Notes under the pieces: generated by a model
What the model was told of the DNA's origin: nothing
The model's database searches: none
Seen by the model: the letters and a program-made list of their open reading frames with translations, nothing else
Program-made: the position numbers and the translations under genes
Assembly (NCBI RefSeq): GCF_000520955.1
Contig: NZ_JACC01000039.1
Coordinates: 1-64,000, forward strand
DNA from: Aquimarina pacifica
Lineage (GTDB): Bacteria > Bacteroidota > Bacteroidia > Flavobacteriales > Flavobacteriaceae
Reading direction: 5' to 3'
DNA length: 64,000 nt
Shown: piece after piece, positions 1 to 64,000 of the stretch
Numbering within the stretch: the first letter of the stretch is position 1
How the letters are laid out: each line of letters starts with the position of its first letter

Positions 1-23
1 GGACTCTCTGCTTTTTCATGGAT

Positions 24-252
24 GCTATAATTAATACGAGTTTTGGTGTTTAATCCGAAAGTTAGTGTATTTTTATAAAGTCCTCCAAATCTTTTGATTT
101 ACGACTTCGTTTTTATTTTCTATTTTGGTAGTCGTAGTCCTTCGGTGGGCTTTAAAAATGAAAAAATTAAAACAAAATAAAAAGTTTTGGCTAAGTGCTT
201 AATCCGAAATTAAATACTAGTTTAATCCCGTACTAACCTTAGCTGAACCGTT
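24..252 (+). repeat. Cassette-boundary site, family A (attC-like)
   Basis: The left arm starts GCTATAATTAATACGAG (24-40). The right arm ends TACTAACCTTAGC (231-243), its imperfect reverse complement, and the site closes with GTT at 250-252. An inner hairpin pairs TACGACT (100-106) with AGTCGTA (130-136). The centre (about 98-153) recurs almost unchanged at 8750-8804 and 12570-12624. The left AAC end is not visible, so the site may be truncated. The leader at 253-361 between the site and the first gene shows nothing else I recognise. Confidence 0.75.
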
Positions 253-361
253 GTGCGTAATTTTGAGAAACCTCGTTACTCAACGAAAAACATAGTTCAC
301 TCAATATGACTTTTCTCTTCAAAAGAATCGAATTATTTTCGAGAAACTAAAAACTAAACTT

Positions 362-1267
362 TTGAAAACTTTAAAATACTTATTACTATTTCTGATTTTA
401 AGTAGCTGTTCTGCAAGTAAAAATAAAGCTTGGAATTGTATACAAATCGATGAAGGAAATTTAGCATTTAACGAAATGCTCGGATTAATTGGAAAAACTA
501 AAATAGACACAAATAAAACTAAAGCTGTTAAAATATATTCCTATGAATTTAAGAAGAATGGAAATATCAAAGACAGCACTTTAATCGAATATCAAAACCT
601 TAATTATTTTACCACATTTAAAGACCATACTAATTACGAAATCAAATACGACAGTTTAGGTAGAGATTTTGAGAGATATGCTACTCGAATTGAAACGGGC
701 GAAACTCATTTGAATTATAGAAAAATTTATGATACAAAATCAAACATAATTGAGTGGATTATTTATAATCGCGAAGGACAAATAAATTCAAAAACATTTT
801 ACTATTACGATAATTTGGAGCGTTTAATAAAATCTGAAAAATACTATGGATATTTCTTATACGAAAAGCCAATTCTTCAACGAAAGAAATTATTTGAATA
901 TGAATCCGAAAATCGAATTAAGGAAATCGAATACTTCTCAGTAGTTACTTCAGACAAGTTTGATTCTAAAAACATAAAGGAATTTAATAATAAAGGTCAA
1001 CAGATTAATTATCGTAGCGAAACTTTAGAAAATGATATTACAGTAAGTTTTTGGGGTTTTAGGTCTTTCTATGAAGAGCAAAGGCTAATCAAAAAAGAAA
1101 GTTATAGTTCTGACAATCAAGATATTTTAACTGAATTCACATACAATACGTTGAACTTACCAATCGAAAATTATTCAACAGATTTGAATTTAAATAAACC
1201 AACACAACTGATAAAATATTATTATCTTGAAAACAAAAAAACTACGCACAACAATGGTTATAAGTAA
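362..1267 (+). CDS. YD-repeat-like lipoprotein
   Basis: Predicted outer-membrane or periplasmic lipoprotein of 301 aa. The TTG start is chosen because it gives a good signal peptide with lipobox LSSC (Cys16). The body has spaced segments of the type Y-D/N-x-x-G/N-x-x (YDSLGR about 96, YDTKSN about 123, YYDNLERL about 148, YESENRI about 180, FNNKGQQ, YNTLNLP). These resemble degenerate RHS/YD repeats, which form beta-strand shells; the function of this group is unknown. The gene fills one cassette (head GTTGTGCGTA at 250, tail TACGCACAAC at 1243-1252). Its last residues and stop codon lie inside the next boundary site. A similar but longer protein is at 2786-3814. Confidence 0.7.
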   Translation: MKTLKYLLLFLILSSCSASKNKAWNCIQIDEGNLAFNEMLGLIGKTKIDTNKTKAVKIYSYEFKKNGNIKDSTLIEYQNLNYFTTFKDHTNYEIKYDSLGRDFERYATRIETGETHLNYRKIYDTKSNIIEWIIYNREGQINSKTFYYYDNLERLIKSEKYYGYFLYEKPILQRKKLFEYESENRIKEIEYFSVVTSDKFDSKNIKEFNNKGQQINYRSETLENDITVSFWGFRSFYEEQRLIKKESYSSDNQDILTEFTYNTLNLPIENYSTDLNLNKPTQLIKYYYLENKKTTHNNGYK

Positions 1268-1372
1268 TTGTTTGTTCTCATTTACTTTGGAAATTCCTGA
1301 GGAATTTTCAACTTGGTGTGTCCTTGCAAAGTTAAGTGCTAACTCACGCAACTACTCATAGCCGAGACCGTT
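1250..1372 (+). repeat. Cassette-boundary site, family E (short)
   Basis: About 123 bp, from AAC (1250) to GTT (1370-1372). The left arm AATGGTTATAAGTAATTG (1252-1269) is the imperfect reverse complement of the right arm CAACTACTCATAGCCGAGAC (1349-1368). The inner sequence AAATTCCTGAGGAATTT is a perfect palindrome. Close relatives are at 21276-21397 and 33515-33637. Confidence 0.75.
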
Positions 1373-1381
1373 ACAGCACAT

Positions 1382-1906
1382 ATGATAAAAAAAGATATAA
1401 TTCCTATACTGATTTCTTTACTTCTTGTACTCTACTCGATCGGAATCACTCTTCTGACTGATTATTTACTGAATTATAAACATTACGTGGGAATTGCTTT
1501 GATTGGAATTAGTACAATACTATATTTCAAGAATAAAAAGCTTTATGTTTATGTGTTTGGATTAACATTGGTCATAGGAATTGTCAACTTGATTGACATT
1601 TATTACTCAAACATAGTATTCGGAATCGGACCTATTAAGTTCAATACTATATTTTTGACTTTGCTAGTTATTTTCTTGGCTGTGAACAAAGAACTACTAA
1701 ACACACTGTTTCCTGAAAAGGAATTGACAGAAAAGGATTTAGTGGATAAAAATGTGGAAACGGAAAATCGGATTAAACGTTACGAACGAAAGTTCCAATC
1801 AAAATCTGAATTGCAATTGAAAAATATTGCGGACGAGAATAGCGGATATGTGGACGAAGCAAAAACCGCGGCAGAACGACTTCTGAAAGAAAAACAAGTG
1901 CTATAA
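1382..1906 (+). CDS. Four-helix membrane protein with charged C-terminal tail
   Basis: A 174-aa protein of no family I recognise. Four hydrophobic segments (about 6-25, 34-49, 54-75, 80-101) are followed by a ~70-residue, strongly charged, probably helical cytoplasmic tail rich in Glu and Lys. It is the only gene of its cassette. The head GTTACAGCAC (1370-1379) matches the tail GTGCTATAAC (1898-1907) in 9 of 10 complementary positions. The stop codon TAA (1904-1906) is itself part of the tail core, so coding sequence and recombination-site-like core overlap. Confidence 0.7.
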   Translation: MIKKDIIPILISLLLVLYSIGITLLTDYLLNYKHYVGIALIGISTILYFKNKKLYVYVFGLTLVIGIVNLIDIYYSNIVFGIGPIKFNTIFLTLLVIFLAVNKELLNTLFPEKELTEKDLVDKNVETENRIKRYERKFQSKSELQLKNIADENSGYVDEAKTAAERLLKEKQVL

Positions 1907-1966
1907 CACCTAGTATAATGTCATAGCAGCTAAGTGACAACCCAAAGGATCTTGTATATTTAACCG
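1905..1966 (+). repeat. Left arm of a family C boundary site
   Basis: AAC at 1905-1907 is followed by the family C left-arm sequence with TCATAGCAGCTAAGTGA (1921-1937), shared with 9340-9360 and 27424-27440. The right arm is missing. In its place lies the transposase remnant that follows, so the site appears broken by an insertion-sequence event. Confidence 0.6.
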
Positions 1967-2165
1967 ATACATTAAAAGGAAAATACGCGGGAATAAAGGA
2001 ACAAGGTAACGGTATTTGGAAAGTCTATTATAGAAATGTATTTTTAGGTTTCTTTGATCAAAGAAACCTAAGACATAAACAACAATCGACAAGGTTAGAA
2101 ACTAATTTAGTGTAAACACCTAAGCTTTAACTTGTGTAAACTATATCTTAACGAACATTCCCAAA
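1939..2165 (+). pseudogene. Transposase C-terminal remnant plus insertion-sequence end
   Basis: The frame ending at the stop at 2113-2115 encodes a peptide with GIWKVYYRNVFLGFF and, at its end, KQQSTRLETNLV. I recognise this as the C-terminus of an integrase-core transposase (IS481/IS3-like) common in Bacteroidota. Everything N-terminal is missing. The non-coding tail (2113-2160, TAAACACCTAAGCTTTAACT...) recurs at 28115-28165 and, more decayed, at about 35555-35612. This suggests three scars of one insertion sequence. The exact IS family is an inference. Confidence 0.6.
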
Positions 2166-2175
2166 TAAAGAATCA

Positions 2176-2757
2176 ATGAAAGATATCCAACAAGAAATAA
2201 AAGAACGAAAGAAAAAAGGCTTTAATCGTTCTGAAATAATTTCTGCTTTACTAAAAATGGGATATAAAAAAGATGACATTAAGGAATCTTTACCCAATAA
2301 AACTAGTTTATTTTATTTTTGGATAATCTTTTGTGGAGTAATTTCAATCAGCATATTTTTAATCTTTATATTAGCACGGTTTAATAAAATATTTTCCGTT
2401 GTTGGTTTACTGCTTATGTTTGCTACATATTTGTTGGCTAATGGCAAAAAATGGGGTAAATATATTTGGAATGCTTCAATTATTCTACTCGCTATTGGAT
2501 TTATAGTTGTTTCTTTAAAATCTGGATTTTCACTTTTCAGTTTAATCATTATTTTATTCCCTATTATTTTTATTTACGGATTAGATCGAGCGACCAAAAA
2601 AATTGATGATGAATTTATTCTAGAGAATCCTAAAAGTGATTCAGATATCAAAAAAGAAATTTCAAACAATTTAAAGTCGGGTACATGTCCTGCGTGCTTG
2701 AATCCTATAATTGAAAATGATATTGAATGTTCTGATTGCGGATTAGCATTAAACTAA
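2176..2757 (+). CDS. Membrane protein with C-terminal zinc ribbon
   Basis: 193 aa, family not recognised. A charged N-terminal helical region (about 1-40) is followed by four hydrophobic segments (about 46-145). A short linker leads to a C-terminal zinc ribbon with CPAC (171-174) and CSDC (185-188). The ribbon points to a cytoplasmic metal-stabilised tail, perhaps for protein contacts. The next gene starts 28 bp downstream with no boundary site between them, so the two may share a transcript. The upstream neighbour is an insertion-sequence scar, and no cassette head can be assigned. A second zinc-ribbon membrane protein is at 50437-51525. Confidence 0.65.
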   Translation: MKDIQQEIKERKKKGFNRSEIISALLKMGYKKDDIKESLPNKTSLFYFWIIFCGVISISIFLIFILARFNKIFSVVGLLLMFATYLLANGKKWGKYIWNASIILLAIGFIVVSLKSGFSLFSLIIILFPIIFIYGLDRATKKIDDEFILENPKSDSDIKKEISNNLKSGTCPACLNPIIENDIECSDCGLALN

Positions 2758-2785
2758 ACTTCTTTTAATATAAACAAAATGACCT

Positions 2786-3814
2786 ATGAAAAAACAGAGT
2801 TTTATCATTTTATATTTGACCCTAATTCTTTTTTGTAGTTCACATATATGTACTTCTCAGGTTATAGAATATAAGCCTATAAATGGCCAATATGTTGGTG
2901 ATGTCAACCGTGGGAATCTACATAAAATAAAAGGGAATGTAAAAAGCTTTACAACTCGACTATTTGATTATAATTCCAAGACAAAAAAATACATAGAATC
3001 TTCTATTAGATTTCCTGAAAGTTATGAACCATCGAAATATATTTTGGATAAAAACGGAAATATAATTGAGTGTGTATTAATAAATAGAATTGTAGATTAT
3101 TATAAAACATCTAAGCGGCATAATATTAGTGTAAGAAAGACTAATGTTCTTCATGAAAAATGGAAAGAATTAAAAAAAACAAAAGGGGTAAAAGAAGAAG
3201 AGATTAGCTATTGGGATTACCTTTCTGACAAAAAAATAACAAAAAGCCTTTTTAATAAAGAGGGTATTATTTACGTAAGGAATAAAAATAATTTAGATGT
3301 CTATTTTATAGAATATGAAAATAAGCATTTATTTGATAAAAACGGCAATATAAAAAATCCTGATAACAAAATAAAGTCAAAAAAATTATTATATAAATTC
3401 AAATACAACGATTTTAATAAAGTTGAAAAATGTGAAAATTTTAACGGTGATAAACAGATTTGGAATTATTTTTATGATAAAAAAAACAATTTAATTCGCG
3501 AAGATATATATTCCTATAGCGAAGGCAAATTTTACGAATTAGAAATGAAAACATATTTGTTAAATGATAAAAATGATGTTATTAAAAAAAAGATCTATCA
3601 AGTTTATGTTTATCAAAACCCTTATGACGAAAGTACAATTCTAAATAAGTTATTGGATGTTGCTAATGGCAATAAGGAAACTGAATTAAAATATAACACC
3701 CAGACACTTGAATACAGTTATGAATATGATGTTTACGATAATTGGACAACTAAATTTTATCCAAGTTTTGACATAGATATGAAAGTAGTTAGAAAATTTG
3801 AATATTATAAATAA
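2786..3814 (+). CDS. Secreted YD-repeat-like protein
   Basis: 342 aa with an N-terminal signal peptide (about 1-25). The body has regularly spaced motifs of the kind D-K-N/E-G-x-I or Y-D-x-x-N-x-L: ILDKNGNII, LFNKEGII, LFDKNGNI, FYDKKNNLI, LLNDKNDVI, YDVYDNW. These are typical of degenerate YD repeats. It is probably an exported, cell-surface or periplasmic beta-rich protein; no enzymatic motif is visible. It shares its repeat style with the lipoprotein at 362-1267. It follows 2176-2757 after 28 bp and is followed by a compact boundary site. The candidate cassette tail is ATTATAAC (3839-3846). Confidence 0.65.
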   Translation: MKKQSFIILYLTLILFCSSHICTSQVIEYKPINGQYVGDVNRGNLHKIKGNVKSFTTRLFDYNSKTKKYIESSIRFPESYEPSKYILDKNGNIIECVLINRIVDYYKTSKRHNISVRKTNVLHEKWKELKKTKGVKEEEISYWDYLSDKKITKSLFNKEGIIYVRNKNNLDVYFIEYENKHLFDKNGNIKNPDNKIKSKKLLYKFKYNDFNKVEKCENFNGDKQIWNYFYDKKNNLIREDIYSYSEGKFYELEMKTYLLNDKNDVIKKKIYQVYVYQNPYDESTILNKLLDVANGNKETELKYNTQTLEYSYEYDVYDNWTTKFYPSFDIDMKVVRKFEYYK

Positions 3815-3843
3815 AAAGTCAATACCTGTAAAAAACGTATTAT

Positions 3844-3903
3844 AACAATCTGTACGTTGCATATGCCGCCTTTGGCAAGCAAACGCGCCATACAAGAGCC
3901 GTT
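3844..3903 (+). repeat. Compact cassette-boundary site (about 60 bp)
   Basis: Runs from AAC (3844-3846) to GTT (3901-3903). The inner part GCCGCCTTTGGC (3865-3876) is a small inverted repeat, and the arms AATCTGTACGTTGCAT and GCGCCATACAAGAGCC pair imperfectly. It is the shortest intact-looking site here, within the size of classical attC sites, and is not related in sequence to families A-C. Confidence 0.55.
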
Positions 3904-3920
3904 GTATGTAATTAGAAAAA

Positions 3921-4583
3921 ATGAAAAAAGTAATATATTTATTATTAATAATATCAACTAATATTTTTGCTCAAGAACATATTGTAACTGCAAAAAGTGG
4001 TTTATCAATTAGAAGTAAAGCTAGTATTGAAAGTGATAAAATTGGTAAATTAAACTATGGGCAGACAGTTGATGTCTTAAAAAAAACTATAGAATCCTTT
4101 CAAGTTATAGATAATAACAAAATAATATCTGGCTATTGGGTTAAAATAAAAGTAGATAACTCTAATTACGGATACGTTTTTAATGGATATTTAGAGTTTA
4201 AAAAAGATTATACCGATTATACAGTAGCTAAACAGTTTCTTAATGCTCACGTAAGAGGTTGTATTTTAGAGAAAAGATTTCTTACCTCTAAAAATTTCAA
4301 AGAAATATGTACTAAAACATCAGAACAAGATTTTTATTACGAGCCTGAAACAGGTTACCATATATCACTTGATAATGCAGACCTTATTCTTGATGCTCAA
4401 GATTATCCTGATGATGGATTTAAAATCTCTAGTTTTGATTCAGAATCTGAATATGTTATATTGGAAGGAATTGGATGGGAATCATTTAAAGTTGCAGTAA
4501 AAGTTGTGAATGAAAATGGAATATTTTTGGTGGATGGCTCAGGAATAATAAATATACCTCTTGATAAAAGACCTAGGAGATAA
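3921..4583 (+). CDS. Secreted SH3b-domain protein
   Basis: 220 aa with a signal peptide (about 1-18, ending FAQ). A bacterial SH3 (SH3b) domain follows (about 20-95), with the usual SGLSIRSKAS entry, a GKLNYG turn and YGYVFNGYL at its end. SH3b domains often bind peptidoglycan or peptides in the envelope. The ~120-residue C-terminal half has no recognised domain. It occupies one cassette with perfectly matching ends (GTTGTATGTA at 3901-3910, TACATACAAC at 4587-4596). Related SH3b proteins are at 10437, 40554 and 59313; the last is most similar, sharing the YVFDGYL-type ending. Confidence 0.75.
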   Translation: MKKVIYLLLIISTNIFAQEHIVTAKSGLSIRSKASIESDKIGKLNYGQTVDVLKKTIESFQVIDNNKIISGYWVKIKVDNSNYGYVFNGYLEFKKDYTDYTVAKQFLNAHVRGCILEKRFLTSKNFKEICTKTSEQDFYYEPETGYHISLDNADLILDAQDYPDDGFKISSFDSESEYVILEGIGWESFKVAVKVVNENGIFLVDGSGIINIPLDKRPRR

Positions 4584-4593
4584 AACTACATAC

Positions 4594-4738
4594 AACAAGA
4601 TATAAAAAAACATTGGGTTTTTACGCTTGATTCAAAAGTCTGTGTTTATTTGCAAAGTCGCCAACTATAACATTTGACTTAGGGCCAATCCGCAACGTAT
4701 TGCTTATCATTTGCCCTACGTTTCTTAAACGAAACGTT
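4594..4738 (+). repeat. Cassette-boundary site, family B variant
   Basis: AAC at 4594-4596 to GTT at 4736-4738. The left half has ATAAAAAAACATTGGGTTTT and GTCTGTGTTTATTTGCAAAG, the latter shared with the site at 5674. The right half contains a perfect hairpin, CGTTTC TTAAAC GAAACG (4719-4736). Confidence 0.7.
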
Positions 4739-4818
4739 AGCAAATATTACCAAAAAAGAGCATATTTTCATATCTCCATTTGAAAATGAAATATGTAGTT
4801 TTTAACATAAAAATATAA

Positions 4819-5646
4819 ATGAAAAAAAAATTTAGTATTGTAATTAAAGGTTGCTTAGGATTCTTTGTTTTAATAATTATCTTTCTTGGCATCGTATTGT
4901 ACCCAATATTTTTTCCTAGTGAGGTAACTATATCTGATTATACAGATGACTATAAAGTTACTGCAAATACAAAACACCCCAAATTTAAACCTTTAGTCAA
5001 TAAATTTAATCAACAAAAACATCGTTTTGAGTTTGATATTTGTGAATATAAGTATAATAGTAACAGTTTTTTCTTTGGAGATTCTCCTGAAAAAATTATT
5101 TCTATTTTCGGTAAACCTGATGGAAAAGATGAAAGAACAATTTACAATTATGATAAATTCTTAAGAAGAAAAGATAGTGACACAACAAAAAAAGCGCTTC
5201 ATTATGAATATAAAAATTTAAAATTATCTATTAGTTTTAAAAAATTACATAATAAAGGTTATGAATTAAGTAGCTTAAATATTGCTATGTCTAAGGATGA
5301 TTACCAATTAGCATACAAGTATGGTAAAACCCAAACTTTATTTGATGTTGTCCTATTTAGAAAAGTCCCTTATCAATTAAATATGACTTTAAACGAGTTT
5401 ATGGAATTATCAAACTTGTCTCATAAAAAACTTAGAAGAACTGGTGGCTTTCACAGGAGTTTTTTTATGTTTCAAGAAGAATGCCCTCCTACTGAGGAAA
5501 CACGTATATATACGGGTATAGATTCTTACGCATCCTATGAAACTGAAGGTGGTGGGCATATGACTTGGACTGGTAATTTTGATCCAACTAAATCATCAAC
5601 TATAGAAAGTCTCTCTTTTTATCTAAAAACATTAGAAGATTATTGA
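4819..5646 (+). CDS. Membrane-anchored protein of unknown function
   Basis: 275 aa. An N-terminal membrane anchor (about 10-33) is followed by a soluble, probably periplasmic region. A segment GDSPEKIISIFGKPDG (about 89-104) resembles the BamE/SmpA-type 'switch' G-x-S-x-x-x-I-x-x-x-x-G-x-P, but the rest does not obviously match that family. I cannot assign a function. It is the single gene of its cassette: head GTTAGCAAAT (4736-4745), tail ATTTGCAAAC (5667-5676), 9 of 10 complementary. Confidence 0.6.
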   Translation: MKKKFSIVIKGCLGFFVLIIIFLGIVLYPIFFPSEVTISDYTDDYKVTANTKHPKFKPLVNKFNQQKHRFEFDICEYKYNSNSFFFGDSPEKIISIFGKPDGKDERTIYNYDKFLRRKDSDTTKKALHYEYKNLKLSISFKKLHNKGYELSSLNIAMSKDDYQLAYKYGKTQTLFDVVLFRKVPYQLNMTLNEFMELSNLSHKKLRRTGGFHRSFFMFQEECPPTEETRIYTGIDSYASYETEGGGHMTWTGNFDPTKSSTIESLSFYLKTLEDY

Positions 5647-5673
5647 AATTAAATAGCTAATAAAACATTTGCA

Positions 5674-5858
5674 AACAATTTATAAAAAACATAGAGTTTT
5701 TGTGTTAACTCCAAAGGTCTGTGTTTATTTACAAAGTCGCTAAATATAAAACTTGGCATTTTCAACAAAAAAACAAAATAAAATAAAAAAATTTGGCTCT
5801 GTGTTCATCCAAAAAGTTAGTATCTTTTTACACGCTACGTTTCATACACAAGTACGTT
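5674..5858 (+). repeat. Cassette-boundary site, family B
   Basis: AAC at 5674-5676 to GTT at 5856-5858. The left arm AATTTATAAAAAACATAGAG pairs imperfectly with the right arm ending ACGCTACGTTTCATACACAA (5833-5852). It shares GTCTGTGTTTATTTnCAAAG with the site at 4594 and its right arm with those at 8669, 12488 and 18784. The site is open in the frame of the next gene, which invites a wrong start call. Confidence 0.75.
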
Positions 5859-5882
5859 GAATGCATCCAAAAATTTGAAGAC

Positions 5883-6707
5883 ATGTTTTTAAACACCCAA
5901 AAATATGGAGGGAAATTAGGAGAAATTAAATTTTCTAAAGCAAAAAGCAAATCTCAATTTCAAGGAAAGACGAAAGGACTTGCCTTAAAATATGTAGTTG
6001 AAGGAGTAGAGAATTATTGCTTAGATGGAGTTAATATTCCTTTACGTAAAGGACAATTTTTACTTTTAAAAGAAAATGAAAAATATGAAGTATTTTTTGA
6101 AAATAAAAGAAACACAATCCAAGGAATCTGTATTGACTTAAATCTCGATTTGGACAAAAATTTAGTTGATTTATATGAAAATGAAATTTTGTTCAAAACA
6201 GTTTTTAATTGTTTTACTTTTTGTCCTTTAGGAAATTCATTTCAAGACTTTTCTAAAAAGGAAAATGATAAAATGAACGGTTTAGCAGTTCTTAATTCAA
6301 TTTCTTCTCAGCTAATTTCATTTTCTGATGACCTATTTGAAATGCAAATGAGGTTAGATTTTTTTGCTAAAAAAACAGAAACAAAAAGAATACTGGTTTC
6401 CAAATTAATGGTTTCTAAAGATTTTATTTATCAAAACTATAACACTAAAATTACGTTAAACCAATTGTCTCTTGAATCTGGAATTTCAAAGTTTCATTTT
6501 TCTAAATTATTTAAAAGTTGTTTCCGAAAATCACCTCTTGAATTACAAGAATTTTTAAGAATGGAGAAAGCAAAAAAAATAATTTCAACAAAGAAAATGA
6601 CATTAACTGACGTTGCTTTCTATTTAGGGTATTCAGATTTAGCTGCCTTTTCCAATCAATTCAAAAAGCATTTTGGAGCATCTCCTTCTTCTTTTTCTAA
6701 ATATTAA
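5883..6707 (+). CDS. AraC-family transcriptional regulator
   Basis: 274 aa. The frame is open from a TTG at 5793, but that stretch is the boundary site, so the ATG at 5883 is preferred. The N-terminal half looks like a cupin-type ligand-binding domain. The C-terminal ~100 residues form an AraC double helix-turn-helix: the first helix pair around LSLESGISKFHFSKLFK, the second around DVAFYLGYSDLAAFSNQFKK, then the family signature FGASPSSF. It lies 62 bp upstream of the DUF885 gene and may control it. It shares a cassette with that gene (head GTTGAATGCA at 5856). The matching tail is not convincing. Confidence 0.85.
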   Translation: MFLNTQKYGGKLGEIKFSKAKSKSQFQGKTKGLALKYVVEGVENYCLDGVNIPLRKGQFLLLKENEKYEVFFENKRNTIQGICIDLNLDLDKNLVDLYENEILFKTVFNCFTFCPLGNSFQDFSKKENDKMNGLAVLNSISSQLISFSDDLFEMQMRLDFFAKKTETKRILVSKLMVSKDFIYQNYNTKITLNQLSLESGISKFHFSKLFKSCFRKSPLELQEFLRMEKAKKIISTKKMTLTDVAFYLGYSDLAAFSNQFKKHFGASPSSFSKY

Positions 6708-6769
6708 AATTCGCAAGATTTTACAAATGCTTCCTTTTTCGAATTTCTATTTTTACAAAAACAATATTT

Positions 6770-8068
6770 ATGAAAAATGGATTTCTTCTAGTGGGTCTTT
6801 TCTTAGTCTTACCTGTAAGTTGTCAAAACAAAAACAACACTTACAATTCTGATTTTAAACTTGTTGCCAAAAATTTTAAAGAAGGATTTAAAAAATTAAA
6901 CCTTTCGCCCAATCAACTTTCCTATGTAGCCAACCTTCAAGCAATTCAGAGTAAAGATTCCATTTTACAACAGGAGCTTTTTTTTGAAAGAACAACAAAA
7001 ATCTTACAAAAAATAAACCCTGAAAAACTATCAAAGAAAAATCGACTAGATTTTGAACTAATTGACTACGAGACTAAAATGAATTTGCTTAGAATTGCTC
7101 AAGAAAAGAAATGGAGTTCTTTAAAAGTTCAAGACATTTCAGACACCGGTTTGTTCTCGCTACCTAATGGAAAATTTTTATACGGCTATTTCTTGAAGCG
7201 ATGGATTGGTCTTGAAGTAACTCCTGATGAAATGTACAAATTTGGTCTAAGTGAAATTGAACGAGTAAAGTCTCGTATGAAAACGGTTCAAACTAGAGTA
7301 AATATGGATAACTCTACTTTTAAAAAACACATCAATGCCTCTTCTTTCTATTATGATAATATAGCAATTATTCAAGAAGAGTTTGAAAACATTAAAAAAA
7401 TTGTAGCTCAAAAACTGCCTGAAAATTTTCCATTTTTGGATTCGATTTCTGATGTAAAAATTGCGCGTGGCACTAATAAAGAGTTGGCTAAAGTCCCTGC
7501 ATTCTATCAAAATGAGACCTTCTATTATAATTTTTTTGATCAGCCTTTTAACAAACGACAGATGAGTTGGATTTACATTCATGAAGCGATGCCTGGACAT
7601 CATTATCAGATTATGTTGGAAAATAGTTTAAACCGTACTGACATTCAAAAAATGTTTCAATACGCAAGTTACAGAGAAGGCTGGGCCGCTTATATTGAAG
7701 AAATCGGTTACGAAATTGGAGCTTATCGAGATATTTATGACGAATTAGGAAAGTGGGAATGGGATATCATTCGCTCTGTTCGTGTATCTATAGATGTTGG
7801 GATAAACTATTATGGTTGGAGTGATCAAAAAGCATTAGAATTTTGGCAACAACATATTAAAGAACAAGATAACATTGGATTAAGAGAAATTGCTAGAATG
7901 AAGCGATGGCCATGTCAAGTAATTACATATAAATATGGAGCGGATAAAATTTTAAAATGGAAAACGAAATTTCAAAAGAAAGAGGATTTTAATTTAAAAC
8001 AATTTCATCAAATTATTTTAGAAAATGGGTCCCTCCCATTTTCGGTTTTAGAAAAAATTATAGACTAA
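6770..8068 (+). CDS. DUF885-family lipoprotein, putative metallohydrolase
   Basis: 432 aa. A lipoprotein signal peptide (LPVSC, Cys18) is followed by a DUF885 domain. The family hallmark HEAMPGHH near residue 270 fits the H-E-x-x-P-G-H-H metal-binding motif, and the family is thought to comprise metallopeptidase-like hydrolases. YREGWAAYIEEIG downstream fits the conserved E-G-W-A-x-Y segment. At 432 aa it is shorter than typical members (550-600 aa), mainly in the N-terminal half. It follows the AraC regulator by 62 bp on the same strand, which suggests a regulated pair acting on a periplasmic substrate. Confidence 0.8.
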   Translation: MKNGFLLVGLFLVLPVSCQNKNNTYNSDFKLVAKNFKEGFKKLNLSPNQLSYVANLQAIQSKDSILQQELFFERTTKILQKINPEKLSKKNRLDFELIDYETKMNLLRIAQEKKWSSLKVQDISDTGLFSLPNGKFLYGYFLKRWIGLEVTPDEMYKFGLSEIERVKSRMKTVQTRVNMDNSTFKKHINASSFYYDNIAIIQEEFENIKKIVAQKLPENFPFLDSISDVKIARGTNKELAKVPAFYQNETFYYNFFDQPFNKRQMSWIYIHEAMPGHHYQIMLENSLNRTDIQKMFQYASYREGWAAYIEEIGYEIGAYRDIYDELGKWEWDIIRSVRVSIDVGINYYGWSDQKALEFWQQHIKEQDNIGLREIARMKRWPCQVITYKYGADKILKWKTKFQKKEDFNLKQFHQIILENGSLPFSVLEKIID

Positions 8069-8130
8069 GAAGACTATAGATTATAAATATCAGAATAGAT
8101 AAAAAAGATAGCGAAATAAAAACGTTCCCT

Positions 8131-8297
8131 AACATGATATATAGCAAATAGGACAATTGGTGTTTAATCAAAAGGTTCTTGTATATTTAACCGCTGCATT
8201 AAAAGGAAAATTAAGTAGTGAAAATAAAAGAGAAAAAGCTTTAGTAAAAACTCAAGAACTTAGAGAAAAACTAAATAAAATATTGATTTTGAAGTAG
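8131..8297 (+). pseudogene. Family C left arm fused to a coding remnant
   Basis: AAC at 8131-8133 starts a left arm (ATGATATATAGCAAATAGG). From about 8175 the sequence matches 1950-1985 over ~40 bp (TCTTGTATATTTAACCG, CATTAAAAGGAAAAT). In frame it reads LVYLTAALKGK against LVYLTDTLKGK of the transposase remnant there. It then continues as an unrelated charged helix to the TAG at 8295-8297. I read it as a second, shorter scar of the same insertion sequence joined to another broken frame. It removes the normal head of the following cassette. Confidence 0.4.
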
Positions 8298-8311
8298 AAC
8301 CAAAAAAGACA

Positions 8312-8659
8312 ATGAAAATAAACTTATTAGTCATTAGAACTGAAAATATTGAAATATTAAAAACTCAATATGAAAAATTAGGTTTAACATTTGAATATCA
8401 TAAACACGGAAATGGACCTTTTCATTATGCATCTGAAGAAAACGGGTTTGTTTTTGAAATTTATCCTTTGACCAAATCAATGAAAGAAGCTGATGCATCT
8501 TTAAGAGTTGGATTTGAGATTGAAAATCTTGAATCAAAAATTGAAGATTTAAGACAAACTAACTGGAAAATATTATCAGAACCAACTCAAATGGAATGGG
8601 GATTAATTTCGATAATCCAAGATTTAGATGGTAGGAAAATAGAATTAAAAAACAAATAA
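8312..8659 (+). CDS. Glyoxalase/bleomycin-resistance (VOC) family protein
   Basis: 115 aa, the usual size of a single VOC-fold subunit. It starts with KINLLVIRTENIEILKTQYE, the typical first beta strand and helix. Further family features are FHYASEENGFVFEIYP in the first half and ISIIQDLDGRKIEL at the end, where D-x-D/G-x-x-I-E-L closes the fold and the final Glu is a usual metal ligand. The substrate cannot be predicted; members range from lactoylglutathione lyases to antibiotic-binding proteins. A VOC protein is a common kind of integron cassette cargo. The tail GCACTACAAC (8662-8671) abuts the stop. Confidence 0.8.
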   Translation: MKINLLVIRTENIEILKTQYEKLGLTFEYHKHGNGPFHYASEENGFVFEIYPLTKSMKEADASLRVGFEIENLESKIEDLRQTNWKILSEPTQMEWGLISIIQDLDGRKIELKNK

Positions 8660-8668
8660 ACGCACTAC

Positions 8669-8904
8669 AACAAGAGCTACAATTAATGCGGGTTCTGGTG
8701 CTTAATCCAAAGTTTAGCGTATTTTTATAATGTCTGCCAAATTTTAAATTTACGACTTCGTTTTTATTTTCTATTTTGGTAGTCGTAGTCCTTCGGTGGG
8801 CTTTTAGAATAGAAAAATGAAAAACAAAACATACAAATTCGGCTCTGTGTTTATTCGAAAAGTTAGCGTCTTTTTAAACGCTACGTTTCATAAACAAGAC
8901 CGGT
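8669..8904 (+). repeat. Hybrid A/B cassette-boundary site
   Basis: Starts AAC (8669-8671) with the family A left arm (GAGCTACAATTAATGCGGG) and inner hairpin, but ends with the family B right arm (ACGCTACGTTTCATAAACAA). The final core is GGT (8902-8904) instead of GTT. It is nearly identical over ~230 bp to the site at 12488-12718. The two arms cannot pair with each other as they do in pure A or B sites. Confidence 0.75.
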
Positions 8905-8926
8905 GTGAACAATTCCTGAAAATTTA

Positions 8927-9310
8927 ATGACAAAAAAAAGTATAGATAATCTACTCAAAAAAGAATGCGGAATAATTCTCTTGAAAAAGGAGTCCGAAAA
9001 TACATTTTGGGAAACTATATTGGAGAACATTTTTTCAATAGCAACTATTTTTTATTTTTTGACCAGAAAAAAATTTGATTATCTAATTTTAACTGAACAT
9101 AGAGTATCCCTAATAATTCGCAACAAACTTTTTTTGGAAAGAGTTTTTATCGGAATTGAATCTCTAAATTATAATGGAATTAAGTCTACCTTGGAAGTGA
9201 CTGATCAAAATCAACAATTTTCTGTTCCGCTGAATAAACTGAGAGTTAGCTATGAAGAGTCTAAGTTGATTAAACAAAACCTGTCTGAATTTCGGAAAGG
9301 AAAGGAATAA
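8927..9310 (+). CDS. Small protein of unknown function (possible PH-like fold)
   Basis: 127 aa. A hydrophobic stretch, ILENIFSIATIFYFL (about 30-44), may associate with the membrane. The pattern that follows, alternating strands with LILTEHRVSLIIRNKLFLERVF and a C-terminal helix, is compatible with a bacterial PH-like domain. That is only an impression of the pattern, so no function is assigned. It is the single gene of its cassette: head GGTGTGAACA (8902-8911), tail TGTTTACAAC (9315-9324), 8 of 10 complementary despite the mutated first core. Confidence 0.55.
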   Translation: MTKKSIDNLLKKECGIILLKKESENTFWETILENIFSIATIFYFLTRKKFDYLILTEHRVSLIIRNKLFLERVFIGIESLNYNGIKSTLEVTDQNQQFSVPLNKLRVSYEESKLIKQNLSEFRKGKE

Positions 9311-9321
9311 AAACTGTTTAC

Positions 9322-9484
9322 AACACGATACATGATGTAATAGCAGCTAAGTGATGAATCGAATGGTTATTGTATTTTTGGTTAAGCGTAATGCTTGCAA
9401 AAAGTTAAAGTTAGCAACCAATGCACAAAAAAATCGAAAAGTAGGGTAACAATTTGCTCTGCTTCGACACATATATTAAACGTT
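9322..9484 (+). repeat. Cassette-boundary site, family C
   Basis: AAC at 9322-9324 to GTT at 9482-9484. The left arm ACGATACATGATGTAATAGC pairs imperfectly with the right arm ending CGACACATATATTAAACG. The left arm carries TATTTTTG (9373-9380), which fits the Bacteroidota -7 element TAnnTTTG and points at the next gene. Relatives are at 24481, 27410 and 38524. Confidence 0.7.
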
Positions 9485-9494
9485 GCCTACGATT

Positions 9495-10220
9495 ATGAAA
9501 AACGAAATTATAACATTATTGTGTTTTCTTTTTTTAAACTTTTGTTTTGGACAAAAAGAGATATATTATCCTGAATATAAGTACAAAATAAAAGACGGGA
9601 CTTATAAAATTAATAGTCTTTCCAAAGAATTCTTGAAAGAAAAACTAGCTGTTATCAAACCGAATATTGAAACACTAAATCCTAAAGAATATCCAAATTT
9701 CTTAAATCCATACAATAAAGAAATTGTACTTTTTGAAAATCATAATTTGAATGAATTAAAACCGATTGGAAAGCTAACAGAATTGACTCAAATTTGCATT
9801 GATTCAATTATTTACAAATACAAATTTAAAGACTTTACCAATTGTGTTTGGAATAGAATATTAATCAACGATAAATATTATTATACAGACGCTGACGTTC
9901 ATGACTTTTCAATTTCTAAAGATCTAAATAAGCTGAATCAAAAATTGAAAATCATTGGTCAAAAAGACGGTTATGATGGAGCTTATCATTTAGGCTACCC
10001 TGAATATTTTTTCATGATTTTTACTGATATTGAAAATAAAGTCATTTATAAAACAAAAGTTCTTGACTTCTATCTTAATAACGAATTTGCGATGGAAGAA
10101 GATATCTTAAATTTAAAATGGAATGAGAAAAATAATTCCTATGAAATAACTTTGATTGGAGCAGACGAAAAAATAAATATTTCTTGGAACGGTAAAGAAA
10201 CTGAAATAAAAAAACTGTAG
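9495..10220 (+). CDS. Secreted protein of unknown function
   Basis: 241 aa. The ATG at 9495 is chosen over an in-frame TTG at 9483 because the latter lies in the cassette core. It then begins with a good signal peptide (about 1-18, ending CFGQ). The rest is a mixed alpha/beta soluble domain with two isolated Cys and no motif I recognise, probably periplasmic. It is the single gene of its cassette: head GTTGCCTACG (9482-9491), tail TGTAGGCAAC (10216-10225), 9 of 10 complementary. The family C site upstream carries a possible promoter element at 9373-9380. Confidence 0.6.
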   Translation: MKNEIITLLCFLFLNFCFGQKEIYYPEYKYKIKDGTYKINSLSKEFLKEKLAVIKPNIETLNPKEYPNFLNPYNKEIVLFENHNLNELKPIGKLTELTQICIDSIIYKYKFKDFTNCVWNRILINDKYYYTDADVHDFSISKDLNKLNQKLKIIGQKDGYDGAYHLGYPEYFFMIFTDIENKVIYKTKVLDFYLNNEFAMEEDILNLKWNEKNNSYEITLIGADEKINISWNGKETEIKKL

Positions 10221-10222
10221 GC

Positions 10223-10399
10223 AACAAAACCTATAATTAATGCGGGAGCAGGTGCTAGCGGAAATGTTGGCTGATTTGCATTATCGTAAAAACTTTTTTC
10301 TTATTTCTAAACTCAAACTAAAAAACGCCAAAAGCTTTTACTTGTGCTGGCTCGAAATTCGCTGAATTTCTTCGGTACACTAATCATAGCCAGAACGTT
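10223..10399 (+). repeat. Cassette-boundary site, family A variant
   Basis: AAC at 10223-10225 to GTT at 10397-10399. The left arm CTATAATTAATGCGGGA pairs with the right arm ACACTAATCATAGCCAG. An inner palindromic stretch, GAAATTCGCTGAATTTC, lies at 10352-10368. The central part AAACTCAAACTAAAAAACGC...TTTTACTTGTGCT is also found, without arms, at 44550-44590. Confidence 0.7.
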
Positions 10400-10436
10400 G
10401 CCAGTAAGTTCAAAAACTTAAAACTAATTTCGATTA

Positions 10437-11495
10437 ATGAAGCATCAAATTTTTAAAAAATTATTCATTTTATCTATATTCATTTTTTCTTCCAATATTT
10501 CAAGAGCAGAACTTATCTTTGATTTTTGCCTTCAGAGTTTTGATTCATCTCAATATCCAATTATAAAAATAAAAGGAGGAATTTTACAGTTTGGATGTGA
10601 AGACGCATTAGCGGAGAGAATTACTTTTTTTGAAAATGGAAAAAAAGTTAAAATTGACGTGGATTTAAAAAAACTTCAAAAGGTTTTTCAAATCATTACA
10701 TTAACATATAAAACAACATTACCGAAAGAGGTTTTAAGGAAGTTTTATTTAAATTATAATAGTAATCATAACTTTTTTTTTAAATATGACCCTATTAAAT
10801 ACAAACATATAAAACAAATAGGTGAGTTTGGAGAAGAGAAAGAGGAATATGAAGACTTATTTAATTATACTAAAACTCTCTTATCAAACTATGAAAGTAC
10901 TAGAATCGAAAAAATGTATGTTCTAGCATTAAATGGGCTGCTTGTTAGAGAACAACCTAATACATTATCAAAAGTTATAGGAAAACTTGATTTTGGTACA
11001 ATAACTAATGCTAGTATACAGCAATATGGAAAAGAAATTATAGTTCCCGACAATAAAAATTTAAAATTAGAGATAGAAGGAAAATTTAGAAAAATAAATT
11101 ATAAAGAAAAAGAAGCTTATGTTTTTGATGGGTTTCTAACCACTTTCACTTTCTTTAAATCATTAGAAAATCAAAATTTTTGTTCTATAATCAATAATAG
11201 CCAAGTACAAGAAGAAAACAATCAAGATTACAGAAAAGAACTAGGTTCTGATAAATATGGTAATTTTTTATTACTTAAATATACTTCAATTGAAAAGGTA
11301 TACCTTATAATCCAAGCTCTTTCTGAAGATTTCAAAAATTTAGAAATAAAAGAACAACAAAATTATGGCGAAATTTACGATGGATGGCCATATTATATAT
11401 TTAACCACGACAATTATATCTTTAAACTTTTAAAATACGATGGATACCCTAACATATATACTAATCACAAAGTCTACTTTGAATGTTATGAATAA
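10437..11495 (+). CDS. Secreted protein with SH3b-like domain
   Basis: 352 aa with an N-terminal signal peptide (about 1-22, ending SRAE). The N-terminal ~160 residues are unrecognised. An SH3b-like domain follows (about 163-235): NGLLVREQPNTLSKVIGKL is the typical entry, and KEAYVFDGFL closes it. The last ~110 residues are unrecognised. It is probably an envelope protein. The YVFDGFL ending ties it to the SH3b proteins at 3921 and 59313. It is the single gene of its cassette: head GTTGCCAGTA (10397-10406), tail TACTAGCAAC (11549-11558), 9 of 10 complementary. A small hairpin (AGTTGTTT/AAACAACT, 11528-11549) lies between stop and tail. Confidence 0.7.
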   Translation: MKHQIFKKLFILSIFIFSSNISRAELIFDFCLQSFDSSQYPIIKIKGGILQFGCEDALAERITFFENGKKVKIDVDLKKLQKVFQIITLTYKTTLPKEVLRKFYLNYNSNHNFFFKYDPIKYKHIKQIGEFGEEKEEYEDLFNYTKTLLSNYESTRIEKMYVLALNGLLVREQPNTLSKVIGKLDFGTITNASIQQYGKEIIVPDNKNLKLEIEGKFRKINYKEKEAYVFDGFLTTFTFFKSLENQNFCSIINNSQVQEENNQDYRKELGSDKYGNFLLLKYTSIEKVYLIIQALSEDFKNLEIKEQQNYGEIYDGWPYYIFNHDNYIFKLLKYDGYPNIYTNHKVYFECYE

Positions 11496-11555
11496 AAAAC
11501 CACAAGTAGTATATTTAAATTAATTTCAGTTGTTTGTTAAAAAACAACTACTAGC

Positions 11556-11742
11556 AACAATGGCTATGGTTAATAGGGATTTTGGTGCTCAACTCAAAGT
11601 TCAAGGTTTTAAACTAAGTCCGCCAAATCCTTTTGATTTGATTTTACGATAAAAAAGATAAAACAAAATAAAAAGTTTTAGCTAAGTACTTAATCGAAAG
11701 TTCACTACTTTTAATTCCCGCACTAACCATAGCCGAGCCTTT
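11556..11742 (+). repeat. Cassette-boundary site, family A (best-preserved arms)
   Basis: AAC at 11556-11558. GGCTATGGTTA (11562-11572) is perfectly complementary to TAACCATAGCC (11724-11734), and imperfect pairing continues inward (TAGGGATTTT against TTTTAATTCCCG). The right core reads TTT (11740-11742) instead of GTT. The centre carries CCTTTTGATTTGATTTTACG and AGATAAAACAAAATAAAAAG, also seen at 23230-23262. This is the best example of the hairpin-forming architecture. Confidence 0.8.
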
Positions 11743-11757
11743 GTATGTCAACTAAAA

Positions 11758-12489
11758 ATGAACTACGAAAAGAACAAAATAGAACTTGAAGAAAATGGAT
11801 ATTCCGTTTTAGCCGATCTATATTCCGATAACGAAATAAACCAAATTTTAGCTTGTATAGAAAATGCTGAACAAGAGGGGAATTCGTTTATGAAAACAAA
11901 GGACTTGTTTGCGATTAGACAATTAATCAAAAATGTACCTGAATTGAGTGATTTGTTATTTAACAAAAAATTGACTGAATTAATTTCTAACCTATCAGAA
12001 TCAGAATATTTCCTGACCAAAGCAATTTATTTTGACAAACCAAGCGAATCGAATTGGTTTGTGGCTTATCACCAAGATTTGAGCATTTCGGTTGACAAAA
12101 AAGCCGATTTGGAAAATTATGTGAATTGGACATTAAAAAAAGGACAATACGGAGTTCAACCACCAATTAAGATTTTGCAAGACACTATAACAATACGAAT
12201 TCATTTAGACAAAACCAACAAAAATAATGGTGCCTTAAAAGTAATCCCGAAATCACACTCAAAAGGAATAATTCGTACTGAATCAAAAGATTGGAATATT
12301 GAAAACGAATTTATCTGTGAAGTAGAAAAAGGTGGAGTAATGTTAATGAAACCTTTGACTTTACACGCTTCAAATAGAACAACTAACAGAAAGAAAAGAC
12401 GAGTAATACATTTAGAATTTAATAAACATAATCTGACTAAACCACTTACTTGGTTGGAATACTGTGGAATAAAAAAAGCCTGCACATAA
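11758..12489 (+). CDS. Phytanoyl-CoA dioxygenase (PhyH) family protein
   Basis: 243 aa, full length for a compact PhyH protein. These are Fe(II)/2-oxoglutarate dioxygenases with a double-stranded beta-helix fold. The visible iron ligands are the H-x-D of YHQDLSIS (about 98-105) and the distal His in LTLHASNR (about 200). The conserved Arg follows in RRVIHLEF, which binds 2-oxoglutarate. NGALKVIPKSHSKG is the usual strand-turn motif of the family. The small-molecule substrate cannot be predicted. It is a typical metabolic cassette cargo with no partner gene. Its tail is CACATAAC (12483-12490), immediately at the stop codon. Confidence 0.85.
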   Translation: MNYEKNKIELEENGYSVLADLYSDNEINQILACIENAEQEGNSFMKTKDLFAIRQLIKNVPELSDLLFNKKLTELISNLSESEYFLTKAIYFDKPSESNWFVAYHQDLSISVDKKADLENYVNWTLKKGQYGVQPPIKILQDTITIRIHLDKTNKNNGALKVIPKSHSKGIIRTESKDWNIENEFICEVEKGGVMLMKPLTLHASNRTTNRKKRRVIHLEFNKHNLTKPLTWLEYCGIKKACT

Positions 12490-12718
12490 CAAGAGCTACA
12501 ATTAATACGGGGTTTGGTGCTTAATCCAAAGTTTAGCGTATTTTTATAATGTCTGCCAAATTTTAAATTTACGACTTCGTTTTTATTTTCTATTTTGGTA
12601 GTCGTAGTCCTTCGGTAGGCTTTTAGAATAGAAAAATTAAAAACATACAAATTCGGCTCTGTGTTTATTCGAAAAGTTAGCGTCTTTTTAAACGCTACGT
12701 TTCATACACAAGTCCGCT
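12488..12718 (+). repeat. Hybrid A/B cassette-boundary site (second copy)
   Basis: Nearly identical over ~230 bp to 8669-8904: A-type left arm GAGCTACAATTAATACGGGG, shared hairpin core, B-type right arm ACGCTACGTTTCATACACAA. The final core reads GCT (12716-12718). Two almost identical hybrids 3.6 kb apart point to recent duplication or gene conversion. Confidence 0.75.
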
Positions 12719-12748
12719 GGAAACATACTAAAAACTGAAGGTAAAAAA

Positions 12749-13477
12749 ATGAATCGAATCCTTTTTATATTATTTCTAACTATTAATTTAACTTGTTTTT
12801 CGCAAACTCAAGGGGAAATGAATAAAGAAGCATATTCAGAGTTTCGTGAATCTGACAAACAACTAAATGAAATCTATAAAACTATTTTATCAGAGTATAA
12901 AACAGATACAATTTTTGTTGAGAATCTGAAGAAATCTCAACGAATATGGATAAAATTTCGTGATGCCGAAATGGAAATGAAATATCCAAATTACCAAGAA
13001 AAAATCTACGGTTCAATGCATCCAACGTGTAGAGCTTTTTATTTAAAAGAATTAACCGACAAACGAATTGAAACTCTTAAAATATGGATTAGCGGAACCG
13101 AAGAAGGAGATGCTTGTAACGGTTCTGTGAAAATTATTGAAGAGATAGATTCCGAATATATGGGCAAAGCTTATATTCATAAAGACGGAAGTATTTGGAT
13201 GACAGTGAATATGAAAAAAGACCATCGTATTTTTGGTTATAAAAACAAAGATATTAATTCAACCAAAATGATACTCTTGTCCATTTTCACGAATGAAGTA
13301 AAAAACAATCCGTTTAAATGTAAATATGGAGCATTTTATGACACAAACGGAATGAATGATTTAAAATTGAAATATGTGTCAACCGAAAATGATTTTTTGA
13401 AAATTGAAGTAACAAAAAAAGGAAAAACAATTGACAAAGTATTTATGCTCAAAAAATGGTTTGAATTTGAAAAATAG
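12749..13477 (+). CDS. LprI-like (DUF1311) secreted protein
   Basis: 242 aa with a signal peptide (about 1-19, ending CFSQ). An LprI/DUF1311 domain follows (about 20-112). Its pattern is helical, with NKEAYSEFRESDKQLNEIYK, a central SQRIWIKFRDAE and a conserved HPTCRAFYLKELTDKRIETL. Mycobacterial LprI inhibits lysozyme, but most members are uncharacterised. The C-terminal ~120 residues form a separate beta-rich domain of unknown type. The gene runs straight into a truncated boundary site (left arm missing), so the cassette tail has been lost. Confidence 0.8.
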   Translation: MNRILFILFLTINLTCFSQTQGEMNKEAYSEFRESDKQLNEIYKTILSEYKTDTIFVENLKKSQRIWIKFRDAEMEMKYPNYQEKIYGSMHPTCRAFYLKELTDKRIETLKIWISGTEEGDACNGSVKIIEEIDSEYMGKAYIHKDGSIWMTVNMKKDHRIFGYKNKDINSTKMILLSIFTNEVKNNPFKCKYGAFYDTNGMNDLKLKYVSTENDFLKIEVTKKGKTIDKVFMLKKWFEFEK

Positions 13478-13571
13478 AAAAATAAAAACAAAACAAAAAG
13501 TTTTAGCTAAGTGCTTCATCAGAAATTAATCGCTTATTAATTCCTATAATAACCACTTAGTCGAAGCCTTT
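13478..13571 (+). repeat. Truncated family A site (right half only)
   Basis: AAACAAAACAAAAAGTTTTA and GCTAAGTGCTTCATC match the right half of family A. The right arm ends CCTATAATAACCACTTAGTC, and the core reads TTT (13569-13571). The left arm and AAC are absent, so the upstream gene abuts the middle of the site. Confidence 0.65.
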
Positions 13572-13587
13572 ATACGCAATACCTGAA

Positions 13588-14130
13588 ATGAAAATCGGAA
13601 CTAAAGTATTAATCCTATTCTTGACTTTGAATTTGTTTTCCTGCAAAGGAACTACTCAAGAAACTGAAATTAAAAAAACTACAACGGAATTTGATTTTTC
13701 AACATTCAAAAAATTCCGAGAAACAAAACTTAAAGGTCAGATACTAAACGATTATGATAGTATTTTCAATCCTTCGCAGAGGAAAGAATTATCAGACATT
13801 ATTTATAACTATAACATCGAAACAACACGACAAATAGTTATTGTAACAATTGATAGCATTTCTCCCTATTCGGATATTCAAAAATATGCTACTGATTTAA
13901 GTAATTATTGGGGAGTCGGTGATGCGAAAAAAAATAACGGACTAACAATTGTTATGTGCAATCCCTGCCGGCAAATCGGAATTGCAACAGGAACTAGAAC
14001 CGAACTAATTTTGACAGATGAAATTTGCAAAAAAGTAATAGATAAAACAATTATACCCGAATTTAAAAATGGAAAATTTTATAGCGGAATTAAAAAAGGT
14101 GTAATTGAGTTAATCGCGAAATGGGAATAA
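13588..14130 (+). CDS. TPM-domain lipoprotein
   Basis: 180 aa. A lipoprotein signal peptide (LFSC, Cys19) is followed by a TPM domain (about 50-178). This is a fold of envelope proteins involved in phosphatase activity or photosystem and envelope maintenance. Family features are FNPSQRKELSDII near the start, the ROS-type core RQIVIVTIDSI, YWGVGDAKKNNGLTIVM and the IGIATG motif. Stand-alone, lipidated TPM domains are common in Bacteroidota, but the precise role is not known. A decayed second copy of this cassette, including its downstream flank, is at 38341-38527. The tail TATGCACAAC is at 14137-14146. Confidence 0.85.
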   Translation: MKIGTKVLILFLTLNLFSCKGTTQETEIKKTTTEFDFSTFKKFRETKLKGQILNDYDSIFNPSQRKELSDIIYNYNIETTRQIVIVTIDSISPYSDIQKYATDLSNYWGVGDAKKNNGLTIVMCNPCRQIGIATGTRTELILTDEICKKVIDKTIIPEFKNGKFYSGIKKGVIELIAKWE

Positions 14131-14143
14131 AAGTACTATGCAC

Positions 14144-14374
14144 AACACCATATCCTATATAAAGCCTTTTTCCTAAATCCTAGGTCATAGAAATACGATA
14201 TTTTGTTTTTACTTAGGAAACTCACAGAAAACTAAGCAACGAAATCGGAAGTGGAATTATGTTAACCTTATTTGGTCTGTTTCTATTTTTTTGGGGATAG
14301 TATGTTCGAAACAAAAAGAAAAAGTTGACTTTACCCCCGTTGTTTATAATTAATGCTATTGTATTGTTTTAATT
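14144..14374 (+). pseudogene. Left site arm and broken membrane-protein fragment
   Basis: AAC at 14144 starts a left arm (ACCATATCCTATATAAAGCC). Further on, about 14220-14374, one frame reads SNEIGSGIMLTLFGLFLFF, then a stop, then YVRNKKKKLTLPPLFIINAI. It looks like the remains of a small two-helix membrane protein interrupted by a nonsense codon. It ends at the stop codon of the minus-strand gene, so the breakpoint between the cassette region and the LytTR block lies here. Confidence 0.4.
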
Positions 14375-15760
14375 AGGATCGATTAAGCGTTCTAGTGCTT
14401 GAATAACCTGTCGTAAGTTGATATGATCTGAATTGTTCAAAAACAAATAGATTTCGCTATTTGATGGAAGATACGCACTGAATAACTCAAAACCACGATC
14501 CGAACCATCAAGATTAAAGGCTGATTTTGTAAACCATTGATTATGTTTAGCATCTAAAACTTTATTCGAGCGAACTAAATTGTAGAATTTAAGTAAATCA
14601 TCTAATGTAGAATACATTCCCCCACTACCTTTTACCAGCCATGATGTCGGTCCCCAGTTAGGTGGAATATTAGGTAGTCCAACAAACATAGGCCCACCTC
14701 CAACTGCAAAATCACTAATTGTAAGTTCTTTTGTTTTACCGTATTCACCTGTTCTCTTCATTCCAGCTGGTTTAAAAAAGTTGTCATTGAGGAACTCATA
14801 GTAGGTTAAACCTGAAACAATTTCAACAATAGCTGCTAGCATTCCAAAGGCACCATGAGAATGCTTACGGTCAGTCCCTGGCTCAAAAAGTAATTCTTGA
14901 GATAACATTCGTTTAACTGCAGTTTCGCGATCAACCCATGCTAAATCTGGATCCCAATCAGCATCTGTATCAAAGAAGTCAGGCAGCCCTGATTGCCCCG
15001 ATAACAAGTGTTGGATAGTTATTTTGGATTTATCTTTTGGAACGTCTTTTAGGTATTTACTGATGATGTTATCCGTGTTTAAAAGCCCTCTTTGATTGAG
15101 TAAATAAATAGCGGCAACAGTATAGTCAATGGATCTGGAACCTGTACCGAAAATCGTATTAATATCATTCGGTATTCCTAATTCCTTGTTAGCATAACCA
15201 AAGGCACGTCTTAAAATTGTTTCACCATTAATTTTTACATAAATCAAACCAGCGGCACCATCTTTCTCAAGCTGATTGAACGTTTCAGATATGTTTTCCA
15301 GCGTAACATTTAAAGGCTCAGGAGGCGCAACAAGATACAGATGGGAAATTGCTTTGGCTTTGTCATTCATTACGATCATCAAATGTTTTTCTTTTTTTCC
15401 AGCCGACATCATCAAGCGTAAACCCTCTGGCTCAGTATCAACGGATATATCCTCGCGTAAACCTCTCATTTCCGTACGTATGGCTTTAAGGGAATCAATT
15501 AACTTGGTTTTATCACGATTTCCATTTTTAACCATTGATTGCTCAATAAATTTGATTAATGCTTCATTATCTTTTGAGTCTAACATTTTTTCAACGCTTT
15601 GAATCGTATTTTTAATATACTTTGGTGACTGTCCATGGACATTTAGAGACATTATACAAGTTGTAAAAACCAGCATGATTAAAAAAAACTGCTTTCTCAA
15701 TTGAGTGGTAAAGGTTAAGCTATTGCAGGCTTTGATATGATTTGATGTATTTGTTTTCAT
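14369..15760 (-). CDS. Beta-lactamase-fold (serine hydrolase family) protein lacking catalytic motifs
   Basis: 463 aa with an N-terminal signal or anchor (about 25-45). An unrecognised ~110-residue domain precedes a class C beta-lactamase/PBP4-type domain (about 155-460). The family framework is clear: TIFGTGSRSIDYTVAAIYLL, ITIQHLLSGQSGLPDF, LFEPGT, VKGSGGMYSTLDDLLKF. The S-x-x-K tetrad is S-R-S-I, so the general-base Lys is gone. The Y-x-N motif after LFEPGT reads H-S-H. It is therefore probably a non-catalytic receptor or binding protein. It is transcribed divergently from a LytTR two-component system, suggesting a sensory or regulated partnership. Confidence 0.8.
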   Translation of the reverse strand: MKTNTSNHIKACNSLTFTTQLRKQFFLIMLVFTTCIMSLNVHGQSPKYIKNTIQSVEKMLDSKDNEALIKFIEQSMVKNGNRDKTKLIDSLKAIRTEMRGLREDISVDTEPEGLRLMMSAGKKEKHLMIVMNDKAKAISHLYLVAPPEPLNVTLENISETFNQLEKDGAAGLIYVKINGETILRRAFGYANKELGIPNDINTIFGTGSRSIDYTVAAIYLLNQRGLLNTDNIISKYLKDVPKDKSKITIQHLLSGQSGLPDFFDTDADWDPDLAWVDRETAVKRMLSQELLFEPGTDRKHSHGAFGMLAAIVEIVSGLTYYEFLNDNFFKPAGMKRTGEYGKTKELTISDFAVGGGPMFVGLPNIPPNWGPTSWLVKGSGGMYSTLDDLLKFYNLVRSNKVLDAKHNQWFTKSAFNLDGSDRGFELFSAYLPSNSEIYLFLNNSDHINLRQVIQALERLIDPN

Positions 15761-15947
15761 TTTTCCTGTTTATAATGATCGTCGCAACAAGATTACTAAT
15801 AGAAAAAATGCCGTTTCTCTGAAAGTTACGAGTAGCCATATTGATGTTACAAAGTATTTGAAAAAAGTGATATTGCATTTTGTAGCTATTTCGTACCACT
15901 AAATCAATTGTTTATCACAAATTCATTAACACAAGCCCTTCTATTCG

Positions 15948-15955
15948 TAACTTTG
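15948..15955 (+). promoter_or_regulatory. Possible -7 promoter element TAACTTTG
   Basis: TAACTTTG fits the Bacteroidota -7 consensus TAnnTTTG and ends 4 bases before the kinase ATG, which would give a leaderless mRNA. No clear -33 TTG is seen. The 199-bp divergent region (15761-15959) should also hold the promoter for the minus-strand gene. Confidence 0.3.
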
Positions 15956-15959
15956 ACTT

Positions 15960-16988
15960 ATGAAAAAGTGGACAGAGATTATTATTCACACACTTTTTTG
16001 GTTGTGTACTGCTTGGCTTATAGCTTCCAGCTTTTCTATACAATCGCACGAAATAGAGGTTGTGAATGACATAGAGAAGGTAAAAATTGTTAGAAACAAT
16101 GGATTGACGTATCAATTGCTAATTTGTATCTTATTTTCATTAATTGCCTTTTACATCAACTCTTGGTTGATAGTTAAGAGTAATCGAACAGGCAACATAA
16201 ATAACTTAATTTGGTATGCTCTAGTAACGTTTGTAATTCTAATTGCATTGGTATACGCAGTTACGGAGATTCGATTCTTAAGTAACATGCCACCAATTCC
16301 AAAACAAATTGCCTTTGGTGTTTCTACTTTTTATTTTTCTTTATCTATAGCTTATGCTTTGATAAAAAACTCGATATACAATAATCAACGTAATCAGCAA
16401 TTAATAATTGATAAAAAGCATGCTGAACTGAGCTTACTTCGCAACCAACTGCAACCGCACTTTTTATTTAATGCACTCAATAATTTATTGTCGATGGTTA
16501 AAACCTCTGAAAATCCCCAACTTATAAATGCTATTGACAAACTTTCCCATCTTTTGCGATTTGTTATTGAAGATAACAGAGCAGAAAAAATTCCAATTTC
16601 AAAGGAAATTGAATTCCTTAAAAATTATATAGAATTACAAATGTTGCGGTTTGAAGAAGGCGAAATAAATGTTGAATTTAACGTGAAAGGAGAAAATACC
16701 GAGCAGAAAATTGAACCCGGTTTGTTCATTCCGTTTGTTGAAAATGCTTTTAAATATGGTACGGAACCCGAAAAAACCTCAAAAATTGATATCCAATTTA
16801 ATTTATCTAAAGGTGATGCTATCCAATTTGAAATAAAAAACAAAACGATGATGATGAACAAGAACAGCATTGGGACAGGAATAGAAACAACCCAAAAACG
16901 TTTAGATCTCATCTATCATGATAAACATAAACTGAAAATTTCTAATGGGGATGAATTTATTGTCCAATTAATTATATTTATACAGTGA
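15960..16988 (+). CDS. LytS/YpdA-type sensor histidine kinase
   Basis: 342 aa. Four hydrophobic segments (about 8-27, 49-72, 80-103, 115-135) form a membrane sensor. A His_kinase domain follows with the phospho-acceptor in QLQPHFLFNALNNLL (His near 166). The ATPase has its N box in PFVENAFKYG and its G box in SIGTGIETTQKRL. It probably phosphorylates the response regulator encoded immediately downstream. The genes overlap at GTGA (16985-16988), indicating translational coupling. The input signal is unknown; the divergent beta-lactamase-fold protein is a candidate partner. Confidence 0.9.
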   Translation: MKKWTEIIIHTLFWLCTAWLIASSFSIQSHEIEVVNDIEKVKIVRNNGLTYQLLICILFSLIAFYINSWLIVKSNRTGNINNLIWYALVTFVILIALVYAVTEIRFLSNMPPIPKQIAFGVSTFYFSLSIAYALIKNSIYNNQRNQQLIIDKKHAELSLLRNQLQPHFLFNALNNLLSMVKTSENPQLINAIDKLSHLLRFVIEDNRAEKIPISKEIEFLKNYIELQMLRFEEGEINVEFNVKGENTEQKIEPGLFIPFVENAFKYGTEPEKTSKIDIQFNLSKGDAIQFEIKNKTMMMNKNSIGTGIETTQKRLDLIYHDKHKLKISNGDEFIVQLIIFIQ

Positions 16989-17671
16989 AAGTTATAATTG
17001 TAGAAGACGAACCAAAAGCAATAGAACTTCTAAAAAGTTATTTGAACCATTTTGATAGTATTGAATTGGTTGCCACATTTAGAAATGGTTTAAAGGCATT
17101 TGAGTTTTTATCGCAAGAGCCTATTGACTTAATTCTTCTCGATATCAATATGCCTCATATTTCGGGTATTTCATTATCCAAAATACTGCCCGATAATGTA
17201 AAAGTCATCTTCACGACCGCATATTCAGAATATGCCGTTGAAAGCTATGAAATGCAAGCTGTAGACTATTTAGTTAAACCAATAAGTATTGAGCGGTTCA
17301 CAAAATCAATAAGCAGGGTTTTATCATCAAAATCGACTGCAATCGACAGGGAAAATCAATTAATACTTGTTAAAAGTGGTTTCGAAACTTTCAGACTTGA
17401 AAGTGTATCTATATTGTATTTAGAAAAAGACGGAAACTATATGAATTACCATTGCTTAGATCAAAAGATATTGGCAAGAGAAACTATTCAAGAGTCTTTA
17501 GAAAAATTGCCTGACAGTTTTATTCAGACACATAAATCCTACATTGTGAATTTAGCAAATATTACCAGTTTTACAAGTACAGAATTGACGATTGGAAAAG
17601 GTAAAATACCCATAAGCGAAACCTATAAAAATGATACTCTAAAAAGATTAGAAAACAATGCCAGCCGTTAA
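16985..17671 (+). CDS. LytTR-family response regulator
   Basis: 228 aa with a GTG start overlapping the kinase stop. The receiver domain (about 1-115) has the acidic pair VEDE near the N-terminus, the phospho-accepting Asp in LILLDINMP (about 54), the Thr of FTTAYS and the Lys of DYLVKPIS. The LytTR DNA-binding domain (about 125-225) ends with the typical FIQTHKSYIVNLANI segment. LytTR regulators bind direct repeats near promoters. Likely targets include the divergent gene at 14369-15760. The stop codon runs into the next site core (TTAAC, 17668-17672). Confidence 0.92.
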   Translation: MKVIIVEDEPKAIELLKSYLNHFDSIELVATFRNGLKAFEFLSQEPIDLILLDINMPHISGISLSKILPDNVKVIFTTAYSEYAVESYEMQAVDYLVKPISIERFTKSISRVLSSKSTAIDRENQLILVKSGFETFRLESVSILYLEKDGNYMNYHCLDQKILARETIQESLEKLPDSFIQTHKSYIVNLANITSFTSTELTIGKGKIPISETYKNDTLKRLENNASR

Positions 17672-17792
17672 CAATGTATAAGCATAATGCGGTTTAAAGC
17701 ATTTAATTTGAACGAATTGAATAATAATAAATATATTGCTAAAACGAAAGTAAGGTGCTATTAATCTTGCACTATGCGTATACTTGACTGTT
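17670..17792 (+). repeat. Cassette-boundary site (own arm variant)
   Basis: AAC at 17670-17672 to GTT at 17790-17792. GTATAAGCATAATGC (17676-17690) pairs with GCACTATGCGTATAC (17769-17783) at 13 of 15 positions. The centre is unlike families A-C. Confidence 0.7.
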
Positions 17793-17813
17793 GTAACCTA
17801 TTAAATCTAAATA

Positions 17814-18773
17814 ATGCGTTTTAAAGAAGATAGACCAATAAATCAAATAACATATATCTGTTTAACGGTATTCATTTTTTTATCTTCTTGCAAAACAGAA
17901 GAAGATAAATACCCAGAAATGGTTGTTTTTGAACCAAATATGAAAGGAGACTTTAGATTTGAAGAGATTGATCCCATTCCCAAATACTATAGAGACACAG
18001 ATAAATATGTTTTTTTTCTAACTAACAATTCAATACCTGAAAGTAAGGTTGTAATCTATAATAAAAAATCAAAAACGCTGATAAAAACATTACCGCTAAT
18101 AGACAATAAAATTAGTATTAATTCTGATGGTATTATTTACGGTTTTGATGAAAAAACAGAAAAGGCTTTTAAATATAGTCCTCCAGAGTATAAAAAAATA
18201 TTTTTAGAAAAATACGCTTTAGACTATGTCAGTTATGAAAACTTAGAAAATATATATTCTTCTGAAATAAAGGATAAAAAATTACAGGAAAATCAAAGTG
18301 AACTTGACTATTTTTTAAAAAAGAAAAGATATAAAGTTCTTAAAGAAAAATTTATAGACACATTATTATGCATAACGAAATTAGATAAAAGTAATACCGC
18401 TATTGCTCATTTCAAAAACAAAGAAGTCTATTTAGATAATAGTAGTTATTTATATAAAGGTACTTTTATTAAATCAAAATTAAAAGGCGTTAGTAGCTGT
18501 AAACCAAGTAATTACAAATTATATGAAACCACTTATTTCAATAAAAGCCCGCTAAATCAATTTGATTCAGTTACATTAGATTATAATTTTACAGGAAGTA
18601 ATCATTTTGTAATAGGAATGAGTTCTAACAATTTATTCTATTATGAACTGAAATTAGAAGATAAAAGTGTAAAGTTTAAATTCCCACATCCTATAAGGAA
18701 CATTGTAAATTTAGATGGACTGATAATTTTAGAAACTACAAATAGATATTTTAAAGTATCGATGAATAAATAA
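17814..18773 (+). CDS. Lipoprotein of unknown function
   Basis: 319 aa. The signal peptide ends in lipobox LSSC (Cys26). The start at 17814 is the first ATG after the cassette core. The mature protein is rich in short beta-strand stretches (KVVIYNKKSKTLIKTLPL, KISINSDGIIYGFDEKT), reminiscent of beta-propeller blades. I cannot identify six clear repeats, so this stays an impression. It is probably outer-membrane attached. It is the single gene of its cassette: head GTTGTAACCT (17790-17799), tail GTATTACAAC (18777-18786), with 7 consecutive complementary bases next to the core. Confidence 0.6.
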   Translation: MRFKEDRPINQITYICLTVFIFLSSCKTEEDKYPEMVVFEPNMKGDFRFEEIDPIPKYYRDTDKYVFFLTNNSIPESKVVIYNKKSKTLIKTLPLIDNKISINSDGIIYGFDEKTEKAFKYSPPEYKKIFLEKYALDYVSYENLENIYSSEIKDKKLQENQSELDYFLKKKRYKVLKEKFIDTLLCITKLDKSNTAIAHFKNKEVYLDNSSYLYKGTFIKSKLKGVSSCKPSNYKLYETTYFNKSPLNQFDSVTLDYNFTGSNHFVIGMSSNNLFYYELKLEDKSVKFKFPHPIRNIVNLDGLIILETTNRYFKVSMNK

Positions 18774-18783
18774 AGTGTATTAC

Positions 18784-18969
18784 AACGATGTATAAGAAAC
18801 ATAGGACGTTTTAGAGCTAATTGAAAGGGCTACATTTATTTGCAAAGTCGTCAAATCTTTTGATTGGGTATTAAAAGAGAAAAAATTAAAACAAAATATA
18901 AAAATGCGGCTCTGTGTTAATCCGAAAAGTTAGTGTCTTTTTACACTACGCTCCATACACAAACACGTT
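18784..18969 (+). repeat. Cassette-boundary site, family B
   Basis: AAC at 18784-18786 to GTT at 18967-18969. The left arm ATGTATAAGAAACATAGGAC pairs with the right arm ACTACGCTCCATACACAAAC. It shares GCTACATTTATTTGCAAAGT with the left half of 4594/5674, and GGCTCTGTGTTAATCCGAAA with the right half of family B. Confidence 0.75.
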
Positions 18970-18990
18970 ATGATTAATCTAAAAAATTGT

Positions 18991-19764
18991 ATGACAAGAA
19001 ATTTAATAATACTATTATTCTTTTTGGCCCTAGTTAGTAAAAGTCATGCCGAAACTAGAACAATTCATGTTTTTGTAGCATTATGTGACAATGAATTTCA
19101 AGGTATCGTACCAGTACCCGAAAAAATTGGGAATGGTAAAGATCCTAAATTAAATTTATATTGGGGAGCCGGATATGGAGTCAAATCTTTCTTTAAATTA
19201 AAAACTAAAGATTGGAAATTCGTAAAACAATTGAAATCATCGAATCCCATAATCTTAGATAGATTGCTATTTAAGCATTCAACCAAAGATATTTACTTAT
19301 TAGCTGATGCATATGATGGAGAGAAGATAAAAACCTGTGTAGAAGATTTTTTAAAAGCTTCAAACTCACAAGATGGATTTATAATAAAAGAAAACACATT
19401 AGAACTTAATTTCGGAGGAGATTCTGACTTAATATCCTATGTAGGACATGATGGATTAATGGATTTTAAAGTAAATATTACCTACAAAGAAACTAACAAA
19501 AAGAAAAGAGATGTCATAATCTTAGCATGTTATAGCAGACTTTATTTCTCTCCCGAAATAAGAAAAGCAAATGCCAATCCTATTTTGTGGACAACACATT
19601 TAATGGCTCCAGAAGCTTATACATTAAAAGCAGCAATTGATGGATGGGTCAACAACGAAAATGGTAGACAAATAGATGAAAGGGCCGCTCAAGCATATAA
19701 CAAATATCAAAAATGTGGCATAAAAGGCGCAAGGAATCTATTTACGACGGGATATAAAAACTAA
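18991..19764 (+). CDS. Secreted protein with clan CD (caspase-like) dyad motifs
   Basis: 257 aa from the ATG at 18991. An in-frame ATG at 18970 overlaps the site core and would spoil the signal peptide, which from 18991 runs MTRNLIILLFFLALVSKSHA. The mature part starts IHVFVALCDNEFQGIVPVP, a conserved opening of an uncharacterised protein group. In its second half, YVGHDGLMDF (a His-Gly) and VIILACYS (an Ala-Cys after a beta strand) have the order and setting of the clan CD cysteine-peptidase dyad (caspase, gingipain, legumain). Catalysis is an inference. The downstream gap (19765-19876) shows no clear boundary site. Confidence 0.6.
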   Translation: MTRNLIILLFFLALVSKSHAETRTIHVFVALCDNEFQGIVPVPEKIGNGKDPKLNLYWGAGYGVKSFFKLKTKDWKFVKQLKSSNPIILDRLLFKHSTKDIYLLADAYDGEKIKTCVEDFLKASNSQDGFIIKENTLELNFGGDSDLISYVGHDGLMDFKVNITYKETNKKKRDVIILACYSRLYFSPEIRKANANPILWTTHLMAPEAYTLKAAIDGWVNNENGRQIDERAAQAYNKYQKCGIKGARNLFTTGYKN

Positions 19765-19876
19765 TTACTGCACTATAAAAATGCGTTTTCAATACATGTT
19801 TACATAGTGTGGTGATTAATACATGGTAACATTCTAAGGTTGAATTCGTCTCAAAAGAAAGTAAACGAAATAACTA

Positions 19877-21262
19877 ATGAAAAACCAATTCTTATTAACA
19901 ATATTTCTAATTGTATTTTTCCTTCAACCATCTCATGCTCAACAATCTGAAAGTAAGTTTGGTCAAGATGAAATTTTAGAAGATTTAGAATATCTCAAAA
20001 AATCATTAGAAGATGCTCACTATAATCTTTACTCATATACATCAAAAGAAGCTTTTTTAGAGAATTATAAGAATGTAAAAAAATCTATTATAAAGGATTC
20101 TGTTTCTCTATTACAAGCAACTACTATTTTTCAAAAAATAATATCAGCAGCAAATAATGGACATACCGAAATAGACTTTCCAGGAACTTCTTACAGAAAT
20201 TACGCATACAGTGGCGGGACCCTATTTCCTTTAGAAATTGCTTTTGAAAATAATAAATATTTAATCCGTAAAAACTTTACCGACAATCCTGACATTAAAA
20301 TTGGTTCAGAAATACTAAGTATTAACGGAGTATTGATGAAAGATATCTTAGCCAAAATTTATCCACAAGTTTCAGCGGAAAGAACATACTTTAAAAACGC
20401 AAAAATTGAAATGTATTCGTTCCCCCGATTATATTGGCAAGTATTCGGAAAGCAAGATGACTTTAAAATTGAAATTTTATTCAACGAAACCGTCAAAAAA
20501 TATTCAATAAAAGCGGTAAACCTAATTGAAGATTATGAAATGAAAAGAACCGAAGTCTTGAATTCTAAAATGGATTTAACGTTTTTTGATGTATCTGCCT
20601 ATTTAAATCCTGGGAACTTTTCTGGAGATGAACAAAAGTATCAAAAATTCATTGACTCGGCCTTTGTAGAAGTTAAAAAAAATAACAGCAAAAATCTTAT
20701 AATTGACCTAAGAAATAATGCTGGTGGTAATGACTCTTTTAGTGATTACTTAGTATCCTATTTTGCAGATAAACCCTTTAAATGGCATTCAGAATTCACT
20801 CTCAAAACAAGTAAATTTCTCAAAGAGCATACAAGGAAAAACAATGACACTACAGCTCCTTTTTTTCGAAAAATTCTATATCACAAAGATGGCGATATAT
20901 ATCATTATAGGTTTGATCAATATCAGCCACAACCTAAACAAAAGCAATTTGAAGGAGAAGTGTACGTTTTGGTCAATAGACAATCACATTCGCAGTCGGC
21001 TGTGACAGCTTCTCAAATTCAAGATTATAAATTTGGGACAATTGTAGGAGAAGAAACAGGCGATTTTCCAACTTTATATGCATCTCAATTTCAATATACT
21101 TTACCAAATACAAAAATTGCTGTAAAAGTGTCTAAAGGACAAATTGTTCGCGTAAATGGGAGTAAAAAACAAGAAGGTGTAATACCAGACATAATAATTA
21201 AAGACCATTTATTAGATGAAGAAGATGAGATATTAAAAGGACTTTTAGAAAAACTGAATTGA
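19877..21262 (+). CDS. S41-family (C-terminal processing type) peptidase
   Basis: 461 aa with a signal peptide (about 1-22, ending SHAQ). An N-terminal region with a PDZ-like stretch (KIGSEILSINGVLMKDILAK) precedes the S41 catalytic domain. LIIDLRNNAGGNDSFSDYL is the conserved strand and glycine turn. The Ser nucleophile lies in VNRQSHSQSAVTAS, and IVGEETGD follows. The C-terminal EGVIPDIII closes the fold. It is probably a periplasmic serine peptidase of unknown target. Its tail is TACACACAAC (21269-21278). The upstream boundary is unclear, so cassette membership is only half supported. Confidence 0.85.
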   Translation: MKNQFLLTIFLIVFFLQPSHAQQSESKFGQDEILEDLEYLKKSLEDAHYNLYSYTSKEAFLENYKNVKKSIIKDSVSLLQATTIFQKIISAANNGHTEIDFPGTSYRNYAYSGGTLFPLEIAFENNKYLIRKNFTDNPDIKIGSEILSINGVLMKDILAKIYPQVSAERTYFKNAKIEMYSFPRLYWQVFGKQDDFKIEILFNETVKKYSIKAVNLIEDYEMKRTEVLNSKMDLTFFDVSAYLNPGNFSGDEQKYQKFIDSAFVEVKKNNSKNLIIDLRNNAGGNDSFSDYLVSYFADKPFKWHSEFTLKTSKFLKEHTRKNNDTTAPFFRKILYHKDGDIYHYRFDQYQPQPKQKQFEGEVYVLVNRQSHSQSAVTASQIQDYKFGTIVGEETGDFPTLYASQFQYTLPNTKIAVKVSKGQIVRVNGSKKQEGVIPDIIIKDHLLDEEDEILKGLLEKLN

Positions 21263-21275
21263 AAATACTACACAC

Positions 21276-21397
21276 AACAATGACGATAAGCCCCTGGGAG
21301 GAAGTACTAAACCAAAAGTAAAAACATAAAACAAAGGTCGGTGTTTCACCAAAAAATTTGGGGATTAAAAACCCAACTACTCACAGCCGAGACCATT
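21276..21397 (+). repeat. Cassette-boundary site, family E (short)
   Basis: AAC at 21276-21278. The right arm CAACTACTCACAGCCGAGAC is shared with 1349-1368, and the core reads ATT (21395-21397). From about 21436 to 21500 a second, armless site fragment (AGAAATAAAAATG, ATAGATCAATGGGTTCATGC) matches 31718-31760. No gene survives in 21398-21594, so a cassette may have been lost here. Confidence 0.65.
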
Positions 21398-21594
21398 AGT
21401 AACACTACGAAAAAATGAACAAAAATAAATTAAACAAGAAATAAAAATGAGAAAATAGATCAATGGGTTCATGCTTACTAGCCTTGCTCCTATTCCTATA
21501 TTTGGCATTGACTGCATTAGAAAATTGATGCACCCTATATAATTAAATGTAACAAAGTCGAAATAGATTCGTCTAGATAAAAACACACTTTATA

Positions 21595-23133
21595 ATGACT
21601 AAATCATTTAAAAAGCAAGCTACAATTATTACAATAATTTTAATTCTTGCATTAATGTCTAGTTGTTCGGATTTAAGAAAGAATCAAGCGCTTAAAAAAG
21701 AACCATTGAATCTTACTCAAGGTCTGTACATATCAAACGCTACAATAATCTCAACAGAGGATGGACATTATAACCCGTATATCGGTCATTTAGTGATCGA
21801 AAAAGATAAAATCGTTTATATAGACAAGAATGAACCAAGTATAAGCGGAACATTTGATCAGATTGATGCAACCGGAAAATTTATAATTCCGGGGTTAATT
21901 GATAGTCATGTTCATATTGCAGATGTGCAAGGAATGCTTGATCATCATATAAAAAAATACCCTGAACTAGTCAAAGAATTTAATAGCCAAATGCCTAGAA
22001 GTTATTTATACTATGGCTTTACCACTATCATTAATCTTGGGGGTATATCAGATGAACGAATCAATTCTTTTAACATACAACCATTAAAACCCGATTTATA
22101 TCATATTGGATATTCGGGAGCTACAATTGCAAATGGTTACCCAATGATTTATACACCTGAAGAATTTCGATTTGAAATGGAGCCAAATTTCATATACATG
22201 GATAGTCAGGCTCAGAATATTCCAGATAAGTATAACCCATCTGACCATACACCCAAAGCAGTTGTTAAGCGTATTAAAAAGTCTGGAGCTATTGCTGTAA
22301 AATCTTATTATGAGTCAGGCTTTGGACGCATGTCTAATTTACCTTTACCCACTAAAAATATTATGAATGAATTACTTAACGAGTCACATGCAAATGGGCT
22401 TGTTCTAACAGTTCATGCTAATTCACTTGCAGGGCATTCTTTTTTGGCTGACGTAGGGGTAGATATTTTAGCGCACGGACTATGGAACTGGGAAAAGTAT
22501 AAAGATGTACCAACGGACTCTCTTCCTTTAGAAATAAAAGAAACGTTGGATTTACAAATTCAAAAACAAATAGGATATACTCCCACATTAACAGTCATTG
22601 CAGGAGAGGAAGCTTTGGTTGACACTAAATTTATTAATCAGCCTCCATTAAAAAAAGTGGTTCCCAAAAATTTACTTGAATGGTATAAAACAGAAGAAGC
22701 ACAATGGTTCGCCAAAGACCTTTTTAGTGAATCTAATGCAGAAGAGGTGCATAAAATCTACGGAAACGTACAAGCTCATGCAATGCTAGTGTTAAAATAT
22801 CTTTCTGACAATAATGGTCGTATTCTTTTTGGCACAGATACGCCATCTGGCCCAATTTATACGAATCAACCTGGTTATAATGGATATTGGGAACTTAAAT
22901 TAATGAAAAAGGCAGAAGTTCCTTTACATAAAATCCTCGCATCTGCTACGATTAATAATGCCAAAGCTTTTCATTTAGATTCTTCTCTCGGTTCATTGGC
23001 CATCGGAAAAAAGGCTAATATACTTATGATGACTAAAAACCCTTTAATAGATATTGAAGCATATGATGCTATAGAAAAAATTATGATTGGAGGCCAAATT
23101 ATAAAAAGAGAAGATGTAGCGGTCAAAGAATAA
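21595..23133 (+). CDS. Amidohydrolase-family lipoprotein
   Basis: 512 aa. The lipoprotein signal peptide carries lipobox LMSSC. The amidohydrolase (TIM-barrel metal-dependent hydrolase) domain shows all main ligands: H-x-H in GLIDSHVHIADV, a candidate carboxylated Lys in IAVKSYYESG, His in TVHANSLAG, His in ILAHGLWNW and Asp in FGTDTPSG. The C-terminal beta-sandwich segment is typical of imidazolonepropionase-like and prolidase-like members (LGSLAIGKKANILMM). It probably hydrolyses a cyclic amide or dipeptide-like substrate in the periplasm; the exact substrate is unknown. Confidence 0.85.
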   Translation: MTKSFKKQATIITIILILALMSSCSDLRKNQALKKEPLNLTQGLYISNATIISTEDGHYNPYIGHLVIEKDKIVYIDKNEPSISGTFDQIDATGKFIIPGLIDSHVHIADVQGMLDHHIKKYPELVKEFNSQMPRSYLYYGFTTIINLGGISDERINSFNIQPLKPDLYHIGYSGATIANGYPMIYTPEEFRFEMEPNFIYMDSQAQNIPDKYNPSDHTPKAVVKRIKKSGAIAVKSYYESGFGRMSNLPLPTKNIMNELLNESHANGLVLTVHANSLAGHSFLADVGVDILAHGLWNWEKYKDVPTDSLPLEIKETLDLQIQKQIGYTPTLTVIAGEEALVDTKFINQPPLKKVVPKNLLEWYKTEEAQWFAKDLFSESNAEEVHKIYGNVQAHAMLVLKYLSDNNGRILFGTDTPSGPIYTNQPGYNGYWELKLMKKAEVPLHKILASATINNAKAFHLDSSLGSLAIGKKANILMMTKNPLIDIEAYDAIEKIMIGGQIIKREDVAVKE

Positions 23134-23142
23134 CGACATCCC

Positions 23143-23331
23143 ATCAATGCTTATAATTAATTCGAGTTTTGAAGCTTACCCCAAAAGTAATTGCTTTTAG
23201 ACTAAATTCGCCGAATCTTTTTGGTTTAGCTTTAGAAACAAAAAAGATAAACCAAAATAAAAAGTTTTGGCGACGTACTCAACCGAGAGTTTACTACTTT
23301 TAATTCTCGTAATAACCATAGTCGAGATGTT
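23143..23331 (+). repeat. Cassette-boundary site, family A
   Basis: The left arm GCTTATAATTAATTCGAG pairs with the right arm TTCTCGTAATAACCATAGTC, and GTT is at 23329-23331. The left core is decayed (ATC). The centre AAAAAAGATAAACCAAAATA and AAAAGTTTTGGCGACGTACT corresponds to that of 11556-11742. Confidence 0.7.
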
Positions 23332-23370
23332 ACCAACAATATCATCAAATCAAGATCATAATTTTAAAAG

Positions 23371-24420
23371 ATGAAAAACAAACGTTATATATTAATTGGT
23401 ATGCTAGTTTTCTCGTCTGTTGGGATAGTGATTCAACAAATTATAAATAGAAATAATACGACTGATCCCGTACCAGGTTCTTGTACAATCTTTTCTGCAT
23501 CGATTGGTGATAAAGTCTTATTTGGCAACAATGAGGATTATTACAAAACCAAAACTTATTTGTGGACTGATCCAGCTACTGACCAAAATTACGGTTGTAT
23601 ATATTTAGGGTTTAAGGACTATTCACATCAAGGAGGAATTAATGAAAAAGGGCTCTGTTTTGATGCTAATGCCCTACCCGAATCTAGGATAAACCTATAT
23701 GCGGAGCTTATACCAGCACCACATTATAAACCACCTTATGAGAATTATGTGATATGGGCACCTGTGTTAATATTAAGAAAAGCAACTACTGTTGAAGAGG
23801 CGATTGAGATTGCAGGTACGTACCAAAGAGAAAATTGGTATCCAGACTCAGGAAGTATAAATTATCAATTGAACTTTGCTGATGCCAATGGGGATGCGGT
23901 AGTTATTAGTGTTGATACGAAAGGAGAATTAGCCTTTACGAGAAAGAAAAAAGATGAAAAATATTTAATATCAACAAATTACAATAAAGCAAACCCTAAA
24001 AATGCTTTGGAGTATCCATGCGAAAGATACACTAAAACCGAGGAGATGCTGAGAGCAGTAATCAACGAAAATGACCTAACTGTTGACTATTTTAAAACAA
24101 TTCTGGATTCAGTACATCAAGAGGGTGTATTTAGTAGAACTTTGTATTCAAACATTTTCGACTTGCAAAATGGAATTATTTACCTATATCACCAGTATCA
24201 ATTTGGTGAAGTTGTTGCTCTAGATGTTGAAGAAGAATTAGCAAAAGGCAAAATCAACATTAGGATAAAAGATTTATTCTCAAAAGAAACTGTTGAGAAA
24301 GCCTCGGGTGAGTATGTACTATCTATATTTTTATTATGTCTAAGTATAGTTGCGGGAACTGGAGCTATGATTGCAGCAATACACTACATTAAAAAACGTA
24401 AGCTTAAAACTGATAAATAA
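23371..24420 (+). CDS. Membrane-anchored linear amide C-N hydrolase (Ntn-type) family protein
   Basis: 349 aa. It has an N-terminal membrane segment (about 6-24) and a choloylglycine-hydrolase/linamidase-like Ntn domain. The candidate nucleophile Cys lies in VPGSCTIFSAS (about 37-47), followed by the family pattern GNNEDYYK and GINEKGLCFDANALP. A second membrane segment lies near the C-terminus (about 312-336, LSIFLLCLSIVAGTGAMI), with a short basic tail. Ntn enzymes normally expose the Cys as residue 1, so activation would need cleavage after the first segment. Such proteins cleave linear or bile-acid-type amides; the substrate here is unknown. Head GTTACCAACA at 23329. Confidence 0.75.
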   Translation: MKNKRYILIGMLVFSSVGIVIQQIINRNNTTDPVPGSCTIFSASIGDKVLFGNNEDYYKTKTYLWTDPATDQNYGCIYLGFKDYSHQGGINEKGLCFDANALPESRINLYAELIPAPHYKPPYENYVIWAPVLILRKATTVEEAIEIAGTYQRENWYPDSGSINYQLNFADANGDAVVISVDTKGELAFTRKKKDEKYLISTNYNKANPKNALEYPCERYTKTEEMLRAVINENDLTVDYFKTILDSVHQEGVFSRTLYSNIFDLQNGIIYLYHQYQFGEVVALDVEEELAKGKINIRIKDLFSKETVEKASGEYVLSIFLLCLSIVAGTGAMIAAIHYIKKRKLKTDK

Positions 24421-24480
24421 CTACCTTAAAGAAAAATACAACCTTGGTATAATTGACTATTAAAAATAAATACGTCGTAG

Positions 24481-24642
24481 AACACTATAAAGTATTTCAT
24501 ATTGCCTAAGGGATCAATCGAATGGTTATTGTATTTTTCTAATGGCACAATGTTTGCAAAAGCAAAGGTTAGCAACTAATATGCAGAAAATCTTGATGGC
24601 TTGGTGACATTTTGCTTTCTTAAGACACATATATTTAATATT
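24481..24642 (+). repeat. Cassette-boundary site, family C
   Basis: AAC at 24481-24483. GGATCAATCGAATGGTTATT matches the left arm of 9322-9484, and the right arm AGACACATATATTTAATATT ends in ATT (24640-24642). The -7-like TATTTTTC is one base off consensus. 24421-24480 shows no gene. Confidence 0.65.
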
Positions 24643-24690
24643 ACCAAACATTGCAAATAGTACCCTAAATTACAAACTAAAACGGCCAAC

Positions 24691-26418
24691 ATGAATTACT
24701 TTAATCTTATTTTTATTTTGACTTCCATTGCTATTATATCATGTAGATCTAAGGAGACAAGTTCAGAATCAACAAAAACTGTTCTTCAACCTAAAGATCA
24801 AATAGAATTTATTAGAGAAAATCATGCTTTAATTGAAAGCAAAATAGAATCCGAAACCTATTCGGTTATAGAATCGGTAAATGAAACTGAAATTGGTACC
24901 ATCACGTATAAACGGGTAGTAAATGGTGATAAGATAATATACGCCTACAGCGCTAACTGCAATGATCATGGATGCAATAAATCTTCCTATTACTTCTGGG
25001 ACAATAAACTCATATTCAAGTTGGATCAAAACTCTTCTTGGGTTGATAGGTCAGATAAAATTTCAGAAAAACGAACTTATTATCTAGACGAAACAGAGAT
25101 TTTGTGTCTCCAAAGAACTAAAACCGGATCAGGAGGATATGATGCCGTTAATCAGTTGCTAAACAAAGTTCCACAAGACACGCTACAATGCAATAGCGTT
25201 TTTGATCGGTCGACTATTAAAGAAATTTTGGAGTTTATTAAAGATGAGGTTAAAGAGTTAGCAATAGTTCAAAAAGTTGAAGATGGCCCAGATGCAGGAA
25301 CGTTTGGGATAACATGTCACTTTATCGATCGTGAAACAACAGAGACTATTTATGTTAATTCCGAAAATAATATATTTTATGACCCAACACCATCAGAGCT
25401 CGTCGGAAAAACCGTTATGGTAGGTTATTTAAATATGAATGTCACTAAGGTGCATAGGTTCTACGGAGATAAAGATGAAGTTAGAGAGGTAAAGCCAGAA
25501 TGGAAAATATTAAAAGGTATTCTTAAAGGTGCAGAAAGTGAAACCATAAGCGACCTCCCGAATCAAGTGACCATTGAACTGGAAGATGGTTCGAATATGG
25601 TATTTGACTACTACATTGATAGGAATACAATATCCTTAAATAACAAGACCGTAACCGCCTATTATACATCTGAAGAAACAAAAGAAGTCTCCTCGCTAAA
25701 ACTGATCGAAAAAGAACTTACAGTTGATAATAATTTAATTCATGCCTCAAACGATAAGTATATTGTTAAAGTAGATAGACTATCAGACAACACCATCCGT
25801 TATCAATCTTGGGGCAAATCAAAAAAGATAACGGAGGAACCAGATCTCATTCTAACCAATGGAAAGATAGAAAAGCAAGGTTCTGAAGGCTGTTATTTTT
25901 ATTTCTTTAAAAATAAAGATTGGGAGTATATTCTAGAAGAACGCCCAATTTCGAACGAGACTGATAGTAAAAGTGTTTATCTAAAACTATTAAATAATGG
26001 TGAAGAGAAAGTATATTCAAAACTTTCAAATTTAAAAAATATAGCTACACACGACAAGCTACAGACCAAGGAAGTTAAGCACTACATCTGTTATACTAAT
26101 AATAATGATCCAAGCAATATAATTTGGATAAGTTATGGTACCGATGGGAAAGCAATACAAATAAAGTATAAAGGAATGAAAGCTCCCATAGCTCTTGTAT
26201 TTGATAAACAATCTGAAAACTTAAACCCAGGTGGACCATATCCAGTGTTTGTTAATTATTATAACGAAATAGTTGATGATAAAGTAAACGGGGTGTACAA
26301 ATTAACTCATTCAGGTGTTTATGATTATGTTGAATACATAAAAGGCAAGAACTCTAAGATCCTTAATTTCACTATCGATCATTCTGTCAATCAATATGGG
26401 GCTACTCCTTGCTTTTAG
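24691..26418 (+). CDS. Large lipoprotein of unknown function
   Basis: 575 aa. The signal peptide ends IISC (Cys18). I recognise no enzyme family. At least three parts are visible: an N-terminal ~150 residues with NCNDHGCNKSSYYFWDNK, a middle section (about 215-330) of strand-rich sequence with GKTVMVGYLNMNV and TVTAYYTSEET, and a C-terminal domain (about 350-575) with SYGTDGKAIQIKYKGMK. The sequence is acidic. The end meets a truncated minus-strand lipoprotein gene head on (26406-26514), so the C-terminus may have been created or trimmed by a rearrangement. It is preceded by a family C site. Confidence 0.55.
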   Translation: MNYFNLIFILTSIAIISCRSKETSSESTKTVLQPKDQIEFIRENHALIESKIESETYSVIESVNETEIGTITYKRVVNGDKIIYAYSANCNDHGCNKSSYYFWDNKLIFKLDQNSSWVDRSDKISEKRTYYLDETEILCLQRTKTGSGGYDAVNQLLNKVPQDTLQCNSVFDRSTIKEILEFIKDEVKELAIVQKVEDGPDAGTFGITCHFIDRETTETIYVNSENNIFYDPTPSELVGKTVMVGYLNMNVTKVHRFYGDKDEVREVKPEWKILKGILKGAESETISDLPNQVTIELEDGSNMVFDYYIDRNTISLNNKTVTAYYTSEETKEVSSLKLIEKELTVDNNLIHASNDKYIVKVDRLSDNTIRYQSWGKSKKITEEPDLILTNGKIEKQGSEGCYFYFFKNKDWEYILEERPISNETDSKSVYLKLLNNGEEKVYSKLSNLKNIATHDKLQTKEVKHYICYTNNNDPSNIIWISYGTDGKAIQIKYKGMKAPIALVFDKQSENLNPGGPYPVFVNYYNEIVDDKVNGVYKLTHSGVYDYVEYIKGKNSKILNFTIDHSVNQYGATPCF

Positions 26419-26514
26419 TTCAGTAAATAAATCTGAATTCTTTTCTATTTGTGCATTACAACTACCTAATACAATAAGAAATAATAGTACTACTGTTTTT
26501 ACTTTGCGAATCAT
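26406..26514 (-). pseudogene. N-terminal fragment of a lipoprotein gene
   Basis: The minus-strand ATG at 26514 begins MIRKVKTVVLLFLIVLGSC, an excellent lipoprotein signal peptide, followed by NAQIEKNSDLFTELK. The homologous-looking part stops where the + strand gene ends, and the remaining frame is its shadow. I read it as a gene cut down to its signal peptide. The rest of the gap (26515-26742) shows nothing else recognisable. Confidence 0.45.
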
Positions 26515-26742
26515 TTTTTTAAATTTAAGTCTCTATTTACCTATAGGATACAGGAGAGTATGTAAAGGTTACAACATCAAAAAAAAATTAGGACTTGATA
26601 TTTGAATGCTATCATGAAATTTAAAAAACTACCTAAATAGTAGTACTCGAAAATTAAAAACAGAAACGTAGAAAATAACTTTATGAAATGTCCTCAGAAA
26701 TAAACTTTTTGAGAACCACAATACGTGTAAAGCACTAAAGGC

Positions 26743-26927
26743 AACAATTTATAAAAAGCAAAGGGCGTTTGTGCTAAATTTAAAAGTAAGTGAATATTAA
26801 TGAAGTCCGCCAAAATAAAATTGGGGTTTTAGAAGAGAAAAAAATAAAACAAAATTAAAAGTTTTGATTAAGTACCAATCTAGAGTTTACTACTTTTAAT
26901 TCCTGTTCTAATCATAACAGAAACATT
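26743..26927 (+). repeat. Hybrid B/A cassette-boundary site
   Basis: AAC at 26743-26745. The left arm AATTTATAAAAAGCAAAGGG is B-type (as at 5674). The right half, TTTACTACTTTTAATTCCTG and CTAATCATAACAG, is A-type. The core reads ATT (26925-26927). This is the reverse combination to the hybrids at 8669 and 12488. Confidence 0.65.
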
Positions 26928-26949
26928 GTATACAATTGAATACTAATAG

Positions 26950-27411
26950 ATGAGAAACAGTTTGAAAATTTCGAGAATTGAGAAAAATGATAGTGAACAA
27001 TTCAGAGAACTTGTAAAACTATTTAATGAGGTTTTCGAAGAACCAAACAAAGTCGCTTCAGAAAGACAATTGAAGAAACTCTTGAAAAAACCCGATTTTT
27101 ATGCCATTGCAGCAATTAAAAAAGATAAAGTTATTGGAGGACTAACTGCATATGAACTGCAACGATATTATACTAATAAAAGTGAATTATATATTTATGA
27201 TATAGCGGTTAAAACAGAACTTCATAACCAAGGAATAGGAAAAAAATTAATTGATTATATAAAGGATTATTCAATGAAAAACGGAATTGAATGCATTTTC
27301 GTTGAAGCACACTCAGAGGATCGACAAGCAGTTAAGTTTTACGAATCTACTTTTGGTAAAAGCGAAAAGGTAGACCACTTCAATTTTGAAATAAAAACCA
27401 CACCCCAATAA
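26950..27411 (+). CDS. GNAT acetyltransferase, AAC(3)-I-like
   Basis: 153 aa, the normal length for aminoglycoside 3-N-acetyltransferases of class I. It resembles AAC(3)-I along its length. LVKLFNEVFEEP opens the fold, ADFYA-type strands follow (FYAIAAIKKDKVIGGLTAYE), then SELYIYDIAVKTELHNQGIG. That stretch includes the acetyl-CoA motif Q-x-x-x-G-x-G/A (NQGIGKKLI). The C-terminal FVEAHSEDRQAVKFYES ends the domain. Family resemblance suggests acetylation of an aminoglycoside-like or other polyamine substrate. Resistance is an inference only. AAC(3)-I genes are classical integron cassettes. The stop codon overlaps the next AAC core (27410-27412). Confidence 0.75.
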   Translation: MRNSLKISRIEKNDSEQFRELVKLFNEVFEEPNKVASERQLKKLLKKPDFYAIAAIKKDKVIGGLTAYELQRYYTNKSELYIYDIAVKTELHNQGIGKKLIDYIKDYSMKNGIECIFVEAHSEDRQAVKFYESTFGKSEKVDHFNFEIKTTPQ

Positions 27412-27569
27412 CACATATGTAATCATAGCAGCTAAGTGATAAATCAATTGGTTCATGTATATTTGGTAAGGACGTAATGCATGTAGAATATAAAAGTTGC
27501 CAACCAATGCGCTAAAGAATTAAAAATTGGGTAACGTTTTACCCTGCTACGATACATATAGTAAAAGTT
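27410..27569 (+). repeat. Cassette-boundary site, family C
   Basis: AAC at 27410-27412 to GTT at 27567-27569. TCATAGCAGCTAAGTGATAA in the left arm matches 9322-9484 and 1905. The right arm is TGCTACGATACATATAGTAA. TATATTTG (27458-27465) fits the -7 consensus TAnnTTTG and points at the next gene. Confidence 0.7.
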
Positions 27570-27593
27570 AGCACTATCAATACACTAGTCATT

Positions 27594-27971
27594 ATGAAAG
27601 TTACAGCCGAAAAGAATGAAAAAGTTGCCAATATGGTATTTGGGACCATTTATCCGCTTTATCTAAATAGATTAGAGAAAAACGGAAGAACAAAGGAAGA
27701 GCTTGATCAAGTAATTAAATGGTTTACGGGATATGATCAAGAGACTCTAGACGCACTTATTGATGAAAAAGTAACTTATAGAACATTCTTTCAAAAAGCT
27801 AAAATTCATAAGAACGCAGATATGATTAAAGGTGTCGTTTGTGGTTATCGAATTGAGGAAATTGAGGATGAATTTGAAATATATAAACAATGTAGACAAA
27901 TGGAAAAGCTGATTGATGAATTGGCAAAAGGTCGTAAAATGGAGAAGATTTTACGTAAAGAAAAAAAGTAG
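27594..27971 (+). CDS. DUF2200 family protein
   Basis: 125 aa, full length for DUF2200, a small cytoplasmic family of unknown function. Family signatures are VFGTIYPLYLNRLEKNGR near the start, VIKWFTGYDQ, then VVCGYRIEEIEDEFEIYKQC and the end KLIDELAKGRKMEKILRK. It is the single gene of its cassette: head GTTAGCACTA (27567-27576), tail TGGTGCTAAC (27975-27984), 9 of 10 complementary. A possible promoter element lies in the upstream site at 27458-27465. Confidence 0.88.
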   Translation: MKVTAEKNEKVANMVFGTIYPLYLNRLEKNGRTKEELDQVIKWFTGYDQETLDALIDEKVTYRTFFQKAKIHKNADMIKGVVCGYRIEEIEDEFEIYKQCRQMEKLIDELAKGRKMEKILRKEKK

Positions 27972-28065
27972 AAACTGGTGCTAACATTGCAAATAACAAA
28001 TTAGGAACCTCAGTCGTTTATGAAAGTTCGATACTGTTTACAAACACCACAAAATCGTTGATTTG

Positions 28066-28165
28066 GCTTTTAAAAAAGAAACAACAAGCAACAAGATCAG
28101 AAACTAATTTGGCGTAAACACCTGATTTTTAACTTTTGTAAACCATATATCCTAATAAACATTCG
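28066..28165 (+). pseudogene. Second transposase C-terminal remnant and IS end
   Basis: In frame it reads KKKQQATRSETNLA before the TAA at 28115-28117, homologous to the end of the remnant at 1939-2115. The non-coding tail AACACCTGATTTTTAACTTT, then AACCATATATCCTAATAAAC, aligns with 2115-2160. Only ~16 codons survive. The right half of the preceding boundary site (left core AAC at 27982) is missing. Confidence 0.6.
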
Positions 28166-28181
28166 AAAAACCAAAAATAAA

Positions 28182-29579
28182 ATGAATGAAACTAGACGAG
28201 AGTACCTCAAACGAATAAATATCGTCTTAGATTTCATAGAAAATAATCTTAATACAGATTTATCACTTAAAAACTTGTCTGAGAAAGCCAATTATTCACC
28301 TTACCATTTTCATCGAGTATTCTCTATAATAGTAAACGAAAAACTAAATGAATTCATTAATAGAAAACGGATTGAACGCATTGCTTCTATTTTGTTGATT
28401 GGGTCAAATTCATCTTTAAAAGAATTAGCATATGAGTACGGGTTTAATAGTGATAATTCCTTTTCAAGAGCATTTAAGAAATACTACGGCGTTAGTCCAA
28501 CTAAATTTAAATCTTCCGGAAAAGAATTACTTAGCAAGATTGGTATAGAACCTTTTTCATCAGAGAAATACATTTGTTCCATTGATAATATTCAACAATG
28601 GACTAAAATGAATGCGCAAATAACCATAAAAGAACTTCCAGAATTAAAACTTGCAAGTACATCTCATATTGGAGACTTTGAAAAGATAGGTAGTATGTTT
28701 CAAAAATTGATAGAATGGGGACATCAAAAAGGAGTATTAGATACCTCAAATTTTAACGCAATAACTATTTATCACGACAACCCCAATGTTACTCAAACCT
28801 CAAAAATAAGATTCAGTACTTGTGTGACAATTAGCGAAAATATTAACCCAGAAGGAGAAATTAGACAATACAAACTAAAAAAAGGTATTTATGCCGTTGG
28901 GCATTTTGAAATTAAAGGAGAAGAAATTTCAAAAGCATGGAAAAGTATGTGCATTTGGGTCATTGAAAATGAATATGAATTTAGAGATGACGACTATTTT
29001 GAGATATATCTTAATGATCACAAAACCCATCCTGAGCAAAAATTTATAATAGACATTTGTATTCCACTTGAAAAAACAACTAACGTTAAACTTGAAAAAA
29101 CTAATACTGTAAATTTATCTGCTTACAAAAAACAAGACAAGCAATGCACGAATGACTTAGACTATCATCAATTGATAAACTATATGAAAGAATTAAGAGC
29201 ATTTTTTCAAAAAGAATATGAAACCTTTAAGCTAGGTAATTTATATCGCGAAAGCGCAGATTATTCCTATTTTTCAATAACCACAGAGGATTTAAAAAAG
29301 CAAAAACTTAAATTTGTTATTATATTAGATCACAAAACTTTGTGTTTTTCAATTTGCCTTTCAGGGCAAAACAAAAGTATTAGAAAAAAATATTGGAGTT
29401 TTTTTGACAATAGTGATTGGAATAAATATCATTTGGCTGAATCAATTGATACCAGTTTATCTATTATAGATCAAACTATTGTTGAAGCGCCCAATTTTGA
29501 TAACAAAAGAAGTTTAACTGAACAAATTGAAAAAGAATCAATGAAGTTTATTAATGAACTTAAAGAGATACTTGAATAA
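28182..29579 (+). CDS. AraC-family regulator fused to GyrI-like and C-terminal DUF domain
   Basis: 465 aa, three modules. The N-terminal AraC double HTH (about 8-105) shows LSLKNLSEKANYSPYHFHRV and ELAYEYGFNSDNSFSRAFKK, with GVSPTKF as closing signature. A GyrI-like small-molecule-binding domain (about 140-305) follows, with ITIKELPELKLASTSHIGDF and the typical end EQKFIIDICIPL. The last ~150 residues are a separate domain with LRAFFQKEYETFKLGNLY; it resembles a domain (DUF7000-type, my recollection) found alone or fused to such regulators. It probably senses a hydrophobic ligand. It follows the IS scar, so its cassette head is lost. Confidence 0.85.
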   Translation: MNETRREYLKRINIVLDFIENNLNTDLSLKNLSEKANYSPYHFHRVFSIIVNEKLNEFINRKRIERIASILLIGSNSSLKELAYEYGFNSDNSFSRAFKKYYGVSPTKFKSSGKELLSKIGIEPFSSEKYICSIDNIQQWTKMNAQITIKELPELKLASTSHIGDFEKIGSMFQKLIEWGHQKGVLDTSNFNAITIYHDNPNVTQTSKIRFSTCVTISENINPEGEIRQYKLKKGIYAVGHFEIKGEEISKAWKSMCIWVIENEYEFRDDDYFEIYLNDHKTHPEQKFIIDICIPLEKTTNVKLEKTNTVNLSAYKKQDKQCTNDLDYHQLINYMKELRAFFQKEYETFKLGNLYRESADYSYFSITTEDLKKQKLKFVIILDHKTLCFSICLSGQNKSIRKKYWSFFDNSDWNKYHLAESIDTSLSIIDQTIVEAPNFDNKRSLTEQIEKESMKFINELKEILE

Positions 29580-29734
29580 TTAAAAACGACGACGCCACAA
29601 TGCGCTGATTTAAGTAACAAAAACGAAAATATAAACATAAAATTATGGTCCGTATAAACCAGAAACGTATCGCTTATCACCTACCACCCTACCTTTCTAA
29701 TACGATATGTTAACTGCAATCTATATAAATAATC

Positions 29735-30229
29735 ATGGAAAGAGAAAATTCAAAAAATAGTATCTTAATCAAGTTGATTCTTTTGGTTGTTCTTATTTGG
29801 GGAGTATCTGCTATTTTGATTATGTTTTTTCTTTCTGAATGGTCTGATAGAGGAACTTTTGGAGACTTATTTGGCGCCGTAAACGCATTGTTTTCTGCTC
29901 TTGCTTTTGCAGTATTAATATACACTATTATTCTACAGCGAGAGGAAATAAAGCAAAATAGAGAAGAAATTGTTTTGAACAGAAAAGAACTTGAAAAAAG
30001 CGGAAAAATTCAGCGTAAATCTCAAGAAGTTTTAATTCGACAAGTAGAACAAACCCACTTGAGTGCAAAAATGAATGCCATGCGAACTCTTGTTGACTAT
30101 TACAACAATCAGATCTCTAACCCGAAAAGTACTGAAGAAATTATTGAAAAATCTAAACAAAAAAGAAAACAAATTATCGTTCAAATTGACCAACTAATTG
30201 ACGGACTGCATGATTCTGATGTAGAATAA
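29735..30229 (+). CDS. Two-helix membrane protein with coiled-coil tail
   Basis: 164 aa. Two membrane segments (about 12-34 and 45-67) are joined by a loop with SEWSDRGTFGDLFGAVNAL. That loop resembles the front part of a widespread family of small bacterial membrane proteins of unknown function, some of them in phage-defence or membrane-associated loci. A long charged helix (about 68-160, EEIKQNREEIVLNRKELEK) looks like a coiled coil in the cytoplasm. No catalytic motif is present. No boundary site is visible in the gap before it (29580-29734). The decayed site at 30241 follows. Confidence 0.6.
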   Translation: MERENSKNSILIKLILLVVLIWGVSAILIMFFLSEWSDRGTFGDLFGAVNALFSALAFAVLIYTIILQREEIKQNREEIVLNRKELEKSGKIQRKSQEVLIRQVEQTHLSAKMNAMRTLVDYYNNQISNPKSTEEIIEKSKQKRKQIIVQIDQLIDGLHDSDVE

Positions 30230-30240
30230 AGCCCATAGAG

Positions 30241-30426
30241 AACATGGCGTATAAAACATAATCAATAAGTGCTTAACCCAAAGAACAATTCTTACTCTTA
30301 AAAAAACTCCAAATTTTTAAATTTGACTTTTAGAATAGTAAAATTAAAAACATAGAAAATTAAGTTTCCTACCAAACCAAAAAGTTAGTGTATTTTTGCA
30401 CGCTACATTTCACAAAAAAAATCTTT
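30241..30426 (+). repeat. Decayed family B boundary site
   Basis: AAC at 30241-30243. The left arm ATGGCGTATAAAACATAATC and the right half AAAAAGTTAGTGTATTTTTG, GCACGCTACATTTCACAAAA are B-type. The final core is unclear. TATTTTTG (30391-30398) fits TAnnTTTG, 50 bp before the next gene. Confidence 0.55.
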
Positions 30427-30447
30427 AGCATTTATTATAAACCAATT

Positions 30448-31602
30448 ATGGAAAAAAGAATAACACCAATTTTAATCCTTATTTTATTCACTACAATTTT
30501 TATGGGGTGTAACAAAGATGATGGTAATGACCCCGGATCAAATCCAGATGTAATAAACCTTGATGATGCTAAGTTATCTGATTTTCCATTGTTTGGGATT
30601 ACACCGATTTCTATGAACATTACACAACCTACGATTGTAGATAACCAAGAAACAGATTTTGGTGAAATCAATATTATAATTCCCAACACGATTTCTCTAA
30701 ATGGAATCGCTTCTGCTGTTACATCAGACGAATTGAATTTAAGTAAATTCAATATTTTACCCGGAAATAGTACCACTCTTAATTACGAAACACAAAGTCA
30801 GACACATACCATTGTAAATGTATTGGATGAATCACAAGAATTATTACATTACACAGTAACGATTGAACAAGAGGCTGCATCAATATCATCAACTTTAAGC
30901 GTTACAGATTTTAAATTTGAAGCTAGCAAAAACACTGAACTAACCGATGATGTTACCATTGAAACAAGCATTGAGGATAATAATAGAAAAGATATCTATT
31001 TGTTCGTACCTGCTGGGACAGATTTTTCCGACTTAACACCAACGGTTACATTTGATGCAGAAGAAGTATTTTATACACAAGATTCTTCTATCCCTATTGC
31101 AGATGTAGATACACCCTACCCTACCGCAGAAACCAATTTTGATTTTGCATATCCCAAAAACTTTATTATCGTACTTAGAGACGATCCAAACAATAGAATT
31201 AAATGGGTAAATGTAATTGTTGATGTAAAAAACCCAGTAGAAATTGAAAATACAGATATTACCACACCAGATGTAATTACACCAGGTTCATCAGAATATT
31301 TTACGGGTATTACCAAATGGAAAAATATAGGAAACCATAAAATTCAATTTAAGTCTGCAACTACCTATGAGGATAAAGTTCCTAGTACAACAGTAAATGT
31401 AATTACAGCGGATCGAAACTTAGTTACTGGTGGGTTAGAACCGGGTAAAAATGCCGATATTAATGTACAGGTAAACGCTAATTTACCCGTAGGCCAATAT
31501 AAAACTACAGCAGTGTTCTATACAAAATTTGTTGGTCATGAAACGATAGATGACGTCGTTGAATCAGTAAAATTAAACATCACTTCTAACGTAAAAAATT
31601 AG
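30448..31602 (+). CDS. DUF5018-like lipoprotein
   Basis: 384 aa from the ATG at 30448. The frame is open from a GTG at 30388 only through the boundary site. The signal peptide ends FMGC, followed by an acidic linker NKDDGNDPGSN. The mature protein is built of beta-sandwich units. The first two (about 35-140 and 145-265) resemble DUF5018-type domains of Bacteroidota lipoproteins, where stretches such as LSVTDFKFEASKN start a unit. The last (about 265-384) is Ig/CARDB-like (KWKNIGNHKIQF...PGKNADINVQVNANLPVGQY). It probably has a surface-exposed binding or adhesion role; the ligand is unknown. Confidence 0.7.
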   Translation: MEKRITPILILILFTTIFMGCNKDDGNDPGSNPDVINLDDAKLSDFPLFGITPISMNITQPTIVDNQETDFGEINIIIPNTISLNGIASAVTSDELNLSKFNILPGNSTTLNYETQSQTHTIVNVLDESQELLHYTVTIEQEAASISSTLSVTDFKFEASKNTELTDDVTIETSIEDNNRKDIYLFVPAGTDFSDLTPTVTFDAEEVFYTQDSSIPIADVDTPYPTAETNFDFAYPKNFIIVLRDDPNNRIKWVNVIVDVKNPVEIENTDITTPDVITPGSSEYFTGITKWKNIGNHKIQFKSATTYEDKVPSTTVNVITADRNLVTGGLEPGKNADINVQVNANLPVGQYKTTAVFYTKFVGHETIDDVVESVKLNITSNVKN

Positions 31603-31627
31603 AACTTTATAAAAAGAAAAAACAGCC

Positions 31628-31793
31628 AACATTATATATAAAATCATAGCAAAGTTGAGTCTATAGACCAAAAGATCATTTCTATTTTGTAGTGGTGTTA
31701 GATTTTTATAATTTAAGAAAGAAATAAAAATGCGTAAATAGATTGATTGGTGCATGGATACTTAGCTTGCTCTGATTTGTGTTTTTTTACGTT
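31628..31793 (+). repeat. Cassette-boundary site with family D centre
   Basis: AAC at 31628-31630 to GTT at 31791-31793. The left arm is ATTATATATAAAATCATAGC. The centre AGAAATAAAAATGCGTAAAT plus GATTGATTGGTGCATGGATA matches the orphan fragment at 21436-21500. Confidence 0.6.
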
Positions 31794-31828
31794 ACGTGTA
31801 CTTAGTAGAACCCAAAAGGAATGTAAAA

Positions 31829-32596
31829 ATGAATTACTTTGGACCTAAGAATGCTGCAGAGCGATACGCCAAAGGAAGACCCGCTTTTCATTCGACAACA
31901 ATTGAAAGAATCAAAAAAGAGTTAATGATTTTTGAGAATGTCGAAAAAGCTCTTGATATTGCTTGTGGAACTGGATTATCTACAAAAGTCCTACTCAAAA
32001 TAGCTAATAAAGTTTATGGAACTGACGCTTCTGAAGAAATGTTGAATAATGCTATTTCAAAAGACAAGATTAATTATGCTATTTCAAAAGCAGAAAACCA
32101 ACCATTTTTAGATAAAGAATTCGATATAATTACCGTTTGTTCAGGAGTTCATTGGTTCAACATTGACCCGTTTTTATCTGAAGCAAATCGTCTGCTAAGG
32201 AGTAATGCATACCTGATTATTTATGATAACTTTTTTATATCAGAAATGAGAGAAAATGAATCTTTTAAAGATTGGTTTCCCAAAACATATATGCATAAAT
32301 ATCCATCACCAAAAAGAAATAATAACTACGATTGGAGTACTGAGAATGTAAAAAGAAGCCGCTTCGACTTGGTCAAAGAAGATAACTTCAAAAATGAAGT
32401 CTCATTTACAAAAGACGAATTAATCTTATATTTTACTACACAAAGTAATATTGCAGACGCTATAATTCGTGGTGAGAATTATTGCCAAATTGAAAATTGG
32501 TTGAATACCGAACTTTCTAAATTCTTTGAAAATGAAACAGTGAGAAAAACCATCAATTTTGGGAATTGGATTAAATATTTGAAACGAATTGATTAA
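31829..32596 (+). CDS. Class I SAM-dependent methyltransferase
   Basis: 255 aa. The ATG at 31829 is used; the frame upstream to a GTG at 31796 is site sequence. The Rossmann-type methyltransferase shows motif I ALDIACGTGLSTKVL, an acidic residue after strand 2 (VYGTDASEEML), AENQPFLDKEFDIITV (post-I and motif II region) and WFNIDPFLSEANRLL. The N-terminal NAAERYAKGRPAFH is typical of the UbiE/trans-aconitate-methyltransferase-like group. The methyl acceptor, probably a small molecule, cannot be told. It is a single gene with GTTACGTGTA as candidate head. Confidence 0.88.
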   Translation: MNYFGPKNAAERYAKGRPAFHSTTIERIKKELMIFENVEKALDIACGTGLSTKVLLKIANKVYGTDASEEMLNNAISKDKINYAISKAENQPFLDKEFDIITVCSGVHWFNIDPFLSEANRLLRSNAYLIIYDNFFISEMRENESFKDWFPKTYMHKYPSPKRNNNYDWSTENVKRSRFDLVKEDNFKNEVSFTKDELILYFTTQSNIADAIIRGENYCQIENWLNTELSKFFENETVRKTINFGNWIKYLKRID

Positions 32597-32661
32597 AACT
32601 AGCAAATAATAAGATTTGTAGTACATACACATCGACGGATACATATCACCTAAAAGCGGTT
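32597..32661 (+). repeat. Short boundary region ending in consensus GTTAGGC
   Basis: From AAC (32597-32599) to GTT (32659-32661). The arms pair poorly. The following bases make GTTAGGC, an exact match to the integron R' box GTTRRRY. The matching RYYYAAC box (GCCTAAC) lies at the end of the next cassette, 33511-33517. Confidence 0.5.
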
Positions 32662-32794
32662 AGGCAACATTTGAAAGAAAAATATCAAATAATCAACAAA
32701 CTAATTAAAAGGTATAGTTTACTCATTCTGACTTTTGAAAAAACAACCAAAATTATAGTTTCGATAAAAACAACGAACTATAAAAATAAAATCA

Positions 32795-33502
32795 ATGAAA
32801 AAAGTCATACTCATTCTCCTCGTATTTATAACAATGCCTACGTTTGCTCAAAATAAGAACTTTATTGATCAGCCATTTTTAGAAACGATTGCAGAAATTG
32901 ACACTTTAGTAACACCTGACAAAATTCGTTTGGTTATACTATTAAACGAAGAAGACAATCGAAACCGAAAATCAACAGAGGAATTAGAAGTTTCAATGTT
33001 GCGTGTTCTAAATTCACTAAAGATAGATTTAGAAAAAAGTCTTTCTGTTTTAGACTATAGTAGTGACTTCAAAAAATACTTTTTAGGCGGGCAAAAAGTT
33101 TTAAAAACAAAAATGTATTCGTTAATTGTTAACGATGCAGAGACCGTCGGAAAAGTAATGGCAGGATTAGAACGTGAAGAAATATCAAATGTATCCATTA
33201 ATAAAACTGAATATTCTAAATCTGACCTATTACTGTTAGATTTAAAAACAAAGGCAATTTCAAAGGCAAAACAAAATGCCAAAAAAATGGTTGAGCCTTT
33301 AGACCAAATAGTTGGAAAAGCAATCTATATTTCGGATTTAGAATCTGAATCGATAAAAAGTCAATTACATGGTAAAGTAGCTGGAGTTCAGATAAGAGGA
33401 TATTCTAGCATTTACGGTAATCGGGCCAAAGAAGATATTATAATTGATTTTGAGAAAATGAAATTCGTAGCAAAAGTAAAAGTGAAATTTATAATCGAAT
33501 AA
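32795..33502 (+). CDS. SIMPL (DUF541) domain protein with SusC-like signature insert
   Basis: 235 aa with a signal peptide (about 1-18, ending TFAQ). A SIMPL domain follows, a periplasmic fold of poorly understood function related to BP26 and interleukin-receptor-associated proteins. Typical features are the early strand DKIRLVILLNEE, a long middle helix pair and LLLLDLKTKAISKAKQNAKKM. After the helix there is an unusual segment, LHGKVAGVQIRGYSSIYGN (about 191-209). It closely mimics the SusC/RagA TonB-receptor plug signature L-x-G-K-V-A-G-V-x-I-R-G. It fills one cassette (head GTTAGGCAAC 32659-32668, tail AGTGCCTAAC 33508-33517). Confidence 0.8.
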   Translation: MKKVILILLVFITMPTFAQNKNFIDQPFLETIAEIDTLVTPDKIRLVILLNEEDNRNRKSTEELEVSMLRVLNSLKIDLEKSLSVLDYSSDFKKYFLGGQKVLKTKMYSLIVNDAETVGKVMAGLEREEISNVSINKTEYSKSDLLLLDLKTKAISKAKQNAKKMVEPLDQIVGKAIYISDLESESIKSQLHGKVAGVQIRGYSSIYGNRAKEDIIIDFEKMKFVAKVKVKFIIE

Positions 33503-33514
33503 AAAATAGTGCCT

Positions 33515-33637
33515 AACAATTGCTGTAAGTAATTGCTTGTGCCCGCTCACTTCTGAAAACCCTTTCTGATTTTTAGTTTGGTTTGTATCTTGTGAAGTTA
33601 AACAGTGCACCACACAAATACTCATAGCCAAAACCTT
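33515..33637 (+). repeat. Cassette-boundary site, family E (short)
   Basis: AAC at 33515-33517. The left arm AATTGCTGTAAGTAATTGC and the right arm CACAAATACTCATAGCC match the site at 1250-1372. The right core reads CTT (33635-33637) instead of GTT. Confidence 0.7.
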
Positions 33638-33711
33638 CACATTAATGATAAAAACTGTAACATTCTTCTCTTTTTATTATCTTATATAAAATTCAATCAA
33701 TCAATCAAAAA

Positions 33712-34464
33712 ATGAAAAAAACACTTTTAGTATTACTAACATTAGTAATTTTTGTTTCCTGTAAAAATGAGAACACTACAAAAGGAAAAATCTTAATTAT
33801 CGTATCAAATACCGAGAATATGGGGGACCCAGAAAAACACTTCGCAGGTAATAACCTCTGGGAAGTAGCTCCTCCATATCATATTTTTGTTTCTCATGGA
33901 TATAAAGTTGATTTTGTTTCGCCAACCGGCGGAAAAGTCCCATTTTCGATGGATCCTATCGGAATTAGTAGCTATACCATAAAGTATGAAAATTTTAATG
34001 ATAATGTTGAAAATTCACTTACTCCTGACCAAGTAAATTATAAAGACTATCAGGCCGTTTTTATTGGCGGTGGATATGGACCATTATTCGACGTGTCTAA
34101 TAATGAGAATTTATTATCAATTATAGCTAACATTTATGAAAATGAAGGAATCGTAGGAGGTTGTGGACACGGACCCGGTGCTTTTGCAAATGTCAAACTT
34201 AGTAATGGAGAATATATGGTAAAGGGGAAGAAAGTAACTGGTTTTCCGAATGCTACTGAGATTACCAAAAACTGGGCTAAAAAAGGCACTTTATTACCAG
34301 TAATGTTAGAAAATCAATTGAGAGACAATGGCGGTTTATTTCAATCCAAAAGTGATTTAAATAATAAACACGATATAGTTATCGACCAAAGAATTGTGTC
34401 AACCATGTTTCTTCCCTCCTCGGCAATAGTTGCAAAAGAAATGATAAAACAAATAGAAAATTAA
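33712..34464 (+). CDS. DJ-1/PfpI-family lipoprotein with altered nucleophile elbow
   Basis: 250 aa. The lipoprotein signal peptide is FVSC (Cys17). A DJ-1/PfpI (Hsp31-like) domain is full length: KILIIVSNTENMGDP at the start, VDFVSPTGGKVPF, then YKDYQAVFIGGGYGPLFD. The family's A-x-C-H-G-P nucleophile elbow here reads GGCGHGPGAF. A Gly sits where Cys normally precedes His, and the only nearby Cys is one residue earlier. Members act as glyoxalases, deglycase-like or amidotransferase-type proteins. Whether this one is active is open. It is unusual in being lipidated. The tail CCCACAAC (34467-34474) follows the stop. Confidence 0.8.
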   Translation: MKKTLLVLLTLVIFVSCKNENTTKGKILIIVSNTENMGDPEKHFAGNNLWEVAPPYHIFVSHGYKVDFVSPTGGKVPFSMDPIGISSYTIKYENFNDNVENSLTPDQVNYKDYQAVFIGGGYGPLFDVSNNENLLSIIANIYENEGIVGGCGHGPGAFANVKLSNGEYMVKGKKVTGFPNATEITKNWAKKGTLLPVMLENQLRDNGGLFQSKSDLNNKHDIVIDQRIVSTMFLPSSAIVAKEMIKQIEN

Positions 34465-34471
34465 TACCCAC

Positions 34472-34718
34472 AACGTCTATAAAACCATTGTATGTCATTC
34501 TAAAAAACTGAAAATTTAGTACGAAATTTATTATCATACTAATAATTCTGACTGTTGGAATTTTAGGATTTCTAAAGTTGAATAATGATGTTCTAAAACA
34601 AAATTTAAGATTGGATATGATGAGAATAACCTTAAAATGTATGTTGAACCACAATTAAGTAGAAAGGATTTAGGAATATGTAGGTATACAGAAACTGAAG
34701 AAAACCAATAAACACAAC
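34472..34718 (+). pseudogene. Collapsed site and decayed membrane-protein cassette
   Basis: AAC (34472-34474) and ATT (34487-34489) are only 18 bp apart, a boundary site reduced to its ends. What follows reads KFIIILIILTVGILGFLKLN in one frame, then NNLKMYVEPQLSRKDLGICR in another, before TAA (34709-34711). This is a small anchored protein broken by a frameshift. ATTGTATGTC is its likely head and AAACACAAC (34710-34718) its tail. Confidence 0.5.
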
Positions 34719-34741
34719 AATCTCAAAAACTTAACGAAGGG

Positions 34742-35185
34742 ATGAAAGAAACAACTAATAAACTTGAACAATTACTAAAAAGTGGATTCGAATATTTATC
34801 TCAATCTTCTGAATCAGAAATGAGCCAAAAAATAAGTATTGAAAAGTGGTCAAAAAAAGAAGTATTAGGGCATTTAATTGATTCTGGAATCAATAATCTT
34901 CAAAGATTTACGGAAATACAATTTGAAGACAAACCGTACAAAATAAGAACCTATAAACAAAATGAGTTAGTTAAAGTAAATGACTACCAAAACGCTAAAA
35001 CTAAAGAAATTATTGAATTTTGGTTATCAATCAACAATAGGATAAAGAACATAATTGAGTTGCAAACTGAAAAAACCTTGAGTTATAAAATAGAATTGGG
35101 AAAAGGAAATATCTCTGACTTAGAGTTCTTAATAATAGACTATGTCGACCATTTAGAACATCACCTTAATCAAATAATGAAATAA
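34742..35185 (+). CDS. DinB-family protein
   Basis: 147 aa, the usual length of the DinB/YfiT four-helix-bundle superfamily. These are metal-dependent enzymes such as thiol transferases, or proteins of unknown role. The candidate metal His residues are in VLGHLIDSGINN (about 41) and in the C-terminal DYVDHLEHHLNQIM (about 138-142), the family H...H-x-x-x-H arrangement. It is cytoplasmic, without a signal peptide, unlike the second DinB protein at 41453. It is probably a single cassette gene. Only the start of a left arm is visible downstream (35199-35260). Confidence 0.8.
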   Translation: MKETTNKLEQLLKSGFEYLSQSSESEMSQKISIEKWSKKEVLGHLIDSGINNLQRFTEIQFEDKPYKIRTYKQNELVKVNDYQNAKTKEIIEFWLSINNRIKNIIELQTEKTLSYKIELGKGNISDLEFLIIDYVDHLEHHLNQIMK

Positions 35186-35198
35186 AAAGGGCGGCTAA

Positions 35199-35612
35199 TA
35201 ATGTATAAAAATAATCGATAATTTTTTGAGCTTAACCAAAGGTCGTTGTAAGTATAACACCAATAATTTCCTATTTTGGGTTTACTAATTCTTCATGCAA
35301 AGATTAAGGTAAAAATGAGTATTTAACTGTAACAATCCGTTAATTTTAGGTTTGAGATCAAAAGGTTTTATTATAAAATTGAAAGCACCGCAAAAAAGAA
35401 ATGTGCTAAAAAAAGTAATAAAAATCATGGAGTTACTTATCTGAAATACCAGTGGTATGAGTTCCTGAAATAATAAACATGTGCTGCATTATACATGTAG
35501 TCACAGCAGATTTGTAATCAACTCACAAAGCTAGGATGCAATTTAGAATAAACCCTAATCTTTAACTCATGTAAAGTATCTATTTCTGAGAACATTACGA
35601 TAAACCAAAAAG
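35199..35612 (+). repeat. Site left arm and third insertion-sequence scar
   Basis: 35199-35260 matches boundary-site left arms (AATGTATAAAAATAATCG, GAGCTTAACCAAAGGTC). Then follows ~250 bp with no reading frame I recognise. 35515-35612 aligns, with many changes, to the IS end seen at 2060-2165 and 28066-28165 (TAAACCCTAATCTTTAACTC, GTAAAGTATCT). The 519-bp gap holds no gene. Confidence 0.45.
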
Positions 35613-35660
35613 TATACAACATTCGAAAATCCGTATAAGAAGTTAAGATTACTTGCGCCC

Positions 35661-35668
35661 TAACTTTG
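35661..35668 (+). promoter_or_regulatory. Possible -7 promoter element TAACTTTG
   Basis: TAACTTTG fits TAnnTTTG and lies 36 bp before the SDR start codon, a sensible 5' leader. No convincing -33 TTG at the expected distance was found. It would drive the three-gene operon 35705-38096. Confidence 0.4.
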
Positions 35669-35704
35669 TCTTATTCTTTTAATGATTAAAAAATATAGGC
35701 AAAA

Positions 35705-36655
35705 ATGAAAATAAATCAATTTGGTAACAAAGGGTGGACGCCTGATAGAATTGGACATCTAAATGGTCAAACTTACGTCATAACAGGAACGACAAGTGGT
35801 ACCGGATTCGAAGCAGCGAAAATATTGCTTGCAAAGGGAGCAAAAGTCGTGATGCTTAATCGAAATCCAAAAAAATCAGAGGATACCATCACTGTTTTGA
35901 AGCAAGAACTAGGTAATAACATAGATGTATCATCTATACAAATGGATTTAGCAGAACAAACCTCTGTAAAAAAAGCAGCAGAGAAGGTTCTTAAAACAGT
36001 TCCTAATATCAATGCACTTATCTGTAACGCTGCAATTGCCCAAGTACCAAAACAAATACTTACCGTAGACGGTTTTGAAAGCCAACTTGGTGTAAATCAC
36101 TATGGCAACTTCTTACTACAAGCTCTTCTTTACCCGCGAATTGAAGAATCTAAAGGTCGCATAGTAACAGTAGGTAGTATGGGATATAATTTAGGTATTA
36201 AGACCATACAATTTGACGATATGAACTGGGATAAGAACTACAATGCCAATGATGTATATAGCCAAAGTAAACTGGCGCAGATTATGTGCGTTTACGAATT
36301 ACAAGACCGACTAAAAGAAGTAGGTAAAACAGATGTTAAAGTTTATGCTTGTCACCCAGGTGCCTCTAGAACATCATTAATTAAAACCAGTGGCGGTTTA
36401 ATGACACGCTTTATTTGGCAACTAATGAAATTATCACCCTTTGTACAATCGGCCGAAAAAGGTTCTTATCCACAATTGATGTGTGCAACAGAGCCAAATT
36501 TGGACCAAAATGAGTTCTATGGGCCTACAGGAAGAGGTTATTGGACCGGTCCGGTGGGAGCATGTAAATTAGAACCACATGCAAAAGATAAAGCCGTAGC
36601 ACAGAGGTTATGGAAATTATCAGAAAAAACTATTGGTTTCGAGTGGAATTTATAA
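35705..36655 (+). CDS. Short-chain dehydrogenase/reductase (SDR)
   Basis: 316 aa, in the protochlorophyllide-reductase-like/extended-loop SDR range. The NAD(P)-binding motif is TGTTSGTGFEAAK (T-G-x-x-x-G-x-G), the structural motif reads CNAAIA (N-A-A), and the catalytic Y-x-x-x-K is in VYSQSKLAQIM. Arg in LNRNPKK after strand 2 suggests NADP preference. It is the first gene of a short operon. The AraC gene starts 9 bp after its stop, and that regulator's gene is followed 1 bp later by a membrane protein. It is probably a carbonyl reductase on a small, perhaps toxic, substrate controlled by the AraC protein. Confidence 0.9.
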   Translation: MKINQFGNKGWTPDRIGHLNGQTYVITGTTSGTGFEAAKILLAKGAKVVMLNRNPKKSEDTITVLKQELGNNIDVSSIQMDLAEQTSVKKAAEKVLKTVPNINALICNAAIAQVPKQILTVDGFESQLGVNHYGNFLLQALLYPRIEESKGRIVTVGSMGYNLGIKTIQFDDMNWDKNYNANDVYSQSKLAQIMCVYELQDRLKEVGKTDVKVYACHPGASRTSLIKTSGGLMTRFIWQLMKLSPFVQSAEKGSYPQLMCATEPNLDQNEFYGPTGRGYWTGPVGACKLEPHAKDKAVAQRLWKLSEKTIGFEWNL

Positions 36656-36664
36656 ATTAGTAGT

Positions 36665-37576
36665 ATGCAACATTTTAAAACTTTATCATCCTATTTAGAT
36701 TACTTAAAGCTTCCTAGACCCGAGCATCCTATGCTGAGTGTATTTAACTCAAAAGGCAATGATTACTTACCTTGTCCAAGAGAAAGTTCGCCACCAATTA
36801 CAAACGATTGCTATTCTATTAGTTTAAAAAAGTTTGTAAAAGGAAACTTAAACTATGGGCGCACAAAATATGATTTTACTAACGGTGTTCTAATTTTTAT
36901 TTCGCCAAGACAAGTTCTGCAATGGGATAATAGTGTGGTTTTTGAGCAAAAAGGCTTTTCGATAAACTTTCACGAAGATTTTCTGCAAGGAACAGAATTA
37001 GCTCAACAAATAAAAAAATATAGTTTCTTCTCGTATACAGCAAATGAAGCATTACACCTGTCTCCAAAAGAAGAGAAACAAATAGAATCAATAGCAAAAA
37101 ATATTGAAATTGAATATCAAAACAATCAAGATAAGTTTAGTAAAAAAATTATTATCTCTCAATTAGATACTTTATTAAAATATGCCAATCGTTTCTATGA
37201 AAGACAGTTTTTAAACAGAAAAGATTTATCAAATGATTTATTAGAAAAATTTAATAGACATCTATTTAAATATTTTGAATCAGGGCAATTACAAGAAAAA
37301 GGTATTCCGAGTATCATACAAATAGCAAACGAATTATCGATTTCGCAACGTTACTTAAGTGATACACTTAAAAAAGAAACAGGTAAAACTACTACCGAAC
37401 ATTTACACTTGCACTTAATTGATGAAGCAAAGAATATTTTACTACAACCAAATAAAAGTATCTCAGAAGTGGCTTATGAATTAGGATTTGAATATCCTCC
37501 TTATTTTTCGAGATTATTTAAAAAGAAAGAAGGTATAAGTCCAACAGAGTATAGAGAAAAATATAAATTAAATTAA
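36665..37576 (+). CDS. AraC-family transcriptional regulator
   Basis: 303 aa. The N-terminal ~190 residues match the cupin-like ligand domain seen in Bacteroidota AraC proteins that accompany SDR enzymes (FISPRQVLQWD, GFSINFHEDFL). The C-terminal double HTH (about 205-300) has IQIANELSISQRYLSDTLKK and VAYELGFEYPPYFSRLFKKK, ending EGISPTEYRE. It is translated as part of the SDR operon, 9 bp downstream of the reductase. It most likely regulates that operon in response to the reductase's substrate. Confidence 0.9.
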   Translation: MQHFKTLSSYLDYLKLPRPEHPMLSVFNSKGNDYLPCPRESSPPITNDCYSISLKKFVKGNLNYGRTKYDFTNGVLIFISPRQVLQWDNSVVFEQKGFSINFHEDFLQGTELAQQIKKYSFFSYTANEALHLSPKEEKQIESIAKNIEIEYQNNQDKFSKKIIISQLDTLLKYANRFYERQFLNRKDLSNDLLEKFNRHLFKYFESGQLQEKGIPSIIQIANELSISQRYLSDTLKKETGKTTTEHLHLHLIDEAKNILLQPNKSISEVAYELGFEYPPYFSRLFKKKEGISPTEYREKYKLN

Positions 37577-37577
37577 C

Positions 37578-38096
37578 ATGGATATATTAAAAATTGCACT
37601 CGAATGGGCAAAAGCCGAAGTCTTCTCAACACGATTTTTTATGTTTTTTGCGATACTATTTTTAATCGCAAGCATCGGGTTTTGGCAGCTAGGAAAAACT
37701 GATATTGCCAGAGCATACATTATTCCAACTTTGGTAGCGGGTTCTTTACTCATGACAATCGGACTTGGGTTATTTTTTACCAATAAATCAAGAATTACAG
37801 AATTTGAAACTGCTTACAAAACGGATGCCCCGGCATTTGTAGAGTCAGAAATTCTGCGTGCAGAAAGAACTTTAAAAGAATACAAAACAGTGGTGTTTAA
37901 AGCAATTCCTATCATCATCATTGTGACTTCCTTAGTGCTAATTTTTATTAACACACCTACTTGGCGAGCAATTAGCATCACAACGATTGCTATGTTAATA
38001 GTTATCTTATTGGTAGATGGGACTGCCCATGCAAGAATAGAAGCCTACCATAAAGAATTGAAATTGGTAGATTTAAGAAATGAAATCAAAAAATAA
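37578..38096 (+). CDS. Membrane protein, last gene of SDR operon
   Basis: 172 aa with hydrophobic segments at about 17-33, 45-65, 110-127 and 132-150. A conserved-looking middle stretch, TEFETAYKTDAPAFVESEIL, lies on the soluble side. Family not recognised by name, but this type of protein often accompanies SDR/AraC pairs in Bacteroidota. Its ATG lies 1 bp after the regulator's stop, so it is translationally coupled. A clear hairpin terminator follows (38132-38156). Confidence 0.7.
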   Translation: MDILKIALEWAKAEVFSTRFFMFFAILFLIASIGFWQLGKTDIARAYIIPTLVAGSLLMTIGLGLFFTNKSRITEFETAYKTDAPAFVESEILRAERTLKEYKTVVFKAIPIIIIVTSLVLIFINTPTWRAISITTIAMLIVILLVDGTAHARIEAYHKELKLVDLRNEIKK

Positions 38097-38131
38097 GTAT
38101 ACAAAAATATTGTCTACAAGTAACAGTAATT

Positions 38132-38156
38132 TAAGCACCTCTTCAAGGTGCTTTTA
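38132..38156 (+). terminator. Intrinsic-type terminator after the SDR operon
   Basis: The perfect stem AAGCACC/GGTGCTT with a 7-nt loop is followed by TTTATT. It lies 36 bp after the stop of 37578-38096. Confidence 0.7.
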
Positions 38157-38239
38157 TTAAAATTAAAGTATATTATAAATCAGAAAAGCAGTCATTCAAA
38201 TACCCTACTATCACATACAAGACCGTTATAAACAATAAA

Positions 38240-38335
38240 ATGAAAAAAGTACTTATAGTTATAGGTTCAATAGGAATAATATATGCTTTCTTTTATTCTA
38301 ACAAATTATATTGGTATTCCTATTGCTTCACTTGA
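38240..38335 (+). CDS. 31-residue hydrophobic ORF, truncated gene
   Basis: MKKVLIVIGSIGIIYAFFYS starts an obvious membrane or signal segment, but the frame stops after 31 aa. Directly downstream lies the TPM remnant. It starts just after a site end with GTT (38224-38226, CACATACAAGACCGTTATAA). I read it as the start of a lost lipoprotein or membrane protein joined to the decayed TPM cassette. Confidence 0.35.
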   Translation: MKKVLIVIGSIGIIYAFFYSNKLYWYSYCFT

Positions 38336-38340
38336 GTCGT

Positions 38341-38527
38341 ATGCCACTTGGAAAAATCAGAATCTCAACAGGATTAGGTACTGAAAAATACTCACCGACG
38401 AGATATGTAAAAGCATCATTGACCAAGTTATAATCCCCGAATTTAAAGAAGATAATTATTATAGTGGAATTAAAAAAGGATAGATAGAATTGATGAATAG
38501 ATGAGAATAAAAGTACTGTGCGCAAGA
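38341..38527 (+). pseudogene. Decayed second copy of the TPM-domain cassette
   Basis: One frame reads LGKIRISTGLGTEK, then after a frameshift ILTDEICKSIIDQVIIPEF and NYYSGIKKG, then a TAG. It aligns with the last third of the TPM lipoprotein at 13588-14130 (RQIGIATGTRTELILTDEIC..., FYSGIKKG). The DNA after the gene also aligns (AATAAAAGTACTGTGCGCAA against AATAAAAGTACTATGCACAA). The whole cassette end was therefore copied, and then decayed. Confidence 0.75.
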
Positions 38528-38608
38528 ATATATATGATTATAACTTCAAAGCAACTAATCGAATAGTTCTTGTATTTTTGCCATGCTACAACACATATAT
38601 TAAATGTA
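38524..38608 (+). repeat. Cassette-boundary site, shortened family C
   Basis: Left core AAG (38524-38526) for AAC, arm AATATATATGATTATAACTT. The right arm CTACAACACATATATTAAAT ends GTA (38606-38608). TATTTTTG (38573-38580) fits TAnnTTTG and lies 41 bp before the next start codon. Confidence 0.55.
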
Positions 38609-38621
38609 GAAGCTAATTTAG

Positions 38622-38924
38622 ATGACCCTAGAAGATTTAAAAACAAATATAAAGTGGTGGGAATCCAAACGCTGGATTTTCAATAGTGCGGTTGGGCTCT
38701 TCGGAATATACGGAATTTATGATTCTCTAGGCAAAATAGATTACGAATGGACAACAGAGGATACGATTGGAGTAATATTTTGGGGAATTGGTGCCAATGT
38801 TTTTTATTCATTAGGAGCACTAATGGAACTTTTTGACTGGTATTATCTTAAGAATAAGATTAAAATTACTCCAGGACTTAGATACTTACTTTTAGTTGGT
38901 GGGATATTATTTAGTTGTTTTTAG
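38622..38924 (+). CDS. Small membrane protein of unknown function
   Basis: 100 aa. It begins with an amphipathic, Trp-rich segment (IKWWESKRWIFNSAVGLFGIYG). Three hydrophobic stretches lie at about 18-33, 50-68 and 83-99; the last ends at the C-terminus. ALMELFDWYYLKNKIKI sits between the second and third. The family is not known to me by name, though the sequence looks conserved rather than random. It is the single gene between a family C site and a collapsed site (38982-39002). Confidence 0.6.
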   Translation: MTLEDLKTNIKWWESKRWIFNSAVGLFGIYGIYDSLGKIDYEWTTEDTIGVIFWGIGANVFYSLGALMELFDWYYLKNKIKITPGLRYLLLVGGILFSCF

Positions 38925-38981
38925 ACTCTCTGGAATACTATAATATATTTTAAAATCAACTATTACTAAAAAACCAACCAC

Positions 38982-39002
38982 AACATACATAGAGTAAACA
39001 TT
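38982..39002 (+). repeat. Collapsed boundary site (21 bp)
   Basis: AAC (38982-38984) and ATT (39000-39002) are separated by only 15 bp, which still read ATACATAGAG as in family B left arms. The arms and centre have been deleted. Confidence 0.4.
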
Positions 39003-39012
39003 GGTAGTAATT

Positions 39013-40206
39013 ATGAAGAAATTGAAGAATCCATTATTTTGCCTTTTGATTTTGACAGTAAGCTTAATTTCGTGTAAAACAGAAAATAAAACCGAAACCG
39101 AGCATCTACAACAACTGAAAACTGAAAAAATTAACAGTCTAGCAAATCGCTATCTTGAATTAAACCGATTTAGCGGAGTTATATTGGTTGCCAATGAAAA
39201 TTCAATTATTTACAACAATAACTTTGGTCTAGCTGATTACGAAAAAAAGAATCCTTTTTCAAAAAACACCTCTTTTAAGATAGGTGAAATTTCTGAAATA
39301 GTTATTACCAATATGATTCAGGAAATGGTAATTAAATACCAAATTCAATTATCGGATAACATTTCTAAGTACTTTCCAGAAATCAAATATGACTTAACTC
39401 TAAATGATTTATTAAATCAAACGCCAAATTCAGCACTAGGTTCTTTGGACCAATCAGAGAAGAATAAATTAAATCATGATTATTTAAGATTATTTATCGA
39501 AAAAATAAGTGGAAAAAGTTTCCAAGAAAACATTGAGGAATACAGTAAAGATTTAGAATTAGAAAACACTTATTTTGAAAAAACAGATACTAATTTGGCC
39601 GTAGGCTACCTGTATCATAATTATCAAGGTAATGGACTTGAATTACAAAAATCACCAGTCATAAGTTCGCAAAACACATTCATTAAAAATGGACTTAAAT
39701 CAACAGCTCATGACTTGACAAAAATCATTAGTTCAAATTCGGTAAATAAAGTAGAGATTGAAGGTTATTTAGAACATGATGGTTTTAGTTATTCTGTATA
39801 TAGAAATCCTCAAAATAAAATTTCAATAATCGTTTTAAGTAACCGAAGACATCCGGTTGCAAAAGAAATATCGAATAGTATTGATGCAATTATTAACGAT
39901 AAAGAATATCGAATTCCTTTGGCAAGAAAAGAACTCGATATTGATAAAAAATTACTAAAAGATTATTCTGGCTCTTATGCTATAAATGAAAATACAAATT
40001 TTCAAGTTGTGGTTCAAAATGATAGTTTATTTGTAATGATGGGACCGAATAAAATACATCTAAAACCACAATCCGAAAACCAATTTTATATGGAACAAAT
40101 GGACGCCTCTATGCGCTTTTTAAGAAGCACGAATAACATAGTTAATGAAGTCGTTTTATTAGATGGTTTTTTAGACGGAAATAGAATTAAACGGATTAGA
40201 AAATAA
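39013..40206 (+). CDS. Beta-lactamase-fold lipoprotein without SxxK catalytic residues
   Basis: 397 aa from the ATG at 39013; the in-frame TTG at 39001 is in the site core. The lipoprotein signal peptide ends LISC. A class C beta-lactamase-type domain runs to about 290: FSGVILVANENSIIYNNNFG, ADYEKKNPFSKNTSFKIG, LNDLLNQTPNS, then a C-terminal DUF3471-like beta domain (LLKDYSGSYAINENTNFQ). Where the family has G-S-x-S-K the sequence is G-E-I-S-E, so both the nucleophilic Ser and the Lys are gone. The Y-x-N region reads N-H-D. It is probably non-enzymatic. Compare 14369-15760. Confidence 0.8.
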   Translation: MKKLKNPLFCLLILTVSLISCKTENKTETEHLQQLKTEKINSLANRYLELNRFSGVILVANENSIIYNNNFGLADYEKKNPFSKNTSFKIGEISEIVITNMIQEMVIKYQIQLSDNISKYFPEIKYDLTLNDLLNQTPNSALGSLDQSEKNKLNHDYLRLFIEKISGKSFQENIEEYSKDLELENTYFEKTDTNLAVGYLYHNYQGNGLELQKSPVISSQNTFIKNGLKSTAHDLTKIISSNSVNKVEIEGYLEHDGFSYSVYRNPQNKISIIVLSNRRHPVAKEISNSIDAIINDKEYRIPLARKELDIDKKLLKDYSGSYAINENTNFQVVVQNDSLFVMMGPNKIHLKPQSENQFYMEQMDASMRFLRSTNNIVNEVVLLDGFLDGNRIKRIRK

Positions 40207-40274
40207 AAAGTGATTAAAAGGTTTCTAGAAAGTTCATTACTTTTAACTACCACCCTTAATACCACCGAGTCTTT
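40203..40274 (+). repeat. Right half of a family A site
   Basis: AGAAAGTTCATTACTTTTAA and CACCCTTAATACCACCGAGT match the right arm of family A. The core is TTT (40272-40274). The left half is missing. This is the last well-recognisable site in the window. The rest of the gap (40275-40450) shows no gene. Confidence 0.55.
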
Positions 40275-40450
40275 ATACCATTAGAAAACAACAAGGAAAA
40301 AATTACTTAACTACATCTTTCTTACTAGTTAATAATCCATACTTTACACTATCTCGAACAGAAAAACATATCCACTTAAATAAAAACTACACAAAAACAC
40401 ATATAATCTATTGATACAAAACTCTTTAATACTGTTCTTTTCATTTTTGC

Positions 40451-40458
40451 TACCTTTG
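40451..40458 (+). promoter_or_regulatory. Possible -7 promoter element TACCTTTG
   Basis: TACCTTTG matches TAnnTTTG. It lies 95 bp before the ATG at 40554, in a gap with no boundary site. A small inverted repeat (AACATT/AATGTT, about 40469-40488) follows in the would-be leader. Confidence 0.4.
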
Positions 40459-40553
40459 GGTAAGTACCGAACATTTTTTTTGAATGTTTCTTAGATACAA
40501 CTATATATAAAGTATTACAAACACAAAGTACGTAATGCCAATTAATTATTCAT

Positions 40554-41342
40554 ATGAATAAACTCATACTACTTTTTTTTATTTGTACGAATGTGTATTC
40601 GCAAACATTGGATGCTATACAATATAGTAGTAATGATTCATTGACTATAAAGGGGGATAACATTTGGGTTCGTTCGAAACCCATGACTGGCAAAGTTGTA
40701 TTTACACTAGATCATGGCAGTACCTGTAGAATTCTTGAAAAAGGAACACAACAATCTATAGGTAAAATCACAGATTATTGGTACCATATAGTATACCAAA
40801 ATAAAAAAGGTTGGGTCTTTGGGTCTCAAACATCTATCAACCAAGAACACACTATTCCGAACTTTAAAAACTATCTCAAAAATATTCTCGATAAACATTT
40901 TTTTGGTATTGGATTTGATTATTGGACACATCGTTCACAAGCTAGAGACCTCAAAAATTACAACATCGGTTATTTTAGGTTATATAATCCAGGTACTACA
41001 TGTAAGTTAGAACCATACATGCTCTTCGAAAATTATGATAAAGAACAAGAGCCAGAAATGCCTAAAGCAATCTATTTCGAAAATGAAATGCCAGTTAATG
41101 GTTTTTGTGAAAAAAGTAAGAGTCCCGATGGTGTTTATTTTAAAGAAGTGAAAAAATTTCCTACCTATATTTTAGAAACATTTGAAGGCAAGGAAATAGA
41201 ATTACCAGACAGGTATAAGAGAGGTGATAAAATGAAAGTAGTTATACTACATAATAATATGATTATTAAAAAACTATATTTTATAGCCGCAGACAATAAT
41301 TGGTCTCTTGTTGTTATAGACGACTGTGATTGCTCTAGTTAA
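40554..41342 (+). CDS. Secreted SH3b-domain protein
   Basis: 262 aa with a signal peptide (about 1-16, ending VYSQ). An SH3b domain (about 30-95) has the usual DNIWVRSKPMTGKVVFTL, then YWYHIVYQNKKGWVFGSQT. The rest (about 100-262) is unrecognised and includes FGIGFDYWTHRSQARDL. It ends with a Cys cluster DDCDCSS, perhaps metal or disulfide related. It is probably periplasmic. It is the third of four SH3b proteins here, and the first outside the cassette array. A promoter-like element at 40451 suggests its own transcription. Confidence 0.75.
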   Translation: MNKLILLFFICTNVYSQTLDAIQYSSNDSLTIKGDNIWVRSKPMTGKVVFTLDHGSTCRILEKGTQQSIGKITDYWYHIVYQNKKGWVFGSQTSINQEHTIPNFKNYLKNILDKHFFGIGFDYWTHRSQARDLKNYNIGYFRLYNPGTTCKLEPYMLFENYDKEQEPEMPKAIYFENEMPVNGFCEKSKSPDGVYFKEVKKFPTYILETFEGKEIELPDRYKRGDKMKVVILHNNMIIKKLYFIAADNNWSLVVIDDCDCSS

Positions 41343-41452
41343 ATAATAAATATTTATAACCCAAAGTAAAAAGCATTAAAATGACTTTTGATCTTCATGT
41401 CTAACCATTGATTACAAAAAGAAATCTAAGTAGAAATTAAAAACTGAACTAA

Positions 41453-42004
41453 GTGAAAAATATAAAACATAAAATAACCCTTATTTCAATACTCCTATTT
41501 TCTTCATTTTTATCTCCTATTCTAGCACAAAAAGATCCCTTTATAAAAGAATACATAGAACGACTGGATAAATCGAAAGAATATTTAATTCTTGTAGCCG
41601 AAATGATGCCTGAGAACAAATATAAATTCAAAGCAACAACAGAATCTATGAGTTTTTCAGAAAATTTAATGCATATTGGGTGGGCAATGGATTGGCATAG
41701 TCAATCTTTAATGGGCGGCCGAGAAGCTAGAGATTGGGCTACTGATACAGAACTTAAAGTAGATAACAAATCGAAAAAGGAAATGATAGCCAAAATCAGT
41801 GAGACTTTTGACAAAACCAGAGAATTTATCTCAAATTTTGACATAAATAAACTTGAAGAAAAGTTAGACTATTTTGGAGCAAATAGAACAAAAAGACAGA
41901 TTTTGTTATTACTTGCCGACCACATAACTCATCATAGAGGGCAGATGCTTGTCTATATGAGGTTGAATGGACTGAAGCCACCTAGATATGTTCTCTATCA
42001 ATAA
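41453..42004 (+). CDS. Exported DinB-family protein
   Basis: 183 aa from a GTG start. The N-terminal signal peptide ends ILAQ, after which the DinB four-helix bundle begins. The metal-binding His candidates are in LMHIGWAMDWHSQ (about 70-78) and in the C-terminal LADHITHHRGQMLVYMRL, exactly the D-H-x-x-H-H-R-G-Q pattern of the family. It ends with the conserved GLKPPRY. The protein probably acts in the periplasm, which is common among Bacteroidota DinB proteins. The substrate is unknown. Confidence 0.88.
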   Translation: MKNIKHKITLISILLFSSFLSPILAQKDPFIKEYIERLDKSKEYLILVAEMMPENKYKFKATTESMSFSENLMHIGWAMDWHSQSLMGGREARDWATDTELKVDNKSKKEMIAKISETFDKTREFISNFDINKLEEKLDYFGANRTKRQILLLLADHITHHRGQMLVYMRLNGLKPPRYVLYQ

Positions 42005-42242
42005 GTAAGACTGATAAAAATACAATTACCTGATAAAAAAATCGATAAAATAGAAACTTGATAATAATGATAATGCACTCCGTTTTGCATTTGAACTAAT
42101 TAAAAATAATCTATCTAAGTAATAACAGTACGACCTTAACCTATGCCCTTTTTTTATTACATTGTGGTATAATATAAACTGAAGTATAAGAGCTTGTAAC
42201 CCAACCCACATTCCTTGTAATAAAAGTTGTAAGATTTATAAA

Positions 42243-42770
42243 ATGAATACATTGATCGAAACCAAAAGATTAGTATTAAGAGAAATTACTTTTGATGATA
42301 AAGAAGAATTATTTCTGTTACATTCTGATCCAAAAGTTCAAAAATGGACAGGAGAACCCGTTATTAAATCAATGAAGGAAGTAGAACAATCAATAGCGAT
42401 AAGACTTAAGGACTATAGAGAGTATGGATTCGGTCGATTAGCCGTAATACAAAAGGAAACAAGTAAATTTATTGGTTGGGCGGGATTAACTTATTTACCA
42501 GAATTTGATAAAGTGGATATTGGATACAGACTCAAAAAAAAATTCTGGGGAATGGGCTATGCAACAGAGGCCTCTAAAGCCATTATTGATTATGGTTTTA
42601 AAGTACTTAATCTTGATTTAATTATTGCCATAGCATTACCCGAAAACAAGACTTCGATCAGAGTAATGGAAAAAATAGGAATGGTATATGATAAGAAAGC
42701 TCCTTACGATGAAATAATACAAGAGGCAATTTGGTATAAATTAGAAAGAGAAACTTATAACCAAAAATAA
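42243..42770 (+). CDS. GNAT acetyltransferase, RimJ/RimL type
   Basis: 175 aa. It starts TLIETKRLVLREITFDDKEE, typical of the Acetyltransf_3 group, which acetylates protein N-termini or small molecules. FIGWAGLTYLPEFDKVDIGY forms the central strands. KFWGMGYATEASKAII is the acetyl-CoA binding motif, followed by NLDLIIAIALPENKTSIRVMEK and the terminal strand. The gap before it (42005-42242) shows no boundary site. It is a stand-alone gene and the substrate cannot be predicted. Confidence 0.88.
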   Translation: MNTLIETKRLVLREITFDDKEELFLLHSDPKVQKWTGEPVIKSMKEVEQSIAIRLKDYREYGFGRLAVIQKETSKFIGWAGLTYLPEFDKVDIGYRLKKKFWGMGYATEASKAIIDYGFKVLNLDLIIAIALPENKTSIRVMEKIGMVYDKKAPYDEIIQEAIWYKLERETYNQK

Positions 42771-42996
42771 AAACGAATTAAAAAGCAACCGCATATATCA
42801 AAATTATCAAAAAAACACCAAAAAACTATCCAAAACAGATTAAAACACGTAATACATCAAACATGAACCCTCTTAAAAAAGAAGAGGAACGAAACAGTTA
42901 GAATTAAAATCATAAATTTCTGGTACTAACTTCTCTAATTATATAGAAATAAATTATATTGCCCGCGTAATAATTAAAATTCAAAATATTAAAAAA

Positions 42997-43371
42997 ATGC
43001 AACGATTTAGTAAAAAGTACGTCATCACAAAAGAAATGGACTGGGAAGAGCTTGGTGGAGGAGTATCAAGAAAATTCTTAGGTTACGATAACCAAATCAT
43101 GATGGTAAAAGTGAAATTTGAGAAAGGAGCATTAGGTTCTCCTCATAAACATTTTCATACTCAAGCTACCTATTGTGTTTCAGGTAAGTTTGAATTTGAA
43201 ATTGATGGAGAAAAGAAAATTGTTGAAGCAGGAGATGGAGTTTATATTGAGCCTAATTTATTGCATAGTGCGGTTTGCTTAGAAGAAGGAATGCTTATTG
43301 ACACATTTAGTCCTGTAAGAGAAGATTTCTTAAGCGGTGGTGGGGTATCTTATTTTGGAGATAAAAAATAA
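42997..43371 (+). CDS. Small cupin-domain protein
   Basis: 124 aa, a single-domain cupin. Motif 1 is SPHKHFHTQATYCVSGKFEF: H-x-H-x(3), with Gln where Glu is usual. Motif 2 is AGDGVYIEPNLLHSAV (P-x-x-x-H). Metal binding is therefore likely. Such proteins often act as sugar or polyuronate-linked enzymes or sensors. A strong hairpin terminator lies 177 bp downstream. Confidence 0.85.
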   Translation: MQRFSKKYVITKEMDWEELGGGVSRKFLGYDNQIMMVKVKFEKGALGSPHKHFHTQATYCVSGKFEFEIDGEKKIVEAGDGVYIEPNLLHSAVCLEEGMLIDTFSPVREDFLSGGGVSYFGDKK

Positions 43372-43547
43372 TAAGAAAAACACTTCGAGAAGTAAACAGC
43401 CTTTTCTTAGATTATTCGACTTGGTAAAATTACTCAGAAAAAAGACTGATTATCTGCCGAGAGTTTTGACACGACACTATCAACAATATTGTATAGTTAG
43501 TTACTTATAGAATTTCCTATAGAGATAATGAGCATGTTTACTATCAC

Positions 43548-43590
43548 AATATCTAACCTGAAAATTCTGATTATTTTCAGGTTAGATATT
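43548..43590 (+). terminator. Strong hairpin, probable bidirectional terminator
   Basis: A perfect 18-bp stem, AATATCTAACCTGAAAAT (43548-43565) against ATTTTCAGGTTAGATATT (43573-43590), with a 7-nt loop. It is distant from the cupin stop but is the only terminator-like structure in the 43372-43808 gap. Confidence 0.6.
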
Positions 43591-43632
43591 ATAAAACAAT
43601 CTTTGGCATTCATAGTACAACGCACTCAAAAG

Positions 43633-43648
43633 TGTACTAGCTAGTACA
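43633..43648. promoter_or_regulatory. Perfect 16-bp palindrome, candidate operator
   Basis: TGTACTAGCTAGTACA is a perfect palindrome, 160 bp before the start of the next gene and just after the terminator hairpin. This is the right place for a dimeric-regulator binding site. No second copy was noticed. Confidence 0.35.
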
Positions 43649-43808
43649 AACACAATGTTATTTTTAAATTATAATATTCTGACTGATTATTAAAAAGTAT
43701 AGATTGAAAATAGCTCGGTTTCTTGACTTATTATACAATTTAACAACTTGTAGATATACTTACTTAAGATGTGCAAAATTGCATGTATTAATGAACCCAC
43801 CCTTAAAA

Positions 43809-44483
43809 ATGAAAAACATCTTATTCATTTTATTAATCGTAAATAACATATATTCTCAAAAAAATCTAGGAGAATATCTGTTTGTAAAAAATAACGGAGT
43901 TAGAATAATACTTTCATTTGAAACTGATAGCATCTTTACACAAAGAGCAGGTTCATCAATAAAAACTGGTTTTTATAAGGTAAAAAATGATTCGTTAATT
44001 TTAACGTATCACAAACCACACAACAATCTCACTATAAACACTATAAACATCCTCAGTAAAAAAAAACACAAAAGGGAATTTGATTCTATAAATATGAAAC
44101 TTTATAGTAAAGAATATAAAGAACTTTCTGTAACTAGACTTATTGAGAGTCAAATTACTTTAGATGGAGTAACAAAAACTAAGTCAAATATTACTGAAAG
44201 TCTTAATTTTTTGGCCAATAACTCAATTAATGATATAACTCATAAATTGCATATCATAGCTAATAAAAAAGATTCTATCTATTATGAATTAGAGAAAAGC
44301 TTTGACTACGAAATTGAAATAACCAACGACTTATCACAGTTAAAATATAAAACTGAAAACATTCTTTACTATTCTATAAAAGAATGGACACCACAAGATT
44401 TAATTTTAATTTATTATTCTGATGAAAGTAAAAAAAGGACTTTTCGATATAAAAAAATAAATCGCCCTAATACCCATAACTGA
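43809..44483 (+). CDS. Secreted protein of unknown function
   Basis: 224 aa. The ATG at 43809 is chosen because it starts a good signal peptide (MKNILFILLIVNNIYSQ). The open frame from a TTG at 43704 upstream has no such logic. The mature domain begins YLFVKNNGVRIILSFETDS with strand-turn patterns such as AGSSIKTGFYKVKNDSLIL, which suggest a lipocalin-like or other small beta barrel. The second half contains repeated Asp/Ser/Lys-rich strands. No family is recognised. Confidence 0.55.
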   Translation: MKNILFILLIVNNIYSQKNLGEYLFVKNNGVRIILSFETDSIFTQRAGSSIKTGFYKVKNDSLILTYHKPHNNLTINTINILSKKKHKREFDSINMKLYSKEYKELSVTRLIESQITLDGVTKTKSNITESLNFLANNSINDITHKLHIIANKKDSIYYELEKSFDYEIEITNDLSQLKYKTENILYYSIKEWTPQDLILIYYSDESKKRTFRYKKINRPNTHN

Positions 44484-44521
44484 AATTATATCCTGCGATA
44501 GTAGAAATATTCTCTTACTTG

Positions 44522-44600
44522 TCTTATTGCAAAAGTCTTTTCCTTATTTTTAAATCAAAACTAAAACACAGTAAGAGCTTTTCTTGTGCTTTATTCCAAA
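44522..44600 (+). repeat. Orphan centre of a boundary site
   Basis: TTTTTAAATCAAAACTAAAA and GAGCTTTTCTTGTGCT correspond to the centre of the site at 10223-10399 (AAACTCAAACTAAAAAACGC, AGCTTTTACTTGTGCT). No arms or cores remain. It is in frame with the next gene and creates a false N-terminal extension. Confidence 0.4.
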
Positions 44601-44602
44601 AA

Positions 44603-45226
44603 ATGATACTAAAATTCATAAAAAATATTTTCAAAAAAGGAACAGTAACATTTTTTAATGCAACTAATTATGAGTTAAAAAACTTCTTTTGTGGTTATGG
44701 TATATGCACGATCAAAAAAGATGAAATATCAATAAAAAACTACCCTTTTAAACCCTCTTTAGCAAATCCTAGTATTATTTTGAAAGCCGATGAAATTAAT
44801 TCTATCACTTTAACCGCTACTCCACCCCAATTATCATATAAAAATGATTGGATTTTTATCTCTGCAGAAAAATTAGAAGAATTGACAAAATTTGTCGAAA
44901 CTAACAATATTAAGATTTCAGAAAAAAATTGGACTTGGGATAATATTTTGGATCCATTTCTTGATACCGAATATACCGAAGAGGAAACAGAAAATACTAT
45001 AAATTCACTCATTAAAAATGGAATTAGTAGAGATATAGTTATTGATATAAGAAAAGAAGTATCTGAACAGATGTATAAATACAATTTCGATACAATGCTT
45101 TGGGAATGGGTTAGTCTGGGACTTTCTGATGTTTTACAAGCCATGAGAGTTAAATACTCAGATAAAGAGTTTCAGGTATTTTATAACAAAGCAATGGCAA
45201 TAGAGAATATGAACGTTAAGCAATAG
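44603..45226 (+). CDS. Cytoplasmic protein of unknown function
   Basis: 207 aa from the ATG at 44603; the upstream in-frame TTG at 44519 falls in site-derived sequence. There is no signal peptide. The N-terminal half (about 1-110) has beta-strand patterns, FFCGYGICTIKKDEISIKNY and EINSITLTATPPQLSY. The C-terminal half is helical, with DNILDPFLDTEYTEEETENT and a conserved-looking MLWEWVSLGLSDVL. I do not recognise a family. It may be a small enzyme-inhibitor or immunity-type protein, but nothing shows that directly. Confidence 0.55.
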   Translation: MILKFIKNIFKKGTVTFFNATNYELKNFFCGYGICTIKKDEISIKNYPFKPSLANPSIILKADEINSITLTATPPQLSYKNDWIFISAEKLEELTKFVETNNIKISEKNWTWDNILDPFLDTEYTEEETENTINSLIKNGISRDIVIDIRKEVSEQMYKYNFDTMLWEWVSLGLSDVLQAMRVKYSDKEFQVFYNKAMAIENMNVKQ

Positions 45227-45231
45227 GGGCT

Positions 45232-45400
45232 ATAAAACATAGCTCATTAAGTATAAAATCGAAAACACATATTCTCATAACTAAAACCAAAAAAGTATTT
45301 TAGCTTACAACTTAGAAAGTTTACCAAAATAAAAAAAATGTCTCTATACCAATCTCAAAATGTAGTATCTTTTCGCATACTATTTTTCATATATTTCGTT
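45232..45400 (+). repeat. Heavily decayed family B site
   Basis: The left part CTATAAAACATAGCTCATTA resembles 30249-30268. The right part, TGTCTCTATACCAATCTCAA with ATCTTTTCGCATACTATTTT, follows the family B right half (GGCTCTGTGTTAATCCGAAA, GTCTTTTTACACGCTACG). No cores are left. It suggests that the array once extended past 40.3 kb. Confidence 0.35.
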
Positions 45401-45478
45401 TTTAGCTCTAATTATTATAACGCAAGTACTACTACTTCTTCTAACTGAAAATAAAAATGGATAAAGAATTACATAATT

Positions 45479-45787
45479 ATGATACTCGAATTAGCGATAC
45501 TGAATGTTAAAAAAGGACTTGAAAAGCAATTTGAAATAGACTTTGATATTGCCGGAAAATATATTAGTTCAATAAAAGGATATAAAGGACATACATTAAA
45601 AAAATGTATCGAAGAAAACAATAAGTATGTTTTACTCGTAAATTGGGAAACAATTGAAGATCATACTATTGGTTTCAGAGAATCAACAGAATATCTAGAA
45701 TGGAAAAAAATGCTACATCTGTACTATGATCCTTTTCCAACGGTAGAACATTATGAGACCATTATTCAAAACAATACTAACAGCTAA
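45479..45787 (+). CDS. Antibiotic biosynthesis monooxygenase (ABM) fold protein
   Basis: 102 aa, a single dimeric alpha/beta ferredoxin-like ABM domain. It starts MILELAILNVKKGLEKQFE (strand 1 and helix 1). GYKGHTLKKCIEENNKYVLLVNWETIEDH is strand 2-3 with the family W-x-s/t-x-e-d-H, and a C-terminal strand, PFPTVEHYETI, ends it. Members oxidise quinones, degrade haem or are non-enzymatic. It lies 44 bp before an AraC gene on the same strand and probably forms an operon with it. Confidence 0.82.
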   Translation: MILELAILNVKKGLEKQFEIDFDIAGKYISSIKGYKGHTLKKCIEENNKYVLLVNWETIEDHTIGFRESTEYLEWKKMLHLYYDPFPTVEHYETIIQNNTNS

Positions 45788-45831
45788 TATGCTCACCATT
45801 AGAAACCAAATTTGATTGATAAAACAACATT

Positions 45832-46674
45832 TTGACTCAAGATCACAAATATTTTAAATATAAAGATTTTACGATTGTTGAAAAAATGAAGGTTCGTACA
45901 CCCTTAAAGTACGAAGCTATTTTTCAAGACAGAGGATGTTTTATATATTTTAAGAATGGTAATACCAAATTACTATCTAGTGAACATAATACAGAAATAA
46001 GGGGAAAAGAAGCTATTTTGTTAAAATGTGGAAGTAATTTTCTTGAAATACTTCAAAAAAATAATGATGAAGAATTAGAAACCATTGTGATTCATCTTTT
46101 TCCAGAATTGATTAAAGAAATTTATAAAAATGAAATCCCAACTACAATTATTAAACGAACCAATAGTGAGCAAAGTATAAAAATTTCTTCGAATGATTTA
46201 ATAACGAAATTTATTGACTCTTTAGAATTTTATTTTGAGAATCCAACCTTAGTAAATAATGATTTACTTGAATTAAAGGTCAAGGAACTATTATTACTAC
46301 TCATTCAGACTAACTATATAGATTCAGTTCAACAACTAATTACAGATTTATATAGTACCAAAGCCATAAAATTAAATGAGGTTATTGCTTTACATACATT
46401 TTCTAATCTTTCTGTTCAGGAACTGGCCAAGCTTTGTAATATGAGTCTTTCATCCTTTAAAAGGGCTTTTAGGAACTTTTTCAATGACAGTCCTAACAAT
46501 TATATCAATACTCAAAAAATTAACAAAGCCAAAGAATTGTTGCTAGTAAGCGAATTAAGTATAAGTGACATTGCTTATGAAACAGGATTTAATGATCCTC
46601 AATACTTTACAAGATTATTCAAAAAACGTATTGGTCTCTCTCCTACCGAATTCAGAGTGCAACAAACTACCTGA
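45832..46674 (+). CDS. AraC-family transcriptional regulator
   Basis: 280 aa from a TTG start; an internal ATG at MKVRTPLKYEAIF is an alternative. The N-terminal ligand-binding domain (about 1-165) is cupin-like. The C-terminal double HTH has LSVQELAKLCNMSLSSFKRA and ISDIAYETGFNDPQYFTRLF, followed by the signature KKRIGLSPTEFR. It lies directly downstream of the ABM-fold gene and upstream of an NTF2-like gene. It may regulate either. This is the ExsA/YesN-like type common in Flavobacteriia. Confidence 0.87.
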   Translation: MTQDHKYFKYKDFTIVEKMKVRTPLKYEAIFQDRGCFIYFKNGNTKLLSSEHNTEIRGKEAILLKCGSNFLEILQKNNDEELETIVIHLFPELIKEIYKNEIPTTIIKRTNSEQSIKISSNDLITKFIDSLEFYFENPTLVNNDLLELKVKELLLLLIQTNYIDSVQQLITDLYSTKAIKLNEVIALHTFSNLSVQELAKLCNMSLSSFKRAFRNFFNDSPNNYINTQKINKAKELLLVSELSISDIAYETGFNDPQYFTRLFKKRIGLSPTEFRVQQTT

Positions 46675-46710
46675 CCCTTTTGTCCATATCATTGGTCGTT
46701 TTCTACATTA

Positions 46711-46737
46711 TTGTAGTAAAACTCAATCATACTTTTG
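46711..46737 (+). promoter_or_regulatory. Probable Bacteroidota promoter (TTG-N16-TACTTTTG)
   Basis: TACTTTTG (46730-46737) fits the -7 consensus TAnnTTTG. A TTG (46711-46713) lies 16 bp upstream, near the usual -33 spacing. The next start codon, at 46765, is 27 bp downstream. Confidence 0.5.
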
Positions 46738-46764
46738 CCTTGTATTATTTTAATAATCAAGACA

Positions 46765-47256
46765 ATGAAAAAAGTAATAACCCTTTTAGTCATTAGTATT
46801 ATCGTATGTAGCATCAATGCTCAAAACGTACAATCAACTATCAATGACAATTCAAAAACAGAAAAAATGGATAAAAAAAACAGAGAATTACAGAGTTTTA
46901 ATGATTACAGAGATGTCGAAAAAGCTTTGGAGCCTTATATTAAAACGGCAAAGTCAGGAGATGGAAAATTAAGCCGGACTGCATTTTATGACCATGCACA
47001 TATCATAGGTTCAATAGAGGGGCAAGTTTATAATATGACCGCAGATGAATTTGGCGTTGCAGTGAGTGATGGTGGCCCATCAGAAAACGTTCAATCTCAT
47101 ATTGCATGGATTGATATTTCTGGACCAGCTGCAGCTGCAAAAGTAGAATTTTATGACTGGAATGGATTTCGCTTTACTGATTTCTTTGTCTTATTCAAAA
47201 AAGAAGGAGAATGGAAAATAAGTGGTAAAGTGTACGATTCTCATACTAAAAATTAA
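46765..47256 (+). CDS. Secreted NTF2-like (putative lumazine-binding) protein
   Basis: 163 aa from the ATG at 46765. An in-frame TTG at 46735 lies within the promoter. The signal peptide is MKKVITLLVISIIVCSINAQ. An NTF2-like fold of the Lumazine_bd_2 group follows: a helix with DYRDVEKALEPYIKTAKSGD, then HAHIIGSIEGQVYNMTADEF, and C-terminal strands FFVLFKKEGEWKISGKVYD. These proteins are isomerase- or binding-type and of unknown role. A second member is at 58702-59154. A stem-loop follows at 47336-47367. Confidence 0.82.
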   Translation: MKKVITLLVISIIVCSINAQNVQSTINDNSKTEKMDKKNRELQSFNDYRDVEKALEPYIKTAKSGDGKLSRTAFYDHAHIIGSIEGQVYNMTADEFGVAVSDGGPSENVQSHIAWIDISGPAAAAKVEFYDWNGFRFTDFFVLFKKEGEWKISGKVYDSHTKN

Positions 47257-47335
47257 AATTCAAAACAGTATAGACTCACTTGTAATTATTACGATTTGAG
47301 AGATCAATAACAATACACTAAATTAGGCATTAACA

Positions 47336-47367
47336 ATAGTGGTTTAGGTGTTCACCTAGATCACTAT
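47336..47367 (+). terminator. Two-part stem-loop, possible terminator
   Basis: ATAGTG/CACTAT and TAGGTG/CACCTA nest into one hairpin with a small internal mismatch and a 2-nt loop. There is no long T run, so termination is uncertain; a regulatory hairpin is possible. 47397-47464 vaguely resembles a family B right arm. Confidence 0.4.
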
Positions 47368-47464
47368 TTAAGTAAATTAAAGTATATTGTATGCATAAAT
47401 GCGGCTATATTAAGTCCATTTACTCTATATATACAAGATTGCTACCTGTAACGTATCTAAACTA

Positions 47465-48370
47465 ATGAGCAGAGTCATAACATCAGTATTTTTTTTCCTC
47501 TTTTTAAGTTTGGGTTTTTCACAAAACGGAAAATTACACTCTAAAAGATTAGTTGATATTTCAAAAACTCCGATTTGGAACAGCATTTCTCAAGACAATA
47601 AATTGAATTCAAATTTCGAACATTTAAATAAATTGAATTTCTATTTTATTACTTACGAAAGTGACAACCGTACAATTAAAGGTTTGTTAGTTGAGCCAAA
47701 AAAAGAAGGTAAATATCCAGTGGTGATTTTTAATCGCGGAGGAAACAGAGATTTTGCTCCATTAACGGTTGCGACGATGATAATGTATACTTCTAAATTA
47801 GCAGAACAAGGTTATGTAATAATAGGAAGCAACTACAGGACAAAAGATGAATTTGGGGGTATGGAGATAAATGATGTATTGAATTTAACAGAAACTGTAA
47901 AAGAAATTGAAAAAGCCAACGCGAATTGTATTGGGATGTTTGGTTGGTCGAGAGGTGGAATGATGACCTACTTAGCCCTCAAAAAATCAGACCTAATAAA
48001 GACTGCTATTATAGGAAATGGAACATCTGACTTATTTGACATAGCCAAGTTTAGACCAAAAATGGAAACTAATGTCTTTGCCGAATGTATTCCTAATTAT
48101 TGGAATAACAAAGAAGAAGCATTAAAAAAACGTTCAGCCATTTATTGGGTAGACCAATTAAGCAAAAATAGTAGTCTCTTAATTTTATGCGGAATCAAAG
48201 ATAAAAGAGTAAACCCAGAACAAGCAGACAAAATCGCCAACAAATTAAAAGAAATAAACTACGATTTTGAATTAAAAAAATTTGATACAGACCACTTTTT
48301 TTCAGAATATAAAACAGAACTGAACGAAACGGTAATAGGATGGTTTGACAAACGATTAAAAAAAGAATAA
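47465..48370 (+). CDS. Secreted alpha/beta-hydrolase (prolyl-oligopeptidase/dienelactone type)
   Basis: 301 aa with a signal peptide (about 1-20, ending GFSQ). The alpha/beta-hydrolase core shows KYPVVIFNRGGNRDF (oxyanion strand), the nucleophile elbow GMFGWSRGGMMTYLAL (G-W-S-R-G-G, Ser about 164), the acid in LILCGIKDKRVNPEQAD and the His in KKFDTDHFFSE. It probably cleaves an ester or peptide in the periplasm. A Crp/Fnr-type gene starts 23 bp after its stop and an MBL-fold gene follows, so the three may be one transcription unit. Confidence 0.87.
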   Translation: MSRVITSVFFFLFLSLGFSQNGKLHSKRLVDISKTPIWNSISQDNKLNSNFEHLNKLNFYFITYESDNRTIKGLLVEPKKEGKYPVVIFNRGGNRDFAPLTVATMIMYTSKLAEQGYVIIGSNYRTKDEFGGMEINDVLNLTETVKEIEKANANCIGMFGWSRGGMMTYLALKKSDLIKTAIIGNGTSDLFDIAKFRPKMETNVFAECIPNYWNNKEEALKKRSAIYWVDQLSKNSSLLILCGIKDKRVNPEQADKIANKLKEINYDFELKKFDTDHFFSEYKTELNETVIGWFDKRLKKE

Positions 48371-48393
48371 CCTGTCGACAACATACAAAAAAT

Positions 48394-48963
48394 ATGTTCC
48401 AAGAAATTTCTAAATTCTTTAAAACCGAATATCCGCTCAATGAACATGGATTAGAAGAGTTGTTTTCTTTATTTAAAATAGAAAATTATAAGAAAGGAAC
48501 TATAATACTCAAAGCAGACTCTAAAGACAAAAAACTTCGTTTTCTAAATAATGGTGTAGTACGGGAATTTTATTCTAATCAGAAAAAAGAAGTAAATATC
48601 AATTTTTATGTTAAACCGCAATTTATCTCAGACCTATTAACTTTTAGTCAAAACTCTTCAACCAAAAAAAATCAAGAATGTATAACTTCTGTAGAGGTAT
48701 TAAGTATAGAACGACACTCTTTTTTTGATTTACTAGAAAAATACGAATGTGGAAAATCCTTTGTTGAGTCATCATTTAAGAAGTTATTAAAACAAAAAGA
48801 AATGTTAGAGTTCAATCGAATAACCAAAACACCCGATGAACTTTATAAAGAATTATTTATATACAAACCCGAATGGCTTCAATACGTTCCTCAATATCAT
48901 ATTGCTTCTTATTTAAATATAACACCCGAAACATTAAGTAGAATAAGAAAACGTACTTCTTGA
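48394..48963 (+). CDS. Crp/Fnr-family regulator
   Basis: 189 aa, standard for the Bacteroidota cyclic-nucleotide-binding-fold regulators. The N-terminal beta-roll (about 25-115) contains YKKGTIILKADSKDKKLRF and FLNNGVVREFYS. A dimerisation helix follows (about 118-140). The compact C-terminal HTH has YHIASYLNITPETLSRIRKR, ending almost at the C-terminus, as usual in this subgroup. The cyclic-nucleotide pocket residues are not obviously conserved, so the ligand is unknown. It probably regulates the neighbouring hydrolase or MBL genes. Confidence 0.85.
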   Translation: MFQEISKFFKTEYPLNEHGLEELFSLFKIENYKKGTIILKADSKDKKLRFLNNGVVREFYSNQKKEVNINFYVKPQFISDLLTFSQNSSTKKNQECITSVEVLSIERHSFFDLLEKYECGKSFVESSFKKLLKQKEMLEFNRITKTPDELYKELFIYKPEWLQYVPQYHIASYLNITPETLSRIRKRTS

Positions 48964-49020
48964 TTTGAATCAATGGATATCTTACCTATCAATTAGATAT
49001 TTGTAAAAATATTTGATACT

Positions 49021-49809
49021 ATGCTAAAAATCCATCAAATCAGAAATGCCACTATGGTTCTTGAAACAGAAAACGAAGCTATTTTGATTGACCCAATGTT
49101 AGGTGACCAAGGAATCATGCCAAGTTTTACACTGTTCAGACATAAAGCTAGAAAAAACCCAACAGTACCCCTACCCCAGAACATAAATACTATCTTAGAA
49201 AAAGTAACTTATTGTTTAATAACACATCGACATCCTGACCACCTAGATAGTAAAGGAATACAATTCTTGATTAAAAAGAACATTCCTGTTATTTGTAGTA
49301 TAAAAGATAAAAAAGCATTAACAAAAAAAGGACTGAATATTGTTCAAACCTTAAAATATTGGGAAAAACAAACCTTTTTAGGAGGAACTATTGAAGGTAT
49401 CCCTGCTAAACACGGTTATGGAGTCGTTTCTAAATTAATGGGAAATGTAATCGGGTTTTTTATTAAGCTTCCTAATCAAAAATCTATTTACTTAAGTTCA
49501 GACACAATATACACAGAGTCAGTTGACAAAGTACTAAAGAATTATAACCCAGAAATTAGTGTTTTGGCTTGCGGAACTGCGCAATTTGATTTGTTTAAGC
49601 AATTGATAATGAGTGTTGATGATATCATAAAATTTGTAAAAAACTCTTCAGGCAAAGTTATTGCAAACCATATGGAATCAATAAATCATTGCCCATTAAC
49701 GCGAGATAAATTAAAAACTATTCTTAGGGATAACCGTCTAATGTATAAAGTTTATATCCCCGAAGATGGAGAAATACTAGAAATCGATCATATAGAAAAC
49801 AAAGGGTAA
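49021..49809 (+). CDS. MBL-fold metallo-hydrolase (UlaG-like)
   Basis: 262 aa. A cytoplasmic metallo-beta-lactamase fold of the UlaG-like group: it starts with IRNATMVLETENEAILIDPM, and the metal motif is LITHRHPDHLDSKG (H-x-H-x-D-H). KHGYG supplies a further His, and SSDTIYTESVDKVL contains the Asp bridge. The final His is in NHMESINHCPLTRDKL. Such proteins hydrolyse lactones, phosphodiesters or N-acyl compounds. It starts 57 bp after the Crp/Fnr-type gene, probably in the same unit. Confidence 0.88.
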   Translation: MLKIHQIRNATMVLETENEAILIDPMLGDQGIMPSFTLFRHKARKNPTVPLPQNINTILEKVTYCLITHRHPDHLDSKGIQFLIKKNIPVICSIKDKKALTKKGLNIVQTLKYWEKQTFLGGTIEGIPAKHGYGVVSKLMGNVIGFFIKLPNQKSIYLSSDTIYTESVDKVLKNYNPEISVLACGTAQFDLFKQLIMSVDDIIKFVKNSSGKVIANHMESINHCPLTRDKLKTILRDNRLMYKVYIPEDGEILEIDHIENKG

Positions 49810-50436
49810 AAAAATTGAATTCATAGAGTGGAAGAAAGAACACGATTATGAATGAAAAAATGAAAAGTAGCACTTTACAATTGTTTTTATATCCATCAAC
49901 AATTCATACGTGTATAATTAGTTTTACTCCTATTTACCGTATAATTTTAGAACGTAAGATTTATATTTTAAGCAAGAAAAGACAACGATTATTAGCCACA
50001 ACCTATAAAATCAACCTCTCGGTGGTATAATACTTACGAAAATACACCTAGGTTTTCTATTCAGTTTTTATTTCCTAAATTACATACTTAACGATACAAC
50101 AAACTATCTAAAAACAAGATATTAGAGATGGTGCAGACACATAGACTTTAAACAAAAGTAGAAACTAAAAAAGATAAAGCTTAATTATGACGAACCTAAT
50201 AATTTTTAATTTCCCTCTTTTTAGCTTTAAATTTTCCGTTATCGGGCCAAAAATTAGTAATTAAAGACTCGACATTAGTAACATAACTATAAGAAGATTA
50301 TGAGATCTTAAAAAAATGGTGTTTGAAAAATATCATCCCGGCTTATAGAGATACCAAGACAGTAAGACTATCGAAAAGCATTTCTTAACACTCAAAGAAG
50401 AGCTGAACAGAAGTTTATTAACTACAAAAATAAATA
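49810..50436. other. Gene-free gap, 627 bp
   Basis: A 60-codon frame at 49848-50030 has no features of a real gene. Around 50330-50400 one frame reads CLKNIIPAYRDTKTVRL, possibly a decayed coding remnant. No boundary site, tRNA or clear terminator was seen. Confidence 0.4.
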
Positions 50437-51525
50437 ATGGAATTTAATAACAAGAAATTAGAAAAAACTTCAAAACTGATTAATTACGTTATTGCTATTG
50501 TGCTTTGCGCTTTCTTAATTTCGCTTTCTGGCAAATTGATTGATGATGTTGACGAGTGGAAAGAAAGGCCAACGGTCGAAGAATTTTATAACAACAAAAT
50601 AATATCAAAAAAGAAGTCTGATATAGAAAAAATTGATGCCGAAATCAATTTAAAGAACGAAAAAAAATCCAGTATTAAAAATACAATTAAGGTTGTAAAT
50701 AACAATTATGAAAACGCAAAAAAATCGTTTGACAACTGGATAGAAGCCAGAAAAACAGTAGGTTCTCCTAAAGAAGACAAAGAAGTTATTTCGAGAGCAA
50801 ATGAACTTGATGAATACTTTAAAACGCAACAAGAATGGAAAAAAGAGTTAACAAAAATAACCGATGAAATTCAGCTATTAAACAAAGATAAAAGTAGCAT
50901 TTATAAACGTATTGACACCGAAAAAGAAAGAGCGTATAAAGAACGTGAAAAAGCAATAAGAAAATATGACTTAAAAGTATTTTTAATTCGATTGCTCTTT
51001 ATTTTACCAATTCTACTTTTAGGAATATTTTTCATCATAAAATTCAGAAAACATAAATACTGGCCCTTATTTTTGGGGTTTGTACTGTTCTCTTTTTATG
51101 CTTTCTTTTTTGGTTTAGTTCCCTATTTACCAAGTTATGGGGGATATATCAGATCTGCTGTTGGTATAATTATAAGTGTATTGTTTGGTATTTATGCTAT
51201 CAATAAGATTAGAGCTTTTATCGAACAAAAAAAGAAAGAGTTAAAAGTTTCTACTACCGAAAGAGCAAAAAAAGTACGAACCGAAACTGCCGAAAAAGCT
51301 CTAGACAATCATATGTGTCCGTCTTGTGGCAAAGATTTTATAATAAAAAAATGGGATAAATCAGTAGGGAAAAAAAATAAAACAGAAACGTATGGCATTG
51401 TAACTAACTTTTGTCGATTCTGTGGACTCGAACTTTTTAAAAAATGTAATAATTGTGATTCTGAAAATTATGCACATTTACCATTTTGTGCAAATTGTGG
51501 CGATCATATGACTGATGACAAATAA
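50437..51525 (+). CDS. Membrane protein with coiled coil and C-terminal double zinc ribbon
   Basis: 362 aa. A first membrane segment (about 14-33) is followed by a long charged coiled-coil region (about 45-178). Three more membrane segments (about 183-205, 210-232, 238-258) follow. The C-terminal cytoplasmic domain contains CPSCGKDF, then FCRFCGLELFKKCNNCDS and LPFCANCGDH. That is four C-x-x-C pairs, i.e. two zinc ribbons (double zinc ribbon, DZR-like). The architecture suggests an oligomeric scaffold whose ribbons contact other proteins or nucleic acid. No family name recognised. A hairpin (51538-51564) follows the stop. Confidence 0.65.
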   Translation: MEFNNKKLEKTSKLINYVIAIVLCAFLISLSGKLIDDVDEWKERPTVEEFYNNKIISKKKSDIEKIDAEINLKNEKKSSIKNTIKVVNNNYENAKKSFDNWIEARKTVGSPKEDKEVISRANELDEYFKTQQEWKKELTKITDEIQLLNKDKSSIYKRIDTEKERAYKEREKAIRKYDLKVFLIRLLFILPILLLGIFFIIKFRKHKYWPLFLGFVLFSFYAFFFGLVPYLPSYGGYIRSAVGIIISVLFGIYAINKIRAFIEQKKKELKVSTTERAKKVRTETAEKALDNHMCPSCGKDFIIKKWDKSVGKKNKTETYGIVTNFCRFCGLELFKKCNNCDSENYAHLPFCANCGDHMTDDK

Positions 51526-51537
51526 AAAAGCTTAAAA

Positions 51538-51564
51538 AGCTGTATTCTATTCTAGGATATAGCT
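51538..51564 (+). terminator. Imperfect stem-loop after zinc-ribbon gene
   Basis: AGCTGTATTCTA pairs with TAGGATATAGCT (10 of 12, the rest G-U) around a 3-nt loop. No clear T run follows, so termination is only possible. Confidence 0.35.
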
Positions 51565-51599
51565 ATTATAGTATTGTGGTAAAACATTAGCATCAAACT

Positions 51600-52544
51600 A
51601 TGAAGAAAAACCCTAAACTATTTTCAATTTTAATTACACTTCTGATATCCGCAATTTTGGGATATGTTGAGATAGGAGTATTTAAAGATTATGGATGGAC
51701 TCTATTTCTGGTAATTCCTTTTATAATTGGATTTTTACCCGCATTTATAAATGGAAGACTGATCCAAACAACGAGAAGAGATAGCTACCAATTGAGTTTT
51801 GCAACTCTCGGAATAGTATTAGTTGGGCTCTTAGTTTTTGCTATTGAAGGACTTATTTGTATACTAATGTCATTGCCCTTAATTGCATTAGTGGTTTGGC
51901 TTGGTTCTTATCTTGGGTTTAAATCTAATAGAGGAAAGTGGACAAACCCAACAAATACGACCATAGGGCTTTTTCTAATTTGTCTTTCTTCAATGAGTTT
52001 TGACTATACCAATGAACCTAAAAATCTAATTCCTGTTAGAACTACCGTTATCGTTAATTCAAATATTGAGAACGTTTGGAAAAACGTTGTAACTTTTGAT
52101 AAAATAGATGAACCAACTGACTGGATTTTTAAAACGGGGATTTCTTATCCAACGGATGCTACAATTAAAGGGACTGGAGTTGGTGCAATTAGGTACTGTA
52201 ATTTTATAACTGGTAGTTTTGTCGAACCAATTACAACCTGGAATGAACCAAATCTATTACAATTTGATGTAAAAGAACAGCCAATTCCTATGAATGAATT
52301 TAATCCATTTTGGGAAATTCATCCACCACATTTAGATGGCTATTTCAAATCATACAAAGGTCAGTTTAAATTAACAAAAATTGGTAAAAACCAAACAGAA
52401 TTAGAAGGAACGACTTGGTACAAAGTAGATGTCACCCCTGAGATTTATTGGAAAACTTGGTCTAATTTTATTGTTCACCGAATACACAAACGGGTTTTGA
52501 ATCATATAAAAATAACAGCCGAAAAGAGCAATACATTACAATAA
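51600..52544 (+). CDS. Membrane protein with C-terminal SRPBCC (START-like) domain
   Basis: 314 aa. Five hydrophobic segments occupy about residues 8-140 (LISAILGYVEIGVF, TLFLVIPFIIGFLPAF, LSFATLGIVLVGLLVFAIEG, ICILMSLPLIALVVWLGSYL, TIGLFLICLSSMSF). A polyketide-cyclase/SRPBCC domain follows (about 145-312), starting PVRTTVIVNSNIENVWKNVV. The strand FWEIHPPHLDGYFKSYKGQF and the long C-terminal helix HRIHKRVLNHIKITAEK complete the helix-grip fold. The domain binds hydrophobic ligands, so the fusion may couple lipid-like ligands to the membrane part. It is a stand-alone gene. Confidence 0.75.
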   Translation: MKKNPKLFSILITLLISAILGYVEIGVFKDYGWTLFLVIPFIIGFLPAFINGRLIQTTRRDSYQLSFATLGIVLVGLLVFAIEGLICILMSLPLIALVVWLGSYLGFKSNRGKWTNPTNTTIGLFLICLSSMSFDYTNEPKNLIPVRTTVIVNSNIENVWKNVVTFDKIDEPTDWIFKTGISYPTDATIKGTGVGAIRYCNFITGSFVEPITTWNEPNLLQFDVKEQPIPMNEFNPFWEIHPPHLDGYFKSYKGQFKLTKIGKNQTELEGTTWYKVDVTPEIYWKTWSNFIVHRIHKRVLNHIKITAEKSNTLQ

Positions 52545-52618
52545 AGGGTATGAATCTTTATTTGCTTTTATATGTAACAATAAGTACATAGAATCGTCTC
52601 CCTTTAAAATTCAAGACG

Positions 52619-53152
52619 ATGAAAACTATATTTCAATTTTTTTTGGTGGTATTAACAACGGTGTATTCTTTTTCACAAGAAAAGGAAAAATCACAAATTC
52701 TGTGTGCATCCGATGAAAGTCCATATCGCGACTTTGATTTTGTATTGGGAGAATGGGACTTTTTGACTTCTGATGGTAAAAAAATGGGGGAACAAATCTA
52801 TACAAAGCAAGAAAAAGGTTGTGCGATACTTGAGAAATGGACTACTCTGTCTGGTAGTACAGGAACTGGCATGACCTTTGTCGATCCTAATACTGGCCTA
52901 TGGAGACAGGTATGGATGAGTCCAATGTTTCATATTGATTATTCGGGAAGCCTCAATGAAACTGGTGCCATGGTTCTTGAGGGCACAATGTATCCTAATA
53001 ATGGTAAAAAAAGTGCTCCCGTTCGGGGTTTGTGGGCCAAACAAGGCGATGGTACAATAAAACAAGAATTTCTCAAATATAATGAGCAAACAAAAAAATG
53101 GGAATCCTTCTTCTCAGGTGTCGCACACCCAAAAACAAATAATAATGACTAG
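52619..53152 (+). CDS. Secreted DUF1579-like protein
   Basis: 177 aa with a signal peptide (about 1-20, ending SFSQ). The mature domain starts with DFDFVLGEWDF, the hallmark of the DUF1579/THAP4-like small beta-barrel group (F-x-x-G-x-W). TGTGMTFVDPNTGLWRQVWM and GAMVLEGTMY continue it. Some relatives bind haem or fatty acids, but this has not been shown for this type. It is probably a periplasmic lipocalin-like protein with a single Cys. It stands alone. Confidence 0.72.
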   Translation: MKTIFQFFLVVLTTVYSFSQEKEKSQILCASDESPYRDFDFVLGEWDFLTSDGKKMGEQIYTKQEKGCAILEKWTTLSGSTGTGMTFVDPNTGLWRQVWMSPMFHIDYSGSLNETGAMVLEGTMYPNNGKKSAPVRGLWAKQGDGTIKQEFLKYNEQTKKWESFFSGVAHPKTNNND

Positions 53153-53994
53153 TAGAGATCATAACCACAAATGAGTTATTTACCCTATCTCGATCTTCGT
53201 TGTTTTTGCGATACTAATATATATTCAAAAAAACAACCCTTCTTCGGTAAAGATATCAAATGTAAAATCTTTAGAAATCCTATACAATATTAACCTCTGA
53301 TCATTAAGGATTCATGAAATAAAGTATCTAAAAGTAAAATAAAACCTTCGAACACTCGAGTACTTCATTTTTTTCTATTAACAGTAAAAGTAAACATCCT
53401 ACCATCTAGCATTAGAAATTTGTGAAAATTATCTATTGACCAATTGCTATACATTCTAGAACTATTATTCTCAAGAAATTTTGTCTACATTAATGCGTAT
53501 CAAAAGTTTTAAATGGCATCAATTGGTTTTTGATCTGAAAAGTATGTATAGTGAAACTAATTTAGTTTTTTAGTTGATCAAAATAAAGATGTAGTATGCA
53601 TCTACAGAACTAGTAGTATACATTAGAACCAAAAACTTTCCCTATTCAGAAAAGCTTAAAAATAATTTTTATTAAAAGATCATGACAAATTCTATATAAT
53701 AATCGTCTTAGAATTAAAAAATATGAAATATAGTGTATTATTTACAACGATGATGTAGAATATTATAGCTATCAGAAGACGTAAGGTATTCTAGACACCC
53801 AAGTTTCATTCACTGAAAGCCCAATATAATTCACTGATTTTAATGCTTTTTAATCCTATTTTTATTTAAAATGTCTGTAATTTCATACTGGCTAATCGTA
53901 AATTAGAAAAAGAAGCGTTACTATTTTATACCTGATAGTTGCAAAACCTCTTTTTAAAGTCACGTAAACTAAACATAATTTAAAATTGTAAACA
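53153..53994. other. Gene-free gap, 842 bp
   Basis: The longest gap in the window. No open frame of note lies on either strand apart from the antisense shadow of the next gene. No boundary site and no terminator hairpin with a T run was found. Short repeats such as TAGTATGCATCTACAGAACTA (about 53593) do not form a convincing element. It is probably decayed sequence plus the promoter of the YHYH gene. Confidence 0.4.
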
Positions 53995-54789
53995 ATGAAA
54001 TATCTAAAATTCCCGATTTTACTTCTTTTAGGAACATTTCTATTCATTACATCATGTAGTGATAATAATGATGATTCGGATGATTCAGATGATTCATCAG
54101 ATGGCTCCTCCTCTAGCGGAGGTGTTACTCCACTATCAGCATTTGATGAATTCAATCCTGATGCGGTAACTATTTCATTTGATGGTGATGATATTACCAT
54201 TGAGTCAAATGGTCTGCCTAACCACACATCTCCGTACTGGGCACCTACAGAACCCCTATATATAGAACCCGTAGTAGCACTTGCCTTAACTCCGGGTGGT
54301 ATAGGAAGTCGTGGCCTTACTGTTACAGTTCCTGCAGAACCAGAGATAGCAGCTTCGAGCACAGCTACAGGATTAGGTGCTATTGGTATTTCTGTAACAG
54401 GAGTCCCTATTTTTAATGATTTAGAAGGAGATAATAGACCAATAGAAGAAGTAATTGCAGAAACATTTGATTATGCAGGAGCGCATAATGGCCCTTCTGG
54501 GTATCATTACCATATAGAATCTTCTGATGTACCTGAAAACACAACACTTTCTCATGATGATGAAAAATTAATAGGTATTCTGGCAGATGGTTTTTTATTA
54601 TATGGAAGAAGAGAAATGGATAACTCGTATCCTGCGGACTTAGATGTATCAGGAGGGCATTATGGAGAAACACAGCATAGTGATGGTGAAAAATTTTATC
54701 ATTATCATATCATTAATGAATTCTATTTCGACGATGTCATAGCACTTTTTGCTGTTGATTTGCAAGGAACTCCGAATACCATTATGTAG
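53995..54789 (+). CDS. YHYH-domain lipoprotein
   Basis: 264 aa. The lipoprotein signal peptide (FITSC) is followed by a Ser/Asp-rich linker of repeated DDSD units (about 22-44), which is spacer-like. The YHYH domain follows, with the eponymous motif GYHYHIE (about 168) and a second H-rich copy, KFYHYHIINEF. GILADGFLLYGRREMDN between them is a conserved element of the family. YHYH proteins are widespread marine proteins of unknown, probably metal-related, function. It ends in a long perfect hairpin terminator. A second YHYH protein is at 57482-58417. Confidence 0.85.
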   Translation: MKYLKFPILLLLGTFLFITSCSDNNDDSDDSDDSSDGSSSSGGVTPLSAFDEFNPDAVTISFDGDDITIESNGLPNHTSPYWAPTEPLYIEPVVALALTPGGIGSRGLTVTVPAEPEIAASSTATGLGAIGISVTGVPIFNDLEGDNRPIEEVIAETFDYAGAHNGPSGYHYHIESSDVPENTTLSHDDEKLIGILADGFLLYGRREMDNSYPADLDVSGGHYGETQHSDGEKFYHYHIINEFYFDDVIALFAVDLQGTPNTIM

Positions 54790-54810
54790 GTAACATATAA
54801 AATGATTTAT

Positions 54811-54864
54811 TAATAAAGAAACCATTCTTATCATTACCCCTGATTTAGAATGGTTTCTTTATTA
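54811..54864. terminator. Bidirectional terminator hairpin
   Basis: A perfect 18-bp stem, TAATAAAGAAACCATTCT (54811-54828) against AGAATGGTTTCTTTATTA (54847-54864), with an 18-nt loop. It lies 22 bp after the YHYH stop and separates it from the convergent minus-strand gene. The remainder of the gap to 55099 shows nothing. Confidence 0.7.
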
Positions 54865-55099
54865 AGATAAACACCTGAAATTAAAATTACCTAATTTAGG
54901 TTCTAGATCAAGTGTTTGAGTCAAACTATTAAGCCAAGTACTCAGAAAATGAGAATCGAGAAGAAAATATCCAACACTTACCAAAACACTAAACTTATTA
55001 GGAAAAATTGAGTCGAAATAGTGGTAAGAATAGTAGTTCAAAAAGTCAGCGAAAGTACAGAAAACTTAATTAAAAAATCATCTACCTGAACTACTTAGC

Positions 55100-56236
55100 C
55101 TATTTTATTAAATGAGGATATCCAAGAGCTCGATTCTGAAACTGAAGAATCTCTTTCTTTTGTACCACACCTTGGTCTATATTAATCGCATGATGAATTG
55201 TATCATTTTTGTCCCAAGCATCACGCCCTTTAAGAACCGTTGGGAGATGAACAATTAATGCAGCAGAAATTGACCTTGTTGCGCTCTCCCATAAATAGCT
55301 GGGTGTATGATCTACAGCGTAATAGTCTATATTATCAACTGATAATATTGGATTTTTAAATGTAGTCGGCTTAGCAAAATAAAAACCCATTCCTTCATCA
55401 CAACTCACATCTATAATTAAGCAACCCTTTCTCAGGTATGATTTTTCGTCATGCGTAACAAAATCAACAGGGTTATTGGGATTTTGATAGGTACCATTAA
55501 TAATAATTTCTGATTCGCTAATTAGCTCTGTCAGGGGTCTTTCTGATCCATCATGTTCTACGACCAACATTCTAGCTTCTCCTTCTTTTCCTTTTCTAAT
55601 CCTAACATAATGCACATCAAGAACCTCTTCCCTAACCTCATGATCAGGCCTTTGAATACAAATTGTGATGTCTCTAAAGCCATGAGCCTTCAGTGCATAA
55701 ATAGCTCCTCTGCTCACAGCTCCAAAACTAAAAATGATCACTTTTCGTTGATTTCCATAATGACCATCAATTCCCTTTAATTGCATAGCATGGAGAATTG
55801 CACAATATCCTGCCATTTCATTATTCTTATAAAATGTATGACGCCCCTGTAAACCACTAGGTGACCAAACGAACATATCTTCAAAAGCTATCAAAGTTAA
55901 TTTGCGATCAATAGCAGTTTGAGTTATTTCTCTTTGCTGGGCACAATGAGGGTACCCCCAAAGAATACCTTCTTTTTTTAATTCTTTTAAATCAGACAGA
56001 ACGGGTTTGGCTATGATAACCGATCCAATATCTTTCAATATTTCACTTCTAGAAGCCAATCCTCCAGAAAGAGATGCAATTTCATCGTCATCTATTTTGA
56101 AAGGTTTACCGTATCCCTTTTCAAAAACTAATTGCTTTCTAATATCATGAGGAAGCCTTAATAAATGATCAGGATGAATGGGTAGTCTACGTTCGTCTTC
56201 CTTTTCGGAAGTTCCGATTACACCAAGTGTATGCAT
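55100..56236 (-). CDS. N5-(carboxyethyl)ornithine synthase-like dehydrogenase
   Basis: 378 aa, full length. It belongs to the alanine-dehydrogenase/saccharopine-dehydrogenase-like group that includes N5-(1-carboxyethyl)ornithine synthase. The N-terminal catalytic domain has GVIGTSEKEDERRLPIHP, KPV in VIIAKPVLSDL, and the His of GYPHCAQQ. The nucleotide-binding stretch is IIFSFGAVSRGAIYALKAHG, followed by GCLIIDVSCDEGMGFYFAKP. These enzymes reductively condense an amino acid with pyruvate or act on related opines, using NAD(P)H. It is one of only two intact genes on the minus strand, convergent with the YHYH gene. Confidence 0.75.
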   Translation of the reverse strand: MHTLGVIGTSEKEDERRLPIHPDHLLRLPHDIRKQLVFEKGYGKPFKIDDDEIASLSGGLASRSEILKDIGSVIIAKPVLSDLKELKKEGILWGYPHCAQQREITQTAIDRKLTLIAFEDMFVWSPSGLQGRHTFYKNNEMAGYCAILHAMQLKGIDGHYGNQRKVIIFSFGAVSRGAIYALKAHGFRDITICIQRPDHEVREEVLDVHYVRIRKGKEGEARMLVVEHDGSERPLTELISESEIIINGTYQNPNNPVDFVTHDEKSYLRKGCLIIDVSCDEGMGFYFAKPTTFKNPILSVDNIDYYAVDHTPSYLWESATRSISAALIVHLPTVLKGRDAWDKNDTIHHAINIDQGVVQKKEILQFQNRALGYPHLIK

Positions 56237-56535
56237 AAATATTTTGTAACGGTTGGGACTGCTTATTAATATAATAAGCTATGAATCCCTTAGATGTAGA
56301 TAATTCGTAAGATTTGGTAACAACATACATCAAATGAATTACCAAAAGTTTCAATTACGTGAAGGACTTTCTAAAAGAAAATAAAAAAACCAAAAGTGAA
56401 GGAGAATTGAAAAAATTCTTACTTCAAAGGTACTGTTTATAAACTGCAAATCAGGAGATTCTGAGAAAGGTTTCTTATTGACTATTTTGATACAACCATT
56501 TTTATTCTTAAATTATAAGAACTAACAGAAAAAAA

Positions 56536-56922
56536 ATGATGAGGCAAAATATTGTTTTGAAGAAAAATCCAAAAATTGAATTTCAACTTCTGGATACTGG
56601 GTTTCAATTAATAGATGAACAAACAGAACAGAATTCTGGATTTTACTCCTATAGCGATCTGAAATCCATTGAATTAAATAACATTTGGTTTCCTAGACTA
56701 GCAAATTGGTTAAAAATTTTTACATGGATATTTAATGGAGTACCATTTTTTCCAGATGCAGAAACTTGCAAAAAAGCTAATGTCAATATTCATTTTGAGA
56801 AAATAAAGCTCGGAGTTTGGTTAACAGATTCTTACATGACTAATAAAGCAAAAAAACTAAAGAAATTATTAGACATAAAGACTAATATTAAATTCAATAC
56901 CAACTTCGGAAAGGTATATTGA
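56536..56922 (+). CDS. Small PH-like protein of unknown function
   Basis: 128 aa. It starts MMRQNIVLKKNPKIEFQLLD, without a signal peptide. A strand-rich N-terminal part is followed by a hydrophobic, Trp-rich segment (NWLKIFTWIFNGVPFFPD). The C-terminal strand IKLGVWLTDSYMTNKAKKLK then precedes a helix. The pattern is compatible with a bacterial PH-type domain, but I am not sure. The upstream gap (56237-56535) shows no other gene. Confidence 0.5.
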   Translation: MMRQNIVLKKNPKIEFQLLDTGFQLIDEQTEQNSGFYSYSDLKSIELNNIWFPRLANWLKIFTWIFNGVPFFPDAETCKKANVNIHFEKIKLGVWLTDSYMTNKAKKLKKLLDIKTNIKFNTNFGKVY

Positions 56923-57481
56923 TAAATTTGCAAAAAGGCTAATAAAAGAAGAGACAGAATCAAAAACTGGCTTGAAAAAATAAAAACAGACCGCCACAAT
57001 AGCCATTATCCAGTTTGGTTGTATCCCATAACAAAATAAAACAACCACTCAAACAGCAAGACTTAAATTAAGTTATCAAATTAGATGATTCTAAAACGAG
57101 ATGTTTTGATCGATCCTCATACTCTGAAACAACTTTTAAAGTTCTAAATTTCTAATACGATCTCATTACCTTCAATTACAACCAACACGAAAAATGCTGA
57201 TAAAACAATTTTTAGTCAAAATCTTAATATAATAACTAAAAATAGCGCACAAAATTTGCGACTGTAATTAAAATGATCCCTTAGTAAAAGTAACAGTAAA
57301 ATATGATCATTTAGGTTCGTAATCCTCTAAAAATTCAGTACTTTTAATTGTCATACGAATCGTAACAAACATATTGCTTGTTATCTGTAAAAGATAAAAT
57401 TGCGGGCAAAAAAACACCTGAATTGAATTAAGTTTTCATACCAAATAAATAATCTTATTCAAAAACACAAACTCTCTTAAA
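56923..57481. other. Gene-free gap, 559 bp
   Basis: No reading frame of interest. AAATTCAGTACTTTTAATTG followed by CGAATCGTAACAAACATATT (about 57336-57374) is faintly like a family A right arm but too weak to call. Otherwise I see nothing. Confidence 0.35.
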
Positions 57482-58417
57482 ATGAAAAATCTCTCTCTTC
57501 TACTTATTGTTATTTTTATTTTCTCCTGTAAATCAAATCAGAAACCGGATGAAGATATCAAAACACTAGCGGTAAATAAGGATTATTTTATTTCAGAAAA
57601 TATTATCGGAGAGATCACAGAACAAAAAGTTAGCTTAAAAGGAGTTGAAACTCTTTGCTATGTTATAAAAACAAATTCTCAAGCAACAGAACATAAAATG
57701 GGACCTTGGTGCCCAAGACATATCGAAGACGGAAAGGAAAAAGGAGGAATTTGGTTTGAAAATGGAAAGGTTTATGATGTTTCTGGACATTTTATTGCCG
57801 AACTAGATAAATTTTATAAAGATGAAAAATGGAAATTATATAGAGACAATGACTCAATAAAAGTTACAGATACTAAAAAGGGCTGCCTTGGCGCTGCAAA
57901 ACCCAATGTTGAAGAAGAATACAAAAACCATTGTGTAGAGTGCTTACCTGAGTATTTTAAAGACCAAATAACGACTTTTGTAATTCCCGTAAAACCAGAA
58001 TATCAAAATTCCTCTCAAAAATTTGGTAGAGGTGGAATAGGAATTGCATTTAATGGAGTAAAATTTGATCCGCCAGCACCAACTCATGCTATATTAGCAG
58101 CACATACCATTGCTCCACTAGATGACCATGGAGGACATGTAAACCCCCATGGAGGATATCATTACCATGCCGTCACAGGTTCAACAAAAGAAATTGAACA
58201 AACAGACACGCATGCCCCAATTATTGGATATGCCATAGATGGTTTTGGTATTTATGGTTTGCTAGATAAAGATAAAAAAGAAGCAACAGATTTAGATGAA
58301 TGTGGTGGACACATAGATAGCGCAAGAGGTTATCACTATCATGCTGGCGAACCAGGAAGTAATCAAATTATAAAATGCTTACGAGGAAAACCTGGGTATA
58401 TAAGTATTGAAGAATAA
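57482..58417 (+). CDS. YHYH-domain lipoprotein
   Basis: 311 aa. The lipoprotein signal peptide is IFSC (Cys16). The N-terminal part has MGPWCPRHIEDGKEKGGIWF, then a Cys-containing middle (NHCVECLPEYF). The YHYH domain (about 185-305) has DDHGGHVNPHGGYHYHAV, the conserved IIGYAIDGFGIYG, DECGGHIDSARGYHYHAGE and ends in CLRGKPG. Its His-rich motifs suggest metal binding (copper or calcium in some relatives, unproven). It is similar in type to 53995-54789 but with the complete double GYHYH arrangement. A hairpin follows at 58424-58454. Confidence 0.87.
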   Translation: MKNLSLLLIVIFIFSCKSNQKPDEDIKTLAVNKDYFISENIIGEITEQKVSLKGVETLCYVIKTNSQATEHKMGPWCPRHIEDGKEKGGIWFENGKVYDVSGHFIAELDKFYKDEKWKLYRDNDSIKVTDTKKGCLGAAKPNVEEEYKNHCVECLPEYFKDQITTFVIPVKPEYQNSSQKFGRGGIGIAFNGVKFDPPAPTHAILAAHTIAPLDDHGGHVNPHGGYHYHAVTGSTKEIEQTDTHAPIIGYAIDGFGIYGLLDKDKKEATDLDECGGHIDSARGYHYHAGEPGSNQIIKCLRGKPGYISIEE

Positions 58418-58423
58418 ACCCTC

Positions 58424-58459
58424 TATCTGGCTTTCAATAATTCAAAATCAGATAAGTTT
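58424..58459 (+). terminator. Stem-loop, possible terminator after YHYH gene
   Basis: TATCTG (58424-58429) pairs with CAGATA (58449-58454), with a secondary TTT/AAA inside, followed by AGTTTT. It is weak but well placed, 7 bp after the stop. No gene lies between it and 58701. Confidence 0.4.
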
Positions 58460-58701
58460 TATATATATCTTAAGACCAAAAAAATCAATAGATAGAATAA
58501 CGGATTGATTTACTCCTACTCTATCTACACCAAAATATTGCCACAACCCAAATGATTCGAAAAGAAAAATTGAAATGTGCCACTACTGAAAATGTAGTTG
58601 CCAACTGATTGAAGGGTTAAAAAAAAGATAAAACAACATATACTTTGTATTTAAATGATGAATTTTTATTAATCTTCAGTATTCAATAAACAAAGTCAAT
58701 T

Positions 58702-59154
58702 ATGAAACTACCCATTATTATACCATTGACCCTTTTTCCTCTTCTATCCTTTTCTGTACATAGCCAAACACAACAAGACTCTATACAAATTACACAAGTC
58801 GCATTAGATTATATAGAATCCCAACATAATGTCAAACCTCAACAATTCGAACGTGCGGCACACCCTAGGATGATAAAGAGGACTTTTTGGACCAATAAAA
58901 AAACTGGAAAGGAATATTTGAGAGAAACTTTTACAGATGCTATGATTTTACTTGCAGAAACTTATAATCAAAACAAAGACAAGTTTCCCGAAAACCCAAA
59001 AAAAGAAGTAATCATTCTCGATGTATATGACAAGGTAGCCTCGGTAAAACTAGTCGCTGATAATTGGATTGATTATATGCATATTGTAAAACTTAACGGA
59101 AAATGGCAACTTGTAAATGTGCTATGGCAGTTTAATGACTCTAAAGACCATTAA
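58702..59154 (+). CDS. Secreted NTF2-like (putative lumazine-binding) protein
   Basis: 150 aa with a signal peptide (about 1-23, ending VHSQ). The NTF2-like/Lumazine_bd_2 fold starts ITQVALDYIESQHNVKPQQF. ERAAHPRMIKRTFWTNKKTG is the family's region with the conserved H-P. It ends with EVIILDVYDKVASVKLVAD and MHIVKLNGKWQLVNVLWQF. Function is unknown; relatives are small-ligand binders or isomerase-like. It belongs to the same fold group as 46765-47256, although the two are clearly divergent. It stands alone. Confidence 0.82.
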   Translation: MKLPIIIPLTLFPLLSFSVHSQTQQDSIQITQVALDYIESQHNVKPQQFERAAHPRMIKRTFWTNKKTGKEYLRETFTDAMILLAETYNQNKDKFPENPKKEVIILDVYDKVASVKLVADNWIDYMHIVKLNGKWQLVNVLWQFNDSKDH

Positions 59155-59312
59155 TCCAGATTCTAAAAAAGCTTTGTAAGCCCTTCTTAATAAAAAAATA
59201 GAGTATTATGAAGACAAATAACATCTCTAAATTAAAAAAGTGTTTTGTTCATTTTCTAAAAGATGCCTTGATAGATAATACAAGTACTCAACAATAATAA
59301 ATCTGAAGGACA

Positions 59313-60038
59313 ATGAAAACCTCATACTTAATGATCTTATTGCTTGTTAATAGCTTCGTTTATGGTCAAGAAACAAGATATGTCAATGCCAGAAATGGGC
59401 TAAATATAAGAGAAAAACCAAGCTTAGATGCTCAAAAATTAGGAACACTCAACCATTTACAGGAAATTAAAATTATTAAAAAAACAGGGATAAAATTATC
59501 TATTAATGATGCTGAAAAAAAAATATCAGGAGAATGGATAAAAATTTCTGCATCGCAACAAGATTCTATTGTTACTGGGTATGTTTTTGATGGATACTTA
59601 ACAAATAAAAAAGATAAAACAAACGTAAATCTATGGAGTATCAATGATTTTATTGTGACTTGTCCAAAAAATTACAAAGAAGAATTAAAACAAAGTATAG
59701 AATATGAAAGAGCGTATTGGAAAAATGTCCCTAATCCTTTTTTGGCAATATACAAGGGAAACTACATAGGCGATTATTTTCATCTAAATTTTGAAGACTC
59801 TGAAGGAAAAATATATGACTTTGGATTCGGAAAAAATGATTTTGGAGACATAATACTTTTTGAGAATGATAAAGATTTTAGTGATAATCCAAAATATTTA
59901 GATCAGCAATTTAAGATATTCTGGGAATGGAAAATAGCATCATTTCCCTGTTGTTCAGTAGAATATGAAATGGTCGAAGCATACCTTCCATCAATAGTAA
60001 AGCTAGAAATGACTGCCAAGAATACGGATAAAAAGTAA
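59313..60038 (+). CDS. Secreted SH3b-domain protein
   Basis: 241 aa with a signal peptide (about 1-18, ending VYGQ). The SH3b domain (about 20-100) has ETRYVNARNGLNIREKPS, KLGTLNHLQEI and closes in GYVFDGYL. This is the same layout as the protein at 3921-4583, including the inserted K-x-S-x-x-D-x-x-K-x-I-S-G-E/Y-W stretch. The C-terminal half is unrelated: NPFLAIYKGNYIGDYFHLNF and a WEWKIASFPCCSVEYEM segment. It is probably an envelope protein. It shows that the SH3b family of the cassette array also has members outside it. Confidence 0.75.
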   Translation: MKTSYLMILLLVNSFVYGQETRYVNARNGLNIREKPSLDAQKLGTLNHLQEIKIIKKTGIKLSINDAEKKISGEWIKISASQQDSIVTGYVFDGYLTNKKDKTNVNLWSINDFIVTCPKNYKEELKQSIEYERAYWKNVPNPFLAIYKGNYIGDYFHLNFEDSEGKIYDFGFGKNDFGDIILFENDKDFSDNPKYLDQQFKIFWEWKIASFPCCSVEYEMVEAYLPSIVKLEMTAKNTDKK

Positions 60039-60214
60039 TTCATGCATGAACTGATAAAAACTTTAATTCTGTAATCGCTTAATAACAAGAATCCTACTTT
60101 TATATTATTGACTATACCGCACCTAAGTCATTCTATAAGCACGGATATTATAAAAAAGTTGAAAATCATGTCAAATTAATTTATATTCAACCGTCTTACA
60201 ATAAATTTAAGAAA

Positions 60215-61357
60215 ATGAAAAACCAAATTACACGAATGCGCATAGGTGAAGGCCGAATTAGTGGAGCTATTTCTATATTTCTTGGGTCTCTATCTTTGGT
60301 CGGGATATTGTGTTTTAAATTTCCAGAACAATTAACAACTCCTGAGTTTCGTGAAATTTACACAGCAGATATGGTCGAAAATCTAATGCTTGGTGGTATT
60401 ATCGCGACATTTCTTTTTGCACTGGTTAGTATATTACTCAATAAAAATAAAAAAAATGCGGTAATCGGAATTTCCTTGGGAGTACTAGCAATAGTATTTG
60501 GCGGATTTACAGTCGAAGGTAGAGCTGTAGAAAAAATAGAATGGAGTATTGGTTTAGACTGGCTAATTCTGGATTTATTTATTATGGCACTTTTGTTTGT
60601 CCCTATAGAGCTTGCCTTTCCTAAAAACAAATTACAGTCAAAATTTCATGAAGAATGGAGAACCGACCTTATTTATTTCGGAATAAGTCATTTAGCAATC
60701 CAATTATTTGGGGTCATAACGAAAAAACCTGCAGTTGCATTTTTTGGTTGGATGAACCTAGAACAAGTTCACTTATGGGTCTCAGAATTACCTTTTGTAA
60801 TTGAATTATTCTTAGCGCTATTTATAACAGATATATTTCAGTATTGGGCACATAGATTTTTTCATTCTCACCATTATTTATGGAGGTTTCACTCGATACA
60901 TCATTCAACACAAAACATGGATTGGCTTGCAGGATCACGAACTCATTTTATAGATATATTCTTTACTCGTAGTGTATCCTATATTCCTCTTTATGTATTA
61001 GGATTTTCTACACTAACCTTTAATGTCTATATCTTGTTTATCGCCATTCATGCGGTTTTAATCCATGCCAATACAAGAATTAATTTTGGATTCTTAAAAT
61101 ACATTATAACCACTCCACAATATCATCATTGGCATCATTGCGAAGAACCTGAACATTACGGAAATAATTTTGCGGTCGTCTTCCCTTTCATAGATAAAAT
61201 TTTTGGAACCTATTATCTTCCGGGTAATGAATGGCCCAAAGGAACAGGATTAATTGATGCATCATTTCCAAAAGGATTCGTTAAACAACTTGTCTTTCCT
61301 TTTATGAAAAACCCTTTTAAAAATGATTTACTGCCAGAAGAAAGGAGTAAACGATAA
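60215..61357 (+). CDS. Sterol desaturase / fatty-acid hydroxylase superfamily protein
   Basis: 380 aa. An extra N-terminal part with three to four membrane segments (about 15-160) precedes the hydroxylase domain. The conserved His clusters are all present: HRFFHSHHYLWRFHSIHH (H-x-x-x-H and H-x-x-H-H, about 212-229), then YHHWHHCEEPEHYGNNF (H-x-x-H-H). These ligate a di-iron centre. Bacterial members hydroxylate lipids or carotenoids in the membrane, so a membrane lipid is the likely substrate. It ends FGTYYLPGNEWPKGTGL, as usual. A stand-alone gene. Confidence 0.9.
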   Translation: MKNQITRMRIGEGRISGAISIFLGSLSLVGILCFKFPEQLTTPEFREIYTADMVENLMLGGIIATFLFALVSILLNKNKKNAVIGISLGVLAIVFGGFTVEGRAVEKIEWSIGLDWLILDLFIMALLFVPIELAFPKNKLQSKFHEEWRTDLIYFGISHLAIQLFGVITKKPAVAFFGWMNLEQVHLWVSELPFVIELFLALFITDIFQYWAHRFFHSHHYLWRFHSIHHSTQNMDWLAGSRTHFIDIFFTRSVSYIPLYVLGFSTLTFNVYILFIAIHAVLIHANTRINFGFLKYIITTPQYHHWHHCEEPEHYGNNFAVVFPFIDKIFGTYYLPGNEWPKGTGLIDASFPKGFVKQLVFPFMKNPFKNDLLPEERSKR

Positions 61358-61585
61358 CTCATTAATAAACATATATAGTTATCAATAATGTATTTTCTAC
61401 AACCCTATTAATTAAGTAATAAGGTGTAATAACTTTATAAATTTGATTAGAAGTACTTTTCCAAGAAAAAGGGATTGCTCCTTGATCATGTACTATTTTA
61501 GTCTATACCAGGAGTACGTATGTCCCAATTGGTCAATAAAAAATAACAATTCAGCACATAAAAATAGATAGACTCAATATTATAT

Positions 61586-62248
61586 ATGATTTTTGGACCT
61601 CTAAATTCTACTATGGAAAAAACGATACAAATTTTAATATATATTCATGCCGCATTTGGGGGTATTTCTTTATTAACAGGCTTAATATCAATGATTGCAA
61701 AAAAAGGAAGGTCCGTTCATAAGAAATTTGGACTGTTTTTTTTCTATTCGATGATGTTATCAGGAATTATAGCAATGATAGTAGCGGTATTGCCTAATCA
61801 TGAAAACCCTTTTCTTTTTGCTGTAGGAATTTTTAGTTTATACTTTGTTCTAACCGGAAATAGAGCCTTAAATTTTAAAAGAAAAAACCCTAGTCTGAAA
61901 ATTGATAAATCGATAGCAATCATTATGATTGTTACTGGTATATTAATGATTTCATTACCCATTATAATTGCAAATAGGCTGAACATAATTCTTGTTGTTT
62001 TTGCACTTGTAGGAATTATTTTTTCTGTAAAAGATTTACTTTTATTTAGAAAACCAGAATTACTTAGAAAAAAATGGCTGAAACTACATTTAGGAAAAAT
62101 GATTGGTGGATATATTTCTGCCACTACAGCATTTGTGGTTGTAAATAACTTTTTACCAAGTATATATGGCTGGTTTGTCCCAGGAATTATCGGCGGATTT
62201 ATAATAGCATATTGGACAAGGAGAGTAAATAAAAACAGGTACCCATAA
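61586..62248 (+). CDS. DUF2306-like integral membrane protein
   Basis: 220 aa from the first ATG, or 211 aa from the ATG at 61613 (MEKTIQILIYIHAAFGG). The latter removes a non-hydrophobic start and may be the true one. Six or so hydrophobic segments span the protein. IHAAFGGISLLTGLISMIAK and KGRSVHKKFGLFFFYSM carry the His and basic loop pattern of DUF2306-type proteins (K-x-x-x-H-x-x-x-G). The C-terminal half repeats this with HLGKMIGGYISATTAFVV. Function is unknown, perhaps haem or electron-transfer related, as suggested for similar four-to-six-helix families. Confidence 0.65.
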   Translation: MIFGPLNSTMEKTIQILIYIHAAFGGISLLTGLISMIAKKGRSVHKKFGLFFFYSMMLSGIIAMIVAVLPNHENPFLFAVGIFSLYFVLTGNRALNFKRKNPSLKIDKSIAIIMIVTGILMISLPIIIANRLNIILVVFALVGIIFSVKDLLLFRKPELLRKKWLKLHLGKMIGGYISATTAFVVVNNFLPSIYGWFVPGIIGGFIIAYWTRRVNKNRYP

Positions 62249-62581
62249 GGTCCTTATTATACAGAAGTATATAAATACTAACTTTCTATTTTACTCTAAA
62301 ATAAAACAGCTCTTATCAAATAAAAACTTTGCAAAAATAAGTTCATAAAAATAAAAGGAATAGCTACCGACAAACTTTAATTAATAAAACTAAATCATGT
62401 TTTACTATATCGTCATGATTTTTGTGTAAAATTTTAAAAACGTAAATTGCGAGCCCATAAAATAAAGCTAGAGCTTATTAGAATAAAAAGTATTTTTTCT
62501 GATTTGTACTTGTATTCATAAAACCGTTTACAAGCAAAGAACATTGTATCTAGTACGATAAAAGAGTAATATCTAAACAAA

Positions 62582-63679
62582 ATGAATATAAAAATTATGA
62601 AATCATTATTTACAATGCCGCTCTTGATGATTGGTCTAGTATTTTTCCTGAATAGTTGCTCAAATGCCAAGAAAAAACCAACAGATGAAAGTAATACTGA
62701 AAATGTAGATGAGAAGATTGCAGAAAATATAAAAGAGGTTAAGTATCCTAGTGATGTGATTCCATTTTTTGAAAAATGGAAAATTTTATTGGGTGATGGT
62801 ACTAAGTCTAAAGAATTAATCAATTATGAAAATAAAGACTTCTTTTATCTTCAAAATGATGGTAAAACAAATTGGGTAGTTTATAAAACACCAAATTCTG
62901 GAATCACTTCAAAAACTTCTAGTAATACTAGAACAGAATTGCACCAAAAGGAATATTGGAAAACAGAAACCGGAGGAAAATTAACAGGTACCTTAAAGGT
63001 AATGCATGTATCAACCTCAGGTGACCCTAGAGTAGCCGCTTCATATTCTGTGGTAGTTGGGCAAATCCATAGTAACGATGGGCATAAAAACGAACCGCTA
63101 AAAATATGTTACAAAAAATTTCCGGGCCAAGAGAAAGGATCTGTGTATTGGAATTATGAAATCAATACTGAAGGTGATAATTCTAACAGATGGGACTTTT
63201 CGACTGCTGTTTGGGGGTATGATATGTCCGTTGTAGGGCCTGATGCCACTACAAATCCTGAAGAACCAGCAGATGGTATTGCTTTAGGAGAAGAATTTAG
63301 TTATGAAGTAAATGTATTTGAAGGTATCATGTATCTAACATTTACAAGTGAAGGTCACCCAACAAAAACATTTACCAAGAATCTTCTGGCTTCTGATTTC
63401 GCAAAACCCTCTGATATACCTCAGCAAACAAGAGATTTATTTTTTCCGATAGGTCAAAAAGGTACAGAAAAACCTAATGCTTATAAAGGAGAGCTAAATT
63501 ACTTTAAACAAGGAGCCTACAACCAAACTAACGGAAAAGACCCAAAAAAGAATATCGTTTGGTGTGCAGGAGCCGAAATTTATAACGGTGATATCTCAAA
63601 ACAGTATGAAAATGGGTCTTATACAGAAGTGTGGTTTAAGGATGCAACCGTGGGTGCGGCTGTAAATCCAAACAAATAA
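62582..63679 (+). CDS. PL7-family alginate lyase, lipoprotein
   Basis: 365 aa. The lipoprotein signal peptide ends FLNSC. A PL7 alginate-lyase domain (about 55-365) shows the three family motifs in order: NTRTELHQ (usual R-[ST]-E-L-R, here H in the last place), VVVGQIHSNDG (Q-I-H, the type often linked to polyguluronate or mixed-block cleavage) and LNYFKQGAYNQT (Y-F-K-x-G-x-Y-x-Q). These carry the catalytic Arg, Gln, His and Tyr. It cleaves alginate by beta-elimination at the cell surface or in the periplasm, fitting a marine, algae-associated lifestyle. It is not in a visible polysaccharide-utilisation cluster; the SusCD genes may lie beyond the window. Confidence 0.92.
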   Translation: MNIKIMKSLFTMPLLMIGLVFFLNSCSNAKKKPTDESNTENVDEKIAENIKEVKYPSDVIPFFEKWKILLGDGTKSKELINYENKDFFYLQNDGKTNWVVYKTPNSGITSKTSSNTRTELHQKEYWKTETGGKLTGTLKVMHVSTSGDPRVAASYSVVVGQIHSNDGHKNEPLKICYKKFPGQEKGSVYWNYEINTEGDNSNRWDFSTAVWGYDMSVVGPDATTNPEEPADGIALGEEFSYEVNVFEGIMYLTFTSEGHPTKTFTKNLLASDFAKPSDIPQQTRDLFFPIGQKGTEKPNAYKGELNYFKQGAYNQTNGKDPKKNIVWCAGAEIYNGDISKQYENGSYTEVWFKDATVGAAVNPNK

Positions 63680-63805
63680 TGTTTAGTCAGTAGATGCTAA
63701 AGTAAATTTACAAAGGCTAACTAGTTTTTGTTATAGCATATCATTGCCATACGATAACATTTTAGCCAGAATAACTAAGCATATAAGTTACAGATTACAA
63801 ATACA

Positions 63806-63836
63806 AGAGGTTATTTAGTAAAATAACCTCTTTTTT
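63806..63836. terminator. Intrinsic terminator after the alginate lyase
   Basis: The stem AGAGGTTATT (63806-63815) pairs with AATAACCTCT (63822-63831) around a 6-nt loop, followed by six T. The near-symmetric A/T flanks suggest it works in both directions. Confidence 0.75.
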
Positions 63837-63845
63837 GATATTATA

Positions 63846-63941
63846 TCATTGAATAAATTTATGGGCATGATCATCACTATTTACCTGTAAGTATTGTCTG
63901 TATTTTTTTATATTGATCTTGGTTTCTGTGGTCTTATACAT
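63846..63941 (-). CDS. Possible 31-residue ORF, convergent with the alginate lyase
   Basis: The minus-strand ATG at 63941 gives MYKTTETKINIKKYRQYLQV and ends HAHKFIQ at the stop 63846-63848, beside the bidirectional terminator. The composition is plausible for a small protein or the tail of a longer decayed gene, but nothing confirms expression. Confidence 0.2.
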   Translation of the reverse strand: MYKTTETKINIKKYRQYLQVNSDDHAHKFIQ

Positions 63942-63970
63942 TGATTCACCTTGGATATAAACTAAAGAGA

Positions 63971-64000
63971 ATGAGAACTAAAATATTAACTATTTTAAAA
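63971..64000 (+). CDS. Start of a gene running off the window
   Basis: ATG at 63971 preceded by AAAGAGA. The first codons read MRTKILTILK, the look of a signal peptide start. Only 10 codons are inside the window. Confidence 0.35.
   Translation, partial: MRTKILTILK

Follow-up and report, generated by a model that had tools for sequence, protein, structure and literature searches.

An integron-type gene cassette array in Aquimarina, probably served by a Xer-like recombinase encoded elsewhere in the genome

Introduction

The attC sites of integrons are recognised by their shape, and Xer recombinases resolve chromosome dimers. In the sections of two papers that deal with the origin of integron integrases (PMC7790495, PMC4792948), acquisition of the I2 helix is presented as the way in which these enzymes gained single-strand recombination; this helix is described there as docking extrahelical bases and impeding a second strand exchange. 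With respect to the Bacteroidetes, the pertinent sections of the IntegronFinder 2.0 paper (PMC9024848) report a complete integron in Salinibacter ruber, name one complete integron in the Bacteroidetes proper in a survey of complete genomes, and mention earlier reports of In0 elements (integrases without cassettes) in this group. We found no published description in the literature of a system such as the one considered here.

The window, that is, the whole 64-kb stretch of DNA analysed from a marine Aquimarina, is in our reading a mostly old piece of a sedentary integron-type cassette array that is served by a Xer-like recombinase encoded elsewhere (probability roughly 0.86).

Results

Boundary sites and cassettes of the window

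Nearly all genes of the window point the same way: 60 of 62 ORFs (non-overlapping, 80 aa or longer) are encoded on the + strand, and the two that are not lie at 14369-15760 and 55100-56236. Direct repeats are visible in this DNA without any model, and the AAC/GTT boundaries described in an earlier note are present, as are the arms GGCTATGGTTA/TAACCATAGCC that it quoted. The attC-like sites contain two sets of inverted repeats. An nhmmer profile trained on 13 sites (seven from the window, six from contigs C42, C53 and C36) recognises 13 + strand sites in the window, from 25 to 30,412, six of which belong to the training set. A covariance model (CM) was built from 56 sites, of which two lie in the window, and scored 150 of its 5982 first-look candidates; it finds at least 47 places in the whole genome at E<=0.01 and at least 13 places in the window (22-30,425), in a single orientation throughout. 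The median AAC..GTT length is 186.5 for 96 sites from many loci, and the sites of the window range from ~60 to 240 bp. Such counts of sites and pairs are not independent events, because sites and loci have a common ancestry. The features are as follows (position, strand, description).

22..252, +, attC-like site, truncated at 5' by the edge of the contig (nhmmer 25-252; CM 22-252; sequence); the GTT of the cassette after it is at position 250
250..1252, +, cassette with gene 362-1267; start GTTGTGCGTAATT, own 3' end AACTACGCACAAC; 6/6 variable positions
1250..1372, +, attC-like site, short version (nhmmer, CM)
1370..1907, +, cassette with gene 1382-1906; start GTTACAGCACATA, end CAAGTGCTATAAC; own-end test score 5
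3844..3903, +, short attC-like site, ~60 bp (sequence, by eye; missed by the profile); it resembles the one behind the first cassette of genome G063
3901..4596, +, cassette with SH3-domain gene 3921-4583 (Pfam); start GTTGTATGTAATT, end AACTACATACAAC; own-end test score 8
4594..4738, +, attC-like site (nhmmer, CM)
4736..5676, +, cassette with gene 4819-5646; start GTTAGCAAATATT, end AACATTTGCAAAC; 5/6
5674..5858, +, attC-like site (nhmmer, CM; row of alignment A3)
8669..8905, +, attC-like site whose central part is longer (nhmmer, CM; Pfam for the gene); the gene before it is VOC/glyoxalase, 8312-8659
9322..9484, +, attC-like site of a second sequence family (CATAGCAGC...) (direct repeats D6/D7; sequence); a site of this family also closes the first cassette at the contig C2 recombinase
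9482..10225, +, cassette with gene 9495-10220; start GTTGCCTACGATT, end AACTGTAGGCAAC; own-end test score 6
10223..10399, +, attC-like site (nhmmer, CM)
10397..11558, +, cassette with gene 10437-11495; start GTTGCCAGTAAGT, end AACTACTAGCAAC; 5/6
11556..11742, +, attC-like site quoted in the earlier note (nhmmer, CM; sequence); its R' end is TTTG, not GTTG
12488..12717, +, attC-like site behind PhyH gene 11758-12489 (nhmmer, CM; Pfam)
13426..13570, +, weak or truncated site, profile match limited to the 3' half (nhmmer, CM)
17670..17792, +, attC-like site, divergent sequence (sequence; crude scan)
17790..18786, +, cassette with gene 17814-18773; start GTTGTAACCTATT, end AGTGTATTACAAC; own-end test score 4, weak
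18784..18969, +, attC-like site (nhmmer, CM; row of A3)
23143..23331, +, attC-like site (nhmmer, CM)
26743..26927, +, attC-like site ahead of GNAT gene 26950-27411 (nhmmer, CM; Pfam)
27409..27569, +, attC-like site of the second sequence family (direct repeats D6; crude scan)
27567..27985, +, cassette with DUF2200 gene 27594-27971 (Pfam); start GTTAGCACTATCA, end AACTGGTGCTAAC; own-end test score 5
30241..30425, +, last site of the window recognised by profile and CM (nhmmer, CM)
31796..63679, +, remaining one-strand gene series, presumed part of the array by orientation alone; it includes one minus-strand gene, 55100-56236

In a crude arm scan most gaps were not separable from shuffles. Site 17670..17792 scored 31.0 there (shuffled mean 12.1, shuffled maximum 33.5) and is weak when taken alone, because the profile misses this member of its own training set (17662); site 27409..27569, at 30.5, equals the shuffled maximum.

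The array had previously been ended at 40,280. This is no true border, because site recognition ends at ~31 kb while the + strand bias continues to 63.7 kb. Beyond ~31 kb the sites of the window are decayed or unrecognised. With mechanically chosen ends, own-end complementarity is at chance level both at 14-40 kb and at 40-64 kb. The contig itself is one piece of a fragmented Aquimarina cassette array.

Complementarity within cassettes and sites

The start of a cassette (G|TTNNNNNN) shows complementarity to the far end of that same cassette and not to the neighbour's. For 67 cassettes lying between profile-found sites, the start agrees on average with the own end at 4.03 of the 6 variable bases and with the ends of other cassettes at 1.95, a value as high as the former being reached in none of 20,000 permutations; all six match in 30 of the 67, versus 0.9% of other pairs. 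Compared with the R'' of the same physical site, the start matches at only 2.07 of 6 variable bases, and in 60 paired comparisons the own end is the better of the two in 42, the worse in 10 and equal in 8. When the four first cassettes are included, 43 of 71 match at 5 or 6 of the 6 bases.

The L arms also agree within sites, with a same-site score of 23.5 versus 14.7 (96 sites; 0 of 5000 permutations). In an alignment of 56 sites, from which the hairpin structure scored for covariation was itself derived, 94.0% of 836 L-arm cells are paired, slid registers give 28-51%, and double-change cells number 173 versus 60.8 in shuffles. Two of the five covariation measures applied to this alignment were no better than shuffles; pairs changed on both sides amount to 11 versus 10.6 shuffled, and further pair types to 30 versus 27.2 (34/500). 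Own-end complementarity, arm covariation and a divergence between species that starts at G|TT (see below) all sustain the earlier description of the window as a cassette array with hairpin-type boundary sites.

The recombinase and its attI-like site

The window contig has no integrase, just as the earlier note had it, and an intact recombinase of 378 aa is found at the end of another contig of the genome, C2, where the first cassette matches 6/6; a second copy, on contig C42, is degraded. Although "CALIN-like" fits the contig alone, the system is probably not simply a CALIN, because this contig is an array fragment and the intact recombinase, with an attI-like site and a first cassette, ends C2, the degraded copy being on C42. 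Intact recombinases stand upstream of cassettes in G000 (contig C2), G024 and G063, and the recombinase gene has the orientation of the cassettes.

A tyrosine recombinase with the IntI-specific patch had been suggested as something to look for: the recombinase exists on C2, but the patch-bearing domain is absent. The enzyme is without the additional domain of IntI (I2, around patch III), which supports the suggestion of a novel Bacteroidota cassette system. The aligned span that begins at the region of the first catalytic Arg and extends beyond HxxRH is 112-117 residues in all 22 Bacteroidota rows and 117 and 119 in the genome's own two Xer-type rows, versus 154 in all five IntI rows; residues 178-248 of IntI4 are aligned opposite 280-307 of the query. 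The two enzymes scanned with TIGR02249 scored 203 and 192 bits, below its cut-off of 265, and their best named match is NF040815, the archaeal XerA family (226 and 222 bits, cut-off 220). PDB XerC-like and XerA scores are slightly higher than that of IntI4. In a tree of 29 rows, for which the program warns that long branches meet, the five IntI rows (all near IntI1) branch as a clade of their own, outside which the 22 Bacteroidota rows fall. The Flavobacteriaceae recombinases carry ~105 additional N-terminal residues with no Pfam match, and beside them is a divergently transcribed gene for a Zn-ribbon-like partner.

Where the full layout is present, the recombinase gene is followed, usually after an inverted repeat, by G|TT and then by a cassette with a matching end. 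Such a G|TT with a matching cassette end is present at 15 of 30 Aquimarina loci, versus 1 with shuffled starts; at the other 15 no matching end was found, 3 of these having <120 bp behind the gene and 12 having 1.4-1.5 kb. Matching ends were found at 18 of 28 loci in other Flavobacteriaceae genera (0.95 expected) and at 11 of 20 in a phylum sample (0.35 expected), including 6 of its 13 loci outside the Flavobacteriaceae; the same layout is thus present in several further Bacteroidota families. Of the 30 Aquimarina loci, 21 supply 37 pairs that are >80% identical over the 150 bp to the left of G|TT; mean identity in these pairs is 0.86 on the left and 0.26 on the right, unrelated stretches giving 0.15. 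Close species that are ~95% identical before G|TT have a different first cassette. The one C42 cassette looked for is present in no other of 66 genomes, and therefore no intact cross-species cassette transfer was seen.

Strand asymmetry and folding

Read on the top strand, the L-arm mismatches comprise 188 A-C, 11 G-T and 53 others, and the R-arm mismatches of 43 well-matching cassettes 53 A-C, 2 G-T and 39 others (14 A-C versus 2 G-T without position 11). Two fixed A-C positions, 5 bp apart, each occur in 70 of 82 sites. Such a large excess of A-C over G-T points to the bottom strand as the one that probably folds. The consensus L helix has no bulge; an ungapped 16-bp register fits 82 of 96 sites at >=11 matches, and gaps are present in 41 of 85 local alignments of the arms. 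Folding energies of 25 sites chosen by eye give a weak signal (mean z -1.08 top, -1.00 bottom), the better strand being the bottom one in 8 of the 25, so that the set as a whole has no bottom-strand preference. Pairing of the arms thus exceeds chance by own-end complementarity and by covariation, while folding energy alone is a weak indicator.

An alternative to folding is a double-stranded, Xer-type recombination, with attI used through its inverted repeat and attC as duplex or cruciform, in which single-strand folding would be unneeded. It would accommodate an enzyme without the I2 domain, which is tied to single-strand recombination in the relevant part of PMC7790495, as well as the inverted repeat in attI behind many recombinase copies and folding energies that do not favour the bottom strand. 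However, the wobble-type mismatches (188:11 and 53:2) lean toward the kinds that pair only if the bottom strand folds, and since a double-stranded mechanism holds no evident reason for this asymmetry, it is disfavoured. Moreover, R'' matches the start of its own cassette, which is one gene away in the array. We consider this alternative unlikely, although it deserves to be taken seriously.

Discussion

The computations give this system an integron-like anatomy, with own-end complementarity, covariation, wobble-type mismatches that are unequal between the strands, sequences that diverge from G|TT onward and a conserved linkage of recombinase and cassettes. Judged from its sequence, it appears to work like an integron without being a classical IntI integron. 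Each gene is bounded by G|TT at its start and an attC-like site at its end. In the mechanism that we propose, circularisation would bring the start (R') of a free cassette together with its own end (R'') in one attC, whose bottom strand could form a long hairpin (L arm of ~16 bp, R arm of ~9-13 bp, short unpaired spacers of ~3 and 6 nt). This strand would be exchanged at G|TT with attI by a tyrosine recombinase of the cell whose gene lies outside the window (an intact copy on C2, a degraded one on C42), a Xer-like enzyme without the I2 helix. The putative attI, usually made up of an inverted repeat and a short run of bases up to G|TT, lies directly behind the recombinase gene, so new cassettes would enter there; older ones, those of the window included, would drift away from it and decay. 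Strand choice is probably set by the fixed G-T wobbles of the bottom-strand hairpin. The single-strand substrate, the strand exchange and the roles of the wobbles, the N-terminal region and the partner are what we infer from these features. We put forward tentatively, as somewhat short of an even chance, that this is a separately evolved integron of the Bacteroidota: an I2-less Xer-like recombinase would act on folded single-stranded ends, the strand would be read from fixed G-T wobbles and not from extrahelical bases, and the N-terminal domain and Zn-ribbon partner would replace I2.

The array could also be a genuine one that is now a dead remnant in this genome and no longer moves. The C42 recombinase copy is degraded and there are no recognised sites in the window beyond 31 kb, but the C2 copy is intact, its first cassette matches 6/6, and first cassettes vary among close species that are ~95% identical before G|TT; a dead array is therefore rather improbable. 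It is very unlikely that an ordinary IntI, acting in trans or since lost, moves these arrays and that the Xer-like enzyme is a bystander. Recognition of attC being a matter of shape, sites such as these might be open to a foreign IntI. Many CALINs are known in bacteria, according to the part of PMC8618304 concerned with them. The TIGR02249 cut-off is passed in none of 66 Aquimarina genomes and by none of the 11 matches in the genome itself, although the genus-wide search was silent even in control genomes, which leaves absence unproven. Against a bystander, the Xer-like enzyme precedes an attI-like sequence with a self-complementary cassette not only in Aquimarina but also in other genera of its family and further afield. 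Finally, it is hardly credible that the genes were inserted in succession as independent transposon-like units, each with terminal inverted repeats: the unit ends are indeed complementary over ~13 bp, but they differ among units while matching within them (6/6 in 30 of 67 versus 0.9%), the units are head-to-tail in a single orientation, and a tyrosine recombinase and attI-like sequence stand ahead of such series.

If an I2-less recombinase truly runs cassette arrays in much of the phylum, then I2 is not the sole route to an integron, the enzyme here being without a part thought essential for integrons. A large mobile gene pool would so far have been overlooked, perhaps because integron surveys seek the IntI domain and attC sites of another build, and the conserved fixed-position G-T wobbles would constitute a second natural experiment on the choice of the recombined strand.

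Comparison with known systems

The Salinibacter ruber integron differs in having been found with IntI profiles. The window contig by itself resembles a CALIN, as a cluster of attC lacking an integrase, but the recombinase is on another contig of this genome. Among the Xer-type recombinases, the archaeal XerA family (NF040815) is the best named match of the enzyme, whereas the enzymes here adjoin cassette arrays and those of the Flavobacteriaceae have the ~105 extra N-terminal residues. With the IntI integrons (class 1, Vibrio superintegron) the system shares tandem cassettes in a single orientation, a G|TT crossover, attC sites built as R''-spacer-L''...L'-spacer-R', an attI adjoining the integrase and the own-end logic of the cassettes; bottom-strand folding may be a further point in common, as the wobble-type mismatches indirectly suggest. 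It differs from them in a recombinase that is without the IntI additional domain, whose gene is oriented as the cassettes are, and which in the Flavobacteriaceae has an extra N-terminal region and a Zn-ribbon-like partner; in an attI that usually has an inverted repeat; and in an L helix that has fixed G-T wobbles and no consensus bulge.

The cassette array and its attC-like sites

The contig that carries the window, C39, is 66,967 bp long and belongs to a draft genome of 5.26 Mb in 144 contigs. The earlier note took its succession of small genes for an integron-like cassette array, and this reading is borne out by the match of cassettes to their own ends, the covariation of the site arms and the divergence at G|TT: it is a real integron-type array, partly decayed in the window. 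Counting ORFs that do not overlap and have 80 aa or more, 60 of the 62 in these 64 kb lie on the plus strand. According to a Pfam domain search of 40 proteins, the cargo consists of short unrelated genes, including SH3, AraC-type regulator, DUF885, VOC, PhyH, LprI and TPM, as well as a two-component pair, S41 peptidase, amidohydrolase, GNAT, DUF2200, DinB and cupin. The AraC/GyrI-like protein encoded at 28182-29579, which has a DUF7000 end, also matches Cass2, an integron-associated effector-binding family. The sole minus-strand genes among the 62 lie at 14369-15760 and 55100-56236; the former encodes a beta-lactamase-fold protein, adjoins a LytTR two-component pair and is perhaps a later insertion.

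A site profile trained on 13 sites (7 from the window, 2 from C42, 3 from C53 and 1 from C36) locates 13 same-strand sites in the window, from 25 to 30,412, six of them training sites, and also matches many sites in other contigs and other genomes. A covariance model, as proposed by the earlier note, was built (56 sites, 15 base pairs) and the genome scanned with it, giving sites in the window and on ten other contigs: at least 47 places at E<=0.01 among the best 150 of 5982 candidates scored, 13 of them in the window in uniform orientation and the others on C53, C42, C75, C37, C43, C36, C8, C40, C32 and C72. With one young site as a BLAST query, matches appear in at least 61 of 66 Aquimarina genomes (E<=1e-6, best 12 candidates per genome). 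A second sequence family of sites (9322-9484, 27409-27569 and others) is visible as direct repeats, and a site of this family also closes the first cassette behind the recombinase gene on C2.

Two peculiarities of the contigs may be mentioned here. C39 (window 1-27) and C53 (3-29 of stretch L022) share an identical coding-like opening, GGACTCTCTGCTTTTTCATGGATGCTA, followed by differing attC-like sites; the assembly was probably interrupted there by a cassette present in two copies. On C42 (6046-7816 of stretch L021), tandem repeats of ORF-like stretches (YVITRRNDEVILLIRVIRLYRLLHYVRND) surround an ORF at 6596-6922, whose product we take to resemble a GIY-YIG protein.

Own-end pairing and hairpin structure

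In an integron, the free circular cassette joins its start and its own far end in a single attC, so the two must pair. We compared them in 67 cassettes flanked by sites that the profile had located. Of the six variable bases that follow GTT, a mean of 4.03 match the R'' of the same cassette, a value reached by none of 20,000 permutations, versus 1.95 for the R'' of other cassettes; all six match in 30 of the 67, versus 0.9% of the pairings between different cassettes. When compared with the R'' in the same physical site, the start scores only 2.07 (n=60), the own end being better in 42 cases, worse in 10 and equal in 8. With four first cassettes included, 43 of 71 cassettes match at 5 or 6 positions. 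Many of the remainder exceed 1.5 kb, and our guess is that these probably contain an overlooked site that belongs to another family. In a cruder version of the comparison, for which the ends were picked mechanically, the signal was weak in the young parts and absent in the window beyond 14 kb.

The L arms also pair within their own site: the score is 23.5, versus 14.7 across sites (96 sites; 0 of 5000 permutations). RNAalifold folds 56 bottom-strand sites into a 15-pair helix in which 94.0% of 836 alignment cells are paired, versus 28-51% in slid registers. Double changes number 173 versus 60.8 in shuffles, and covariation is 0.557 versus 0.189; two counts stay close to the shuffled values, namely the pairs changed on both sides (11 versus 10.6) and the additional pair types (30 versus 27.2). 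The earlier note had held that arm pairing no better than in shuffled sequence would speak against the array; apart from those two counts, pairing and covariation are above their controls. Plain folding energy gives a weak signal and shows no bottom-strand preference, with a mean z of about -1 on either strand and the bottom better in 8 of 25 sites picked by eye. The two youngest sites have z values of -3.5 and -3.2 on the bottom strand and -1.7 and -2.6 on the top.

The mismatches are strongly asymmetric. Read on the top strand, those of wobble type are A-C in 188 cases and G-T in 11 for the L arms (53 other mismatches), and A-C in 53 and G-T in 2 for the R arms, counted in the 43 cassettes that match well (39 other), although such mismatch and site counts overstate the number of events, since the sites are related to one another. 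A-C recurs at two positions separated by five pairs, in 70 of 82 sites each, the rest of the helix being mostly Watson-Crick; by reading of positions, the second corresponds to the column pair where 54 of the 56 bottom-strand sequences have G-T. Since a top-strand A-C is a bottom-strand G-T, the bottom strand would be the one kept foldable: as far as sequence can tell, this imbalance speaks for folding of the bottom strand and suggests that the fixed G-T wobbles are its mark, whereas the plain folding energies count against it.

Recombinase loci and attI

The earlier note saw no integrase in the array, and the whole window has none; the genome's recombinase, an intact tyrosine recombinase of 378 aa, sits at the end of C2, with a degraded relative on C42. 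Behind both genes lie an identical 18-bp palindrome, a very short stretch that ends in G|TT, and then a cassette with a matching end. A cassette end matching the start behind the gene is found in 15 of 30 Aquimarina loci (once-shuffled starts give one match), in 18 of 28 loci of other Flavobacteriaceae genera (0.95 expected; 7 of the 28 have less than 400 bp behind the gene), and in 11 of 20 loci of a phylum sample whose enzymes are 36-61% identical (0.35 expected). These 11 comprise 5 of the 7 Flavobacteriaceae loci and 6 of the 13 loci of other families. In the 28 loci, perfect inverted-repeat arms within 66 nt at the stop reach a maximum of 8.1 on average, versus 4.7 shuffled; in the phylum sample a clear inverted repeat is visible only in part of the loci. 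Relatives of the recombinase occur in 49 of 66 Aquimarina genomes (E<=1e-40), in at least 139 of 299 Flavobacteriaceae genomes (E<=1e-60, best 6 candidates per genome) and in at least 21 of 395 genomes of the phylum (E<=1e-70, best 4 per genome), though some of the weaker ones may not be integron enzymes.

The boundary comparison suggested by the earlier note has been made between species, with 37 pairs from the 21 of 30 Aquimarina loci with a marked junction, each pair being more than 80% identical over the 150 bp that precede G|TT. These pairs, which share loci and hence are not independent, have a mean identity of 0.86 ahead of G|TT and 0.26 behind it (highest 0.57), falling inside the first 25 bases past the dinucleotide; unrelated stretches give 0.15 (highest 0.53). 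At the level of sequence, this shows different cassettes standing behind the same attI, seen between species and not as an event under way.

Nature of the enzyme

In Flavobacteriaceae the recombinase is accompanied by a Zn-ribbon-like protein of 122 aa, divergently transcribed and back to back with it:

Stretch L059, 8280-8651, minus strand: Zn-ribbon-like gene, adjoins recombinase
A. pacifica C2, 276282-276647: Zn-ribbon-like gene, adjoins recombinase

This partner is present at 29 of 30 Aquimarina loci and 27 of 28 in other genera (56 of 58 for Flavobacteriaceae), and at 3 of 20 phylum-sample loci, all three Flavobacteriaceae. The genus has 51 strong copies (E<=1.3e-34), each of which adjoins a recombinase match, coordinates being compared by eye, and nearly every Aquimarina genome has one additional, distant copy elsewhere. 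Some relatives, including in Cytophagales, are annotated as DUF2116 family Zn-ribbon protein.

For two of the enzymes the best named model is NF040815, of the archaeal XerA type (226 and 222 bits; cut-off 220), and the integron integrase model TIGR02249 scores 203 and 192 bits, below its cut-off of 265. No IntI exceeds the cut-off in any of 66 Aquimarina genomes, in a search that was silent in control genomes too and hence is no proof of absence. The aligned catalytic-core stretch spans 112-117 residues in 22 Bacteroidota rows versus 154 in five IntI rows, and 117 and 119 in the genome's own two Xer-type rows; from the first catalytic arginine to HxxRH there are 91-96 residues in the 21 measurable Bacteroidota rows, 133 in the two of five IntI rows that were read correctly, and 96 and 98 in the Xer-type ones. 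When the query is aligned with IntI4, whose structure is known, its residues 280-307 stand opposite IntI 178-248. From the shorter core and this alignment we conclude that the enzymes lack the additional domain of IntI. A 29-row tree, for which the program warns of long branches, separates the five IntI rows from the 22 Bacteroidota rows. The roughly 105 N-terminal residues of the Flavobacteriaceae enzymes have no Pfam match.

Comparison with known integrons

The IntegronFinder 2.0 paper reports a complete integron in Bacteroidetes, that of Salinibacter ruber, and others in Chlorobi and Ignavibacteriae, and mentions In0 as found earlier; it also gives the extra domain as the feature that sets IntI apart (PMC9024848). 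Bacteroidota are named among integron-bearing phyla in a passage that gives no detail (PMC8618304), and are not among the taxa named where attC models specific to 11 taxa are described (PMC8352920). In the openly accessible literature we found no published description of such Bacteroidota arrays, preprints and most subscription papers being outside the scope of the search. The additional domain is described as necessary for integron recombination (PMC9668308), and as essential yet incompletely conserved within the integron-like subgroup of the recombinases (PMC8138268); I2, the additional helix, is regarded as the innovation enabling single-strand recombination, and it docks extrahelical bases and impedes a second strand exchange (PMC7790495, PMC4792948). 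The surprise lies outside the window, in a recombinase that recurs beside arrays in several families of the phylum: unlike IntI integrons, these Bacteroidota arrays stand beside a machine without the additional domain that is the hallmark of integron integrases.
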